A DNA stretch of 64,000 nucleotides from Gigantopelta aegis. Lineage: Eukaryota > Mollusca > Gastropoda > Neomphalida > Peltospiridae. The translations under genes and the position numbers were made by a program. Shown piece by piece: positions 1 through 64,000 of the stretch. The notes under the pieces are model-generated. The model saw nothing but the letters and a program-made list of their open reading frames with translations, made no database searches and was not told the origin of the DNA. The stretch covers positions 22,601,929-22,665,928 of the forward strand of contig NC_054706.1 of NCBI RefSeq assembly GCF_016097555.1, read 5' to 3'. Every line of letters starts with the position of its first letter. Position 1 is the stretch's first letter.

Positions 1-91
1 TTTCCATTATGAGTGACCGCTGAGGTAATAAATAGATAATAGTACATGAGTGGCCATTAGATACCATTTACCTTAATAGCTGCAAGATAAA

Positions 92-383
92 TGGTAATAT
101 TGTATTTCGTACATACATTTATTACATACCTATTCAATCTTACTATAGTGATAAAGACATTTTGAGACCGTGTGTTAAATTTATCTTGAATGTAATATTG
201 TATTTCGTACATACATTTATTACATACCTGTTCAATCTTACTATAGTGATTAAGACATTTTGAGACCGTGTGTTAAATTTATTTTGAATGTAATATTGTA
301 TTTCGTACATACATTTATTACATACCTATTCAATCTTACTATAGTGATAAAGACATTTTGAAACCGTGTGTTAAATTTATTTT
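92..383. repeat. Tandem repeat, three units of about 100 bp
   Basis: Three near-identical units follow one another, each starting TAATATTGTATTTCGTACAT and running through 'CTATAGTGATAAAGACATTTTGA' type sequence to TTAAATTTAT. Units begin near 92, 191 and 292. The third is cut short. No coding potential is visible. Confidence 0.85.
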
Positions 384-424
384 GTATCGCACATATTTGA
401 AACATTACGCAAGGCTGCTGCAGA

Positions 425-728
425 GTATGATTCTTAACGTTAAGTAAATCCATGAAAGGAGTTTTGATCATAGATTTAATTAAGTGTTGTTATGACATTA
501 CATTGAATTTTTTTTTTTTTGTAAAACATACAAGAAGGTATGTAATAAATACAGAACTTCACATACATTGTTTTTGCTTCCTGTTTATTGCCCTCGTTCA
601 TTTTGCGAAAGAACATACCACTCGACCACTACGCAATCTCGTGGTATATATATTCTTGCACAAAATAAACTCGTGCAATAAATAGGAAGCGAAAACAACG
701 TATATGAAGTTCTGTGTATGTATCCTCA
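425..728 (+). repeat. Dispersed inverted-repeat element, uninterrupted copy
   Basis: It contains arms that are reverse complements (GAACTTCACATA...GCTTCCT near 552-590 against AGGAAGCGAAAACAACG near 685-702). The same sequence occurs in reverse orientation at 51005-51251 plus 52908-52955, where a solo LTR splits it. Here the junction reads GATCATAGATTT without insertion, so this copy shows the pre-insertion state. Confidence 0.75.
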
Positions 729-2454
729 AAAAAATAGGTTTAATACAAATTTAAACATCTTTTCCAAGTAAAATTGATTTACGGCACTTACACTTATCAT
801 CACAAAGTAATCAGTTTCATGTTAACTTATACATCACAAAACTGTTCATTTCTATTGTGCATCTTTCATTGGATGGTATCACCATGGTCACCGGGTCATA
901 ACCTAGGAGCAGCCATTCACATGTCTTTAAATTGTTATCACATATACATGTATGTGTTATTAGTATGTGTTTATAATAACAAATGATGTTCTCACCAAAG
1001 GATGTGTAAGAAATAATAATATAACAAAATACATTTTAACAGTTGTTAATTGTGTCCACTTACATTTACCTTTAGCCAGATATTTACAATTTCAATTGAT
1101 TTTGTTGCAATTAGAAAATTGGTGTATAGAAAATTTAGATCAAAGGAAGTTTGGAAGCAAAGTGCCCCAAAAACACAAATCAAAAAATGTCATCAAACTG
1201 AGAAGACAATCTTTGAAACGTGAGCACAATGTCTTACAGTTATTTTTCTTGTTTCCGTTTACTTTGTGTTAATATTTTCATGATTGTGTTGTGGTTTGTG
1301 TTTTGTTGGGGGATTTTTGGGTGGGTTTTTTTTTCCCCCAGTCCACTGACCCTTTTACTTCTCTTGAGTTCCAATCCGATCTGGCAGCTACTAGAACTTA
1401 AGAATTTGTCACCCCCGAAATTAAAACCCCCCACCAAATTGTCATGTGTCAAATTGTCCACTGATTGGCAATTCTGAACCTGCCACATTTTTTTTTTTAA
1501 AGTAACAACCATTGAGATGTGAGTACACAGTGTTGCTGTTATTTTGTTTTGTTTTCAGTTAGGCGTATTATAAAATATTGTTTGTGTCCAGTTACCCAAT
1601 TAGATAAATGTAGCAAAAACTAAAATTATTGCTTGATATTAATTGGAAACTTTAGAAATAAATGGTAAAAGATGGAATCTGCAAAAATGTGAAATGGAAT
1701 TGGCCAAAATCTGAAATGGAAAATTCCTCTAAATCTGAAGCTTGATTCAACAAAAACTTAGGGGGAGTGGCACTATTACAATGAATGCTAATTTTTAAAA
1801 ATATTTTTCACATTCATTCTTATAATAGAAAAAAACTGTAACAATGATATTGATAATAATAACTAACTAGATTTCATTAAAAAAAAACCCAAAGCACTTC
1901 ATAAAATTTCATAACATTTTAAAAATAAAAATAACAGTTGCTCATCCTTCAGGTTTGAAGGGGGAGGGACATGGAAAAGAAAAGTAAATTGTAACACATT
2001 TGACAAGTCAAAATTCTGTGTCTGAAATTGGAGGTAAAGTTACATATGGATAGAGTGATAACTGAGTTAAACAGATGCTTCAGGGTCTTTACTAATGTGT
2101 TTGTCCGCCATTACCTCAAAATAACGCTGTTAGATGTTGCCATATTGCATTAACATAAATGTTGAACCACATTTGCTGGTAAGTTTTGTCATTCAAAAGA
2201 AATTTTAGAAAATATGGCAAATGTTTTAAAAAGTGTATAGTTTCTTTTGGCATTCAGTATACTTTTGATTAGCTATTTTGTTATGCTCCATTCTATAGAG
2301 GAAAAATGCACAAAACCTGTCTGAGGTTTTAATAAATATTCTGTCTTTAAAAAAGAAACCCTTTAAATTACATTCTTTTATGTTTTTTCTGTTATTATTT
2401 TGCATAATTCTGTTTTGTGTTTTGCCAATAGTTAAAGTATATTATACTTTTTAA
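729..2454. other. AT-rich non-coding stretch
   Basis: I see no convincing exon, RNA gene or transposon end here. Short open frames lack coding character. It may be intronic to the CLUAP1 locus downstream or intergenic. Confidence 0.5.
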
Positions 2455-4069
2455 CAGGGTTCGTACGCGTTTTGGAAAGTCTTGGAAAGTTTTGGAAATT
2501 CGTCACAGTGTTTTCCAGGACCTTAAAGTTTTGGAAAATCAGGTTTTGTTACCTTGGCTATGGAAAAGTTATGGAAAATTATGTCCTTGCCGTAAATAAA
2601 ATTGTATGAAAGACTGGTTTGTTTCACCAATATTTAGCCCCGACCCAACGCCCCATTTTAGCCAATATAATGAGGTGCCATTATAGCCTAGCCAACAAAA
2701 ATGGTTCCGTTTTGGTAGTGGTTCAGTTTTAGCTAGCCCGAGTACTCTGACTGTAAGAGAGCTAGACGACATAAATACGCTCTCATTACAGTCAGAGACC
2801 ATTTGGCAATTCCCGACAACCAAAAAGTTGGCAAAGATTTCCGACTAATACCACAACAAATGTTTAATGTCAAATACCTTTATACGATCATTTTCTCAGA
2901 TATTAATCACTAATACAGTCAGAGACACCCTACAGCACTCACATTGAGCTTCGGCAAACTCATTCGTGACGATGCGTCACATGATTGCCCACTCAGCCAT
3001 TCCGTCTCCAGGGGCCGTCTTGGACACCACTACAGCACATTGATTCATTAATCATCGGCTATTGGATGTCAAATATTTGGTAATTTTATCACTGTGTTAG
3101 AGAGGAAACCATTAGCCAACTCTTCCATGTTGTAACGTCGCTTGGTATGAGACGGCCCCTGTAACTGTTGCACAAGGCGGAATCGCCCAGTGGGTGATCA
3201 CGTGATCTACGTCACGAAATAGGTCACCGAGCTTTGTAATTCTTGCGACGGAGTGTCACGAAGCGTTGCTGAATGTGGGTGTTGTCGGATTTCTTTCTGT
3301 AGTATGTGTATTAGTGATTAATATGTGGATATGTGGATCAGTTAAATCGAAAATGCTCGATGTAAAGGTATTTGACGTCAAACATAGGATTGTTGTGGTA
3401 TTATAGCGGAAATCTTTGCCAACTTTTTGGTTGTCGGGAATTGCCAAAACAATACATAGCTTGGTCTCTGACTGAAATGAGAGCGTATTTATGTCCAAAT
3501 GTCCGTCTAGCTCTCTTACAGTCAGATTACTCGGGCTACGTTTTAGCCTGATCCCGAAAGATTAACTCAGGCTATCTGCGCTTGCGCTTGCGCTTGCGCA
3601 GATCGTCCCGAGTGAGGTGCCGTTGTAGCCTAGCCAACGAAAATGGTTCCGTTTTGGTAGTGGTTCCATTTTAGCCTGATCCCGAAAGATTAACTCAGGC
3701 TATCTGTGCTTGCGCTTGCGCAGATCATCACGAGTTTGCCGCGAGTTTGATGTATCTATGATTTAAATTACCAATGCACCTATTGACTCCATTTAAAATG
3801 CCCGGAAAGTGTCATGTCCACTCCAAGAATAAAACTGCATTTTAAAACGCCAAAATAAATTACATAATTTTTTTTATTACTAGTAATCCTACATGTATAC
3901 CACGCAGCTTAGTCAAGGAAAAAGTTTTAACTCTGACAAACATGTCTAAAAACTGCAAAAAACACTTTGTTGTGATTGAGTTTGCTTGGAAATGGTTTTG
4001 GATTTGTGGGCTATGGAAAGTTTTGGAAAAGTTATGGAAATTTTAACAGCCCAAGGTGTACGAACCCTG
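2455..4069. mobile_element. TIR element with CAGGGTTCGTAC ends (non-autonomous)
   Basis: The left end is CAGGGTTCGTACGCG and the right end is the reverse complement of CAGGGTTCGTACACC. Both subterminal regions carry runs of TTTTGGAAAGT / TATGGAAAAG type sequence. No transposase is visible. The interior holds an inserted long-TIR element (2734-3538) and a local duplication: the segment at about 2668-2733 recurs at about 3610-3675. The target duplication is unclear, so the superfamily is left open. Confidence 0.7.
2734..3538 (-). mobile_element. Long-TIR, 9-bp-TSD element (MULE-like), copy 1
   Basis: Terminal inverted repeats begin TAGCCCGAGTACTCTGACTG and are several hundred bp long. The flanks are AGTTTTAGC (2725-2733) and CGTTTTAGC (3539-3547), a 9-bp target duplication with one mismatch. 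A 9-bp duplication with long TIRs is what Mutator-like elements make. Near the middle, on the minus strand, lies the start of the same helicase-like reading frame as in copy 2 (ATG at 3126-3128, then EELAN). After about 24 nt that frame runs into a SINE fragment (about 3030-3103). The copy is dead. Confidence 0.8.
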
Positions 4070-4295
4070 TTTTAATGAAAGGTTACACAAGATGTTATTA
4101 TTTTTAATTTTGTTAGGTGCCATCCACAAAGTACGTACACCATGAGGGGAGTGGGGAGAAAGAGAGGTAATGATCAAAGATGCAAAAGGTGTACAGGGGG
4201 TGGGGTGGATAGAAAATGCCAGTTTTTGTGTGTAGTACTTTATAGATGGCCCCTCATTGTTTTTGATACTGTTTCTGTATTAGTTTTATTTAACA

Positions 4296-4677
4296 CCGGC
4301 CTCGGTGGCGTCGTAGCAGGCCATCGGTCTACAGGCTGGTAGGTACTGGGTTCGGATCCCAGTCGAGGCATGGGATTTTTAATCCAGATACCGACTCCAA
4401 ACCCTGAGTGAGTGCTCCGCAAGGCTCAATGGGTAGGTGTAAACCACTTGCACCGACCAGTGATCCATAACTGGTTCAACAAAGGCCATGGTTTGTGCTA
4501 TCCTGCCTGTGGGAAGCGCAAATAAAAGATCCCTTGCTGCCTATCGGAAGAGTAGCCCATGTAGTGGCGACAGCGGGTTTCCTCTCAAAATCTGTGTGGT
4601 CCTTAACCATATGTCTGACGCCATATAACCGTAAATAAAATGTGTTGAGTGCATCGTTAAATAAAACATTTCTTTCT
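4296..4677 (+). mobile_element. tRNA-derived SINE, family A
   Basis: The head starts CCGGCCTCGGTGGCGTCGT and has a B-box-like GGTTCGGATCCC. The body ends in a TTTC-rich tail. A 13-bp target duplication TTAGTTTTATTTA flanks it (4280-4292 and 4678-4690). Other family A copies in this window are at 18745, 21653, 29163 and 39576. Confidence 0.92.
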
Positions 4678-4710
4678 TTAGTTTTATTTACTTCCTTTAT
4701 GTAGCTTTAA

Positions 4711-5031
4711 GTGCGGGACGTAGCCCAGTGGTAGAGCGCTTGCTCGATGCGCGGTCGCTCTACGGGATCAACCCACATTGGTGGGCCCATTGAGCTATTT
4801 CTCACTCCAGCCAGTGCACCACGACTGGTATATCAAAGGCCGTGGTATGTGCTATTCTGTCTACATGTGGGATGGTGCATATAAAAGATCCCTTGCTGCA
4901 TTAGGAAAAATGTAGCGGATTTCCTCTGATGATTACATGTATGTGTCAGAATTACCAAATGTTTGACATCCAATAGCCGATGATTAATTAATCAATGTGC
5001 TCTAGTGGTGTCATTAAACAAAACAAATTTC
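4711..5031 (+). mobile_element. tRNA-derived SINE, family B
   Basis: The head GGGACGTAGCCCAGTGGTAGA is a tRNA-like A box, and GGGATCAACCC sits where the B box should be. The tail region CTAGTGGTGTCATTAAACAA is typical of the family here. The flanking duplication TTATGTAGCTT lies at 4698-4708 and 5032-5042. Confidence 0.9.
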
Positions 5032-5275
5032 TTATGTAGCTTGAACTTAATTGCATGCTTGGTGCAATCTACCAAATTTTTGAAAATATGTCTGCTTAAG
5101 TGATGAGCAAAAACCCATTTCAGTGTCACACTAGCAACTTTAACTTGTGTCACCCGTGCTCCCCTCCACTCTCACCTGGAGAGTGATCTTCAGCTTGCCA
5201 GCTGATTTTGCTCATGGAGAAGGTTGCTTGTAGTTTTAAACAAGTTGTTTTCAGGATTAAAATCCATTGCTAGTG

Positions 5276-5470
5276 GGAGCGCAACATAGCCTAGTGGTAA
5301 AGCACTCGCTTGATGCAGTCGGTGTAGAATGGATCCTTATCTGTTGAGCCCATTAGGCCATTTTGTGTTCCACCAGTGCTCAACAACTGGTGTAACAAAG
5401 GCTGGGGTATGTACAATCCTGTATGTGGAATGCTGCATAGAAATTATATTTTGCTGCTACGGCCAAACAA
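5276..5470 (+). mobile_element. SINE family B, degenerate and 3' truncated
   Basis: GCAACATAGCCTAGTGGTAA matches the family B A box with changes, followed by a decayed body (GCCCATTAGGCCATTTTGTG, GGGGTATGTACAATCCTGT). The tail is missing. Confidence 0.75.
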
Positions 5471-5784
5471 AATTAATTTCTGGTCTCTGGTCAGCACATG
5501 TTTTGATTTTGACCCTCACATGTTCTTTTTAAATTTATTTCCTGCGGTATAACATTGATTTTTGCCGGGCTTTTGTTGCTATGACAACAAACCATATTTG
5601 GAGCCAAAATGTCATCATGCATTCTGATTTCAGTTTAAATATACCCTTTGTTTCAGTATCAAATATACCCACCTTTTTTGTGCAATCTACATGTATGCTT
5701 TAAAAAAAAAAAAAAAAAATGAAAAGAAAAAAAAAGTCATAAATTCTGGAACTTAGGTCCTTTTTAAAGTTTTTTTGCCTAATC

Positions 5785-5945
5785 GAAAAGAGTAGCCCAT
5801 GGAGTGGCAAAAGTGAGTATCCTCTCCAGTTACATGTATGTCTGTGGTCCTAAACCATGTGTGACATACATGTAATGTCCAGCACATGGATATTACCGTA
5901 GTTAAAATATGTTGAATGTGTTATTAAATAAGACATTTCTTTCGT
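5785..5945 (+). mobile_element. SINE family A, 3' half only
   Basis: It begins at AATCGAAAAGAGTAGCCCAT, includes a decayed GTCCTAAACCATGTGTGA, and ends AATAAGACATTTCTTTCG. The tRNA-like head is absent. Confidence 0.7.
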
Positions 5946-5960
5946 TCTGTTGCTAGTGTG

Positions 5961-6130
5961 AGATGGGACATAGCCCAGTGGTAGAGCGCTCGCCTCAGGT
6001 GTGGTAGGTCACAGGATCGATCACTATCAATGGAATTGGGAGTTTTTTTCCTGTTTCGAGTGCTCCATCTTCACTCTCACCGTAATGTTGGAATGCAATC
6101 AGTCATAGCGTAACATACATCATTAAAAGA
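5961..6130 (+). mobile_element. tRNA-like SINE head with unrelated tail
   Basis: GGGACATAGCCCAGTGGTAG and CACAGGATCGATCACT look like A and B boxes. The body after the head differs from families A and B, with 'GAGTGCTCCATCTTCACTCTC'-like sequence, so this is a third SINE type or a chimera. Confidence 0.6.
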
Positions 6131-6250
6131 CCTTTCTTCATTTGGAAACAGTTGCAGAGCAAACCATTATTCTCTTGATAATTAAAAGAACTTTCTTCAT
6201 TTGGAAACAGTTGCAGAGCAAACCATTATTCTCTTGATAATTATTTCAGG
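6131..6250 (+). repeat. 60-bp tandem duplication ending in TTATTTCAGGTAAG
   Basis: A unit starting CTTTCTTCATTTGGAAACAG is present twice in direct tandem. The second copy runs into TTATTTCAGGTAAG, which is a 3' splice site abutting a 5' splice site. The stretch precedes the CLUAP1 exon region. Confidence 0.75.
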
Positions 6251-6379
6251 TAAGACATCTCAAATTAGAAGAGCAGTTTCACACATCTGCAAACTAAGAA
6301 TATTAATTTTTAAAAATTGAAGGTGCAGAGCATTAAACATTGATGCTCTGAAAATTATTTCAGTTGTTGTTTGAAGAGC

Positions 6380-6489
6380 TTGTTCACTGTTTATCTGAAA
6401 GGTTGATGAAGAGACAGTGCAGCATCTGAAGAAGAAATACACAGCTGCTCAGCGGGAGAGACCGAAACATCACAGAACAAGGCCTGAAG
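6380..6489 (+). pseudogene. CLUAP1: Duplicate, probably broken, copy of a CLUAP1 exon
   Basis: From GTGCAGCATCTGAAGAAGAA to the donor GTGAGT at 6490 the sequence matches the exon at 6929-7025. It lacks two bases in ATACAC(GT)AGCTG. That shift means the acidic stretch and the basic RERPKHHRTRPE stretch are no longer in one frame. The exon 5' boundary is not clear. It is read as a duplicate made before or during growth of the neighbouring minisatellite. A real alternative exon cannot be excluded. Confidence 0.5.
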
Positions 6490-8065
6490 GTGAGTTACCT
6501 GTAGGAGAGACCGAAACATCACAGAACAAGACCTGAAGGTTAGATATATGATATGTAGGAGAGACTGAAACATCACAGAACAAACCTGAAGGTTGGATAT
6601 ATGATAACATGTAGGAGAGGTGCAGATGTAGGAATGCTCAAGACCTCGGATATATGATAACATGTAGGAGAGACCGAAACATCACAGAACAAACAAGGTG
6701 TATGTATGATGCAAGTGCAAGCCACTACAGAGGCAGAAAAAAAAAATTTCATGTTTCCTTTAATCAGTTGTTGTTTGAAGAACTTGACCTGAAGGTTAGA
6801 TATATGATAACATGTAGGAGAGACTGAAACCTGAAGGTTAGATATATGATAACATGTAGGAGAGACCGAAACCTGAAGGTTGGATATATGATAACATGTA
6901 GGAGAGACCGAAACCTGAAGGTTTCCAGGTCCTGATGAGAGATGACGATGGTGCAGCATCTGAAGAAGAAATACACGTAGCTGCTCAGCGGGAGAGACCG
7001 AAACATCACAGAACAAGGCCTGAAGGTGAGTTACCTGTAGGAGAGACCGAAACATCACAGAACAAGACCTGAAGGTTAGATATATGATATGTAGGAGAGA
7101 CTGAAACATCACAGAACAAGACCTGAAGGTTAGATATATGATATGTAGGAGAGACTGAAACATCACAGAACAAGACCTGAAGGTTGGATATATGATATGT
7201 AGGAGAGACTGAAACATCACAGAACAAGACCTGAAGGTTAGATATATGATATGTAGGAGAGACTGAAACATCACAGAACAAGACCTGAAGGTTAGATATA
7301 TGATAATATGTAGGAGAGACTGAAACATCACAGAACAAGGCCTGAAGGTGAGTTACCTGTAGGAGAGACCGAAACATCACAGAACAAGGCCTGAAGGTGA
7401 GTTACCTGTAGGAGAGACCGAAACATCACAGAACAAGACCTGAAGGTTAGATATATGATATGTAGGAGAGACTGAAACATCACAGAACAAGACCTGAAGG
7501 TTGGATATATGATATGTAGGAGAGACTGAAACATCACAGAACAAGACCTGAAGGTTGGATATATGATATGTAGGAGAGACTGAAACATCACAGAACAAGA
7601 CCTGAAGGTTGGATATATGATAATATGTAGGAGAGACTGAAACATCACAGAACAAGACCTGAAGGTTGGATATATGATAATATGTAGGAGAGACCGAAAC
7701 ATCACAGAACAAGACCTGAAGGTTAGATATATGATAATATGTAGGAGAGACTGAAACATCACAGAACAAGACCTGAAGGTTAGATATATGATAATATGTA
7801 GGAGAGACTGAAACATCACAGAACAAGACCTGAGGGTTAGATATATGATAATATGTAGGAGAGACTGAAACATCACAGAACAAGACCTGAAGGTTAGATA
7901 TATGATAATATGTAGGAGAGAAACATCACAGAACAAGACCTGAAGGTTAGATATATGATAATATGTAGGAGAGACTGAAACATCACAGAACAAGACCTGA
8001 AGGTTAGATATATGATAACATGTAGGAGAGACTGAAACATCACAGAACAAGACCTGAAGGTTAGT
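6452..8065 (+). repeat. Minisatellite built from a CLUAP1 exon end plus splice donor
   Basis: About 24 copies of a 48-57 bp unit are present, interrupted once by exon-like sequence (6929-7000). Each unit holds ACATCACAGAACAAGRCCTGA followed by AAG|GT. That is the last about 30 nt of the CLUAP1 exon and the start of its intron. Four copies keep the good donor GTGAGT (6490, 7026, and near 7348 and 7396). Most have GTTAGA or GTTGGA, and the last has GTTAGT at 8060. Long minus-strand open frames over this array are repeats of the unit, not a gene. Confidence 0.9.
6929..7025 (+). CDS. CLUAP1: CLUAP1 (IFT38) internal exon
   Basis: Read from GTC at 6929 the 97-nt exon encodes VLMRDDDGAASEEEIHVAAQ followed by RERPKHHRTRPE and one extra base, then the donor GTGAGT. 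The next exon at 10901 needs exactly one base to complete its first codon, so the phases fit. An acidic run followed by a short basic, proline-containing run is the layout I recall for the C-terminal part of CLUAP1, a subunit of intraflagellar transport complex B needed to build cilia. The proposed acceptor GTTTCCAG has a poor pyrimidine tract, because the sequence just upstream is minisatellite, so the 5' boundary is uncertain. The exon sits inside the array derived from its own 3' end. Upstream exons were not found in the window. Confidence 0.6.
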
Positions 8066-8413
8066 TCCATGAAGTTTTTTTCAACATTTATAATTAATTT
8101 TAAAGGGACTATCCTGAGTTTTCTACGATTGTTAAGATGATGCTGACCAACAGAGACTTTTTAACGACTATAATATTAAATATATTTTTCTAAATAAAAT
8201 ATTAGTAATGGTATATTAATGTGTTTCTGATCATTATAGTGTTTGCACTAGGTTCAAACTTCAGTTTATTTCCTAATACATGTATATATTTTTTTTTCTT
8301 ACATACAAAATTATTGGAACACCAAATCCAGTTTGGGCTACTTAACAATAGTAGGACAATCAGACACACCTGATATTCTAAACAAGAAACTATATATTTA
8401 ATATGTGATACTG

Positions 8414-8602
8414 AAGTCCGAGCCACATTGTTAACAACTGCAGTAAATTACTCTCCTGCCTTTAATTACTGTTAAATTTTCCTCACATTTTGTACAGACA
8501 GATATCGATCACGATTTATCTGGACAAAATGTGAGAAAAATCTGTCGGTAACTAAAATTAGGAGAATAATTTACCGTAGTTGTTAACAATGTGGTTCTGA
8601 CT
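8414..8602. mobile_element. Short foldback MITE
   Basis: The left arm GTCCGAGCCACATTGTTAAC is matched in reverse at the right end (GTTAACAATGTGGTTCTGAC). The arms resemble those of the TA-flanked foldback elements at 26172 and 30423, so this is a short relative. Confidence 0.75.
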
Positions 8603-8734
8603 TTTTTCTTCTTTTTATTTTGTTGTAAAAAATTGTTACTGGTCGAAAATATCTTACAATGCATCAAAGTTAGGATAGGCCCTTTAAAAGCATACACTGG
8701 TATTAATTAAGATCCTTCCAGCTAGAGTAGGGGC

Positions 8735-9010
8735 AGGTCATAGGCCAGTGGTAAAGCGCTCGCTTGATGTGCGGTCAGTTTGGGATCGATGCTCATCGGT
8801 GGGCCCATTGGGCTATTTTTCATTCCAGCCAATGCACCACAACTAGTATATATCAAAGGCTGTGGTATGTACTATCCTGTCTGTGGGATGATTCATATAA
8901 AAGATACCATGCTGCATTAGGAAAACTTGCGGGTTTCCTCTGATAACTACATGTCAGAATTACCAAATGTTTGACATCCAATAGGTGATGATTAATTAAT
9001 CAATGTGCTT
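8735..9010 (+). mobile_element. SINE family B
   Basis: The head is CATAGGCCAGTGGTAAAGCG, with GGGATCGATGCTC at the B box position. The body includes GGGCCCATTGGGC and ends TTAATCAATGTGCT. A TA-rich microsatellite follows at 9055-9080. Confidence 0.85.
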
Positions 9011-9109
9011 CAGATATTGGATGTCAAACAATTGATAATTCTGGCACACACACATATATATATATATATATGTATATATATGTAGTCTTTAGTTAAAAAC
9101 AGTTATCTG

Positions 9110-9393
9110 TAATGACACCACTAGAGCACATTGATTTATTAATCACCGGCTGTTGAATGTCAAACGTTTAATAAAGTTGACATAATTATATACAAGGAAA
9201 TCCACTACATTTTTTTCGTAAGCAGCAAGGGATCTTTTATCTGCACTTTGCCACAGACATGACAGCTGTCAGCACATACCATTACTTTACATATACCAGT
9301 TGTAGGGCAAGATCCAATCAGAAAATGGGTACATCCAAGGGCTTCAATCCTATGACCAAAGCATCAAAGCTCTATCAACTGAGTTACTGTGCC
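9110..9393 (-). mobile_element. SINE family B, reverse orientation
   Basis: On the minus strand it runs from a decayed tRNA-like head near 9390 (ACAGTAACTCAGTTGATAGA) to the tail GATTAATAAATCAATGTGCT near 9125. It is strongly diverged. Confidence 0.75.
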
Positions 9394-9396
9394 GTT

Positions 9397-9918
9397 TGAG
9401 AGCTAGACGGACATTTGTACTGTTATGATCTCTCTCTCTGTGAGAGATTACTCTACAGTGAAAACACGGGATGGCTGACTACCTCACGATAGACAAAGAT
9501 TACCACTCTGATACAACAAAAATTCTAAGTTTGCCGCTCAATACCTTTACATTAATAATTTTCGAGTTCACTGATAACAAATATTTTGCTTATTCACCAC
9601 TAATACACACACTACAGGAAGAAACCTGTCAGCCACTACGTATTTAACTGGAACATTATAGAAAGGTTGTGCTGTCGGGTTTCTTCATGCAGTGTGTGTA
9701 TTAGTGTAAAATATTTGTTATTGGCAATCTCGAAAATGATCAATGTAAAGGTATTAGAACTTAGAATTTTTGTTGTATTAGAGCGGGAATCTTTGCCTAC
9801 CATGTGGTAGACAGCCATTCCGTGTGTTCGCTATATAGACTTATATCTGACAGAGAGAGCAATCATAACCATCAAAATGTCCGTCTATCTCTCAGTTGGC
9901 AGAGTACTCGGACTAAAC
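9397..9918. mobile_element. Long-TIR MULE-like MITE without a gene
   Basis: The left arm contains GAGAGCTAGACGGACATTTG and the right arm its reverse complement, ending near GAGTACTCGGACTAAA. The arms match the TIRs of the elements at 2734 and 23707 with many changes. The centre is short and holds no helicase fragment. Confidence 0.75.
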
Positions 9919-10312
9919 TACATGTAGATCCCACCCCAAATGTTAACTAGACTGCCCTGAGTTTGCTGCCAATGTTAACATCTTCCACAAACAAAGCTTT
10001 TTTAACCACTAACTAAAAATAATATTACATATTAATTAATTTATTTTTATTAGAAAATCAGTGCCTGCATATATATTCTGTTTGTTTCTGGTCGTCCTAG
10101 TGTTTGTAGTAGCTAAACTTCATTTTATTTCTTAATGTATACATTTTAATGCTGATGGAATTACATGTACTAGTCTAAGAACAGTGAAATCTACTACAAA
10201 CATTCGGATAACCAGAAACACATGGACCATAAAGACACGGATATTCTAAACAAGAAAATAATATAATGTAATTTTAGTAAGAATCACACTCAGGACAGTC
10301 TCTTTCAGTAAA

Positions 10313-10453
10313 CCACTGGGCTATTTCTCATTGCAGCCAGTGCACCATGACTGGTATATCAAAGGCTATGGTTTGTGCTATCCTGTCTGTGGGATGGTGC
10401 ATATAAAATAGCCGATTATAAATAAATCAATGTGATCCATTGAACAAAACAAA
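10313..10453 (+). mobile_element. SINE family B body, headless and internally deleted
   Basis: It starts within the body at CCACTGGGCTATTTCTCATT, passes through GGGATGGTGCATATAAAA and jumps to a tail-like CAATGTGATCCATTGAACAA. Confidence 0.7.
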
Positions 10454-10456
10454 TGC

Positions 10457-10790
10457 TCAGTGCGTAGCCCAGTGGTAAAGCACTCACTTGATGCACGGTC
10501 AGTGTGGGATCGATCCCTGTCAGTGAGCCCATTGGGCTATTTCTCACTCTAGCCAGTGCACCATGACTGGTGCTTCAGTGGCTGTGGTATGTGTTATCTT
10601 GTCTATGGGATGTGCATATAAAAGATCCCTTGCTGCTAATCAAAATGAGTAGCCCATGAAGTGGCGACAGTGGGTTTCTTCCCTAAATATCTGTGTGGTT
10701 CTTTACCATATGTCTGACGCCACATAACCATAAATAAAATGTTTGAGTGCATCATTAAATACACCATTTCCTTCCTTCCTTCCTTCCTTC
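10457..10790 (+). mobile_element. SINE, B head with A-type tail
   Basis: The head GCGTAGCCCAGTGGTAAAGC with GGGATCGATCCC is family B. The 3' half (CTGACGCCACATAACCATAA) is the family A tail and ends in (CTTC)n near 10770-10790. A B-type tail fragment follows at 10793-10852, so this copy may be inserted into another SINE. Confidence 0.8.
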
Positions 10791-10900
10791 CAATAGCCGA
10801 TGATTAATAAATCAATGTACTCTAGTGATGTCGTTAAACAAAACAAACTTTCACAACTTTCAATAAATTGATTTACATGTAATTTGATTTGTCGTTGCAG

Positions 10901-10974
10901 CTGCAGCAATTGACCCACGAGGTGCGGGAATCAACAACCGCATGCTGGGAAGCATGAATCCCGAGATCAATGAA
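10901..10974 (+). CDS. CLUAP1: CLUAP1 (IFT38) internal exon
   Basis: The acceptor GATTTGTCGTTGCAG is followed by 74 nt and the donor GAA|GTGAGT. With one base from the previous exon it reads AAAIDPRGAGINNRMLGSMN then PEINE. It ends in phase 0, which joins in frame to the terminal exon (ESESEGDS...). A short basic GxxxxRxLGxM stretch between two acidic regions matches my memory of vertebrate CLUAP1. The splice sites are good and the exon is clearly protein-coding in base use. The intron after it is about 3 kb and holds a SINE and a large minisatellite. Another exon in between cannot be excluded. Confidence 0.8.
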
Positions 10975-11093
10975 GTGAGTGTGGTAAACCATGAGAGTAA
11001 TACGAGTCTATCATTTAACATTTCTTCTTCTACAAACGCTTGTGAGTGAATGTGTTGTGTTGAGCTGCAGTTAGGCACCTCCCTGTAAGTGGG

Positions 11094-11366
11094 GCAGGAT
11101 GTAGCTCAGTGCTTAAGTGCTCGCTTGATGCACGGTCGGTCTGGGATCAATCCCCATCGGTGGGCCCATTGAGCTGTTTCTTGTCCCAGCTAGTGCACCA
11201 TGATTGATATATCAAAAGTCGTGGGATGGTGCATATAAAAGATCCCTTGCTACTAATGGAAAAATGTAGCAGGTTTCCTCTCTAAGACTGTATGTCAAAA
11301 TTACTAAATGTTTGAAACCCAACAGCCGATGATTAATAAATAAATAAATAAATAAATAAAACAAAC
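11094..11366 (+). mobile_element. SINE family B
   Basis: The head is GGATGTAGCTCAGTGCTTAA, with GGGATCAATCCCC at the B box position. The body is intact and the tail contains (AAAT)n at about 11335-11360. It is inserted in the CLUAP1 intron. Confidence 0.85.
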
Positions 11367-11404
11367 TCCCTATAAGTAGTTTGACTTTTCCATGCATCTT
11401 TGGC

Positions 11405-13050
11405 AGTGATCCATATTAGGCTAGCTTCTACCCCTTGACCAATCCAGCTTGGGTGACCTGTAGTAATCCATATTAGTCTAGCCTCTACCCCTTGACCAAT
11501 CCAGCTTGGGTGACCTGCAGTGATCCATATTAGTCAGCCTCTACCCTCTGACCAATCCAACCTTGATGACCTGCAGTGATTCATATTAGTCTATCCTGTA
11601 TCCTTTGACCAATCCAGCTTGGGTGACCTGCAGTGATCCATATTAGTCTAGCCTCTACCCTTTGACCAATCCAGCTTGGGTGACCTGCAGTGATCCATAT
11701 TAGTCTTTCCTCTACCCTCTGACCAATCCAGCTTGGGTGACCCACTGTGATCCATATTAGTTTAGCCTCTACCCTTTGACCAATCCAGCTTGGGTGACCT
11801 GCAGTGATCCATATTAGTCTAGCTTATACCCCTTGACCAATCCAGCTTGGGTGACCTGCAGTGATCCATATTAGTCTAGCTTATACCCCTTGACCAATCC
11901 AGCTTGGGTGACCTGCAGTGATCCATATTAGTCTAGCTTATACCCCTTGACCAATCCAGCTTGGATGACCTGCAGTGATCCATATTAGTCAGCCTCTACC
12001 CTCTGACCAATCCAACCGTGATGACCTGCAGTGATTCATATTAGTGTATCCTGTATCCTTTGACCAATCCAGCTTGGGTGACCTGCAGTGATCCATATTA
12101 GTCTAGCCTCTACCCTTTGACCAATCCAGCTTGGGTGACATGCAGTGATCCATATTAGTCTAGCCTCTACCCTCTGACCAATCCAGCTTGGGTGACCCAC
12201 TGTGATCCATATTAGTTTAGCCTCTACCCTCTGACCAATCCAACCTTGATGACCTGCAGTGATTCATATTAGTCTATCCTGTATCCTTTGACCAATCCAG
12301 CTTGGGTGACCTGCAGTGATCCATATTAGTCTAGCCTCTACCCTTTGACCAATCCAGCTTGGGTGACATGCAGTGATCCATATTAGTCTAGCCTCTACCC
12401 TCTGACCAATCCAGCTTGGGTGACCCACTGTGATCCATATTAGTTTAGCCTCTACCCTTTGACCAATCCAACCTGGGTGACCTGCAGTGATCCATATTAG
12501 TCTAGCTTATACCCTTTGACCAATCCAACTTGGGTGACCTGCAGTGATCCATATTAGTCTAGCCTCTACCCTTTGACCAATCCAGCTTGGGTGACCACTG
12601 TGATCCATATTAGTTTAGCCTCTACCCTTTGACCAATCCAGCTTGGGTGACCTGCAGTGATCCATATTAGTCTAGCTTATACCCTTTGACCAATCCAACT
12701 TGGGTGACCTGCAGTGATCCATATTAGTCTAGCTTATACCATTTGACCAATCCAGCTTGGGTGACCTGCAGTGATCCATATTAGTCTAGCTTATACCCTT
12801 TGACCAATTCAGCTTGGGTGACCTGCAGTGATCCATATTAGTCTAGCTTATACCCTTTGACCAATTCAGTTTGGGTGACCTGCAGTGATCCATATTAGTC
12901 TAGCCTCTACCCTTTGACCAATCTAGCTTGGGTGACCCACAGTGATCCATTTTAGTCTTTCCTCTACCCTTTGACCAATCCAGCTTGGGTGACCGACAGT
13001 GATCCATATTAGTCTAGCCTCTACCCCTTGACCAATCCAGCTTGGGTGAC
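11405..13050. repeat. Large minisatellite in CLUAP1 intron, unit about 58 bp
   Basis: Roughly 28 units each contain GTGATCCATATTAGTCTAGC, a CTCTACCCTTTGACCAATCC segment and CAGCTTGGGTGACCTGCA. Variants such as CCAACCTTGATGACC with a CTATCCTGTATCC neighbour recur near 11540, 12010 and 12240, so blocks of several units have been copied together. It ends abruptly at CCCTATCAAGAGTCAG. Confidence 0.93.
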
Positions 13051-13872
13051 CCTATCAAGAGTCAGAACTTCAAGTTGGTAAAACTGTGTGTGTCATTGAG
13101 ACAGGCAAGTTACCTCACCACATCAAGGATTGGACAGTGCGACAGGTTAATTTTAAACAAATGTGATAGACTTATTAATGCAATTTGTTTTTAATTTGTT
13201 TTTTGTTGTTGTTTTTTTAATTATTATTATTGACCATTCCCTGTTACAAAGGTCTTCCCCCTGTCCAGGGTGAAAATAGGGGGCAGGTGGTCAACAAGAC
13301 CGGGAGGTCAAGATAAAAGCTGGAAAGAGACCTCAGAAGATACATGTATATGTATTAATGAAATTATTACTTGATGCATCTTATTTATACCAACAAATGA
13401 GCCAGCAGTGTGGACACATGGGGCAATTGTAATTTCATAGGTCCAGTAAACAGAATGGCTGACACCCCAACACATTGTTTGATAAGCAAATACTGGATAT
13501 GAAATGACTGACAAACATATGTTACATGTACACCCATGGATATACATTAAATCTCAACATCCAAGTTAATTATTTTGTTATTTCTTTTGGTTCATCGAAA
13601 CCATTCTCATATAAGTTTGCGGATGATTTTTTAAAAAATATTTTTGGTCCATAAACAGTAACACTCAGTTAGACAAAGTACCAATATAAAATATGACATT
13701 CCCTGACAATGTAATTTTTATGTTCATCGAGAAGTGAACAAACTCCCATTGCTACAGCTAGACCAATGAAATGACATTATATTTAATTATTTACAAGGAA
13801 GCCTAGTGGTTTAGCAATTACCATATGTTTAACATATATCAACCATACTTTAAAATATGCTGGAGTGTCATA

Positions 13873-13956
13873 CACATTCCTTTCTTTCTTATGGAAGAGT
13901 TTCCTTTCTTCTTTATGGAAGAGTTTCCTTTCTGTCTTATGGAAGAGTTTCCTTAT
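13873..13956 (+). repeat. Repeated pyrimidine-rich unit before the CLUAP1 terminal exon
   Basis: A unit of about 27 bp, TTCCTTTCTTCTTTATGGAA plus GAGTT, is present about three times just upstream of the acceptor TTTATTTACAG. It multiplies the polypyrimidine tract of this exon. Confidence 0.85.
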
Positions 13957-13966
13957 TTATTTACAG

Positions 13967-14125
13967 GAATCTGAATCTGAGGGTGACTCTATTGATTTAG
14001 ATGATGATGATGATGACGACGACGACGACGACGATGATGTAGAGGATGATGATAATCTGGTTCCGAAGCCAAAGAGTCGCAAACCACCATCACCAGGATT
14101 GGACGAAAGCGATAATGATTTTTAA
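13967..14125 (+). CDS. CLUAP1: CLUAP1 (IFT38) terminal exon, acidic C-terminus
   Basis: The acceptor TTATTTACAG precedes 52 codons and a TAA stop. The peptide starts ESESEGDSIDL, has a run of 13 Asp broken only by VE before DDDNLVP, and ends KSRKPPSPGLDESDNDF. I recall vertebrate CLUAP1 ending in the same LDESDNDF after an acidic region and a basic patch, and this is the main reason for the call. CLUAP1 (qilin, DYF-3) is an intraflagellar transport B peripheral subunit that binds other IFT-B members in the cilium. The exon is in phase with the one ending at 10974. The Asp run is coded by GAT and GAC repeats, a trinucleotide microsatellite that could vary in length. Confidence 0.85.
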   Translation, partial: ESESEGDSIDLDDDDDDDDDDDDDVEDDDNLVPKPKSRKPPSPGLDESDNDF

Positions 14126-14657
14126 ATTGCCCAATCTAGCAGTCCAAATTTCCGAACATGAAATCTGATGTTTCAGAGATTGTTTATACACCAATCTACA
14201 TTCCTGATGTAGCGAACATTACTCGTACTGGAATAAGAAATGTTTACTAAATCATATTGTGAACTTACATGTACATATCACAAGGGTTGATATTTTTTTT
14301 ACTATTTTAATTAGTAATTCAAGAACCACTCATGAAGTAAACATTATTATGTGCTAACATTCTGTTCCAGAACTAATTATATTTAGGGTGGAACACGTGG
14401 TACAAAGTTAAGTGCAGTGGCAGCTTTAAAAGACGATATATTTTGTGAGTATAACATAATTGCCCCTCCCCTGCAGGTTGTCAGTTCTCAAATAGTTCTC
14501 AACTCACATTGACACATTTTAAGAATAGTGAATGAGTTTACAATTAAAGGGCACAATATTTCACGCAAACCATTGTTCTGTTCGCCTGTTGGTTACACAA
14601 TTTTTACACAATTTTTAAATGCACACGGACTGCTGATTGGTTACATGGTACAATAAA
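14126..14657 (+). other. Likely CLUAP1 3' UTR
   Basis: AT-rich sequence after the stop contains no other gene. The first clear AATAAA is at 14652-14657, and it is the best candidate polyadenylation signal seen. The true 3' end is not shown by sequence alone. Confidence 0.45.
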
Positions 14658-14789
14658 CAATAGTTTAAAATTAAAACTTGTAAACTTGAAGATGACTGGT
14701 ACTTTGTTCACTGTTACCAAACCCTATGTATTCCGAATTGGAGTAATTTTATTTAGATGTCTATATCCAAACAAGGTTCCATCGCGTTC

Positions 14790-15305
14790 ATCCCATGTCT
14801 GTGGCAAGGCCAGGGGCTGAGCATGGAACAGACATGTATTCCAGTAATGTCCAGTCTATGGCAAGGCCAGGGGCTGAGCATGGAACAGACATGTATTCCA
14901 GTAACGTCCATCCCACATCCAGTCTATGGCAAGGCCAGGGGCTGAGCATGGGACAGACATGTATTCCAATAACGTCCATGCCACGTCCAGTCTATGGCAG
15001 ACATGTATTCCAGTAATGTCCATCCCACGTCCAGTCTATGGCAAGGCCAGTGGCTGAGCATAGGACAGACATGTATTCCAGTAACGTCCATCCCACGTCC
15101 AGTCTATGGTAGACATGTATTCCAGTAACGTCCATCCCACGTTCAGTCTGTGGCAAGGCCAGTGGCTGAGCATGGAACAGACATGTATTCCAGTAACGTC
15201 CATCCCACGTCCAGTCTATGGCAGACATGTATTCCAGTAATGTCATCCCATGTCCAGTCTATGGCAAGGCCAGTGGCTGAGCATGGGACAGACATGTATT
15301 CCTGT
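14790..15305. repeat. Minisatellite with alternating long and short units
   Basis: Units contain GACATGTATTCCAGTAACGT, CCATCCCACGTCCAGTCTAT and, in the long form only, GGCAAGGCCAGGGGCTGAGC. Long (about 67 bp) and short (about 43 bp) forms alternate. Open frames on both strands here are repeat by-products. Confidence 0.9.
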
Positions 15306-15363
15306 GACACTCTTTACTGATGTTTTGACACATGGATGCACTTCATCCAAAAGTACTATTGCA

Positions 15364-15507
15364 GGGCCCGTGCTTATAAAACTTGAAAGTCTAGACTTCA
15401 ATAATGTCCAGACTTACATAATGCTATTTGAATGGCGTTGCCATGACGTTAAAGTCTGAACTTTAATATATTAAAGTCTAGACTTTAAGGTTTATAAGCA
15501 CGGGGCC
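15364..15507. mobile_element. Palindromic MITE, copy 1
   Basis: The arms are GGGCCCGTGCTTATAAAACT and its reverse complement at the right end. Inside, AAAGTCTAGACTT and GTCCAGACTT repeat on both arms, so one strand could fold into a long hairpin. The second copy is at 36016-36140. Confidence 0.9.
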
Positions 15508-15710
15508 TGATCATTTTAGTTTAAAATGCATGTTTAATGTCAGTGTAGTAGATAACCATAGTCGGACTGTCCAGCACATCCTTATTAAAAAGAGTACATG
15601 TAGGAACGAAAATATAGAAAGAGTAGGAAAATACATGTAAAAGGAAAAAGTAGGACTGAAACGATGTATAGCAACATTATTCATGCTCACTCTGATTAAA
15701 TGAATGAATT

Positions 15711-15885
15711 AGCAGCAAAGGATCTGTATATGCAGCATCCCACAGACAGGATAGCACATGTATATACCACAGCCTTTTTACACGAGTTGTGGTGCACTGG
15801 CTGGAACACAAAATATCCCAATGGGATCAATCCTAGACCGACCCTGTATCAGCCGAGTGCTTTACCACTGGGCTACCTTCGCCCC
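15711..15885 (-). mobile_element. SINE family B, reverse, 3' truncated
   Basis: Read on the minus strand it has GTAGCCCAGTGGTAAAGC, GGGATCAATCC-like B box sequence and the body through CCATCCCACAGACAG in reverse. The tail is missing. Confidence 0.8.
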
Positions 15886-15899
15886 TGCCCCCCGACAAT

Positions 15900-17240
15900 C
15901 CGTTACCTATATAAAATCACATGAACAGACTTACAATTACCTAAGATTTTGAAATATTGTACCCTGCAATTACGTTGGTTACATCCGTCCAGTAGTTTTG
16001 TTAATAATATTTATTGATGTTTGTTTTCTTTACAGTGTTCACACTATTTATTTATTTCAGTTCCTTTGTACTTGCATGAACCGAAAAATAATGGTGGTCA
16101 TAAAAGAGGTATTAATGGAAGATATTAACTTTTTAGCTATACCGTCCATTTGAGTCCATTCATATTTCTGTATTTGTGATAATTAAAACATTTAAATTTA
16201 ATTGATTGTGTTTGTTTGTTATTCTGTTACAAATAGAACATTGGAAATATTAACAAATATAATTAGAATCTTTTTTTTTTAAATTGCATAAACATGTAGT
16301 TAGTCGACCAAATTGGAGCAATGCTTTCACAATAATTAAAGTGGAAACACCATTGGAAGTGACTGTCTAAGATGTGAATGATTTTTTAAAGTACCGGCAT
16401 TGGTGGTGTCATGGTTAAACAATAGGACATAAGGCTGGTAGGTACTGGGTTCGCAGCTCGGTACCAACTCCCACTTCGAGATATTTTTACGACCACTACA
16501 CAGACTTCTATGTCGTTAACTACTAATAACTAACCCACTGTCCTGGGCAGATATTAATAAATTTATAAATATTATGGTAAAGACAAACGTTTTTTTCACA
16601 TTTCATCCATATAGGTTTACTAAATTCAAATGAAATCCCGCAAGTATTTAACCAAAATAGATGTGACATTTACAAAACAATCTATTCAAAAGATATACCG
16701 CCAATGTATTTTCAAAGTAAACAAACCATTTCTAGAATGTAGGCTATTGACCTGTGAGCGGCTGTTGCATGCTCCATTCGGAACTCTGAAGTATCCTGCA
16801 GTGAATTAAACAAGACACGGCCATTTATTTTCAGGGCATCGGGGCATTTTATGGGCCATTGCAGCAACTTGCTTGTTGTTTTGTTTTATTAATAATTCTA
16901 GCAATTATAATAATGACAAGATTATTAGCCTATCTGATTATCGAAAACTAAAATGTTACCCTTTAATTTATACGTTTCAGAATAAGAATAATTTATTTGC
17001 ATAACACCTGAATATGGGCAGAGCAAAAATAATGTAATAAGCATTTATCTGCAGTAACAATAACATAAATATACATTAATTACATGAACAAACATCTGAA
17101 TCAATAAATATATAGGCTATGTAATTTAATCTTTATTACTAGTGATATTAATATTTAGGTAAAAGCAAATATTATCAGAAGTGTAGAGCCAAAAATGTTT
17201 TTTTAAAAATCCAACTATGGCGATCGTGAATTATTTTTCA
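15900..17240. other. Non-coding, with one SINE-like head
   Basis: The stretch is AT-rich with no exon that I can support. At 16395-16560 a CCGGCATTGGTGGTGTCATG head and GGTACTGGGTTCGCAGCTCG look like a distant family A SINE with a different tail. The rest shows nothing recognisable. Confidence 0.5.
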
Positions 17241-17329
17241 CGAATCCACACACCCTCGTACATTCTCCATTTATACAGACGTGAAATGCAAACAATTTGA
17301 AATTATTTCCAACTCAAATGCATTCACGC

Positions 17330-17960
17330 AACTTAAAGCATCTCTACAAAATTGAAAATGATAGGGCATAATTCCGGAATATTGTTGCGTGTAAGAAATA
17401 AGAATTTTTCATTATTAGTCAAAAAAGAAAACTGTGATTCTTGTTTTATTATTTTATGATGTAAATCATTTCTAAAAGCATTATATATAGGGCACTTGAT
17501 AATGAAATGATATTCGTCTTCAACTTCTAGGGGACAGTTGGGACAATATCTCTCATTATCAGGGACAGGTGGTTTCTTGTGTCTTCCCTTTTCAATCATA
17601 AGTGAATGTGAACTCAAACGAAGCCTACTAAAAGTTTTTCTGCTTTCATAGTCTTTGGTATGTAATAAATAGGACTCGACTGAACTCGAAATTTGTTTGA
17701 ATGACATATGTGCGCATTTTATTACCATATTTGTTATAATTTTTGTTTGATGTTAGCTGTGTCGTAATATACTGCAAAAAGTACTGCTCGCATTTAATTA
17801 CGATTTCACCTAAAGTGCATGCAGTCGGTAATTCTGGAGTTGAAGATAGATGCGTAGGAATTCCAATTTGGTTTGCAGCATTAATAAGTTTAGCTACCCA
17901 CGACGGTTTGTTGTTCTGAGCTGACTTTGAGCTATCAATAAACGCAGCAGTTAAAGTCAC
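17330..17960 (-). pseudogene. LINE (non-LTR retrotransposon) 3' end, copy A
   Basis: Two overlapping minus-strand frames form the C-terminal part of a LINE polyprotein. The first (17960 to about 17700) has PSWVAKLINAANQIGIPTHL and the second (17728-17333) has the zinc-binding motif CPNCPLEVEDEYHFIIKCPIY, typical of the end of many LINE ORF2 proteins. A frameshift near 17710 joins them, so this copy is dead. The reverse transcriptase core of the same family lies at 20105-20784, separated by other repeats. The closest clade (CR1/Jockey-like) is a guess. Confidence 0.75.
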
Positions 17961-17967
17961 GTTATCT

Positions 17968-18430
17968 GGTTACCATATTATAACATCATGTACAAATGTG
18001 AAATACAAGCTCAAATGCACTTTTTAAAAAGTCGTGAGTGTTTGCTATGAACGGATATCGTCAAACGTATACGCTTGATTCGTCGCCCGTGCCGCCATAG
18101 CTGGGCAAAGCACAAACGACAGCCTGTTGTCAGTTTCATTTAACACGTGCGTTTGCCGATTTCAAATTGTTGGGTTCGTCTCAAAAAATTAAAAGAGAAA
18201 TCTTGCGCTGTAGTTAAAACTGGTTTGATCTTGACAACGTATTATCGACAGTCGTACCTTCCTATTTCAGAATTGATATTTTATAAAGTGTTAGTTGAAC
18301 TTTCAAAGTTTAGTTTGTATACTAGTAACACATTAATCATGTATATATTTTTAAGATAAAATATACTAAAGTAGACAATGCACGTTTTCACTTCTTAATT
18401 TTACGTGTTAAAATCGACAAATTCAAATAA
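17968..18430. repeat. Dispersed repeat module M, copy 1
   Basis: It starts TGGTTACCATATTATAACAT, passes through AAAGTCGTGAGTGTTTGCTA and ACAACGTATTATCGACAGTC, and ends in the TTTTACGTG region. Other copies or parts are at 36143, 37307, 52955 and 58330. It is followed by a T20/G13 homopolymer junction at 18460-18494. Confidence 0.8.
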
Positions 18431-18744
18431 ATATTATTTCGTTTGGAAAGGGTAAAGTTTTTTTTTTTTTTTTTTTTTTTTGGGGGGGGGGGGGGTGTTT
18501 AATTAGATTGAACATATCCTATCCTTCCTTCCATCTGCTGTTGGATGTCTAACATTTGGTAATTTTGACATATAATCTCAGAGAGGAATCGGGTGCATGT
18601 GCAGGGTGAGGGTATTGGAGGTCGAAACCCTTACTTGCCCAAGCTCAAAAAAAATTTGAAAGGTATTTTTTTGGGGAGCATGGCCAGTTGGAGCAATCGG
18701 AACACCTTATCACATTCCGCTACGCTTCGTACAAATGTACGAGG

Positions 18745-19148
18745 AAAAAGTAAAGTAAAGTTTGTTTTATTTAACGACGCCACTAGAGCACATTGATTTT
18801 TAATCTTATCATCGGCTATTGGACGTCAAACATATGGTCATTCTGACACTGTTTTTAGAGGAAACCCGCTGTCGCCACATAGGCTACTCTTTTTTACGAC
18901 AGGCAGCAATGGATCTTTTATTTGCGCTTCCCACAGGCAGGATAGCACAAACCATGGCCTTTGTTGAACCAGTTATGGATCACTGGTCGGTGCAAGTGGT
19001 TTACACCTACCCATTGAGCCTTGCGGAGCACTCACTCAGGGTTTGGAGTCGGTATCTCGATTAAAAATCGCATGCCTCGACTGGGATCCGAACCCAGTAC
19101 CTACCAGCCTGTAGACCGATGGCCTGCCACGACGCCACCGAGGCCGGT
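18745..19148 (-). mobile_element. SINE family A with B-type middle (chimera)
   Basis: The minus-strand head is the reverse complement of CCACGACGCCACCGAGGCCG. The middle near 18783-18835 carries family B sequence (ACTAGAGCACATTGAT, ATCGGCTATTGGACGTCAAA). A 12-bp duplication AAATGTACGAGG flanks it (18733-18744 and 19149-19160), so the chimera moved as one unit. Confidence 0.88.
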
Positions 19149-19489
19149 AAATGTACGAGGAGTTCCGATTGCCAGTTGGAGCTCATGTCCACCAATTAAA
19201 ACCTTGCTTGCAGAATCATGCCAGTGATTTAAAAATAATTTGAAAATATTCCGAATTATCCTGAGGGTATACGACATGTTTCGTGTGAATTACGAATGCC
19301 TTAAAACATGTTTTATTTTATAAAATAAATAATTTGTAATGTAAAACTGAAGACTGATTTAGTTGGGGTTTTTTATAAATAAATAAATAATTTGTAATGT
19401 AAAATTGAAGACTGATAACCCATCCCGTACGTATTGGTATGGTTCGCTGTACTGCGGCCACTAAAATAGACTCGCCCATTATTTTTAGG

Positions 19490-20104
19490 GATTGTTTATA
19501 TGCACCATCCCACAGACAGGATATCACATACCATGGTCTTGTTGTATACCCGCCGACGGGGATCGATCCTAGACTGACCGCGCATTTCCAAAAAACACCT
19601 TTTTAGGTCTAAGTAATGAATAAAAATAACATATAGTCTTGAAAAATGTTACGTAAATCGAACACAGTACCCTCTTCCTTTACCCCTAGAGCGTTACGTA
19701 TTTAGTAACACCCCCTTACATGTAACACGTATGCCAGTAGCTGGCCACTGTCAAAATTTCAAGGTAAATCCCCCACTCACCGACCCATGGAAAGGCGTTG
19801 TACCATACCTCTATGGATATAAATATGTTTTGGAGATATGAGACGACCCCTCAATCAGTTTGTTCAAAAATTGCGAAATCTCGCGTGATCTCTTGTTGGG
19901 GAATTCTATACTTGTGATAAGCCAATGAAAACCGAGATCGGTACGAGCCCGTCAAAAGTGTCCCACTTTCAAAATACTGGCTTTGTTTTTGACCTGGATA
20001 AGCCAGCGTAGTGAAACCAATGCGGAGTGCGGCGTCATATATGCACCAAACGTAATTGGATTTTCTGTTATATATGCTTAAATAATAAAAATATTCCAGG
20101 GAAT
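19490..20104. repeat. Composite repeat R, copy 1
   Basis: It begins with a reverse SINE B piece (CACCATCCCACAGACAGGAT), then TTTTTAGGTCTAAGTAATGA, GGAAAGGCGTTGTACCATAC, GAGACGACCCCTCAATCA and ATGCTTAAATAATAAAAATA, ending near CCAGGGA. The same order recurs at 37441, 38758 and 60051 and in part at 53770. Confidence 0.8.
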
Positions 20105-20784
20105 GTAGTTTTAACAGTGGGTTGTTTTAAGTCTGGATATGTAATACATATTTAAAGTCATTAATAATTATATCATACGTCAGTGGCAATCTTCATAATG
20201 CTGCTAATGCTACAGCATTACTGGTATATTTATTGACCCCCAAAATCCAGTTACAGAATTTTATGTGTACTTTTTCTACATCAAGAGTAAAATAATTTGT
20301 GTTTCCAAATTTCACTCCCATATAACAACACTGGTTTAATTAATGTATTAAATAGTTTAATGCAAATATTGATAGGTGGATTGTGTTTGAGAACTGATTT
20401 TAATAAATGATTTAAAGATTTAAAGTCCTTTGTTTTTTAAAAACTTTACACCAAATATGTGTAGTCATTAGAGACGTTAATTTTGGAGGACCCTATGCTA
20501 AAGTTAAGTTGATCTGTGTTCATTTTACGCTTATTGAAGACAATAACGTTAGATTTTTCAACATTAATGGGAAGATCATTACATATAGCATATTGGTTGA
20601 CAGCATTCAGCGTAGTTTGAAGCACCAAATCATCTGCGAATAAGAGATGGTTGATTTTCAAATTATTCACATCAATAGGTTCACATCGTGCATCAAAATA
20701 CTTAACAATATCATCTATAAAGATATTCAAAAGCAAAGGGGATAAATTACAACCCTGCCGTACACCACGACTAGGATTGGACAT
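20105..20784 (-). pseudogene. LINE reverse transcriptase fragment, copy A
   Basis: On the minus strand the frame contains GVRQGCNLSPLLLNIFIDDI and the catalytic FADDLVL of a reverse transcriptase, then INVEKSNVIVFNKRK and a DYTYLV end. Relative to copy B at 38 kb it lacks about eight residues after FADDLVL (LSPSASG) and has a shift at the end. The sequence continues to 20105 in broken frames (GVNKYTSNAVALAELG region in copy B). It is a dead remnant of the LINE whose 3' end is at 17330-17960. Confidence 0.85.
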
Positions 20785-21009
20785 GGGTGATGTAGGCCTG
20801 CTACCTGCTGTTTTAATTTGATATTAGTCACCTATCTATATACATAGAGTTTCATTATTACATCTCAAAATAAGGTAGAAAACAGAAGAAAAACTTTTTA
20901 ATATTTATCTGGAGCTACGCGGTTTTATACAATTTGTGACTGTTATACATCGATAAATTCGCAAAAAAAAAAGCTTATATAATTTCCATCTAAAAAACAC
21001 AAACTTTAA

Positions 21010-21600
21010 TCAGCAATGTGACGTCATTTTACTTAGACGTCATCAGATTTGTGCTACTTTCGCGCGTCCAATATTTAAAACGGCAGCTTGAAAAACGAAA
21101 AGAAAAAAAGACGTTATTTTGTATTTTGAATCGGAGGCGAACTTAAAACATGAATAGGACATTTACCAATGTCTTTAGACGTGTTGGACATCTTTTGTTC
21201 AAATATTTCAGCATTCAGAACCGTAACAGAGTTGGTGTTACTTAAACGCCGGAGTCTTTCTCGGAGCAAGTTAAACCTGCCTACCCTGCGAATCTTTTTG
21301 TGGTAGACTTTGATCCACAACAAGGATGCGACGCGGGGATGTTTCAGAAGACAACAGACAGAGCGACACTAAAGCGTTCTGACACACCAAAGACTCCCAA
21401 GAGCCTCAATCTGTGCTGGGGAGACTCTCCTGTATCGTCCTTTCCGTCAACTGCCGAGGAGGTGCTGGGAACTGGCAGTCTTCTTTCGTTAACAGGACAA
21501 ACTGATACACCGGACAGCACTGTAGGGTTGGTTGGGGATTTTTTTTTTTTTCGTGTGTGTGTGGGGTGGGGTCGGGTGGGTTAGCTAATTGGCAGTTCTC
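21010..21600. other. CpG-richer segment with paired CRE sites and open frames on both strands
   Basis: TGACGTCA occurs at about 21022 and ACGTCATCA about 20 nt on. Downstream the + strand is open from about 21249 to 21584; its first ATG at 21339 would give MFQKTTDRATLKRSDTPKTP then KSLNLCWGDSPVSSFPSTAE. The minus strand is also open over 21114-21380, with LLWIKVYHKKIRRVGRFNLL. Neither product is recognised. It could be the first exon of an unknown gene, but no clear donor site closes either frame. Confidence 0.35.
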
Positions 21601-21652
21601 ATTATGCATGAGTTTAGAATAAACACTATTGTCCGAACCAAATTGTTAACAA

Positions 21653-22041
21653 AGAAAGAAAGAAGTGTTTTATTTAACGACGCACTCAACACATTTTTAT
21701 TTACGGTTATATGGCGTCAGACATATGGTTAAGGACAACACAGATTTTTTTTTAGGAAACCCGCTGTTGCCACATAGGCTACTCTTTTACGACAGGCAGC
21801 AAGGGATCTTTTATTTGCGCTTCCCACAGGCAGGATAGCACAAACCATGGCCTTTGTTGAACCAGTTATGGATCACTGGTCGGTGCAAGTGGTTTACACC
21901 TACCCACTGAGCCTTGCGGAGCACTCACTCGGGGTTTGGAGTCAGTATCTGGATTAAAAATTCCATGCCTCGACTGGGATCCGAACCCAGTACCTAACAG
22001 CCTGTAGACCGATGGTCTGCCACGACGCCACCGAGGCCGGT
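21653..22041 (-). mobile_element. SINE family A, reverse orientation
   Basis: A full copy with head at 22041 and (GAAA)n tail at 21653. The 13-bp duplication AAATTGTTAACAA flanks it (21640-21652 and 22042-22054). It is inserted into the left arm of a TTGTCCGAACC foldback element like those at 26172 and 30423. Confidence 0.92.
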
Positions 22042-22549
22042 AAATTGTTAACAACTACAGTAGTACAGGTGAAGCGCCAGTTCCGGATCACTTCAAACAA
22101 AATAGTGAATTCTGTCAACATGCGCGCGTACGACTTTAAAAGAAATTCTTGGTAATAAAGATAATCAACCATATAAATAAACAGTGATATAAAATGTAAA
22201 TTTAGGTAAACATTTGGCACCAAAAACAGTGTTGTTCGAGCTGGCGTACTTACGCCAGTTGCGGATCACTTTGTCCAGTTCCGGATCACTTTCGAAAAAT
22301 AGAGGCTTACGCCTTCAAAAACACTATTTCCAACATGTTAGCACTTTCAACACCTTCGTGGATCCTGCCGGACATATTTTTTTATCATTTGCAAGTCCAT
22401 AGGGTTCCCACCCCCCTGATTACGCCCCTAATTAGCAATTTCTAAAATCGATTGAAAATGAACGATGACAGATATACGGGGCGCGATCCTTATTATTTTC
22501 GTTGTGTACTTTCAACAAGTTGAATTATATTTGATTTCTGGCATTCTAG

Positions 22550-22680
22550 TATATAATAATAATAATTAATATTATTATTACTAATAATAAATAATTGTTT
22601 TCATTTATTATCGTATATATCAATAATAATAATAATAATTATTATTATTATTATTATTATTATTATAATATTGATGACTT
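22550..22680. repeat. ATT/AAT microsatellite
   Basis: Imperfect (ATA)n and (ATT)n runs, with a clean stretch of AATAATAAT/ATTATTATT near 22625-22670. Confidence 0.9.
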
Positions 22681-23706
22681 TTAAGTCACATTTTCTTTGT
22701 GAAAGGAACAAAGGCTTGAAAATAGAAAGAAATGACATCAGCAAAATATCAACTTTGGGACTGTTTAGTATTTATCATAATACAGGGGCGGATTATGCTT
22801 TAGGTGGGGGGGGGGGGGGGTCAGAAACAATATGTAAACGTTTATAATTTGAAATTATAAATTTTACAGGTTATCTACGTGGTGGGGGTGTTTTTGTTTT
22901 TTAAGCCGGATATAATCCGCCCCTGTTTAAATATTAAAATTAAGCAAATAATTTTGAAGCAGGACGGTTAGACCCCTTGTTAATAATGATAAATATTAAT
23001 ATTGACCGTGTGAATACACAGATCAGTGGCCGACTGACTTTCCTGCATTAGAATGCGATTGTGTGAAACAAAAATTCCACTGAAAAAAATAATCCACCCT
23101 ATATAGTGGTACAGACTGTTTAAATGCGAATTATAATTAAGCCGAATAAGAGATTTTCACTTCGTTAACAAAACCAAATAGAGGACCCCTTCCCCCTCTC
23201 TCCCAAAGTCGAGCAGTCGAGTAGTCGAGTATGCCAAAAGCACGTGCAATGGCACATGCGAAACAGACCACTGGCGGTGGCATGGTTTTATAATGGTCTT
23301 CATTTCAAACTTGTGCTGATTCTTTTCTTTGTACAGTAATTTTTTTTTTCTTTTTTTTTTTTCTTTCAATCAATCAAGCAAGCAAGCAATGGGGTGGACG
23401 GCTCTCACACTGAGGGGGGGGGGGGGGTCAACATTACTGAATAGTCTTATGGGGCAAATACAAGACACGTGTGCAGCGATTTTAGCGATTCTAGACTGGC
23501 GATCTAACAGGTCATACGGGCTCCTATTTTTGCAGACTGATTTTTGTCCGAATTAAACAAAAATGGAATTTTAAATAAACTACATTTTATTTATATTAGC
23601 CATATTTGTGAATGACTGCGGCTGGTATTTGTACGAATGGATAATTACATGTAGGCCTACAAATATAATAATAACGTGAGAGACAAGTGGAGAGAAAAAT
23701 TCCACC

Positions 23707-24653
23707 TAGCCCGAGTACTCTGACTGTAAGAGAGCTAGACGGACATTTGGACATAAACACGCTCTCATTACAGTCGGAGACCAGCCTATGTCTTTTTTTG
23801 GCAATTCCTGACTACCAAACGGTAGGCAACGAGTCCCGCTCTAATACCACAACAATCCTATGTTTGACGTCAAATACCTTTACATCAATCATTTTCGAGT
23901 TAAGTGATACAAAAAAATCCACATATTAATCACTAATACACTTACTACAGAAAGAAACCCGACAGCACCCACATTTAGCTACGCTTCGTGACACTCCGTC
24001 GCAACAATTGCAAAGCTCGGCGATCTATTTCGAGACGTACCCCACGTGATCGCGCACTGGGCGATTCCGCCTTGTGCAGCAGTTACAGGGGCCGTCTCAT
24101 ATCAAGCGAAGTTACAACATGGAAGAGTTGGCTAATGCCGTTTTGGATGAATTTGGATTTCATTACGTCATTAAACCAAAACAATTACACATTATTGATT
24201 CCATTTTGAATTTGAAGGATACATTTGGGGTGTTATCGACAGGATACGGCAAAAGTATGTGCTACGTACTGCCTCCTCTTATGAGACGACCCCTGTAACT
24301 GCTGCACAAGGCGGAATCGCCCAGTCTAGAAATAGATCGCCGAGCTTTGTAATTGTTGCGACGGAGTGTCACGAAGCGTAGCTGAATGTAGGTGCTGTCG
24401 GGTTTCTTTCTGTAGTATGTGTATTAGTGATTAATATGTGGATTTTTTTGTATCACTTAACTCGAAAATGATTGATGTAAAGGTATTTGACGTCAAACAT
24501 AGGATTGTTGTGGTATTAGAGCGGGACTCGTTGCCTACCGTTTGGTAGTCAGGAATTGCCAAAAAAAGACATAGGTTGGTCTCTGACTGTAATGAGAGCG
24601 TGTTTATGTCCAAATGTCCGTCTAGCTCTCTTACAGTCAGAGTACTCGGGCTA
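23707..24653 (+). mobile_element. Long-TIR, 9-bp-TSD element carrying a RecQ-like start (MULE-like), copy 2
   Basis: Each arm is about 375-395 bp, starting TAGCCCGAGTACTCTGACTG and reaching CAGTTACAGGGGCCGTCTCA. Perfect 9-bp duplications AATTCCACC flank it (23698-23706 and 24654-24662). Only about 175 bp of unique sequence remain between the arms, and that holds the 5' end of a helicase reading frame (24119-24298). Long arms with a 9-bp duplication point to a Mutator-like element. No MURA-type transposase is present. Confidence 0.88.
24119..24298 (+). CDS. Truncated RecQ-like DNA helicase N-terminus (59 aa)
   Basis: The ATG at 24119 opens MEELANAVLDEFGFHYVIKP followed by KQLHIIDSILNLKDTFGVLS and TGYGKSMCYVLPPLM. 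The pattern of a KPxQ (Q-motif-like) element about 25 residues before a Walker A T-G-Y-G-K-S is that of RecQ/DEAD superfamily 2 helicases. The frame then runs into the right inverted repeat (RRPL and a stop), so motifs Ia to VI are absent and it cannot be active. Copy 1 at 2734-3538 holds the same start codon context, so this sequence belongs to the transposon family and is not a single random capture. It may be a remnant of an autonomous element's own helicase. Confidence 0.7.
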   Translation: MEELANAVLDEFGFHYVIKPKQLHIIDSILNLKDTFGVLSTGYGKSMCYVLPPLMRRPL

Positions 24654-24706
24654 AATTCCACCGTGTTCAACGTTTTTGAGTCTTGAGATAAACCCTGCGT
24701 TGATCG

Positions 24707-24960
24707 CCCCATCTAGCGGCAGTTACAACGTAAATACTTCCGTTTTGTGAGTGATCCGCAACTGGCGTATCAAGTGTCCCCTTTGAGGAGTTACAGTAAG
24801 TCGTTTTCAGCATCACTTTTCATAAAACTAGTCATGCACAATCTATATATTTTTCCCCAACTCGTACTATAAAATTTCAAAGGATATAAAAAGAAAAACA
24901 TAAAAAAAACTTCACCTCTCTTTGTAAACGTCTTCTTTTTTTCATGTCGTCTGCTCGTGT
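24707..24960. repeat. Dispersed repeat, related to 55207-55445
   Basis: TAGCGGCAGTTACAACGTAA and TTTGAGGAGTTACAGTAAGT with the following CATGCACAATCTATA are shared, in order, with the 55 kb copy. Function unknown. Confidence 0.7.
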
Positions 24961-26100
24961 AAAGTTTTATTAGTGGTTATGTATCGCCGTCCAAAATAAA
25001 ACCAAGACTATATACACTCATGTCACCTTAGTCTGCGCGGCACAATCTTAAAACAACACATCTTGATTGTGAATATATGTATAAACTGGTAGATAACAAT
25101 TTGATTGGGAAAAAAACCCTGAATTAATGCACTAAAAGTACTTTTGTCAGCCTCGATCAACGTGTTTTTGTATCACCAGTCAACACGTGTCTGTCAATGC
25201 TGTAATGATCAACCTTGTATATCAACTTACACAAGTTTACAGATAAGCTTCAATACATACCTTATTGTAATTTATGAATCCATAAATGAAATGAATGTTT
25301 TATTTTATCTGTTAACGTGAACATCCAAGCATACTTTGAATTTCCCTCCGAGTGACACAATGCAAAATGGCTGCACACAGATGTTGATTCTGCACTTACA
25401 GCATGGCCTATTTTAGTTATAGTCTGTTTCAAAATTATCATTGATTGTCCTATATGTCTAACGAACACTATTTGTGCTCATTTACAGTTAACAACAGACA
25501 ACTTTTGTTGAATAATAATCAATTTTTTTGAGATTGGCTATTTTTTATATTGACATCTTGTGTTGTCCAAACTAAGGAGCATGGAACACAATTTATATTT
25601 ATTTCATTTGCATAATCTAAATGTTTCTGAAACAGACTATAACAGGAAGTGTTTGTTATTTAGAACTTTCAAAAAGTCGGATTCATTATTTGTTTGCTAT
25701 TTTTGTAAACATCAGCGACAGAAATGGTTGTTTTAATGTTTGCTGCGCAGACTTATGTGCCGTCATGCAGGCCAGTAAATACAGGGGGGTCCCACTAAAA
25801 ATGCACTCATTACTTGAGTTTAAAAACATTAAAATTAAAATAACTTTCAGTAGTAACACGTTTATTGTTCCATTGTACTGTGGCGGTGAAACAAAATATT
25901 TTTAAAGAAAGATTTTAACTTAAAAATATAACACAAATGCTTAGGTGCGCAGACTTAGGTGCCACCAGTGTACTATTACAGTTATTTTACGTACAATTTC
26001 AAGAAACATGTATTATTTATTTGTTAGAATATTTGTTTAATGAAATTTACACAGAAATGACTAAAAATTGAATATACCGACAGACTGATCGGTAACTACA
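24961..26100. other. Non-coding interior of the 4 kb element
   Basis: The stretch is AT-rich. The open frames here (for example 25621-25905) show no recognisable domain. Nothing else is seen. Confidence 0.5.
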
Positions 26101-26171
26101 AGTGATCCGGAACTGGCGCATCACCTGTACGAAAAATTACTCTCCTACCTTTAATTGCCGTTATTCACTTA

Positions 26172-26753
26172 TTGTCCGAACCAAATTGTTAACAACTACA
26201 AAAAATTACTCTCCTACCTTTAATTGCCGTTAGATTTCCTCCAAAGTTTGTCCAGACACAAATTGCCAAAAAAAACCACTACAAATATACAGATTCCACA
26301 TACGAGACTGCATCGATGTCGCCGATAAAAGCATGTAATTTTGTGCCAGCTGCCATTTTGACTTTTTTTGGAATATTCTTCAAGAGGGGTGAAAGGATAG
26401 GAACGTCATAACATGTTATGATATAAAAGCAAACGTGATGACGTCATATTATTTATTATTATCGATTTCATATTAATTGTGTCATATACTTTGGAGGCTT
26501 TTACCCCCTTTGAAGAGTATTCCATAAACAAACAACATGGCAGACGGTAGAAAACTGCATGTATTTTTTCCTATGCAATCTCAGCAAAGACGATATCGGC
26601 GACATCGTTGCAGTCTCGTGTGTGGAATATGTATATTTGTAGTGGGGTTTTTTGCAATTTGTGTCTGGACAAACTTTGGAGGAAATCTAACGGCAATTAA
26701 AGGTAGGAGAGTAATTTTTTGTAGCCTAGTTGTTAACAATTTAGTTCGGACAA
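26172..26753. mobile_element. TA-flanked foldback element (Tc1/mariner-type MITE), copy 1
   Basis: The ends are TTGTCCGAACCAAATTGTTA and its reverse complement, each bordered by TA. The arms extend most of the way to the centre, so the whole element is a long imperfect palindrome. The right arm carries a short open frame starting MADGRKLHVFFPMQSQQRRY followed by a hydrophobic stretch (LVCGICIFVVGFFAICVW). Copy 2 at 30423 keeps the start of the same frame. Confidence 0.85.
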
Positions 26754-26856
26754 TAGGAAGAAATTTTCACATAATTTGTATGTATATGTATACAGTTGTA
26801 GTATTTAGATCAACATCTATGGTATACTTCTAGTGCAGTAATGTATTCAAAAATAT

Positions 26857-27183
26857 ATAGCGGGCGAGACGTAGCCCAGTGGTAAAGCGCCCGCTTGATG
26901 CGCGGTCGGTTTGGGATCGATCCTCGTCAGTGGGCCCATTGGGCTATTTCTCGCTCCAGCGAGTGCACCATGACTGGTACATCAAGGCCGTGGTATGTGC
27001 TATCCTGTCTATAGGATGGTGCATATAAAAGATCCCTTGCTGCTAATCGAAAAGAGTAGCCCATGAAGTGGCGACAGCGTGTTTCCTCCTTCAATATCTG
27101 TGTGGTCCTTAACCACATGTCTGACGCCATATAACCGTAAATAAAATGTGTTGAGTGCGTTGTTAAATAAAACATTTCCTTCC
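26857..27183 (+). mobile_element. SINE, B head with A-type tail
   Basis: The head is GAGACGTAGCCCAGTGGTAA with GGGATCGATCC, and the tail is family A ending CATTTCCTTCC. The duplication TTCAAAAATAT flanks it (26846-26856 and 27184-27194). Confidence 0.9.
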
Positions 27184-27250
27184 TTCAAAAATATGGTATG
27201 TTATCTGTACTATTTTATTAGTAATAGTAATAAGTTTCTTGTATTTTCAG

Positions 27251-27348
27251 ATATGCTAAACCAGCCAGTGATGAATGGAGTCACAGGTGCCTTCTCAGTC
27301 TGTACAGTCATGTACAGTTGGAATACAGAACACTCCAGTAATGTGTGA
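27251..27348 (+). CDS. Possible short terminal exon, unknown protein
   Basis: A good acceptor (TTTCTTGTATTTTCAG) precedes a frame reading MLNQPVMNGVTGAFSVCTVM then YSWNTEHSSNV and a stop. The frame needs one base from an upstream exon. The mini-frame in the foldback element ends ...NLTAIK plus one base before GTAGGAG at 26703, so the phases would fit, giving a join across the SINE-bearing interval. No protein family is recognised, and chance phase agreement is one in three. Confidence 0.25.
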
Positions 27349-27873
27349 TGTTAGTGTTGGTAGTAGCAGGCCAGAGATTATTGAGGATGTACAAGACTCG
27401 ATCCAATGTTGATATGTAGTTTTACACTGGCTTACCAAATTACACTTTTCGAAAGTCTGCTGGAATGTGGGGAAAAACAGGTGTGCACAACCATATATAG
27501 CAAGTTTGAAATATGTAAAAAAAAAAAAAAAGGGAGGGGGGGAGGGCGTAAAAGGAAACTGGGGCTTATAGACGGAATTTCTTATATTAATGATGAGACT
27601 TAGGTTAGGTTTACTTGTCAAAGACCTGGAGTTCAAATTTAAAGTATCCTCCAGCAGTACTGTTTCAAATATTTTTTAAATCTGGATATCATTTATGTAT
27701 ACATATTTGCAAGCATTAGTATTTTTGCCAAAGTTGGAAATTTTGAAATCAAATGTTCCAGTGCTTTAATTTTTCAAGTGATACCATAATTATTTTAGAT
27801 TGCACCAAGATATTTATTCAAACTCCTTCGGAAAACCAATCATTGACATATTCCAATTATAAATTTCAAAACT

Positions 27874-28240
27874 ATGGGGTGGTAGTGCTTCTGATGTTGA
27901 AATAACCAGAGCGAGTGGTTAACTGGAACAGTTAGAGTCTGGTGATACAGTAATGGTAGATACGGGTTTTGTACATTTGAAGAGATGAAGAGGAGTGAAA
28001 ATGTATTGTCCACCATTCAAATGTGAAAAACAATTTTCAAAAACTGAAGTCGAAATAACAAGATGAATTGCATCTGCCAGAATACATGTAGAAATGAAAA
28101 TGGAAGAGAGAAAAAAATTGCGGATTCTTCAGGGAGTTATGCCACTTGCTCTTAGTAAGACAGCTGATGAGATTGTGTTTGTGTGTGGTGCATTGACAAA
28201 TTTATTGCCACCATTAGTAACTTATAGATGTTATCTTGAG
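27874..28240 (+). pseudogene. Decayed DDE_Tnp_4 transposase (ISL2EU/Harbinger-type)
   Basis: Read with stops, the + strand gives WGGSASDVEITRASG, then LEQLESGDTVMVDTGF, where the second Asp of the DDE triad should be, and further on IASARIHVEMKMEERKKLRI followed by LQGVMPLALSKTADEIVFVC and GALTNLLPPLV. These are the usual blocks of transposases of the ISL2EU/PIF-Harbinger relatives. In-frame stops and a missing middle make it a relic. No terminal repeats were identified around it. Confidence 0.72.
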
Positions 28241-29150
28241 TTTTCAGCCATAGTAAGTGTTCTGTTCATTCCCCTCAATACCAGTTAAACATATCCTACT
28301 TTTCTCCCAAATTTTAAAAATGTAATTTGGAGGTTGCTAGAAAAAATAAATTGATACATACAACATTATTGGAGGTGAAAGTCCATATTAAGCTACTACA
28401 AAATCTTCAGATGGTCAGAACAGTTTGAATGACTAAAACATTGGGGAGTGTCCCTTTAAGTTTCAAGAACATATGTTTAAATTTCAAACAACTATAATCT
28501 ATTTTAATAGTTTCTTATTTAGCTGGATGCACTAAATTGGATGTGTAACAGATATTTAAAGTGTCTATAATGAGGTAAAATGACATGCAAGTTTTCAGTG
28601 AATCTGTTCGTTATTAGTCAATTTTAACAGTCACGACGTAAATAGTGCTGGCATTACATATGTTTTATACACCTTTTAGCTAATTCATACTTATTTCCGC
28701 TGATTACTGCGTAAATATGTTATTAGATGAGCCTTTTTCAAATTCAATATATCTTCAAATGTAGTTTCTCCAGATGATAAGATATTCGACGAATCTATAC
28801 CATAGGTACTTGATGACAGGATAATAAACCATTTCCCAATGACACTAGTACATGATGCGGTGGTTACTGCATTGGGTTAGCCACTGTGATCGAAATGTCT
28901 ACTGTTTTTAAATAACATTTTGTTAAAATAGCAGACACCTACTCTCTCTCTCCTCCTTCCCCCCACCCCCCACCCCCCACCCCACCCCGCAATGTCCGAT
29001 AAACATTCAGTACTTTTTTTTTTTTCGTTTTTTTTTTTTTTAACATCACCCTATCCTACACATTTTGGTTCACGTTTTATTCCCGGCCAGGACGAAGTGA
29101 GTATTTTAGCCCGCCAATAATGCAAATTTTAAAACACGAAACTATATGAG
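28241..29150. other. Non-coding stretch with C-rich run
   Basis: Nothing coding is seen. A CCCCCACC-type run lies near 28960-28990 and T-rich runs at about 29012-29042. Confidence 0.5.
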
Positions 29151-29162
29151 AAATACAAAGAA

Positions 29163-29554
29163 AGAAAGAAAGAAAGAAGTGTTTTATTTAACGAAACACT
29201 CAACACATTTTAATAACGGTTATATGGCGTCAGACATATAGTTAAGAACCACACAGATTTTGAGAGGAAACCCGCTGTCGCCTCTACATGGGCTACTCTT
29301 CCGATTAGCAGCAAGGGATCTTTTATTTGCGCTTCCCACAGGCAGGATAGCACAAACCATGGCCTTTGTTGAACCAGTTATGGATCACTGGTCGGTGCAA
29401 GTGGTTTACACCTACCCACTGAGCCTTGCGGAGCACTCACTCAGGGTTTGGAGTCGGGTATCTGGATTAAAAATCCCATGCCTCGACTGGGATCCGAACC
29501 CAGTACCTAACAGCCTGTAGACCGATGGCCTGCCACGACGCCACCGAGGCCGGT
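29163..29554 (-). mobile_element. SINE family A, reverse orientation
   Basis: A complete copy whose GAAA tail lies at the left and head (reverse of CCGGCCTCGGTGGCGTCGTG) at the right. The duplication AAATACAAAGAA flanks it (29151-29162 and 29555-29566). Confidence 0.92.
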
Positions 29555-29566
29555 AAATACAAAGAA

Positions 29567-30420
29567 GTACAAAATTAATTTTACAGCTTAAGTTGCACCA
29601 TATGCTTCTTGAAAAATAGGGCCTACCTTATGACGTTGATATAATCAGGTATTAAAACACTTCATGGACAATAAATTATTATATACCCGACTTTGACCAA
29701 GTAAGTTTTTTAAATTACTTTGTATAATATCTACATTTGATATTTTATTGCATCTTTATAAACCACTTTAGAGATTTAAAAGGTTTCATTAATTAATTTT
29801 CAATTATTTCAAGTCTGTTTTCAAATTTATATATTTGCGTTCATTGTTGGGAAAACGCTTGTAACAATATAGGCTACGTGTTAGTGGTTGGGACACTAAT
29901 TTATGGATGTAAAACAAGCTTTCTAATAATTATTGGAAATATTCATCATATTTTAAATTTCATAATACAATTATACTACTTGTATTATTATTATTATCTT
30001 TCTTCTTTTTTTTCTTTCTCTTTGACCATAGCAATACTTTTAGGGGTTTGTATATAGGCTAGTGCGTGCCTTAGAGGGTTGGGTTTTTGTTTGTTTGTTT
30101 GGGGGGTTTTGTGGGGTATTTTTTATTTTTTTATTTTTTTTATTGTGATATATTGAGAGTAATAGAGGTTATTACCCTCTTGTATTTCGGTATCGTCAAT
30201 ATCATATATTAGGAATAAAAATTGTATTATGCGAGCCTCTGGCATATAATCTCAAGCTTAATATAACGTGTTTTTGTAAACTGTACACTTAACTTTAATT
30301 CCAGTCAGCCATTACGCGATATTCAAATGACGTAAGAATATGTGGCGCGGTGTATTTTTGAATGGAAATGATGTCAAACTCGAATGACGTCATTTTGGAT
30401 GTCCTTACATCAAAATAAAC
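29567..30420. other. Non-coding AT-rich stretch
   Basis: No gene, RNA or element end is recognised. T-rich and GTTT runs occur near 30085-30145. Confidence 0.5.
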
Positions 30421-30422
30421 TA

Positions 30423-31081
30423 TTGTCCGAACCAAATTGTTAACAACTACAAAAAATTACTCTCCTACCTTTAATTGCCGTTAGATTTCCTCCAAAGTTT
30501 GTCCAGACACAAATCTTGAAAAAACCATTACAATGACACAGATTCCACATACCAGATGCTAACCATGTCATCTATATCGACTTAGCTGAGAGCGCATAGG
30601 GAAAAAAGCATGTAATTTTGTATCAGCTGCCATTTTGACTTTTTATGGAATATTCTTCAAGAGGAGTGAAGGGATAGGACTTAATCTAACAACGTCATAA
30701 CATGTTATGATATAAAAGCAAACGTGATGACGTCATATTATTATTATTTTTTATTATTATTATTATTATTAGTTTAATGATACCACTAGAGATCATCGAT
30801 TTCATATTAATTGTGTCACATACTTTGGAGGCTTTCACCCCTCTTGAAGAGTGTTCCATAAACAAACAACATGGCAGACGGCAGAAAACTGCATGTATTT
30901 TTCCCTATGCAATCTCAGCAAAGACAATATCGGCGACATCGTTGCAGTCTCGTGTGTGGAATCTGTATATTTGTAGTGGGTTTTTTGCGATTTGTGTCTG
31001 GACAAACTTTGGAGGAAATCTAACGGCAATTAAAGGTAGGAGAGTAATTTTTTGTAGTTGTTAACAATTTGGTTCGGACAA
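30423..31081. mobile_element. TA-flanked foldback element, copy 2
   Basis: It has the same ends as the 26172 copy, TTGTCCGAACC and GGTTCGGACAA, bordered by TA on both sides (30421-30422, 31082-31083). It is a longer version with an ATT microsatellite near 30741-30770. The mini-frame starting MADGRKLHVFF begins at 30871, but a one-base loss in GTAGTGGG(T)TTTTTTGC shifts its end. Confidence 0.88.
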
Positions 31082-31839
31082 TAGGGCCTAACGTTTTTTG
31101 TTTTCTGAACGCTGGACAGCTTTCAGTGTAAAATTGCTATTGAAATATTTTTATTTGATGACTATGAATGTATGCGTCAATTATGGAGTGTCACCCATGT
31201 GCGTTTGCTTAAATGTCAAACCTAGTGCCGTGACCTCCATTAATTTACATCTAATTTGCAAAGTTATCAAATTGTTAAAGTATGTGATCTGAAAAATATC
31301 ACATACTTTGATTGCACTGAAAATGTAAGATATTATATGATAAATTAAAGTATCCTGTCATCAAGTGCCTATGATCCATACTGGCGTCTTGGCAGTCGAA
31401 CGTAAACGATACATATTCATAGGGGAGATAACTCTTAAAGCACAATTATTAAAAGAGTGAATTCATCTTCTTCGGAATAAACAAAAATGACTTTGTAAAA
31501 TTAAAGGGACACGCCCTAGTTGTTAACCATTACGCCGTTGTTTTTCGCTATTAAACCCATTTTTTCACAAATAAAATTGCACTTTACTTACCGTTTATTA
31601 TTTAGAATATACATTTCCATTCACTTGAAGTGGGTTTTTTTTGTAATCCTGGTAATCCTGGTCTTTGTAATACCACAAAACCGCATTTTTCGTATTTCTT
31701 AAAAACCCACGGGCCTCTGAGAAAAAACCGTTTGGCAGACAAGGTCTAATCTATTTTTAGAGGGGATATTCCCATTTCATTGTCACAGACTTTGGTATAC
31801 CACGTGACCGTTATCATTTTGGTTCGGTTTGTTTTCTCG

Positions 31840-32505
31840 TGCACGGTTCGCGCAATCAACATCCGATTTGTTGTCGTTTGCTTGTTGTTCATTTGTGAGA
31901 TTTTTCTTCACAGTTCGTGAACATTTTCATTAACAATAAAGTTCAGACAAGTAAGTATCTCAATACAAAACGTTAGAAACCCTTAAAAACCAATAATTTT
32001 GCTAAGTCTTACGATATCTGGAGGGGATACAACCAGGACAGAACAGTTGGAACATGTCCAGGAGAGGTGAAAGGAACGCACCCCAAGTCTGTGCTCACTC
32101 TGTGAAATTTGTCGTGACGTAGGCATTGTTGTGCTTCGAGCGACATCTACCGGTAATATCGGAATACTAACTTTCAAAATTATTTCAAGCAATTGGGACA
32201 TGGGAATTCCCATGGTATTTATCGATATAAAACCTGCTTTTTCACTCCATTTGATAAAAATGTGATCTAACTGTGTTACAGGTTTGTAGATTAACCAAAC
32301 TTATAATTTATTTTCGCTGGATGGAACTAGGGCGTGCGGTTTTAGGGGTTTGTAAAGTTTTGTATTTATATACCTACTTGTCTGAACTTTATTGTTAATG
32401 AAAATGTTCTAGAACTGTTGGGAAAACTTTACAAATAAACAACAAGTAGACAACAAATGGAATTTTGATTGCGTGAACGAGAAAACAAATTGAACGGAGT
32501 TGGAA
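31840..32505. repeat. Inverted repeat pair around a 340-bp spacer
   Basis: GAACATTTTCATTAACAATA with TTCAGACAAGT and ATACAAAAC lies at 31918-31970, and its reverse complement lies at about 32360-32410; similarity extends over roughly 130-160 bp per arm. ACGCCCTAGTT also occurs at 31510 and, in reverse, at 32326. It looks like a foldback element or two opposed copies of one repeat. Confidence 0.65.
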
Positions 32506-33132
32506 GCATAACGCAGTTAGAGACGTTGACGATACAATTTGTTTTTAAATATAATTTTTTTCCATTAACATTTCCTTTGTAAAATATTTATAATGGCCTA
32601 ATCTTTGGTTTTAAATTTTCATACTATAAATATTTAATGTTGATGATAATATTGTTAGCCAGTTTAAAAGTTTTCTAGCTATTTTCATTATTTATCAATA
32701 TAATTATTTGTTTTTCGAACTTGAGTCTTGTGTAAACGTCGGTGCAATGTTGAGCCGATCCCTTCAAGCAGAAGTAAATTTTGGCGCAAATGTTTCAATG
32801 CGGTAATTTATTTTTTACTATTTACACAAAACCATCGTAATTTCACATATAAATCCACAAATTTTCTGAAGCAGAAAATATCCATATTCATTAGGATTTT
32901 ATATCGTGTATATTGTCTATACGTGGTTGTTTAAATTCCTGAAATTAATGTGGAAATATTTTTGTTCAAACAAAAATCGCTGGCAGCTGAAGGTGGTTAG
33001 AGTTTTCCCAACGCGGTCGCAAGTTGGGACTTGATCGGCCCGACTCAACCATTTACCAACGTCGTGACGTTAAGACGGCGATAGTGCGGACTATGGCGAA
33101 GTTGGGCCAACGTAGCTGTGCTATCTGGGTAA

Positions 33133-33663
33133 AGGCCCTGCTACACGATACGAGTGACTCGTACGAGTCAATCGGATTGCAACGCCAACAAGCATATCGT
33201 AACGTGTGGCATGTCATACGATTGAATCGGTCCGAGTCACTCGTACGAGTCGAAGTTTAGAACTTGTTCTATTTTCATACGATTGAATCGGACGTTTGGG
33301 GACGTTGACCAATCAGATCGTGGCGCAGATAACGTTGACGTTTTGAGTGTAATGGCGGAAAACTGTTCGCTTGTCGTCGGTACAGACCCAACAGCTCATA
33401 GAGTTGTATCAGTGGCACAACGTTTTGTTGGGTGTGTCCAGACATTTATATAAATACAGAGACGTTACGACAGCCGCCTTCTTATCATTGCACAACATTG
33501 TTTACCATGGTTACAGGAAGGATATTTTTTCAATGACGTCACGTTTCATACGATTGACAATTACCGTTTGGCAACACGTCCGATTCAATCGGTCCGATTG
33601 ACTCGTGTCAGTGACTCGTACGAGTAACTCGATCCGATTCTATCGTATCGTGTAGCAGGCCCT
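33133..33663 (+). mobile_element. PIF-Harbinger-type element remnant
   Basis: The ends are AGGCCCTGCTACACGATACG and its reverse complement, flanked by the 3-bp duplication TAA (33130-33132 and 33664-33666), as expected for PIF-Harbinger. Subterminal ACTCGTACGAGT palindromes recur. The interior contains a MADF-like fragment (33350-33470) and no transposase. Confidence 0.85.
33350..33480 (+). pseudogene. MADF-domain fragment of a Harbinger accessory protein
   Basis: After ATGGCGGAAAACTG, in a shifted frame, the sequence reads SSVQTQQLIELYQWHNVLLG followed by VSRHLYKYRDVTTAAF. An LIExYxxHxxL...LYKxRDxxxxA pattern is the start of the MADF (Myb/SANT-like) domain found in the second protein of Harbinger elements and in cellular MADF factors. 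A frameshift separates it from the ATG and the domain is cut off, so it is dead. Confidence 0.65.
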
Positions 33664-33886
33664 TAAGTACTTTAAGGGGGGGGGGGGGGGGGGTACCAGA
33701 TTATACCGTGGCAAGGTACTATATTCGCTTTTCATATTTACTTGTAGTCCGTGCTAGCCTTCATGAACAATGTTTTTTTTGGTAAATAATTTCAATTTGA
33801 TTTGAGGGCGAAAAAAAGTAAATGAATTTTTTTTTTTTTTTTAAATGCAGTGTAGCTATAAAATTTGATGCAATTTTTTGGGAATA

Positions 33887-33926
33887 AAGCTTTCATTCGT
33901 GAGGGTTAGTGACCCTGAAAAGAGCC
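33887..33926 (-). terminator. Histone-type 3' end: stem-loop plus downstream element
   Basis: On the minus strand GGCTCTTTTCAGGGTC (33926-33911) folds as a 6-bp stem with a four-base TTTC loop, with two G-U pairs. It is followed by ACTAA and then CTCACGAATGAAAGCTT (33903-33887). This is the form of a replication-dependent histone mRNA end (stem-loop bound by SLBP, purine-rich element bound by U7 snRNA). It begins 66 nt after the stop of the small gene at 33993-34154. The same 17-nt element occurs at 56828-56844. Confidence 0.8.
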
Positions 33927-33992
33927 GTTGTAGTTTTGCCAGTGACCTTTTCCGAAGTCTTCCTGCCTGGCCTAGAGATGTTCTTTAATTTC

Positions 33993-34154
33993 CTATCTGT
34001 ATGTCATAAGGGCATATAATGGAGGCCGTTTATGAGGGAAGGGCCCTTCACCCCAGCACTCCTCCATCACTTCGTTTGGCAACGTTTCCGGCATTTCCTT
34101 CTTTGGGCTGGCAGGACCTGGTGTTGCTTGCTTCAGGAAAGGCACTGGCGGCAT
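33993..34154 (-). CDS. Unknown 53-residue protein, member of the shared-promoter set
   Basis: The ATG at 34154 opens MPPVPFLKQATPGPASPKKE followed by MPETLPNEVMEECWGEGPFP and HKRPPLYALMTYR, then TAG. I do not recognise the family. It is proline-rich, close to neutral and has no signal peptide or membrane segment. Its flanks make it interesting: a TATA box about 134 nt upstream with the same T-rich/CGTTCGCGC block found before the two sperm basic protein genes, and a histone-type stem-loop 66 nt after the stop. Two short upstream frames (ATG at 34238 and 34191) would lie in the leader if transcription starts near 34262. No intron is needed. Inference: a small gene expressed with the sperm chromatin proteins. 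Confidence 0.6.
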   Translation of the reverse strand: MPPVPFLKQATPGPASPKKEMPETLPNEVMEECWGEGPFPHKRPPLYALMTYR

Positions 34155-34262
34155 AATGTTGATCCTATTTATTCGTTGTCTTCCACAACATATCACCGAA
34201 CGACAAAACTACAAAATACTTCTAACTTGAGAACTCATATTGTTTGATCAAACAATCAGAAA

Positions 34263-34315
34263 TGACGTCATTTTTCAGGCGCTCTCATTTTATAGGAGAT
34301 GCGCGAACGTGAAAA
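34263..34315 (-). promoter_or_regulatory. Promoter of the 53-aa gene: T-rich/CGTTCGCGC block, TATA, CRE
   Basis: Reading the minus strand: TTTTCACGTTCGCGC (34315-34301), a 6-nt spacer, TATAAAA (34294-34288), then TGACGTCA (34270-34263). The block and its spacing to TATA match those upstream of 57331 and 63292. Confidence 0.75.
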
Positions 34316-34566
34316 AAAACACCCACGTGTTTGTTAACCGTTACGTTGTAAAATCATGGCTGTTGTGTTTGTTTGTAATCTTATTTTATCTATAAATCTT
34401 TTTTAATTTTAATCTTATGTACAAGTTTTTCCTGCTTCCAGTAATGGTTGTCATCTATTATTAAATTTTAAAGCTATATATTTATTAAATAATATATTTA
34501 TATTTTTAAACTTATGTTTTGTCTATATGTTGTTGTATGTGTGTGAAAGTGCTCAGCTTGGTGTCT

Positions 34567-34597
<31 letters not shown>

Positions 34598-36015
34598 GGG
34601 GCTTACCTGGCAGATATCCCCTCCTGCTCCCGTATACTTGCCTTTCTATTAATATCAGTGTTTTTAATTTTGGCTTTATGGTTTTTTAAAACTTAATTGA
34701 TTTACAAGCATGCTCTTTTTAAAAATGTTTTTATCCTGTTTTTAAAAATTATTTTAAAACCCCCAAACAAACTATTAATTGAACAGGGCAGGTGTCTGGT
34801 CTATGCCCCTAGTAGTAGCCTGATTAAATTACCCGGTTTGCTGCTCTAGATTTTATATATTAAAGGTAGGGTCAACTCCAACAAAAGCCTTATGTGTTGG
34901 AAAGATGCATACCCGGACCACCAACACATACTGACACTTCAGCAAATGAAAAACGCGTAATTTTAGAGTTAATTAAAAAACCATGATTATTCCTGCTAAC
35001 TGGGGGCAGCCATTTTGTTTCGTTTTTGTGACGTCCGGTACGATAGCTTGGGGCGAAGTGACGTCACCTCCTGACCATCTCCTGTATGTACAGTGTAAAC
35101 AAAAGCAGTAATTTTCGACAAGGCGCTTCTCTTTGATCAACCTGACTTGTAAAACAGCATAAATGACGTAATAATATAATAAACTATTTAACTAAATATA
35201 TTTCAAGTTGCATTAACGGAACAAAATGGGGTTATAGTATTTTTCTCTGTTTAATAATCCAAAGGAAAAATGTACACTATTACGCCTATTGATATGCTAC
35301 GTTGGGGCAAAAACTACAACCCACGATACCCAAGTGATAATTTTCTTTTCTTTGGGACTACGTAATTGGTCAGTTCTCTGGTTGTAGATGGAAAAGTCTA
35401 CTTAATCAATAGTTTTACAGAACTATTTACAGTAATAAACCATGTCCATTACAATTTTAGGGGCGACGGGTAATATTCCACAATACCGGTATGTACTTTT
35501 GTGTCTAGACAGCGTCAATTAATTGGCTCGTCTGGTTACCAATCAAATACACACCTGCCAATCAGAAATCACAGGTAGAAGCAACTAACAGCATAGACCA
35601 ATTAACTAAGAAAACACTCCATGTATCATTTCAGTACGTAGGTTAATGCATGGGAAAAACATTGTTAATTGTTTCGACTTGTTGTGTAGCCACTTTGACA
35701 ATGGTATTTTATTTTGTATTGAAAAATAATATATATAGTGCTGGATATACTTACTGTAGGCTTACTGGGATGTGTATTATTACAGAACATTGCAATATAT
35801 GACTATTTATCATCCCGCAAAAACCAGGTAGATTGTGTTTCTCTAGTTCTAAGGCTCATTCCTGACGTGAAGCGTTAAGTATTACGTAACCACCAGCTCG
35901 CCAGAGGGGGTACTCACTGAGATGGTACAAAATGGCTGCGCCCGTTATATATAATAGTCGAGGGGGGGGGGGGGGGGGGGGGGATAGGATGTCGGAAGTT
36001 AAAGTTACATTCTCT
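34316..36015. other. Non-coding, with homopolymer runs
   Basis: A (TG)n run passes into about 22 G at 34580-34601, and another G run of about 22 lies at 35960-35981. The stretch 34860-35940 is less AT-rich and has TGACGTCA near 35058-35067, but no exon or transposon end could be supported. Confidence 0.5.
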
Positions 36016-36140
36016 GGGCCCGAGCTTATAAAACTTAAAGTCTAGACTTTAATAAAGTCCAGACTTTAACGTAATGTTATTTGAATGTTAAAGTCTGGAC
36101 TTTATTAAAGTCTAGACTTTAAGGTTTATAAGCACGGGCC
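36016..36140. mobile_element. Palindromic MITE, copy 2
   Basis: A nearly perfect palindrome, GGGCCCGAGCTTATAAAACT at the left and AAGGTTTATAAGCACGGGCC at the right. The arms carry AAAGTCTAGACTTTAATAAA. It is shorter and cleaner than copy 1 at 15364. Confidence 0.92.
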
Positions 36141-36142
36141 AG

Positions 36143-36480
36143 GTTATATACAAGCTCAAATGCACTTTTAAAAAGTCGTGTGTGTTCGCTATGAACGGAT
36201 ATCGTCAAATGTATACGCTTGATTCGTCGCCTGTGTCGCCATAGCTCGGCAAAGCATAAACGACAGCCTGTTGTCAGTTTCAGTTAACACGTGCGTTTGC
36301 CGATTTCAAATTGTAGGGTTCATCTAAAAAAATTAAAAGAGATCTTGCGCTGTACGAAGAACGTTCAGTTGAGGATACGGTACTAGAGTCTTTAGTTAAA
36401 ACCGGTTTGATCTTGATATGACAACGTATTATCGACAGTCGTACCTTCCTATTTCAGAACTGATATTTTACAAATACATA
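36143..36480. repeat. Repeat module M, copy 2
   Basis: It matches 18010-18280: AAGTCGTGTGTGTTCGCTAT, TTAACACGTGCGTTTGCCGA and ACAACGTATTATCGACAGTC. It adds CTGTACGAAGAACGTTCAGT, as in the 58 kb copy. Confidence 0.8.
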
Positions 36481-36643
36481 GGCTATGTAATTTAAGCTTT
36501 ATTACTAAAAAAATCCATCAACTATGGCGTTCGTGAATTATTTTTCACGAATCCACACACCCTCGTTCATTCTCCATTAGTTTATACAGACGTGAAATGC
36601 AAACAATTTGAAATTACTTCCAACTCATATGCTTTCACGCAAC

Positions 36644-37322
36644 TTAAAGCATCTCTACAAAATTGCAAATGATAGGGCATAATTCCGGAATATTGTTGCG
36701 TGTAAGAAATAAGAATTTTTCATTATTAGTCAAAAAAGAAAACTGTGATTCTTGTTTTATTATTTTATGATGTAAATCATTTCTAAAAGCATTATATATA
36801 GGGCACTTGATAATGAAATGATATTCGTCTTCAACTTCTAGGGGACAGTTGGGACAATATCTCTCATTCGCAGGGACAGGTGGTTTCTTGTGTCTTCCCT
36901 TTTCAATCATAAGTGAATGTGAACTCAAACGAAGCCTACTAAAAGTTTTTCTGCTTTCATAGTCTTTGGTATGTAATAAATAGGACTCAACTGAACTCGA
37001 AATTTGTTTGAATGACATATGTGCGCATTTTATTACCATATTTGTTATAATTTTTGTTTGATGTTAGCTGTGTCGTAATATACTGCAAAAAGTACTGCTC
37101 GCAGTTAATTACGATTTCACCTAAAGTGCATGCAGTCGGTAATTCTGGAGTTGAAGATAGATGCGTAGGAATTCCAATTAGGTTTGCAGCATTAATAAGT
37201 TTAGCTACCCACGACGGTTTGTTGTTCTGGGCTGACTTTGAGCTATCAATAAACGCAGCAGTTAAAGTTAATATTAATATTATAACATCATGTACAAATT
37301 TGAAATACAAGCTCAAATGCAC
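36644..37322 (-). pseudogene. LINE 3' end, copy B
   Basis: Nearly identical to 17330-17960. The upstream frame (37322 to about 36990) contains PSWVAKLINAANLIGIPTHL and the downstream one (37039-36644) the CPNCPLEVEDEYHFIIKC zinc motif. The same frameshift joins them, so both copies descend from an already broken parent or were made by segmental duplication. Confidence 0.78.
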
Positions 37323-38000
37323 TTTTTAAAAAGTCGTGAGTGTTCGCTATGAACGGATATCGTCAAACGTATACGCTTGATTCGTCGCCCGTGCCGCCAT
37401 AGCTGGCTGGGCAAAGCACAAACGACAGCCTAATTTTAATTAGATTGTCTATAACCCCAACCCAGCTGAAATCCCTGCACACGCGCCTTGGAAACCTGCT
37501 ACATTTTATTTTTTTTAGCAAGGGATTGTTTATATGTACCACCACACAGACAGGATATCACATACCATGGTCTTTTTGTATACCCGCTGATGGGGATCGA
37601 TCCTAGACTGACCGCGCATTTCCAAAAAACACGTTTTTAGGTCTAAGTCAAAATTTCAAGGTAAATCCCCCACTCACCGACCCATGGAAAGGCGTTGTAC
37701 CATACCTCTATGGATATAAATATGTTTTGGAGATATGAGACGACCCCTCAATCAGTTTGTTCAAAAATTGCGAAATCTCACGTGATCTCTTGTTGGGGAA
37801 TTCTATACTTGTGATAAGCCAATGAAAACCGAGATCGGTACGAGCCCGTCAAAAGTGTTCAACTTTCAAAATGATGGCGTTGTTTTTGACCTGGATAAGC
37901 CAGCATAGTGAAACAAATGCGGAGTGCGGCGTCATATATGCACCAAACGTAATTGGATTTTCTGTTATATATGCTTAAATAATAAAAATATTCCAGGGAA
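37307..38000. repeat. Module M (short) followed by composite repeat R, copy 2
   Basis: 37307-37435 is module M from AAGCTCAAATGCACTTTTTA to GACAGCCTAA. Then comes R: AAATCCCTGCACACGCGCCT, a reverse SINE B piece at 37515-37620, and GGAAAGGCGTTGTACCATAC through TAATAAAAATATTCCAGGGA. Confidence 0.75.
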
Positions 38001-38757
38001 TGTAGTTTTAACAGTGTGTTGTTTGAAGTCTGGATATGTAATACATATTTAAAGTCATTAATAATTATATCATACGTCAGTGGCAATCTTCCTAATTCTG
38101 CTAATGCTACAGCATTACTGGTATATTTATTGACCCCCAAAATCCATTTACAGAATTTTATGTGTACTTTTTCTACATCAAGAGTAAAATAATTTGTGTT
38201 ACAAACTTATGGTCTCCAAATTTCACTCACATTTAATCGTATTGAATAGTTTAATGCAAATATTGATAGGTGGATTGTGTTTGAGAACTGATTTTAATAA
38301 ATGATTTAAAGATTTATGTCCTTTGTTTTTTAAACACTTTACACCAATGTTGAATTTACCATGGCTGTCTATAGTGATACCCAAATATGTGTAGTCATTA
38401 GAGATATGAATTTTGGAGGACCCTATGCTAAAGTTAAGTTGATCTGTGTTCATTTTACGCTTATTGAAGACAATAATGTTAGATTTTTCAACATTAATGG
38501 GAAGATCATTAATTATAGCATATTGGTTGGCAGCATTCAGCGTAGTTTGGAGCCCTGACGCTGAAGGGGACAGAAGCACCAAATCATCTGCGAATAAGAG
38601 ATGGTTGATTTTCAAATTATTCACATCAATAGGTTCACATCGTGCATCAAAATACTTAACAATATCATCTATAAAGATATTCAAAAGCAAAGGGGATAAA
38701 TTACAACCCTGCCGTACACCACGACTAGGATTGAACATGGGTGATGTAGGCCTGCTG
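38001..38757 (-). pseudogene. LINE reverse transcriptase fragment, copy B
   Basis: The minus-strand frame has SNPSRG-like start, GVRQGCNLSPLLLNIFIDDI, the catalytic FADDLVLLSPSASGLQTTLN, INVEKSNIIVFNKRK and YTYLGITIDSHGKFN, covering fingers-palm parts of a LINE reverse transcriptase. A separate frame at 38140-37859 continues with GVNKYTSNAVALAELGRLPL. The N-terminal end is replaced by composite repeat R. The order of pieces is as in copy A at 17-20.8 kb. Confidence 0.85.
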
Positions 38758-39440
38758 AAATCCCTGCACACGCGCCTTGGAAACCCGCTAAATGTTTTTT
38801 TTTTTTTAGCAAGGGATCGTTTATATGTACCATCCCACAGACAGGATATCACATACCATCTTTTATATACCCGCCGATGGGGATCGATCCCAGACTGACC
38901 GTGCATTTAAAAACCCCACCTTTTTAGGTCTAAATAATGAATAAAAATAACATATTATCTTGAAATTTTTTACGTAAATCGAACACAGTACCCTCTTCCT
39001 CTACCCCTAGAGCGTTACGTATTTACTAGCACCCCCTTACATGTAACGCGTATGCCAACAGCTGGCCACTGTCAAAATTTCAAGGTAAATCCCCCACTCA
39101 CCGACCCATGGAAAGGCGTTGTACCATACCTCTATGAATATAAGCATGTTTTGGAGATATGAGACGACCCCTCAATCAAGACAGTTGAATTTGTTCAAAA
39201 ATTGCGAAATCTCACGTGATCTCTTGTTGGGGAATTCTATACTTGTGATAAGCCAATGAAAACCGAGATCGGTACGAGCCCGTCAAAAGTGTCCCACTTT
39301 CAAAATACTGGCTTTGTTTTTGACCTGGATAAGCCAGTGTAGTGAAACCAATACGGAGTGCGGCGTCATATATGCACCAAACGTAATTGGATTTTCTGTT
39401 CTATATGCTTAAATAATAAAAATATTCCGGATACTGCCGC
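38758..39440. repeat. Composite repeat R, copy 3
   Basis: It runs from AAATCCCTGCACACGCGCCT through a reverse SINE B piece (38810-38905), TTTTTAGGTCTAAATAATGA, GGAAAGGCGTTGTACCATAC and GAGACGACCCCTCAATCAAG to AATATTCCGGATACTGCCGC then TTTAAG. Confidence 0.82.
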
Positions 39441-39575
39441 TTTAAGTGTTTTTTGGGGGACCATAGGACGCAGGCAGATTTGGCCTCAGGGATAAGAGAT
39501 GGATCTGACCTCCCCTCCCCCTCCCCCGGTCACATCACCATTCGGGATCTGATTGGCATTTCTCCATAACCTTTA

Positions 39576-39964
39576 CCGGCCTCGGTGGCGTCGTGGTAGG
39601 CCATCGGTCTACAGGCTGGTAGGTACTGGGTTCGTATCCCAGTCGAGGCATGGGATTTTTAATCCAGATACCGACTCCAAACCCTGAGTGAGTGCTCCGC
39701 AAGGCTCAATGGGTAGGTGTAAACCACTTGCACCGACCAGTGATCCATAACTGGTTCAACAAAGGCCATGGTTTGTGCTATCCTGCCTGTGGGAAGCGCA
39801 AATAAAAGATCCCTTGCTGCTAATCGGAAGAGTAGCCCATGTAGTGGCGACAGCAGGTTTCCTCTCAAAATCTGTGTGGTCCATAACCATATGTCTGACG
39901 CCATATAACCGTAAATAAAATGTGTTGAGTGCGTCGTTAAATAAAACATTTCTTTCTTTCTTTC
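39576..39964 (+). mobile_element. SINE family A, full length
   Basis: CCGGCCTCGGTGGCGTCGTG head, TTTC tail, and a 15-bp duplication TTTCTCCATAACCTT (39559-39573 and 39965-39979). It is the cleanest family A copy in the window. Confidence 0.93.
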
Positions 39965-39979
39965 TTTCTCCATAACCTT

Positions 39980-40855
39980 GAACAAACCTTTCCTCTGGGG
40001 CCTGTGCCAACCTTTCCGCCCAACCTCATTGGGCCAACCTTCCTGCCTAACCTCCTTGGGCCAACCTTTCCGCCTAACCTCCTTGGGCCTAAATGTAATT
40101 GAAGCAGCTGTTAATATAATTAATAAATAATTATTTATATTAACCCATCAAAATGTGCGCCATTTATGAATTTTTATTTTATTTTAGTATAATTATTAAT
40201 TTTTAAATTTATTTATAGGCGCAGTCAAAAATTTAAACTCCCCCTCCCCCATTTAATTTTTAGACTTATAAATCAAAATTTCTAAATTCTTTTAAAGTAA
40301 GTAATTCCTGTCCCCAGTCAGGCCCCCGATCATATCGGAGGTCGGACTTGGGATGGGCGTGTTCGAAACCCTAGTGGTGTATGAGCACGTTAACCTATTA
40401 TCCTGTTCAATTATTTAGACCCAAAGTTTTTTGCAAATGTTACGTTTATTTCCTATTCGATATTTTTTTTGTTTTTTTTGCATTTACATGAAAATAAACC
40501 CAAACCCCGACAGGTTTTATATACAAATCATCATATAAAATGCACGAAGTTGACTTAATTCCACTTTTTAAAAATCTCTGTGTCTTTTGAAAGCACGTTA
40601 TTTCTCCTATAAATAACTAAGGTCATTTGCATATCAAAAGCATCAATCTATAGTGCGTTTCAAACTAATGTTCGGTTCTATCGTCCTATCCGCACAAATC
40701 GTAGTATGACCTATATTTAAGAAAATATCTGTAAACATGAAGCAGGCGCGGATTCAGGTGGGGAGTTCAAGTGACAAAACTTCAGTTTGAAAAAAAAATA
40801 TGTATCAAATATTATAATTATATTGTGGAATACACAAGCGCGCGCGCTGAAGGGG
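39980..40855. other. Non-coding; short minisatellite at the start
   Basis: At 40005-40090 a unit of about 33 bp with CCTTGGGCCAACCTTTCCGC repeats about two and a half times. The rest is AT-rich with no recognised gene. Confidence 0.55.
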
Positions 40856-41000
40856 AGAGACAGACAGACAGACAGAGAGAGAGAGAGACAGACAGAGACA
40901 GACAGAGAGACAGACAGAGACAGAGACAGAGAGACGTCATTTATGTAACGACGCACTCAACATATTTTAATCTATGGTTATAGGGAGAGAGAGAGAGAAG
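40856..41000. repeat. CAGA/GA microsatellite with SINE tail piece
   Basis: (CAGA)n and (GA)n at 40856-40936, then a short family A tail (ACGACGCACTCAACATATTT) and another GA run at 40984-41000. Confidence 0.85.
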
Positions 41001-41081
41001 AATATGGTATGCATGCGATTGGTGGAGGTGTGACCCTCTGCACAACCACAACCCCACTTAAGACTTCTTTTGTATATCTAG

Positions 41082-41405
41082 CGGGACGTAGCTCAGAGGT
41101 AAAGCGTTCGCTCATGGTAGGTCGACTGATCGATCCCACATGGTGGACCCATTGGGTTGTGTCTAGTTCCAGCCTGTGCACCACAACTGATGTATAAAGG
41201 CTGTGGTATGTGCTATCCTGTCTATGGGATGGTGCATATAAAACGTCCCTTATTGCTTATCAAAATTGCTTATTGGAAACAGTGGCCCATGTAGCGGTAG
41301 CGAGTTTCTTTCTCACTGTCATAATGCTCCTTAACCGTTTTGTCTGACGCCACATAAACGTATATCAAATGCGTTGAGCGTGTCGTTAAATAAACATTTC
41401 TCTCG
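41082..41405 (+). mobile_element. SINE, B head with A-type tail
   Basis: GGGACGTAGCTCAGAGGTAA head, CTGATCGATCCC at the B box position, and a tail CGTTAAATAAACATTTCTCT. Confidence 0.85.
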
Positions 41406-41557
41406 TATGTATGTGTAGTCTATATGCATTTCTAGTCGATTAGTTTATAGGTTGTTAGGTTGTTTGATAGTGAATGATATGGAAATAAATTGTTTTTGGT
41501 GTTAAAGAGTTCATGCATACATTAAAGTAATACTCCTGATGGGTATGGAGAAATAAC

Positions 41558-42650
41558 TTAATCAGTCGACGAACTCATTTCTTCATCACTATCTTCGTTA
41601 AGGGGGACTATCACAGGGGGTATTTTTTTTCTTATAAAACTATTTTGTTTTCTAAAATCTTCTTCGATCTTTATTACATGTTTAACTTTAACTGCGTCAG
41701 AGAAGTGTGTAGGTGTGACAGAGTTCAATGCATGTGCAAGTTCTCTCCGCACCGTGGTCATTTTATCATCATTATGACGAGCTATGTGCCCTTTGACTTG
41801 ACTCCAGATCAGTTCTATCGGATTGAGTTCAGAATGTCTTGGCGGCAGTCTTAGACACAAGTGCCCATGGCGTTCAGCAATATCATCAGTAACAAATTGC
41901 TTTGCACATTTGTTACTTTTCACAAGTTCATAAAGAACTGGCTTTGTCATGTTACTCTCAAAAGGTATATTTTTGTTTCGTAGCCACGACTGAATTTCTT
42001 CCTTTTTAGCGTTTAGTGCAGGACATCGTGTAATCTCAGTTAATTTGTTGTGGTAGCTTGCGTTATCCATGACGATAACAGAAGGTTCTGGTAGAGAAGG
42101 CATAAGTTGTTCTTCAAACCATTTGATGAAATTTTCATGATTCATCTCACCATGATAGTCTCCGTCTGTTTTTTAGCCTCAAAGATCAATTCACAGCCAT
42201 CTATCAATCCATATTTATCACAGCCAACATGACAAATAATAAGTCTTTTTCCCTTCCCAGTCACCGAACAGAGTTTAGGACCTCGATCAGCAGCGTCTGA
42301 TTTCGGCAGGTGATTGGCGGTACTTGTGCCCGGGTGGATATCTGTCCAGTGGTGGGATGTTGTGTGGTTGACATTCACCCAGGTCTCATCTTGATACACT
42401 ATTAAATACCCCTGTTCTCGTAAACTGGATATTTCATGGAGATAGGACAGTCTCCTGTCTGACATATTGGCGTCCTCAAAAATCACCTTTCCGGTTGTAG
42501 ACATATGTTGGTATTTAAAATCGAGGTCATGGAGTGTTCTTCGTAAAGTTGATATGGATATGTTGATTCCACATTCCTCCCTTAAAGCCACGTTAATCTT
42601 ATGTAATGTAGGTAATTCGCCCTCTCAATAAAATCTGTATACTCGTCGTA
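41558..42650 (-). pseudogene. Tc1/mariner-superfamily transposase of the DD82E (Sailor) type, broken
   Basis: Frame one (42591-42142) holds the first catalytic Asp in YQDETWVNVNHT. Frame two (42145-41558) holds the second in SVIVMDNASYHN and the Glu in ELNPIELIWSQVKGH. By my count 83 residues separate the second Asp and the Glu, far from the 34-39 of Tc1 or mariner and close to the DD82E spacing described for Sailor elements, which I recall from molluscs among others. The two frames are joined by one base: shifting before GDYHGEMNHENF restores the usual reading across the junction. A TGA also interrupts the N-terminal part near 42620 (VYRFY*EGELPTLHKINVAL). The copy is therefore inactive. Terminal repeats were not found. 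Confidence 0.82.
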
Positions 42651-42976
42651 TACTGCAATTACCGTTGTTGTTCTGGCTGTTTTATTATTAATTTAGTCGA
42701 CAGCGTCGATTCAAATGACTGAAAATTTAAGACTTTCCTTCTCGATAACCGCTGAACCTTCCGGGGGTATTTCGCTCTCATTTTGGAATTTACCAGACAC
42801 ACAAACCTTCCTCTACAGTGACTGACCTATCCTCCTTTGCCTCGTCCGCAACAACTTAATTCATGAAATAATCAACTTGAAGAACTATTTGAATGCGGAC
42901 ATGACTGGACTGGACGACGGTTGGGCGTGTGTGGGGACGGGGGTCGGGGTTCGGTGGTTTAGTGTTGCTGTGTGGC

Positions 42977-43070
42977 TAGCCCGAGTACTCTTACTGTAAG
43001 AGAACTAGACGGACATTTGGACATAAATACGCTCTCATTACAATCGGAGACCAAGCTATGTAATTTGTTG
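42977..43070. mobile_element. MULE-like TIR fragment
   Basis: The first about 90 bp of the TAGCCCGAGTACTC arm as at 2734 and 23707. The rest is missing. Confidence 0.8.
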
Positions 43071-43120
43071 GCTAGAGATGGTTGCAAACGAACCACTAAG
43101 CTTTTTTTGTTTTTTTACAT

Positions 43121-44367
43121 TGTCACGGGGATCCTATAATACCCGTAACTGAATGAAACACGATTGTCCAAATATCTCTCCTAACTGTATATCTATTAGA
43201 TCTCTCTGTAACAGGCAGTTATACCCGCTGGCTCGTCTAGGTATGATCAGAGATAAGATCTTATATAAAGTATATATTATTATAGCACGTTTAGTTCACT
43301 AGAAAACACAACAAAAACACAATACACTTTGGAATCTGTATTAACCTACGCAGACCAATGTACTGCCGTAGTAGTTAATTAACAACAACAAATAATACGA
43401 ACCCAGAACTGATCACTTAATTAGTTAATCTCTAGGTGTCTAGTTTACACAATATGCTAATCACTTCACCGTGACACAACACCCACACGTGTGATAATTG
43501 AGAAACGCTTCCAGCGGAACTTAATAAAGGAATTACAACTCTATTCCTAACTGGTTAATTTTTAATTAACCCTTACTACTCATTCAGTAACGTGTGATAA
43601 TTGAGAAACGCTGCCAGGGGAACTTAATTAATAAAGGAATTACAACTCTATTCCTAACTGGTTAATTTTTAATTAACCCTTAACTACTCATTCAGTAACC
43701 TTGTAACACAGAATTAATACTGGTACCTATCACAATAAAGACAATAACCTACAGTTTACCTAGGTCCTCTAGGATGACTGGCTAAGCTTTAATAATTATT
43801 TAGACAGTGAGCCTACAGTTTACTGCGTCAGATGACCGGCAGCACCGTCTAAATAATATTGGTATAATACAGTATTAAAATATTTAAAGTCACATCAATC
43901 ACATCACGGTTATACACAGAGCCGAAAATATATAATTACCAGTCCGGACGGACAGCGATCCCTGAAAGCCTTCCTATGTTTCTCCCCGATATCTCTAAAA
44001 TCCTAGCTATTTATTATAAAATCCCAGACTGGTCCGGAGACAGCACGCAGAACCGAATCTTATGAGGTATATATTTCCCCAGTAACCAAGCGGTATTTTT
44101 TTCTTACAAGCCTAGACTTACTGTCGCCTAGTTCGCCAAATATACCCCGATCGTACCGAACTAGCGGAGGTATTACGTAACTACTGGTCACATGGCCTGC
44201 GCAGTTGGTCCGGGTGTGTATTGGAAAGTACAGCTCGACGACCGTCGCGCAGAGGTATTACGTAACAAGGTCCACCTGGGCTTAAGTGCATATTGAGACT
44301 GTACACGGCCCTCTAAAACAATTAATATCGCCACAGGCGAAAAAAAATTAAGAGCATGTTCCGTCAC
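43121..44367 (-). repeat. 3' LTR, 1247 bp
   Basis: It matches the other LTR over most of its length but is about 460 bp longer. A block starting GTGTGATAATTGAGAAACGC is duplicated in tandem (about 43490-43600 and 43591-43700), and 43795-44130 has sequence not present in the 5' LTR. Confidence 0.9.
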
Positions 44368-44396
44368 ACACCCCCACCTCAAAAAGGATATTTCCT

Positions 44397-46470
44397 CTAC
44401 TCTAGGAATAGGGAAACATTGTCTTGTATCAGCGTAGTCAACTTTTCTCGCTGGGGGTTCAAGTCTGCTAGAATCTGGCTGTTGGTTAATTTGATCTCTG
44501 CAGTCTTGACGTCATCACAGGAAATTGAGTGACTCTCAATTTGGACCGGTAACTCTGAAACTATCGGCAGTCTGTCAAAATAACCTTTTAGCAAATTGAT
44601 GTGACAATACCTACTTTTCCTAACCCTACCAGGAGTGTTTATCACATACCCTGTCTCATTAACCCGTTTATGATCAACATAGGGCCCGAAATACCTGTTC
44701 TGTAATGAACCCCGTTTAATGGGAAGGTACAGCAGCACTTTATCCCCTGGTTTAAATTCCCGACTCCTAGCCTTCCTATCAAACACTGATTTTATTTTGC
44801 TCTGAGCATGGCTCAGTTGCTTCCTATCCTTTCTATCTCTAACTCTCTTATTCATTAATACTCCCTTGTCCACAGTTAACAAGGTAGTGCGAGCTGCCAA
44901 CAAATTTGGATCAGCCCCCTGCTCTAGGATTAACTCTTGTCTATTACAAGGTAAATCCCCTCTATCAAACACAACTGGTTCAATTCCCCTCTGCGGGAGA
45001 TCAACAGGTTCCACCACATTTAATTCCTCAGTTGACTTATCTACCATTTTACTGATAACCTCATCCACTCCAATTTCATGACTCACACACGTATCAGACA
45101 AATCACAAATATCCTCTGGGTCTCGTGTTACCCTTCTGGCCATAGCCCTAGTCATTACACACGCAGGATATCTAATCTCATCAACCTCACTCTCTCCTAC
45201 TAGTAAAGGGCTGTCTTTAATTAACAATTGGTCACATTTCGGCTGACAACACTGACTAGTCAAATCATTACCCAACAAAACTCCTATGTTTTCAACAGGC
45301 AAATCCTTCACAACACCCATAATGACTGGTCCCGTCACAAACTTCGAACACAAGAAAACGTTATGTAACCGGACAACCATTTTTTCTCCAGTAACCGAGG
45401 TTAATGCCAAACTACGTCCTGTATCTGAATTCTTAATACCAGCTAAACACTCCGACGTGATCAGCGACTGACTACAACCGGTATCTCGATAGATTGATAT
45501 TGCCTTAGGACTCAATTCTTGTTTCACATCACAAACCATACCAGTGGACACATACGGGTTTACTTTCTCTGCCATGGGACTAACCATTAACTCTCTCGCT
45601 AACGGAGCTGACCTCACTAAACCGACCACTTGCGCATTATCGCGTTTCCTTTTAAAACAGTCCCCGACAAGATGGTTATCCTTTTTACAGTAACTGCAAT
45701 GTGGACGAAAAGTTCGTGCATTGGCTGATAATGCAGGTTTATCCTTACTTTGCCCACCAGGTGCATTCCTTGCCTGACTAGCTGACCAACTAGATGACTC
45801 TCCCCGATAGTTACTTTCCCGGGAAAAACCTGGCTGAAATTTCTTATCACCCTGTTGTAAAGAGCTACCCTGTACTGCCTGAGCTTTGTGTATTAACACG
45901 TAGTCATCTGCCACTATGCCTGCCTCCTCTATCTTTTTGACATCACGATCCTCTAAATGAATACGTAAGCTAACTGGTAATCCATTTTTAATGTCCTGTA
46001 AGATCAACAACTCCCGTAACTCGGTATATGACTCTATCTGATGAGACACCACCCGTTTATCAAACATCCCTGCCTTCTTAGCCACAAACTCACTATAAGA
46101 CTGACCCTGCGTTTTTCTCAACTCGCTATACCGTAAACGATAATCCTCAGGTCGTAATTCATACGCCCTCAACACTGCCGCCTTAACTAGGTCGTACTGA
46201 CTTGCTCGCTCATCACTCATTGAATTATAAGCTACACTAGCCTTCCACTTAAACTTAGACACGGCTAACAATGTCCACTTAGACTGCGGCCAATTTAGCT
46301 GCTTAGCGGCCCGTTCAAAAAGTTGAAAGAACATATCTACCTCCTGGTCATCAAATACAGGCACTGATCTATAAGCCTCCGACATGTTAAACCCATTTCC
46401 TACTTCTCGTCTGACTTCTTCAGTATTCAACTTTAACTCATGTTCCACCCTTAATTTTGCTAACTGGAAT
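44397..46470 (-). CDS. Gag-protease joined in frame to integrase C-terminus
   Basis: The open frame runs at least from 46448 to the TAG at 44397 (about 683 codons) and has no need of an ATG, as it continues gag. It contains a SCAN/capsid-like region (EVDMFFQLFERAAKQLNWPQ onward), a CX2CX4HX4C zinc knuckle (CSYCKKDNHLVGDC), an aspartic protease motif (DTGCSQSLI), then about 200 residues later the integrase GPY/F module (FKPGDKVLLYLP ... NRYFGPYVDHKRVNETGYVI ... YCHINLLKGYF), and ends LTTLIQDNVSLFLE, which resembles the leader before RT. Protease to integrase end is normally interrupted by the integrase zinc finger and DDE core; these are deleted here, yet the frame stays open across the junction (near GADPNLLAARTTLLTVDKGV). 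It lies between LTRs and ends 30 nt before the 3' LTR. Confidence 0.85.
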
Positions 46471-46479
46471 TCTCTATCT

Positions 46480-46628
46480 CTGTCTCTATCTTCTCTATCC
46501 CTCTCTTCTCTTTCTCTCTATCCCTCTCTTCTTTCTCTCTATCCCTCTCTTCCCTTTATCTCTCTCTCTCTATCCCTCTCTTCCCTTTCTCTCTCTATAT
46601 CTTCTTTCTCTCTATCCCTCTCTTCTCT

Positions 46629-46704
<76 letters not shown>

Positions 46705-46720
46705 CTCTATCTCTCTCTCT
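46480..46720. repeat. CT/GA microsatellite inside gag
   Basis: Long (CT)n with CTCTAT and TTCC variants. On the coding strand it encodes alternating Arg-Glu in every frame. Its length sets the frame between the two gag parts, which are now out of register by my arithmetic. Confidence 0.9.
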
Positions 46721-46999
46721 ACCTAATGCACGTTCTTCTCTTTCGTACTCAAGCTTTTTAAAAGCTAATTGTTGTTCCACACTTAACTCATTTATCTCTA
46801 TCTCTGGAACAATCTCACTGTCTTCCATAACAGGACTATCACCAAAAACCTGGATAATAATTGTTCTTATATCTCCTAAGGTTTTAGCTGATGTTAAATC
46901 AATTTCTCGCTCACCCGCGATTTCAACTAATTCGGCCTTACGTGCTCGCTTAATCTCCACTACACTGAGCGTAGGCCTATCCAGCAAATTCTTATCCAT
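46700..46999 (-). CDS. Gag N-terminal part
   Basis: The ATG at 46999 opens MDKNLLDRPTLSVVEIKRAR followed by KAELVEIAGEREIDLTSAKT and later SVEQQLAFKKLEYEREERAL, entering an Arg-Glu repeat coded by the GA microsatellite. A helical, SAP-like start followed by a charged coiled region is common in Gag of this group. It is continuous in sense with the frame ending at 44397 but shifted by the repeat, so the intact Gag would need a slip or a different allele. Confidence 0.75.
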
Positions 47000-47131
47000 G
47001 TTTAGATATGACACTTATTATTAATTAATTTTCTAGTGAACAACGTTGCTACTTCTAGTTATTTGTAAAAATAATTTATAAAGCCCCCATTGACAAACAA
47101 TACTTTTTTAAAGTATGCATGTCCCGTTTCA

Positions 47132-47151
47132 GATCCGGGACGAGCGCCCCA
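47132..47151 (-). promoter_or_regulatory. Probable primer-binding site (tRNA-Pro-like)
   Basis: Twelve nt inside the 5' LTR the minus strand reads TGGGGCGCTCGTCCCGGATC. This resembles the site complementary to the 3' end of tRNA-Pro used by many retroelements, with two differences by memory. Confidence 0.6.
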
Positions 47152-47163
47152 ATTTTCTACTCC

Positions 47164-47946
47164 TGTCACGGGGATCCTATAATACCCGTAACTGAATGAA
47201 ACACGATTGTCCAAATATCTCTCCTAACTGTATATCTATTAGATCTCTCTGTAACGGGCGGTTATATCGTCTAGGTATGATCAGAGATAAGATCTTATAT
47301 AAAGTATATATTATTATAACACGTTTAGTTCACTAGAAAACACAACAAAAACACAATACACTTTGGAATCTGTATTAACCTACCCTGACAAATGTACTGC
47401 CGCAGTAGTTAATTAACAACAACAAATAATAACAACCCAGAACTGATCACTTAATTAGTTAATCTCTAGGTGTCTAGTTTACACAATATGCTAATCACTT
47501 CACCGTGACACAACACCCACACGTGTGATAATTGAGAAACGCTTCCAGGGGAACTTAATTAATAAAGGAATTACAACTCTATTCCTAACTGGTTAATTTT
47601 TAATTAAACCTTAACTACTCATTCAGTAACCTTGTAACACAGAATTAATACTGGTACCTATCACAATAAAGACAATAACCTACAGTTTACCCAGGTCTTC
47701 TAGGATGACTGGCTAAGCTTTATATTACCAAATACTCGTATAAATATAGAACAGTATATTTTCTTAGATCGCCAGACTGGCTGTCGCCATTTCGCCAGAA
47801 ATCACGGTTGTAAAAACCGCACTCGCGGAGGTATTACGTAACTACTGGCCACCTGGGCTTAAGTGCAATTTGGAACTGCACACGGCCCTCTAAAACAATT
47901 AATATCGCCACAGGCGAAAACAAAATTAAGAGCATGTTCCGTCACA
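47164..47946 (-). repeat. 5' LTR, 783 bp
   Basis: The shorter of the two LTRs. It shares both ends and the CACGGGGATCCTATAATACC start and CCTCTAAAACAATTAATATC end region with the 3' LTR. Confidence 0.9.
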
Positions 47947-47951
47947 TACAT

Positions 47952-49090
47952 TAATGTTCAAATACATTTATTAACGAATATTAATAATATTAAATATCAA
48001 AATAATTTGCATATAGGTTATACATTTATTTTAAACATGTTATGCAGAATAATCAGCTGAACAATGCAATGTCATTTCAAATAAGTGGAGAAAATTAATT
48101 AATTGCAATTTTAAATTATACTTCAGTTGGTAAATGTAATAACAATCGCTTATAATATTCAGTTATATTCCATTTATTTCCATTTATATTTCTGTTCATC
48201 ATTATTCTCCATCAGTGATCAGCAATAACAACAGAAAACAAATTATTAATTTCTATGTATAAAATTGGTTTTTAAAGTTTACAATTCTAAAGTGGAATTA
48301 TCCACGTCTGAATATTGTTATAGACAGCTGACTGTCATTTGGATTATTAGGTGTTTTGGGGTTTACTTTTTAATCACAAGACTAAATTTTCTTTATAAAT
48401 ATTTAAAATATTTACACATGCTAATGATTTAGATTTAAGCACATAAGTAATCATAACATAAAATAAGTTGTCCTTGTAAACTTTTATTATTCAAGTAATA
48501 TTGTGTCATCAATTACAGCCAGGTCATATTCAAGAAAGCGAATAGCCATTGTCTGGTGCTGTTACAGTTGAAACAATGTATTAACAACAACAACAAATCA
48601 TTACTTGATAATGATAATAATTGAATGCCAGCCTTTGATGGGTCTGTTATGGTATGGTAATGTATGACTTGTATATCAACGATGTTGGTATGTGCTGTCC
48701 TGTGCATACAAAAGATCCTTTCTGCTAATGGAAAAATGTAGTGTGTTCATTCTAAGACTATGCGGATGTATCATGTATGTGTGTGTTTCTCTATCAAACT
48801 TCTTAAGGATGTATCATGTATCTCAGCTGTACTTTTGTTTTGTATTTGCTACTTATATACATCAATATATTATAATTAATTAATTTTGTTTTTGAAATGA
48901 AGTTATTCATTATTAAAAGTGATATATTGTTTTGGAATTTAATGTAATTTATTGTTAAAATTGTTAATGGAAATGTTTTTTTGAAAATTTCTACATTGTT
49001 ATATTAATTTAAAAGTTATTCTTCAAGTGTATCAATTTTCATTTTCAAATATTCTTTTTTAGCTTCAAACATTCTATTTCAAGTTTATTT
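47952..49090. other. AT-rich non-coding stretch
   Basis: No gene is seen. At 48640-48740 a faint SINE body (GGTATGTGCTGTCCTGTGCA, AAAAGATCCTTTCTGCTAAT) is present. Confidence 0.5.
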
Positions 49091-49103
49091 TTTCTTTTAA
49101 CAG

Positions 49104-49195
49104 AGCATTGTAACATGGTGAAGAAGTCTGGATGGGTTGGCTCTCAGAGACTGGACTTTCTGGCTGCTGTACAAGAACTGGACTTTATTATGTGA
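49104..49195 (+). CDS. Candidate terminal exon of an unknown gene
   Basis: A strong acceptor (TTTATTTTTTCTTTTAACAG) is followed by a frame needing one upstream base, reading HCNMVKKSGWVGSQRLDFLA then AVQELDFIM and TGA. About 370 nt of AT-rich sequence follow, with overlapping AATAAA signals at 49557-49568. No family is recognised and no upstream exon was located in the window, so this could be a chance acceptor. Confidence 0.3.
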
Positions 49196-51004
49196 TTTCA
49201 TTATTACACTGAACTAAATTAAATAACTAATTTTTTTACTACTGCTGAAGAAAAATACCATGAGTCCAATTGTGGTTAAAACTGAATTAAATGACACTGA
49301 AGAATTATATGCAAAATGTTTGTGAACACATTGTTAGCTTTCAAGTGTAATGTCATTTTATCAAGAAAACACTAATTTTATATGTATTAAAAGTATATTC
49401 TGGGTGTCTTAAAATGTACCTAAAACATTAAATTGAAATTGTCTTAGCAATAGTTATTACTGTTACTGTACCTGTTGCAATGGTTTTGCAATTAAATGCA
49501 GACAAATGGGTGTTTTTATGGTTTGATGTGGCGTTCACTTGATTTGTAATGAACTAAATAAAAATAAATATTTCAATAAGTGCGATGGTTTACAACTTCA
49601 ACTGAATATTGTCAGTATTTTTTGTAATTCAATTTTTGTTTCTTTATTGACTTTTTGTAATTGTAATCAATATTAACTATACTCATTAAATTAAATTATT
49701 TTTATTGTAAACAAATGATGGTGTTGTTTCATTTTGTGTTGTTTTTTATTGATATTGGAATGGAATGATTGTTTAACAGGCACATTCAGAGCAAGCTGTT
49801 GTAGTGCACACATGTCCTGGGCACAGGGGCACAGGTACCGTAGTTGGTAACAGGCGGAGGGTGGTATGGTGCTATGGAATTTGGAATGTCCCGTAGAATT
49901 AAGCCAAAGAGAATGGGTGCGCATTTTGATGAAGGAATTTAGGCGCAATTTCGAACGGTCTGTTTAAATGGAAAGGTAGGCTCGTTAATTGGACCTATGT
50001 GGTGCTGACATGTCTCCCTAGGTTGCCTATAGGGGCCCTTAAAAGAGCCTGAACTGTTAAGTTCGTGGCATTACAACCCAGGGGAGACTCGAAGCAACTG
50101 TGCATGTCCGGGAGTCTTGGTGTTTCCCTTGGGTTCCGTCTCCTGTCAATCCTTTGTCCTCTTGTTATCCTTTATTGATATTGTTTTATTTATTTGTTAT
50201 TATTTAATTTTGATCATTTCATACAACTGTCTTTATTTGTCATTAACTTACAATTGCTACATATATGTATAATTCCGAGTTAGACCTATCCCCATACCAT
50301 CCCCAAAAATATGTTAAAAAACAAAAAAGTATAAACAGTGCATGCTTGTGTGACAGTAATCAAGACGGTCATAATAATGAACCACTTTCGGATTACTAAA
50401 AGCAAAACCTATTGGCTCTTCTCATTATTTCAATTAGAACGACCATCAAAATTGCGCCAAATTTCCTTCATGTAAACGCGCACCTCTTCCTCTGACATAA
50501 TCCTACGGGACTTTCAAAATTCCATAGCACCAATTACACCCCGCCTGTCACCAACATTGGACTGCTGGTGCTCCCGTGCACTTGTCAGTGCAGGCGTCCC
50601 TTCTCCAACCCTCCCCCAACTCTTTCCTGTCCTGGACAGAGGGAACCGGCCAAGGCCGGTCCCTGTGACCAGGATAGACGTGTGCATGTCTGAATGTGCA
50701 CGTAAATCTCTTTCTCGTTCTCGTTCTCGTGACAGTAATGGTTGGTAACGGTATTTTGTAAGTCCGTTTTAGTTCAGTAAAATTGTTGGGTTAACGTTTT
50801 GTATTTTGTTTGTATTAAACTTATTAAAGTTGAGTAAATCATTTATGATAATTAATTAATTGTAATACTAATTATTTCATTAAATTCCTTTTTTTTTGCA
50901 TGGACTGTCATACCCCCGGGCGAGCAGTGGCTCTGAAAATGAGATTGGCGATAGACCTAAACACTTGCTCGTCTGTGGGACCTAGGCGGTCCGAATTCAT
51001 TTAC
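49196..51004. repeat. Region with an inverted repeat pair, no gene seen
   Basis: GGTGCTATGGAATTTGGAAT near 49868 and its reverse complement near 50518-50537 belong to arms of about 100-150 bp (49840-49970 and 50440-50560). Between them a histone-like stem-loop sequence occurs at about 50033-50048, minus strand. 50560-50750 is GC-richer, with GGCCAAGGCCGG and (TCTCGT)n. The short frame there looks non-coding. Confidence 0.6.
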
Positions 51005-51251
51005 AAATAGACAATAAATATACAGAACTTCACATAACGTTGTTTTCGTTTCCTATTTATTGCACGAGTTGATTTTGCGCAAGAATATATACCACGAGAC
51101 CGCGTATGTTCTTTCGCAAAATAAACGAGTGCAATAAATAGGAAGCGAAAACAACGTATGTGAAGGTATATATTTATTACATATCTTTTTTATGTTTTAC
51201 AAAAATAGTTTTTAATTTAACGTCATAACAACACTTTGTTAAATCTATGAT
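51005..51251 (-). repeat. Dispersed inverted-repeat element, part 1
   Basis: Reverse-orientation match to 455-728, containing TTCGTTTCCTATTTATTGCA and the opposing AATAGGAAGCGAAAACAACG arm. It is split from its other end (52908-52955) by the solo LTR. Confidence 0.75.
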
Positions 51252-52907
51252 TGTGGTAGAATTTCGTGCGTGCGAGTTGTGTGCCCGTGTGTCGTGCAAC
51301 TACTCTGGACCTACGTACTGGGTAAGCGACGAGGAGTGCGTGCCGCACGCTCGAACGCACGCGTGACCAAGAAGGCGTTTACCACATAAATAATAGTTAA
51401 AATGAACAAGACAACAAGATGTCACTTTAAAGACGGGTTGTTATTGCATTGAAAACACAGGAATTTTATACATGAAATATTATGCAGATATCAACCTAAG
51501 AATACTATTAACACTAAACTATGAAAACATATAGTTAACCAGTGATGTCAATTACAAGTATCACAGTTAAAAATCTATATTTATTTAAACAGCCAAAAGA
51601 CTAGGCAGTCGCCCATTATCCATTGAATGTTCACAGCGACCTACTAACAACACCAGGAGACTAGACAATCGCCCATTATCTCAAGATGCTCTCAATGACC
51701 AGTTCATTAAAGAGTTATACACAAAAGAACTACAATATTTAACTACAGTTAATATTATATACACTTACATACACTTACAGATATATATTTAAACAACCAA
51801 GACTAGGCAATCGCCCATTATCAATTGAGTGTTCTCAGTGACTGACTAACAACACCAGGAGACTAGACAATCGCCCATTATCTCAAGATGCTCTCAATCA
51901 TCAATGACCAGTTAGTTAAGAGTTATACCCCAAAGAACTATAATGTTACATATAGGTAGTTACATATATTTATTTAAACCACCAAAAGACTAGGCAATCG
52001 CCCATTATCAATTGAGTGTTCTCAGTGACTGACTAACAACACCAGGAGACTAGACAATCGCCCATTATCTCAAGATGCTCTCAATGACCAGTTAATTAAT
52101 TATCTATCCTAACTTTAATAAACAAGAAAGAGTAATTATTGAGTTGGATCCCAAAACTACTTTAAAGTAATTTAAATTGGATAACCTATTAATTTAGAAA
52201 GATTGCAAAGGAAGCTAATGACAATCGTCTATTTACCTCTCAATGCTGTCCAAAATGTAAGAAAAATATTCAATAAAACGTTATAACTGCGAAGTTTAGC
52301 TCGATCAGCTGATAATTGTCAAAATTTGGATCCCACTGTTTACAACTGACGTAACATTTCTATTTATACCCCAACATTGACGTCACTGGTCTTTTTTGAA
52401 TCTCTAGTATGATGTCAAATATACTCTTGAGAAAAACACAATATGGTCTTACAATACACAACGGATACATAAATCGGCGAATATCTAAACATATATTTCT
52501 AATATCAATGTTATTTATAATCCATAACATTAATCAAAACAACAACATCGTTTTCACAGGTTAAGCAATAACACTACGGTTCCGGTCTATTAACCAACAG
52601 TGCTTTACAGCAAACCGGAAATAGTTCGTCTCGTGCATTTCCGCTCGCAAAGCGTACGACATTTAGCAAGAAATACTAAGTTTTTTTATGAAATAACTCA
52701 AATATTAATATTCAGTTAAGTATTTACTGAACTATAATGATACATAATTTAATCACGGACATTGGCCTGTCCATCTACACGTTAATTACTTCAAATCATG
52801 GAAGAAATAAAAAGGTAAACGTTAAATTTCAACATAGCTGACCCCGGTGAAACATTGAAATTTAATTTTAAAGGATCGTGCTCTTTGAAACAATTAATTT
52901 CACAACA
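51252..52907. mobile_element. Solo LTR, about 1.66 kb
   Basis: It begins TGTGGTAGAATTTCG and ends TTTCACAACA, with the 5-bp duplication ATGAT on each side (51247-51251 and 52908-52912). The related sequence at 425-475 has a single copy of that site with no insertion, so the boundaries are well supported. It has no open frame of note and contains three copies of a repeat of about 180-190 bp at 51593-52100. Its family cannot be named. Confidence 0.82.
51593..52100. repeat. Tandem units inside the solo LTR
   Basis: ACTAGGCAATCGCCCATTAT and AGACTAGACAATCGCCCATT alternate with CTCAGTGACTGACTAACAAC. Three larger units start near 51597, 51801 and 51980. Confidence 0.88.
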
Positions 52908-52954
52908 ATGATCAAAACTCCTTTCATGGATTTGCTTAACGTTAACGTTTCAGT

Positions 52955-53065
52955 GTCTGGTTACCATATAATAATATCATGCACAAGTATGAAATACAAG
53001 TTCAACTGCACTTTAAAAAAATTCGTGTGTTCGCTATGAACGAAGAACGTCAAAAGAATACGCTC
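52955..53065. repeat. Repeat module M, copy 4 (left end only)
   Basis: It starts CAGTGTCTGGTTACCATATA and covers ATGAAATACAAGTTCAACTG and GTGTGTTCGCTATGAACG-like sequence. The rest of M is replaced by other sequence containing the helicase fragment. Confidence 0.75.
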
Positions 53066-53141
53066 GATTCATTTATTTATTTCTGAGCTATTTTTTTTCT
53101 AAACTGGACACAAATCTTTTACTTTTACTTATCTTTTTACG

Positions 53142-53405
53142 TCAGAAACAAATGAAATTATTTACAAAAAAAAAAATGGTTGTACGAGAATGGGAGGAAT
53201 TAGGCCTATATACCTCATCCAAAATTAATGGCATAAATATAAATGTCAGCGATTTCCCAAAACCAGTTGGAAGCAACGCAAAAACGTCTTTCCCAACAAT
53301 AAGAGCTTCTAAAATTGCAATCTGTTCTGCTCGTAAGTCAAAATTAAAGGCATATTTATTCTTCACAAGTTCTATTGCTGCAGCAACATCCATGCCTGAA
53401 AGCAT
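53142..53405 (-). pseudogene. RecQ-like DNA helicase fragment
   Basis: The minus-strand frame reads MDVAAAIELVKNKYAFNFDL then RAEQIAILEALIVGKDVFAL and LPTGFGKSLTFIFMPLILDE. RxEQ about 22 residues before a Walker A T-G-F-G-K-S, followed by an LTFxxxP motif, is the start of the RecQ helicase core. The frame ends soon after (VYRPNSSHSR then non-helicase residues), with motifs Ia onward missing. It may be a first exon followed by an intron or, more likely here, a truncated copy. It lies between repeat modules M and R. Its sequence differs clearly from the helicase start at 24119. Confidence 0.7.
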
Positions 53406-53543
53406 TCTAAATATGGACGAGGCCGTGGGAATATTCTCAGAACGAGGTTGAAAGATGGTGGTCTGAGGGACGAAAATAGCCAGACGACATTGTACATTAC
53501 GAAAAATAAAGGATTACTAAAAAATACGACATATTTACGGTGC

Positions 53544-53761
53544 TAGCCCGAGTACTCTGACTGTAAGAGAGCTAGACGGACATTTGGACATAAATACGCT
53601 CTCATTACAGTCAGAGACCAAGCTATGTATTTTTTTGGCAATTCCCGACAACCAAAAAGTTGGCAAAGATTTCCGCTCTAATACCACTAACAATCCTATG
53701 TTTGACGTCAAATACCTTTACATCGATCATTTTCGAGTTAACTGATTTTTTAAAAATCCAC
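53544..53761. mobile_element. MULE-like TIR fragment, about 218 bp
   Basis: It matches the outer part of the left arm at 23707, from TAGCCCGAGTACTCTGACTG to ATTTTCGAGTTAACTGAT. It is cut off by composite repeat R at about 53765. Confidence 0.85.
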
Positions 53762-53769
53762 GACCCTTC

Positions 53770-54022
53770 AATCAAGACAGTTAAATTTGTTCAAAATCAT
53801 GTGAGAAGCTCAGCGCCTGCGCAAACCGCGTAAATTCCCAGTTCTACTGGCGTCCCAGAAGAAAAACAAGCTGGCCATTGGGTTTGCAGTTGACCTAGAT
53901 AATGTAGATAAGCGAGCATTGCGAAACTATAGCGATGTGGTGGGCCTTTTATGTACCAAACAGAACTGGATCATCTATTCTAAATGCTTAAATAATAAAA
54001 ATATTCCAGACACTGCAGCTTT
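53770..54022. repeat. Composite repeat R, right part
   Basis: CAATCAAGACAGTTAAATTT, TGACCTAGATAATGTAGATA and ATGCTTAAATAATAAAAATA, ending CCAGACACTGCAGCTTTAA. It is closest to the 60 kb copy. Confidence 0.78.
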
Positions 54023-54438
54023 AAACAAGGCGTATTCACCATCAGTATAATCATTGCTTGGTTAAAGACATCTTCGATTGGTACCTGTTTCGTTTACAAA
54101 ATATCATGAACATAGCAGATATTATTCTTCGATGTTAATCCTTTAATTGATTAACTAAAGGCTTATTTGCAAAAGCAATACACGTCTACAGATTTCGCAA
54201 ACATCGGTAGCTTGGACAGCATGTGACACAGTCGGCTCACTACGAGATCAAGGATTCTAAGTGGCTGTATGTGTACTGCCAACGTGCTACGGTATCTGTA
54301 ATTATTTTGTCGGAATAAAAATGTTGTTTTCAGACTGTAATTATTTGAACAGAGTAATGAACAGAATAACACTGATGTACGTTTGTTCCCGACAATTTGT
54401 GGTCGGATGGTGTAAATGTCGTAGTAACGAGGTTTGAC

Positions 54439-54439
<1 letters not shown>

Positions 54440-54476
<37 letters not shown>

Positions 54477-54552
54477 TCTATCTATCTACCTATCTATCAA
54501 TCTATCTATGTCTATGTGTCTAGAGAGAGAGAGAGTCAGAGGTTGAGGAGAG

Positions 54553-54595
<43 letters not shown>

Positions 54596-54705
54596 GAGGA
54601 GAGAGAGGAGAGAGAGAGAGAGGAGAGCAGGGCTTATTGATGAGAAGATGCCAGAGAGAGAGAGAGAGAGAGAGAGGAGAGTTTTTTTTAAAGGGAGAGA
54701 GATGA
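54440..54705. repeat. TG and GA microsatellites
   Basis: (TG)n at 54443-54476, a CTAT-type run, then (GA)n with GAGGA interruptions to about 54705. The open frame here is Arg-Glu repeat only. Confidence 0.92.
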
Positions 54706-55029
54706 GATTGAGATTAGATGTTTCCCAGGGGAGATTATCAAAATTATGCTGAGTTTGCCTTTTAAATTAAGAATTTATTATTATTATTTATCTTTAGGGC
54801 TGTTAATTAAGATGTGGGGTTAACACATGTGGGACCGTCTTATCATTATTAATGAACTAGGGGTCTAAACGGCCTTCTTTAAAATTGCTGGTTAAATTTT
54901 AAGCAATAATACAACAATTACGCGATAATAAATAATTTGAAAATTAATTAATTCTGCTTGTAAAATTTTAATGAAAAAAAGAAGAAAAACAACAACAAAA
55001 CAAAAAAACAAACCCAATAGTACAAATAA

Positions 55030-55140
55030 TAGCGAGAGAGAGAGAAGATAGAGAAGAGAGAGAGAGAGAGGATAGATAGAGAGAGAGAGAGAGGAGAGAG
55101 AGAGGCGATATATAGAGGGAGAGAGAGAGAGAGATAGATG
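55030..55140. repeat. GA microsatellite
   Basis: (GA)n with GATA interruptions. Nothing coding is seen around it. Confidence 0.9.
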
Positions 55141-55206
55141 ATGGATGGGTTCCCAGGGGGAGAATAATACATTAAAACATAAATAAATAAATAATAAAAT
55201 AGCCCC

Positions 55207-55445
55207 TTCGTTCACTTCCAGCGGCAGTTACTACATAAAGACTATACATTACTTCAGTTAAGTGCTATCCGCATTTGGAACACCAAGTGCATCCCGTTTG
55301 AGGAGTTACAGTAAGTAATTTGATGCATCAATTTTGATCAAACTTGTTATGCACAATCTACATGTTTACCTTACACGTATTGCAAAACTGCAAAGGAAAT
55401 ATAAAAAAAAAAAAAAAAAAAAATTACTTCTCTCTTTTTAAACAC
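55207..55445. repeat. Dispersed repeat, related to 24707-24960
   Basis: It shares GCGGCAGTTAC, TTTGAGGAGTTACAGTAAGT, TATGCACAATCTACATG and an A-rich run with the 24.7 kb copy. Confidence 0.7.
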
Positions 55446-55659
55446 CTTGTTTATTCCTCATGGACTTATAAATGTCATTTTATAAATCACAAATTATATA
55501 TTGCATTGATTGGCATCAGAATGTATTTACATTTTACTAAATGTGTGTTCCTTTTGTTGTTTTTGAATAGTATATAATCCTACGTTTTAACAAATTGCGT
55601 TTTCTATCATTGTCATATTATTGTGTTTGTTCATGTCTAGGACAGTGGGATTACAAGAA

Positions 55660-55870
55660 GAGTCAGTTTAGTGGCCTTACTAGTGTATGCACATCGCCAC
55701 ACTGAGCCGTTGAAACACTGAGTTGGATCTTGTACTGGAAATCGAACCCAGCACCCTCTAGGCCAGGTTTGATACCATCGTGAATTGCTCTACTTAGAAC
55801 CCACAAATCAGACACGTGTACAGAAGGCGTTTGGTGGGTCGATAAATTCACACCCACCAACCCATCCCCC
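55660..55870 (-). mobile_element. Possible third tRNA-derived SINE
   Basis: On the minus strand GGTGCTGGGTTCGATTTCCA contains a B-box-like GGTTCGATTTCC, and CTAAGTAGAGCAATTCACGA could be a decayed A box. Only one copy is seen, so the call is weak. Confidence 0.4.
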
Positions 55871-56827
55871 GCTTAAGCTAAAAAACCCATATATTTCCAA
55901 TACATTTGTTTAGGGGAGCATGCATCGACACCCCTATTAACTTCACTCGCCAGTCTAGACCCCCCCCCCCCCTCCCACTACTAATATTCATGCACGCGCC
56001 CCCGTGCAGATAGCATATTTACTTAAACGGAATTCATTGGTTCAATGATAAATTACTACAGCAAAATTAACATTAAACAATTTGTGTGTGTGCGTGCATG
56101 CATTGATTTATTTGTATGACTGTGTTTTAGGATTTACTATGTACTGTGTGCTGCTCTCTTTTTTTTTTTTTTTTTTTTTGAAATACAATGTTTTCTTACA
56201 AAATAAGACACCCACCCCCCCCCCCCCCCCCCCACCCTCCAAGAAACGTCCAATCAGCCAGATTAGATATGAGGGAAAGATGACTTTAAAACAACTTGTG
56301 ACACAAGTCGAAAATTTCCGTTTGAAATAAGAATAAATAAATGAATAAATGTTTATGCTGCAGAAGTTTTATTACGGTATGCACATGAATTTCTTAAAAA
56401 AAGAGGTTCTTGCCCCTAAATCCTTTTGCTTTTTGCTGGATGTCTGGATATGTAGGCATATGGCGGGAAGGTGGGCGTAGCTCAGAACCGTTCTGATTGG
56501 TTGTAGGATTAATCCCGTTCGGTAGATCATTTAGGTTTTGTCTAAACGGGAATATAATTCATGTAAATATATACATGTATTTGTATTATTATTGTGCTGT
56601 ATATAAATTTGTATTAATGATTATGTTTATTGCTCTGCCCATATACGGAATGGAATGGAAACTCTATTTACGTGCCCATATCCACAGAGGTTCAGGCACG
56701 CCCACCCAGGACTTAGCCTCTGTCTTCGCCAGTGATCAATTCCGGGGCGGGAGGGGCCCATATACGGGTATTACGCAAATACATTCTTATTCTTATAGTC
56801 TAACGTTGATGTATTTGAATCAAGTAT
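55871..56827. other. Non-coding, homopolymer C runs
   Basis: C runs at about 55962-55972 and 56214-56233 follow T or CA runs. At 56626-56800 a GC-richer block (CCCATATACGGAATGGAATG ... GGGGCCCATATACGGGTATT) looks like a repeat. No gene is seen. Confidence 0.5.
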
Positions 56828-56868
56828 AAGCTTTCATTCGTGAGATGTAGGTGGCCCTTAAAAGGGCC
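56828..56868 (-). terminator. Histone-type 3' end: stem-loop plus downstream element
   Basis: On the minus strand GGCCCTTTTAAGGGCC (56868-56853) forms a perfect 6-bp stem with a four-base TTTA loop, followed by ACCTACA and then CTCACGAATGAAAGCTT (56844-56828). Stem, loop, ACC flank and purine-rich element all agree with replication-dependent histone ends. It starts 61 nt after the stop of the basic protein gene. Confidence 0.88.
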
Positions 56869-56929
56869 TTGTGAATTGTTGATTGCTTCCTGTAGGCCTG
56901 CCTACATTCTGCAATCCTCCTCGATTATC

Positions 56930-57331
56930 TTACTCAACCTTTTCTTTTGTGGGAGTAGGCTCATTTCCTTCAGTGACTTCTTTGGAGTTGGGATTTTCTT
57001 CTTTTCTTCTGTTTCTTTTGGAAGCTTTCGGCTTTGCTGCTGGCTTTTGTTTTTTTCCACCTTTTCCTTTGCCTTTTCCGCCTTTACTTTTTTTGGAGCT
57101 AGCTCCTCGCTTTCGTTTCTTTGAACGAGAATTAGACTTTTTGCTTTGAGACCTCTTTCGCTTACTGCCCCTAGAACGACCTCGGCTCCTGGATCCGCCT
57201 TTTATACCACCTCTGTTACTCCGCTTGGCTTCTATCGCATTCGGAGACCTAGTTCTTGATCGAGTTCGTGATTTGGACACAGATCGAGATGGGGATCGGG
57301 AAGAAACTGATCGTGATCGCGATGATTTCAT
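56930..57331 (-). CDS. Protamine-like sperm basic protein without winged helix (133 aa)
   Basis: The first ATG is at 57331. The N-terminal 30 residues are Ser-Arg repeats (MKSSRSRSVSSRSPSRSVSK), the middle is GGSRSRGRSRGSKRKRSQSK with more KR/SK repeats, followed by a Gly-Lys run (KKSKGGKGKGKGGKKQK), and the last 25 residues are acidic (EENPNSKEVTEGNEPTPTKE). There is no globular domain and no Cys. Composition is that of a sperm nuclear basic protein that condenses DNA, and the SR start and KR/KG tail mirror the PL-I gene at 63292 with its winged helix removed. It is intronless, with a TATA box and a histone-type 3' end. An SR-type splicing protein is unlikely because no RRM is present. Sperm expression is inferred. 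Confidence 0.78.
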   Translation of the reverse strand: MKSSRSRSVSSRSPSRSVSKSRTRSRTRSPNAIEAKRSNRGGIKGGSRSRGRSRGSKRKRSQSKKSNSRSKKRKRGASSKKSKGGKGKGKGGKKQKPAAKPKASKRNRRKEENPNSKEVTEGNEPTPTKEKVE

Positions 57332-57365
57332 TTTGATATTTTCAGTTTCCAATAGTTAAAAAGAA

Positions 57366-57429
57366 TGACGTAATACAATGCGTCGGGTTTTTTTTTTAAT
57401 TTATAGCAGTCGTGCGGACGTAAAAGAAG
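57366..57429 (-). promoter_or_regulatory. Promoter: TTCTTTTACGTCCGCAC block, TATA, CRE-like
   Basis: On the minus strand CTTCTTTTACGTCCGCAC (57429-57412), a 6-nt spacer, TATAAAT (57405-57399), then TTACGTCA (57373-57366). The first block is nearly identical to the one before the PL-I gene (63221-63239). Confidence 0.8.
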
Positions 57430-57812
57430 GTACCGATGTGTTTGTTTACATTAATTAACGTTTTGGCGTTTTAACGTCTATTCCAAATAGTTTTGTGTCA
57501 GTTGTCAGCGTGTTTCTTTAAAATATTAAAATGACAACATCTTCTAATATATTTTTAACTAGGGTTTTTTCGCACTCAGCAAAAGAAGTACTTACATTTT
57601 TAATGTAAGTTCTTGTATTATCTTTAGCCAGATAGATACTTATTACAGTTATTGGTTAAAAACCAATAGGGCCTACTGAAAATTAGACAGCATACACATT
57701 AAGGTACATATATGAGTTGTACTCAGCAACACTAACAATAAAATGATTTAAATCTTTAACTATTACAGTATTAGAAGAAAACGTATAAAATGAATATAAA
57801 GCTAAAGTTTTG

Positions 57813-58070
57813 TTTTTTTTTTTTTTTTAACGACACCACTGGATTTTAAACATTTGATAACTTTGATATATAGTCTTAGGAAACTTGCTACATTGTTCCA
57901 TTAGTAGCAAGGCGTCTTTTATATCCACCATCCCACAGACAGGAAAGCACATACCACAGTGTCGTTCTCTTACTAGAGCTAGAAATAGCACAATGGGCCC
58001 ATCAATGGGGATCGATCCTAGACCGAAAGCACACAAGACAAGCGATATACCACAGGGCTACATCCTGCCA
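57813..58070 (-). mobile_element. SINE family B, reverse orientation
   Basis: T-run at the left, CACCATCCCACAGACAGGAA in the middle, TGGGGATCGATCC at the B box and the reverse of a tRNA-like head near 58060. It lies in the upstream region of the basic protein gene. Confidence 0.85.
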
Positions 58071-58329
58071 GAATATGAAACAGTGATCATTATAAAAAAA
58101 AATGTAAATGTCATTTGATGAGGATTAATGCGATTAGGTCTACGAAAACATCAGTGACAGGATATCAGAAGTAATTTGACACTGGGGCGGCGTAGGGGTG
58201 GATACGTGAGAGGGTGTCCCCTTTTTGCATGGGCGTACGGACTCCCATTTTATAAGGGGGAGGGGTGGGGGCTGATATTTGGCCAAACTAAACAAAAATG
58301 CACGAATCTGGATAACGACATTTATTAGT

Positions 58330-58850
58330 TACAGTCTCTTGTTACCATAATATAACATCATGTACAAATATGAAATACAAGCTCAAATGCACTTTTAAAA
58401 AACTTGTGTGTGTTCGCTATCAACGGAGATCGTCAAAAGTATACCTCAATTCGTCGCCTGTGCCGCCATTGCTCGGCAAAGCACAAGCGACAGCCTGTTG
58501 TCAGTTTCATTTAACACGTGCGTTTGCGGATTTGAAATTGTAGGGGTCATCTCAAAAAAATGAAATGAGAAATCATGCGCTGTACGAAGAACGTTCGGTT
58601 GAGGATGGGTACTATTCTTTCGATAAAACCGGTTTGATCTTGACAACGTATTATCGACAGTCGTACCTTCCTATTTCAGAATTAATATTTTATAAAGTGT
58701 TAGTAGAACTTTCAAAGTTTAGTTTGTATAACAAATTGAGCATGTATATTTTAAAAATAAAATATACTAAAGCAGACATTGGACGTTTTCACTTCTTAAT
58801 TTTACGAGTGTTATAATCAACAAATTCAAATAAATATTCTTTCGTACGGA
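58330..58850. repeat. Repeat module M, copy 5 (longest)
   Basis: CAGTCTCTTGTTACCATAAT start, then AAGCTCAAATGCACTTTTAA, TCAACGGAGATCGTCAAAAG, CTGTACGAAGAACGTTCGGT and the TTTCGTACGG end. It contains a short frame (MRNHALYEERSVEDGYYSFD and on) with no recognised domain. Confidence 0.8.
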
Positions 58851-60050
58851 AAGGGTAAATTAGTTGGGGTTTTTTTGTTTTTAACGACATCAATGTTGCA
58901 GCATATTGATTTATTAATCATCGGCTATTGGATGTCAAACATTTGGTAATTTGACAAAATCTTAGAGAGGAAACGGGTATATGTGAAGGGGGAGGGTATA
59001 TTGGGGGGGGGGGGGGGGGGGGGTCGAAACACTTACCTGCTCAAGCTAAAAAAAATTGAAATATATTTTCTGGGGGAGCATGACACCATATAAACTTCGC
59101 TCAAACCCGCTCATTCCCAGTCTGGAGCTCGACGCAGTAAAACGTGTTTGTTTCGCTTGTGCACACTGCACGTGCTTTCGTGGCTCGACTTCGGGAACCT
59201 TCCCTTCGTTGTTTTTGTCAGTGAAGTGAAGTTTTCTACTGGGATGTATGCGGCCATTGGAACTGATTGAACGCTGGAACGCTTCTCGTGTCGACAGTCT
59301 GCACCACCAGGTTGGATTCTTTTTTAGCGAGATTCCTTGCCTCCACGTTATTTCTCCGTCTGACTATGTTGACTTGTTTTTTTCGTGACTCGTATGACGG
59401 CCATTCTGCAGAACGCCACGGTTGTTCGCGTTTAGTCTCTACATGTACGAGCCTGTCCTAGCAGCACTGGAAGATTGACCGCCTCTCTCTAAGAAGAAAT
59501 AGGAAGCGGGGTCGGTCCCTGCTACTCTTTTCTAGACTTTACTTTGTTTTATTGTGATACCATCTCGTATCCTCCGGAGTCGGGCCCGTCCGCACCACTA
59601 TATCAACCCATGACGACTGGACTATACCCTAGTCTGATTCTCTCTCTCTCGTTCAGACATAAACCCGAATGTTTTCAAATTATTTTTCAAATCACTGGCA
59701 TGATTTTGCAAGTAAGGTTTTGATTGGTCGAATGAAAGGTCAACTGGACATGAGCTCCAATGGGCTACTGTTAGATCCACCGATCTTATCTAATTTCTTT
59801 TTGACCACCCGATCTAATCTAGCGACCAAATTTAATGAGTAGAATTTTCTTTATTAATTATATTAATTAGAGATGCACATCAAAATTTTAAAGGCCCACT
59901 ATTTAATTTTTGGATGTAAATTTCAAAAGTGTCCGCTTAGTTTTTTTTATGTCCCGGGACAACCCCTGGCTATCCAGAGACAGGCCCCGGGACGGATATG
60001 CTCGAAACTCTAGTGGTATATGAGCATGTAAAAATTATTCGCACTCGCAC
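58851..60050. other. Mixed stretch, no gene seen
   Basis: 58865-58990 is a reverse SINE B tail piece. A G run of about 18 lies near 58999-59022. 59100-59640 is GC-richer than its surroundings and not recognised; short frames there lack support. Confidence 0.5.
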
Positions 60051-60760
60051 TCAACCCCGCCAAAATCCCTGCACACGCCCCTTGGAAACCCGCTACATTT
60101 GGGTTTTTTTTAGCAAGAGATCGTTTTTCCCACAGACATACCACATACCAGTCATGGCGCACTGGCTGGAACGAACCCGCCGATGGGGATCGATCCTAGA
60201 CCGACCGCGCAATTACCCCCCCCCCCCCCCCCCCCCCCCCCCCCGCCACCTTTTTAGGTCTAAGTAATGAATAGAAATAACATATAGTCTTGATAAATGA
60301 TACGTAAATCGAATACACCAACCTCTTCCTCTCCTCCTAGAGCGTTACATAATTATTGACATCCCCTTACATGTAACGCGTATGCCAACCGATGGCCACT
60401 GTTAAACTTTCAAGGGAAATCCCCCACCGATCCCTGGAAAGATGTTATACCATACCTCTATGGATATAAATATGTTTTGGAGATATAAGACGACTCCTCA
60501 ATCAAGACAGGTAAATTTGTTCAAAATCACGTGAGAAGCTCAGCGCCTGTGCAAATCACGTAAAGTCCCAGTTCTGCTGGCGTCCCGCTAAATTAAGAAA
60601 AACAATGCTGGCCATTGCGTTAGTAGTTGACCTAGATAATGTAGATAAGCGAGCATTGCCAAACTATAGTGATGTGGTGGACCTTATATGTACCAAACAG
60701 AACTGGATCATCCATTCTAAATGCTTAAATAATAAAAAATATTCCAGGGACTGCAGCTTT
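60051..60760. repeat. Composite repeat R, copy 5
   Basis: AAATCCCTGCACACGCCCCT, a reverse SINE B piece with GGGGATCGATCC, a C run at 60217-60244, TTTTTAGGTCTAAGTAATGA, GTTGACCTAGATAATGTAGA and the ATTCCAGGGACTGCAGCTTT end. Confidence 0.82.
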
Positions 60761-63180
60761 AATAGAATGATGGGACGGACTATAGTTAATGACGTCGGAT
60801 ATCGAAGGTAAGAATAAAAATTTCGCGAGGCTATGCCGAGTGGAATTTCTCATTGAGCCTGAACAGGATAAAGCACATATCCAATGTCATTAACTAGTTA
60901 TTATCTTTATCCTTCAGACCATAAAAAGTAATTGGAAATGCTATTATTTCTGTTATTTCAGCCACATTGAACGATGACCTAGAGGTCAAATTAGCGACTT
61001 TGTAATGTAAGCTATGCGTGTGACTTTATCCGTCCTCGTATTCTGTCAATAGAAACGGTGGTCGCATGATAGATCGATTTTAGCGTCTTAAAGATGGTCT
61101 TTGTGTCTATTTAAGCTTACTCAAGGGCGACCTTGATATATTTCCGTTTCTGTAGTTAAGAACTGACTGAAATTATTTGTTTGGTTCATGTAAGAACCGA
61201 AGACACGATGTGCACTAGGGTCTCCACGAGTACTCGGGTTCGGGCCGAGTCTAGCAAAACTCGAGTCCGTTCACAGGACTCGAGTACCCCTACAAATGAC
61301 ATAATTATTCAGCAGGAATACAACTTACACAATAATAATATGATCATGTGCTAGTTTCTCTTCTTAATCTGGCCGTTCGTCCGTCAATATACTGAACGTA
61401 TCAACCGGTTTCTACATAACGCTACTTTACTTTATTCCTTAGTTTTATTATCATCTAGTGTAGGTGTCGGGTACTCGGGTTCGGGTCGAGTTTAACCATC
61501 GAATACTCGAGTCCAATTTTTGAACACGTGAAGGCCCTAAATTAATATGCACACTATATGACTCCACGTGGCTTAATTGTTTTCGGCTCATCGAGATATG
61601 AACGCAAAAAAAAAAAAAGGTAACCACCTCTGGACCAAACAAATTGCTGTACAGTGTATAGAAGCAAACACAATTTAATAATTAGTACCTATTTAAATAT
61701 ACATGTATTTTAAAGATGATAGGCCCCCTAATAGGTTAAATATGTCTACCTAAAGGGCAGGATTTTGATCAATTCAATTCAATTCAGTTTATCCATAAGC
61801 ACATGAACAGTATAAATGAGTTGTACCACGTATTGTGGTCTATTAATACATGAACAAGCTAAATAATAAGACAATCATAGAAATCTAAATCTGTTAAACA
61901 TAGGATTAAAATGACATTGTATAAGTCCATGAGGAATATATACATATTAAAATTAATTTTACTCAATGATAAACAGTGAAGCAAATTATATATAGAAAAT
62001 ATAACAGTGGCGTAGGAAGGTGCCAAAAGGGGAGGGGGGGGGGGGGGGCACATTTTTATATCTACACACATTTACACTATTATAAAGCAAATATAAAGCA
62101 AAATATCTGAAAAGTGGTGGGGCACATGACCCCCTTGCCCCCCCCCCCCCCCCCCGCGCTTCCTACACCAGTGATATAATAAAAATTCAGTGCTCCCCAA
62201 ACTGTTTCAGATCAGTATATATACCATGTTAATTAGCAGGTTTATTATGATGTTAAGTAGTTTATCCCGTTCATTAAACATTTCCGTGAAAAACTAACCA
62301 ACTCTATAGGAGACAGGTCAGTTCAATTGAGTGCTCGCCCGATGTGTTTGCGTCGCAGGATCGAACCACCTCTGTGAATCCTGGTCAAAGGCCGTGGTAT
62401 GTGCTTTCCTGTCTATGGAAAAGTTCATATAAAACATCCCTTGCTGTCTCAGGACAAATGTAGCGGGTTTCCTCTGATGACTACGAGTCAGAATTACCAA
62501 ATGTTTGACATCCAATAGCCGGTGATTAATTAATCAGTGTGCTCTAGTGATGTCGTTAAACAAAACAGATTAAGTTTCTACATATTTCACCAGACGTAAA
62601 CGTTTTATTTTTAAGATATTTAAGGACATGCATATATAAAGATGGTCTACGCATCTATGTTCATTAACGTAGTAAGAATACCAAAAATATATTTAGAATT
62701 AAAATAAATTTATATTTATGTACAGGGCTCATATATTATTGTTTGTTTCCGGAATAAACAGGACAAAATATTGGAATATTTATTGCGTGATATGTAGATC
62801 TGAGTTTAAAACGTTATAACTGGCTTAAATGTGCATGCGTAATGTGCTATTACGTGAAATATATTATTAACATACTATCGTATTCTCTGGAGTTTAATTT
62901 TTATGTTATTCGTGGATTTCTGGGATAGGTTGGTAATTATGAAACAATGTTAGTTTAAATTATTGCTACAAATTATATGAATATTAAGCATGCAGTTAGG
63001 CGTACATGGCTGTTCTAAAGTGCTTTATTTAACATTTTCTGAATCGGTACTGAATTTGTTGTAAAAACAAGACAACAAACCGGAGATCAAAAGATCCCAA
63101 AACTATTTTTAAATGATTTCTAAAAGTAATATCATCTTTATAAAATTTTAATTATTATAATAGTTTACAGTGAAACACAC
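60761..63180. other. Mostly AT-rich, non-coding
   Basis: At 61229-61292 and 61466-61515 a GGTACTCGGGTTCGGG/CTCGAG segment occurs twice. At 62022-62050 and 62140-62155 are G and C runs. A SINE B copy lies at 62310-62575. Nothing else is recognised. Confidence 0.5.
62310..62575 (+). mobile_element. SINE family B, diverged
   Basis: GAGACAGGTCAGTTCAATTG head, CAGGATCGAACC at the B box position, GGCCGTGGTATGTGCTTTCC body and GATTAATTAATCAGTGTGCT tail. Confidence 0.8.
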
Positions 63181-63220
63181 ATGAATTTTTAAAAAAAAAA
63201 TGACAGTAGCAGAACGTGTG

Positions 63221-63263
63221 CTTTCTTTTGCGTCCGCACTGCACTGGTATAAATATGACGTCA
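63221..63263 (+). promoter_or_regulatory. PL-I promoter: CTTTCTTTTGCGTCCGCAC block, TATA, CRE
   Basis: The block lies at 63221-63239, then an 8-nt spacer, TATAAATA (63248-63255) and immediately TGACGTCA (63256-63263). A further CACGTCAT follows at 63270-63277. The start codon is only 36 nt after TATA, so the leader is very short. Confidence 0.82.
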
Positions 63264-63291
63264 ACAATCACGTCATCCTCCAAACATAAAA

Positions 63292-63990
63292 ATGACCGGT
63301 TCAAGACACGCTAGATATCGTTCGAGATCTAGTAGTTTATCTCAGTCGCGGTCTAGGTCCAGAAATTATATATCGATGTCCCGATCTAGGAGTAGAAGCC
63401 AATCTAGCACCGAGTCGATGGAGGATACAGTTTCTTCTCGCAAAACTCGACGACATTCTTCGTCTGTGGAACAACCAACCGCCATGGTCCTGAAAGTAGT
63501 TGAAGCCATCACGCAGGACAGGGAAATGAAGGGATCATCTCTTCAGTCCATCCGCAAACAAATTGCAGCCAATTGTAAGGCTATGCCTGTCAATCTGCTG
63601 AATGGACAAATCAAGAAGGCGATTAACATGGGACTCAGCAGAGGATTTCTAGTTCGTCCAAAAGGCTCGAAGGCCAAGGGTACCGTTGGACGCTTCCGCC
63701 TTGGGAAGATCCCTGATCTGGTGGTATCTCGTCATCCTCGACATAGCAGGTCTCGCAGCCTTAGCGGAAGTCGACGTCGGAAGACAGGTGGTGACGATGA
63801 TGGCAAGAGCAAGAGCAAGGGTGGATCCCATAAGAAACGTAAACGTAGTAAGAGCAGCAAAAAAGGAAAGTCGCGAACCAAGAGCCGAGGTAACAGCATG
63901 ACCCGAACAGTCAAAAAGCAAAAAACGGAAGGAAAGAAATCTAAGTCGCGCAGACGAAAGAAAGGCAAAAAGGGGAAAGGCAAAAAGTAG
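63292..63990 (+). CDS. PL-I type protamine-like sperm histone (232 aa)
   Basis: Residues 1-40 are Arg-Ser repeats (MTGSRHARYRSRSSSLSQSR onward). Residues about 58-142 form a linker-histone H1/H5 winged-helix domain (QPTAMVLKVVEAITQDREMK, then GSSLQSIRKQIAANCKAMPV and IKKAINMGLSRGFLVRPKGS, closing TVGRFRLGKI). Residues 150-232 are a Lys/Arg/Ser-rich tail ending RRRKKGKKGKGKK. This order is that of mollusc PL-I sperm proteins, which replace histones and pack sperm DNA. A single Cys at residue 95 sits in the globular domain; I recall PL-I proteins of some molluscs having one Cys there that permits dimers. The gene is intronless, TATA-driven, and its 3' end lies just beyond the window, so whether it has a histone stem-loop cannot be seen. 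It is divergent from the basic protein gene at 56930-57331. Confidence 0.9.
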   Translation: MTGSRHARYRSRSSSLSQSRSRSRNYISMSRSRSRSQSSTESMEDTVSSRKTRRHSSSVEQPTAMVLKVVEAITQDREMKGSSLQSIRKQIAANCKAMPVNLLNGQIKKAINMGLSRGFLVRPKGSKAKGTVGRFRLGKIPDLVVSRHPRHSRSRSLSGSRRRKTGGDDDGKSKSKGGSHKKRKRSKSSKKGKSRTKSRGNSMTRTVKKQKTEGKKSKSRRRKKGKKGKGKK

Positions 63991-64000
63991 GCCAGCCTAC

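Follow-up and report, generated by a model that had tools for sequence, protein, structure and literature searches.

The three genes described here, from a 64-kb window (the whole stretch of DNA analysed) of contig C8 of the deep-sea vent snail Gigantopelta aegis, are likely to belong to a gene set, located mostly on C8, of which at least a large part goes back to a histone H1 gene. Most likely, the coding part of the ancestral H1 gene changed, whereas its promoter and histone-type RNA ending were kept. The first-pass annotation of this DNA had proposed a shared sperm-chromatin control of the three genes, an interpretation that, as a whole, is partly supported. The anatomy of the genes, their copy number and location, and the presence of the promoter block in ordinary H1 genes are observed directly; expression of the family in sperm is what we infer from the sequences, and the genome paper (PMC7895826) nowhere uses testis, gonad, ovary or sperm in its main text.

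The three genes and their promoters

The 64 kb contain exactly three copies of the block RCGTYCGCRC (Table 1), against a mean of 0.13 and a largest value of 2 in 100 dinucleotide shuffles, so the three shared promoters initially claimed are real and beyond chance. As had been described, a pyrimidine- or T-rich tract precedes each block and TATAAA follows after 6, 6 and 8 nt in genes 1, 2 and 3, respectively; the TGACGT site reported downstream of the TATA box was found as TGACGTCA in genes 1 and 3 and as TTACGTCA in gene 2. The reading frames are open and intronless, in agreement with the initial description of short intronless genes.

Gene 3 had been assigned to the PL-I type, and its winged-helix domain indeed matches the Pfam Linker_histone family (PF00538, 1.8e-13, 51 bits, cut-off 22.4); the protein has 30% R+K overall, with the tails characteristic of PL-I, the N tail being RS-rich and the C tail K-rich. 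Gene 2 encodes a protein as short and strongly basic as expected of a sperm nuclear basic protein, with no winged-helix domain, no Pfam match up to E=1 and no protein homologue found; it is therefore classed as a tail-only basic protein rather than as PL-I. AAACAC is present at gene 2 only at -94 and -22. The gene 1 product is not strongly basic (6 R+K versus 6 E), and it matched no Pfam family up to E=1 and no homologue in a protein search. The claim that its coding sequence is unlike the others holds, since a comparison with segments of nine family loci yielded matches only at the 3' ends of three of them (43 nt at 86%, 17 nt and 17 nt). Gene 1 is the most deviant member of the set, with ACGTTCGC, a stem-loop below the Rfam gathering score and no homologue found, and its downstream element consists of the same 12 nt as that of gene 2.

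Table 1. Positions, in the 64-kb window, of the reading frames, promoter elements and 3' ends of the three genes
Gene	Feature	Position	Strand	Remarks
1	ORF, 53 aa, non-basic	33993..34154	-	no relatives found
1	block ACGTTCGCGC, preceded by TTTTTTTTC	34301..34310	-
1	TATAAA	34289..34294	-
1	TGACGTCA	34263..34270	-	40 nt from block start
1	AAACAC (H1-box-like)	34365..34370	-	60 nt ahead of block
1	histone-type 3' stem-loop GGCTCTTTTCAGGGTC	33911..33926	-	two G-U pairs; RF00032 21.8 bits, gathering score 34
1	histone downstream element-like GAATGAAAGCTT	33887..33898	-
2	ORF, 133-aa tail-only basic protein	56930..57331	-	37% R+K, without winged helix
2	block ACGTCCGCAC	57412..57421	-
2	tract CTTCTTTT	57422-57429	-	ahead of block
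2	TATAAA	57400..57405	-
2	TTACGTCA (CRE-like)	57366..57373	-	48 nt from block start
2	histone 3' stem-loop GGCCCTTTTAAGGGCC	56853..56868	-	RF00032 33.6 bits, gathering score 34
2	downstream element GAATGAAAGCTT	56828..56839	-	same letters as gene 1
3	ORF, 232-aa PL-I/PHI-type linker-histone-domain protein	63292..63990	+
3	block GCGTCCGCAC	63230..63239	+
3	tract CTTTCTTTT	63221-63229	+	ahead of block
3	TATAAA	63248..63253	+
3	TGACGTCA	63256..63263	+
3	second CRE-like site ACGTCA	63270-63275	+
3	AAACAC (H1-box-like)	63173..63178	+	57 nt ahead of block
3	stem-loop	C8:22665944 (window position 64016, just past window end)		38.1 bits, above Rfam gathering score

Histone-type 3' ends and the family across the genome

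Stem-loops were scored with RF00032 in E-value mode; Rfam run on the whole window at the gathering threshold gave no match. Genes 2 and 3 have a stem-loop (33.6 and 38.1 bits) with GAATGA downstream. Neither the 3' stem-loops nor the common downstream element had been mentioned in the first-pass annotation. A search pattern combining stem-loop and GAATGA, independent of the promoter, identified 20 sites in the genome, 18 on C8, which is 7.1% of the assembly, and 2 on C6 (reversed control, 0). The block lay upstream of 19 of these sites, as exact RCGTCCGC at 17, and the genome-wide enrichment before TATA boxes at genes for sperm-nuclear-protein-like products, predicted from the window, holds. 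At the stem-loop sites of the small family, the ORF ahead is not RS/K-rich. Rfam analysis of 13 loci recovered the stem-loop in eight, above the gathering score in two (L014 and L023), and none in L050, L052, L034, L046 and L031; those of L034 and L046 were found in adjoining DNA, whereas the DNA read for L050 and L052 contained none. The palindrome at 50034-50049 of the window was considered as a fourth 3' end and rejected, as no GAATGA-like element follows it.

Searching the genome with PF00538 yielded 43 matches, including 15 on C8 at 37-59 bits, 12 of which carry the block, as exact RCGTCCGC in 9 and with one change in 3, a divergent linker-histone match (64 bits) on C9 and six partial matches on small contigs. 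The family includes winged-helix proteins, the longest with 1198 residues, small non-basic proteins, and the tail-only basic class of gene 2 and its relatives, whose members have about 100-148 aa. Two C8 proteins bear the NCBI names 'sperm-specific protein PHI-2B-like' and 'PHI-2B/PHI-3-like [Gigantopelta aegis]', presumably by similarity. The tail-only proteins appear to resemble PL-I tails beyond composition (9, 0, 4, 3 and 0 of 1000 shuffles reach the score), with a significance that is overstated because shuffling destroys the RS periodicity.

Among 36 family promoters, many of them recent duplicates and many retrieved with TATA and the exact block as search terms, 34 had TATA, 26 a CRE-like site at +20..+60 and 24 AAACAC at -75..-45, the rates per promoter in mononucleotide shuffles being 0.023 for the CRE-like site and 0.018 for AAACAC. 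At least eight of the 36 (L010, L011, L022, L024, L031, L053-L055) lie without an intact unit with a stem-loop nearby and may be pseudogenes, and for four others (L083, L085-L087) the reading covered just the 5' end. The CRE-like site was found in only 2 of the 8 long winged-helix promoters and in one of the two promoters classed as 'other'. No family gene was found at the T-tract matches L098, L099, L101 and L102, and the block was absent from L084, L088 and L089; the one-mismatch GCGACCGC at L089, which sits in an apparent repeat, was not counted.

The first-pass annotation had held that gene duplication alone does not explain the shared control. For the PL-I and small non-basic genes, duplication is shown by alignments of their upstream DNA, from which the block and tract had been removed: six of six pairs scored above all 1000 shuffles. 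The upstream DNA of these two classes is thus of common descent, although their proteins are unlike. For gene 1 and the tail-only genes, duplication rests on shared spacing and 3' ends, the upstream DNA being unaligned. In all 11 other pairs tested (PL-I with tail-only genes, gene 1 with three classes, PL-I with a long winged-helix gene, and the family with ordinary H1), 61-870 of 1000 shuffles reached the score; the values for gene 1 were 870, 315 and 208 against PL-I, tail-only and small genes, respectively. Descent of gene 1 from the H1-type set, which we infer from its sites and 3' end, is unproven.

The promoter block in ordinary H1 genes

The block had been taken as a sperm control element. 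This reading was rejected, since ordinary H1 genes on C4, C6, C7, C8 and the H1-array contig also carry it. RCGTCCGC (ACGTCCGC) was present in all five conventional H1 promoters chosen, from 21 strong H1 matches, without regard to the block, and a TATA-like box lay 16-17 nt from the start of ACGTCCGC in four of them. All six ordinary H1 promoters compared have the RCGTCCGC block or, in one case, ACGTCCGT; this comparison with ordinary histones covers H1 genes. What separates the family from ordinary H1 promoters is the TGACGT-like site located some 40 nt beyond the block (26/36 versus 0/6). The ORFs of the ordinary H1 genes are intronless, and the array H1 gene has a 3' stem-loop, which was absent from the DNA read at four other ordinary H1 genes. 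The link between the family and ordinary H1 consists of short motifs and spacing, because the upstream DNA is unaligned. The H1 box is AAACAC(A), located upstream of TATA, and a site with these exact letters at -75..-45 was found in two of the six ordinary H1 promoters. No passage on the H1-box letters was found in PMC6615755, and a literature search gave no paper joining all the terms.

Origin of the family and significance

The common linker-histone transcription unit would consist of AAACAC at about 60-70 nt on the upstream side, RCGTCCGC together with a pyrimidine tract, TATA 16-19 nt from the block start, and a 3' stem-loop with its downstream element. The sperm branch would have added a CRE-like TGACGT site some 40 nt beyond the block. 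H1-type factors may act at the H1 box and block and TFIID at TATA, a CREB/CREM/ATF-type bZIP protein at the TGACGT site could provide germ-line timing, and the mRNA would be cut by SLBP and U7 snRNP. The predicted products packaging sperm DNA are winged-helix PL-I proteins, tail-only basic proteins, in which the winged helix was probably lost, and perhaps small non-basic proteins, to which no role is assigned. The chances are about even that a fixed H1 expression cassette outlived its coding sequence and now drives winged-helix, winged-helix-less basic and non-basic proteins, mostly on one chromosome; the homology of upstream DNA between PL-I and small non-basic genes is the strongest evidence. 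If so, regulatory ends would prove common descent where proteins cannot.

That the block is a generic element of TATA promoters, present by chance or across many gene types, is very improbable. Bare promoter patterns do have a background, because reversed controls also match (15 versus 33, 10 versus 30 and 63 versus 137 matches), and none of the 15 loci matching the first promoter pattern outside C8, several of them repeat-like with common flanks, has a stem-loop. However, the block recurs at the sites retrieved by the independent 3' pattern (19/20) and by the winged-helix search (12/15 on C8). Separate acquisition of the same control sites by unrelated genes, gene 1 above all, would account for its unlike coding sequence, its lack of a found homologue and its unaligned upstream DNA; we nevertheless consider it unlikely, given that gene 1 has the H1 box, the block, TATA and the CRE-like site spaced as in the family, a stem-loop, and a 12-nt downstream element identical to that of gene 2, and given the common descent of the PL-I and small genes.

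It is similarly improbable that these are H1-type variants of another stage, such as the early embryo or oocyte, whose 3' ends would be tied to replication. PMC5011920 names both the stem-loop and the downstream element as hallmarks of replication-dependent histones, and the block is common to ordinary H1, but the RS/K-rich and very long repeat tails suit sperm nuclear basic proteins, the NCBI names are those of sperm-specific PHI proteins and the CRE-like site is absent from the six H1 promoters. For gene 1 alone, a decayed, non-coding copy of the cassette with a 53-aa ORF arising by chance is a serious possibility, slightly short of an even chance: the protein search gave no relatives, the stem-loop is weak, with two G-U pairs, and the block is divergent, whereas its H1 box, TATA, CRE-like site and GAATGAAAGCTT are each intact and spaced as in the family.

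With descent from H1 as the preferred reading, the family can be set beside known systems. It resembles the PL-I/PHI sperm linker histones (such as Spisula PL-I) in combining a winged-helix domain with tails rich in R/K/S, a type represented by gene 3 and by 11 other C8 PF00538 matches with the block. It differs from them in two intronless versions of very large size (1198 and 865 aa) and in its several classes, which share a cassette and lie mostly on one contig. With replication-dependent H1 genes it shares the intronless ORF, the 3' stem-loop (array H1), the H1-box-like site (2/6) and the block, but the C8 family has the CRE-like site after TATA, and its winged helices are divergent, reduced or absent. 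Like protamines and the tail-only basic proteins of sperm, gene 2 and its relatives are short, basic and without a globular domain; PMC12216123 mentions a protamine of 106 aa from the gastropod Monodonta. Unlike protamines, the gene 2 class consists of R/S/K mixtures rather than mostly arginine, and keeps an H1-type promoter and a histone 3' end. In mammalian CREM-driven spermatid genes, a CRE-like site lies near TATA in sperm chromatin genes; they are not known to have the block and the histone 3' end, and a CREM-like factor is putative here. Among the literature matches listed (for several searches, at least the top results), no title or abstract opening was concerned with the promoters that drive PL genes in molluscs.

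Sperm nuclear basic proteins change fast, and their descent from histone H1 has so far rested on thin protein similarity. Here, winged-helix and non-basic products are linked by homology of the DNA that flanks the coding sequence on both sides, and tail-only products and ordinary H1 are tied to the family by motif, spacing and 3' end; descent is therefore testable through orthologous ends in relatives such as Chrysomallon. For germ-line control, we hypothesize that an old H1 core promoter was joined by a new element, the TGACGT site some 40 nt beyond the block. If the proposed origin is true, the H1-to-PL-to-protamine route would be readable directly in one genome, and non-histone sperm genes could arise inside an H1 cassette.

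Promoters and 3' ends of the window genes

The first-pass annotation described a block, RCGTYCGCRC, 6, 6 and 8 nt from TATAAA in three short genes, with a T-rich stretch upstream and a CRE-like site downstream. These spacings were confirmed, a pyrimidine tract and the CRE-like site were seen at all three promoters, and the three ORFs agree with their earlier description; the shared architecture is more extensive than that annotation described. Against an expectation of 0.13, the 64-kb window contains the block three times, a count that no shuffle out of 100 reached. Pfam searches found the linker-histone domain in gene 3 and no family match for genes 1 and 2, and the gene 3 protein search returned two proteins named by NCBI 'sperm-specific protein PHI-2B-like' and 'PHI-2B/PHI-3-like [Gigantopelta aegis]'. 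PL-I proteins are R/K-rich sperm relatives of linker histones (PMC4584325, PMC5550673), and a protamine of 106 aa is known from a gastropod (PMC12216123). The main text of the genome paper (1.15 Gb, 15 pseudo-chromosomes; PMC7895826) does not contain the words testis, gonad, ovary or sperm.

Absent from the earlier annotation was the 3' end of both gene 1 and gene 2, a histone-type stem-loop followed by the identical 12-mer GAATGAAAGCTT. Replication-dependent histones are marked by a stem-loop and a downstream element (PMC5011920). Only the gene 3 stem-loop exceeded the Rfam gathering score of 34 bits (gene 2, 33.6; gene 1, only 21.8). A promoter-blind, genome-wide search for the stem-loop plus GAATGA gave 20 sites, 18 on the window's contig (C8) and 2 on C6, versus none with the reversed control. 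The block lay upstream of 19 of them, as exact RCGTCCGC in 17, ACGTCCGT at L076 and GCGTCGGC at L080, and was not found at the remaining site, L078. Among these 19, L063 and L075 lack an intact TATA, and L024, with about 1.3 kb from TATA to stem-loop, appears interrupted. The ORFs between block and stem-loop encode winged-helix proteins, tail-only RS/K proteins (two subfamilies) and a small family.

The small non-basic family (RFF...NRVAPTPGLSSEP) uses the same cassette and is spread over 20.0-53.5 Mb of C8; in L024, L053 and L055 more than 1.1 kb separates TATA from stem-loop, suggesting insertion.

Coordinates of the window, the genes discussed and other features
Feature	Location	Remark
Window	C8:22601929-22665928	within 1.149 Gb assembly (genome search)
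Gene 1	window 33993-34154 (-)	53-aa non-basic ORF
Gene 2	window 56930-57331 (-)	133-aa tail-only basic protein
Gene 3	window 63292-63990 (+)	232-aa PL-I/PHI-type protein
Gene 3 stem-loop	starts at window position 64016	beyond window end; Rfam 38.1 bits
1198-aa intronless linker-histone-domain gene	C8:20306400-20312661 (L096, L034)	adjoining stretches joined, single open frame
865-aa intronless linker-histone-domain gene	C8:26945500-26950649 (L097, L046)	adjoining stretches joined, single open frame
Further long open frame (1199)	C8:20884792	PF00538 search
Gene P0002	C8:23135068	NCBI model omits the first 28 residues of the TATA-following ORF, beginning at a Met within it
Conventional H1 (L100)	C6:82097300-82098700	189 aa
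Reverse-transcriptase-like element, two copies	window 17333-17960, 20446-20784, 36644-37322, 38223-38906	LFADDLVL motif and Cys-containing end (by eye)
DDE-type (IS630/Tc1-like) transposase-like ORFs	window 41558-42591 (-)	by eye
Retroelement gag/protease-like ORF	window 44397-47014	683 aa, CCHC-type motif (by eye)
Repetitive ORFs (LLHIIIYLTFRSCSVMFQS)	window ~6400-8050	indicate tandem repeat array

The block in sperm-type and ordinary linker-histone genes

The block with TATAAA at 4-9 nt matched 33 sites genome-wide, versus 15 with the reversed pattern. Thirty were read as loci, 15 on C8 and 15 elsewhere, the other three matches lying on small contigs; a stem-loop lay within 1.5 kb at 10 of the C8 loci and at none of the 15 others. 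A second promoter pattern gave 30 rows (control 10), representing 23 distinct sites, 20 of them on C8. The tract and block without TATA, YTTYYDTTRCGTCCG, yielded 137 matches versus 63 for the control. By-eye counts of the 100 listed placed at least 26 matches with C at position 4 on C8 and at least 6 elsewhere; 25 of these 26 were at family loci, and one of the six was an ordinary H1 gene.

PF00538, the linker-histone domain, matched 43 times: 21 conventional H1 genes at 90-106 bits, many in tandem arrays (~3.8 kb) on small contigs; one match on C9 at 64 bits; 15 at 37-59 bits, all on C8; and six partial matches on small contigs (32-58 bits), taken for fragments. The block was found in 12 of the 15 on C8, exactly in nine (window gene 3, L015, L034, L046, L050, L052, L075, L086 and L087) and with one change in L080, L083 and L085; it was not found at L084, L088 or L089. 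The 1198- and 865-aa proteins have a winged helix and long SR/K repeat tails (unit ~27 residues, by eye), and their genes carry the histone stem-loop.

Five conventional promoters (L090-L094), picked blind to the block from the 21 strong matches, served as control. All five contain ACGTCCGC. In four, a TATAAA or ATAAATA-like box lies 16-17 nt away, measured from where this sequence begins; the array H1 promoter has no such box near it. The sixth H1 promoter, L100, was located via the block; it carries ACGTCCGT behind the T-tract CTTCTTTT and may link the ordinary H1 promoters to those of the sperm type. The block is therefore a mark of linker-histone genes in general. Vertebrates conserve the H1 box, together with an upstream element, in their replication-dependent H1 genes (PMC6027317).

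We compared these six with 36 family promoters, of which C8 carries 33, C6 two and C3 one. The 36 are non-independent, many being recent duplicates, and for many of them TATA and block had served as search terms. The feature separating the family from ordinary H1 promoters is the CRE-like site, found at +20 to +60 in 26/36 versus 0/6 (mononucleotide shuffles, 0.023 per promoter). The H1 box reads AAACACA; AAACAC lies at -75 to -45 in 24/36 family and 2/6 H1 promoters, and near-variants such as AAGCACA were seen by eye at a similar position in others. The proposal of a sperm-chromatin regulon is half borne out: sperm-type chromatin genes do have a regulatory architecture in common, but the block at its core belongs to H1 genes.

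Duplication or separate origin

The explanation that we consider probable is that the cassette derives from a histone H1 gene and was kept by the sperm-histone, tail-only and small genes. Alternatively, unrelated genes may separately have gained the same control sites. We aligned the 158 nt 5' of the tract, with 1000 dinucleotide-block shuffles as background. All six PL-I/small-family pairs exceeded every shuffle. The remaining 11 pairs were all non-significant, the score being reached per 1000 shuffles by 123 and 627 for PL-I versus tail-only, 92 for tail-only versus small, 248 for PL-I versus the long winged-helix gene, 531, 61, 322 and 88 for family versus ordinary H1, and 315, 870 and 208 for gene 1 versus tail-only, PL-I and small genes, respectively. 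Judged by these alignments, common promoter descent is therefore shown for the PL-I and small genes, despite their unlike proteins, and for the other classes may be inferred from spacing and 3' ends. As to the earlier statement that shared control is not explained by duplication alone, the sharing between PL-I and small genes is shown to be descent by duplication; gene 1, whose upstream DNA aligns with none of the three classes compared, is the least certain family member. Because of the non-aligning pairs, we regard independent recruitment as slightly less improbable than before, though still unlikely, and derivation from an H1 gene as marginally less probable.

Tail-only proteins scored above composition shuffles against PL-I tails, in a test blind to RS periodicity. 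PL-I and tail-only genes are neighbours near 22.66, 23.14 and 29.64 Mb on C8, as would be expected of co-duplicated neighbours. dN was lower than dS in 11/11 pairs tested, gene 1, without a partner, falling outside the test; one small-family pair has three changes only and two pairs have dS > 1, which makes it likely, short of proof, that the small family is translated. In Drosophila, sperm basic protein genes have been expanded or lost in relation to sex-chromosome conflict (PMC9917458).

Proposed mode of expression

Anatomy is all of the mechanism that has been shown. From it, factors of the H1 box and of the block would act on the promoter, TATA would direct initiation, and the 3' end would be cleaved by SLBP/U7, while a bZIP protein at the CRE-like site may confer germ-line timing on the family.
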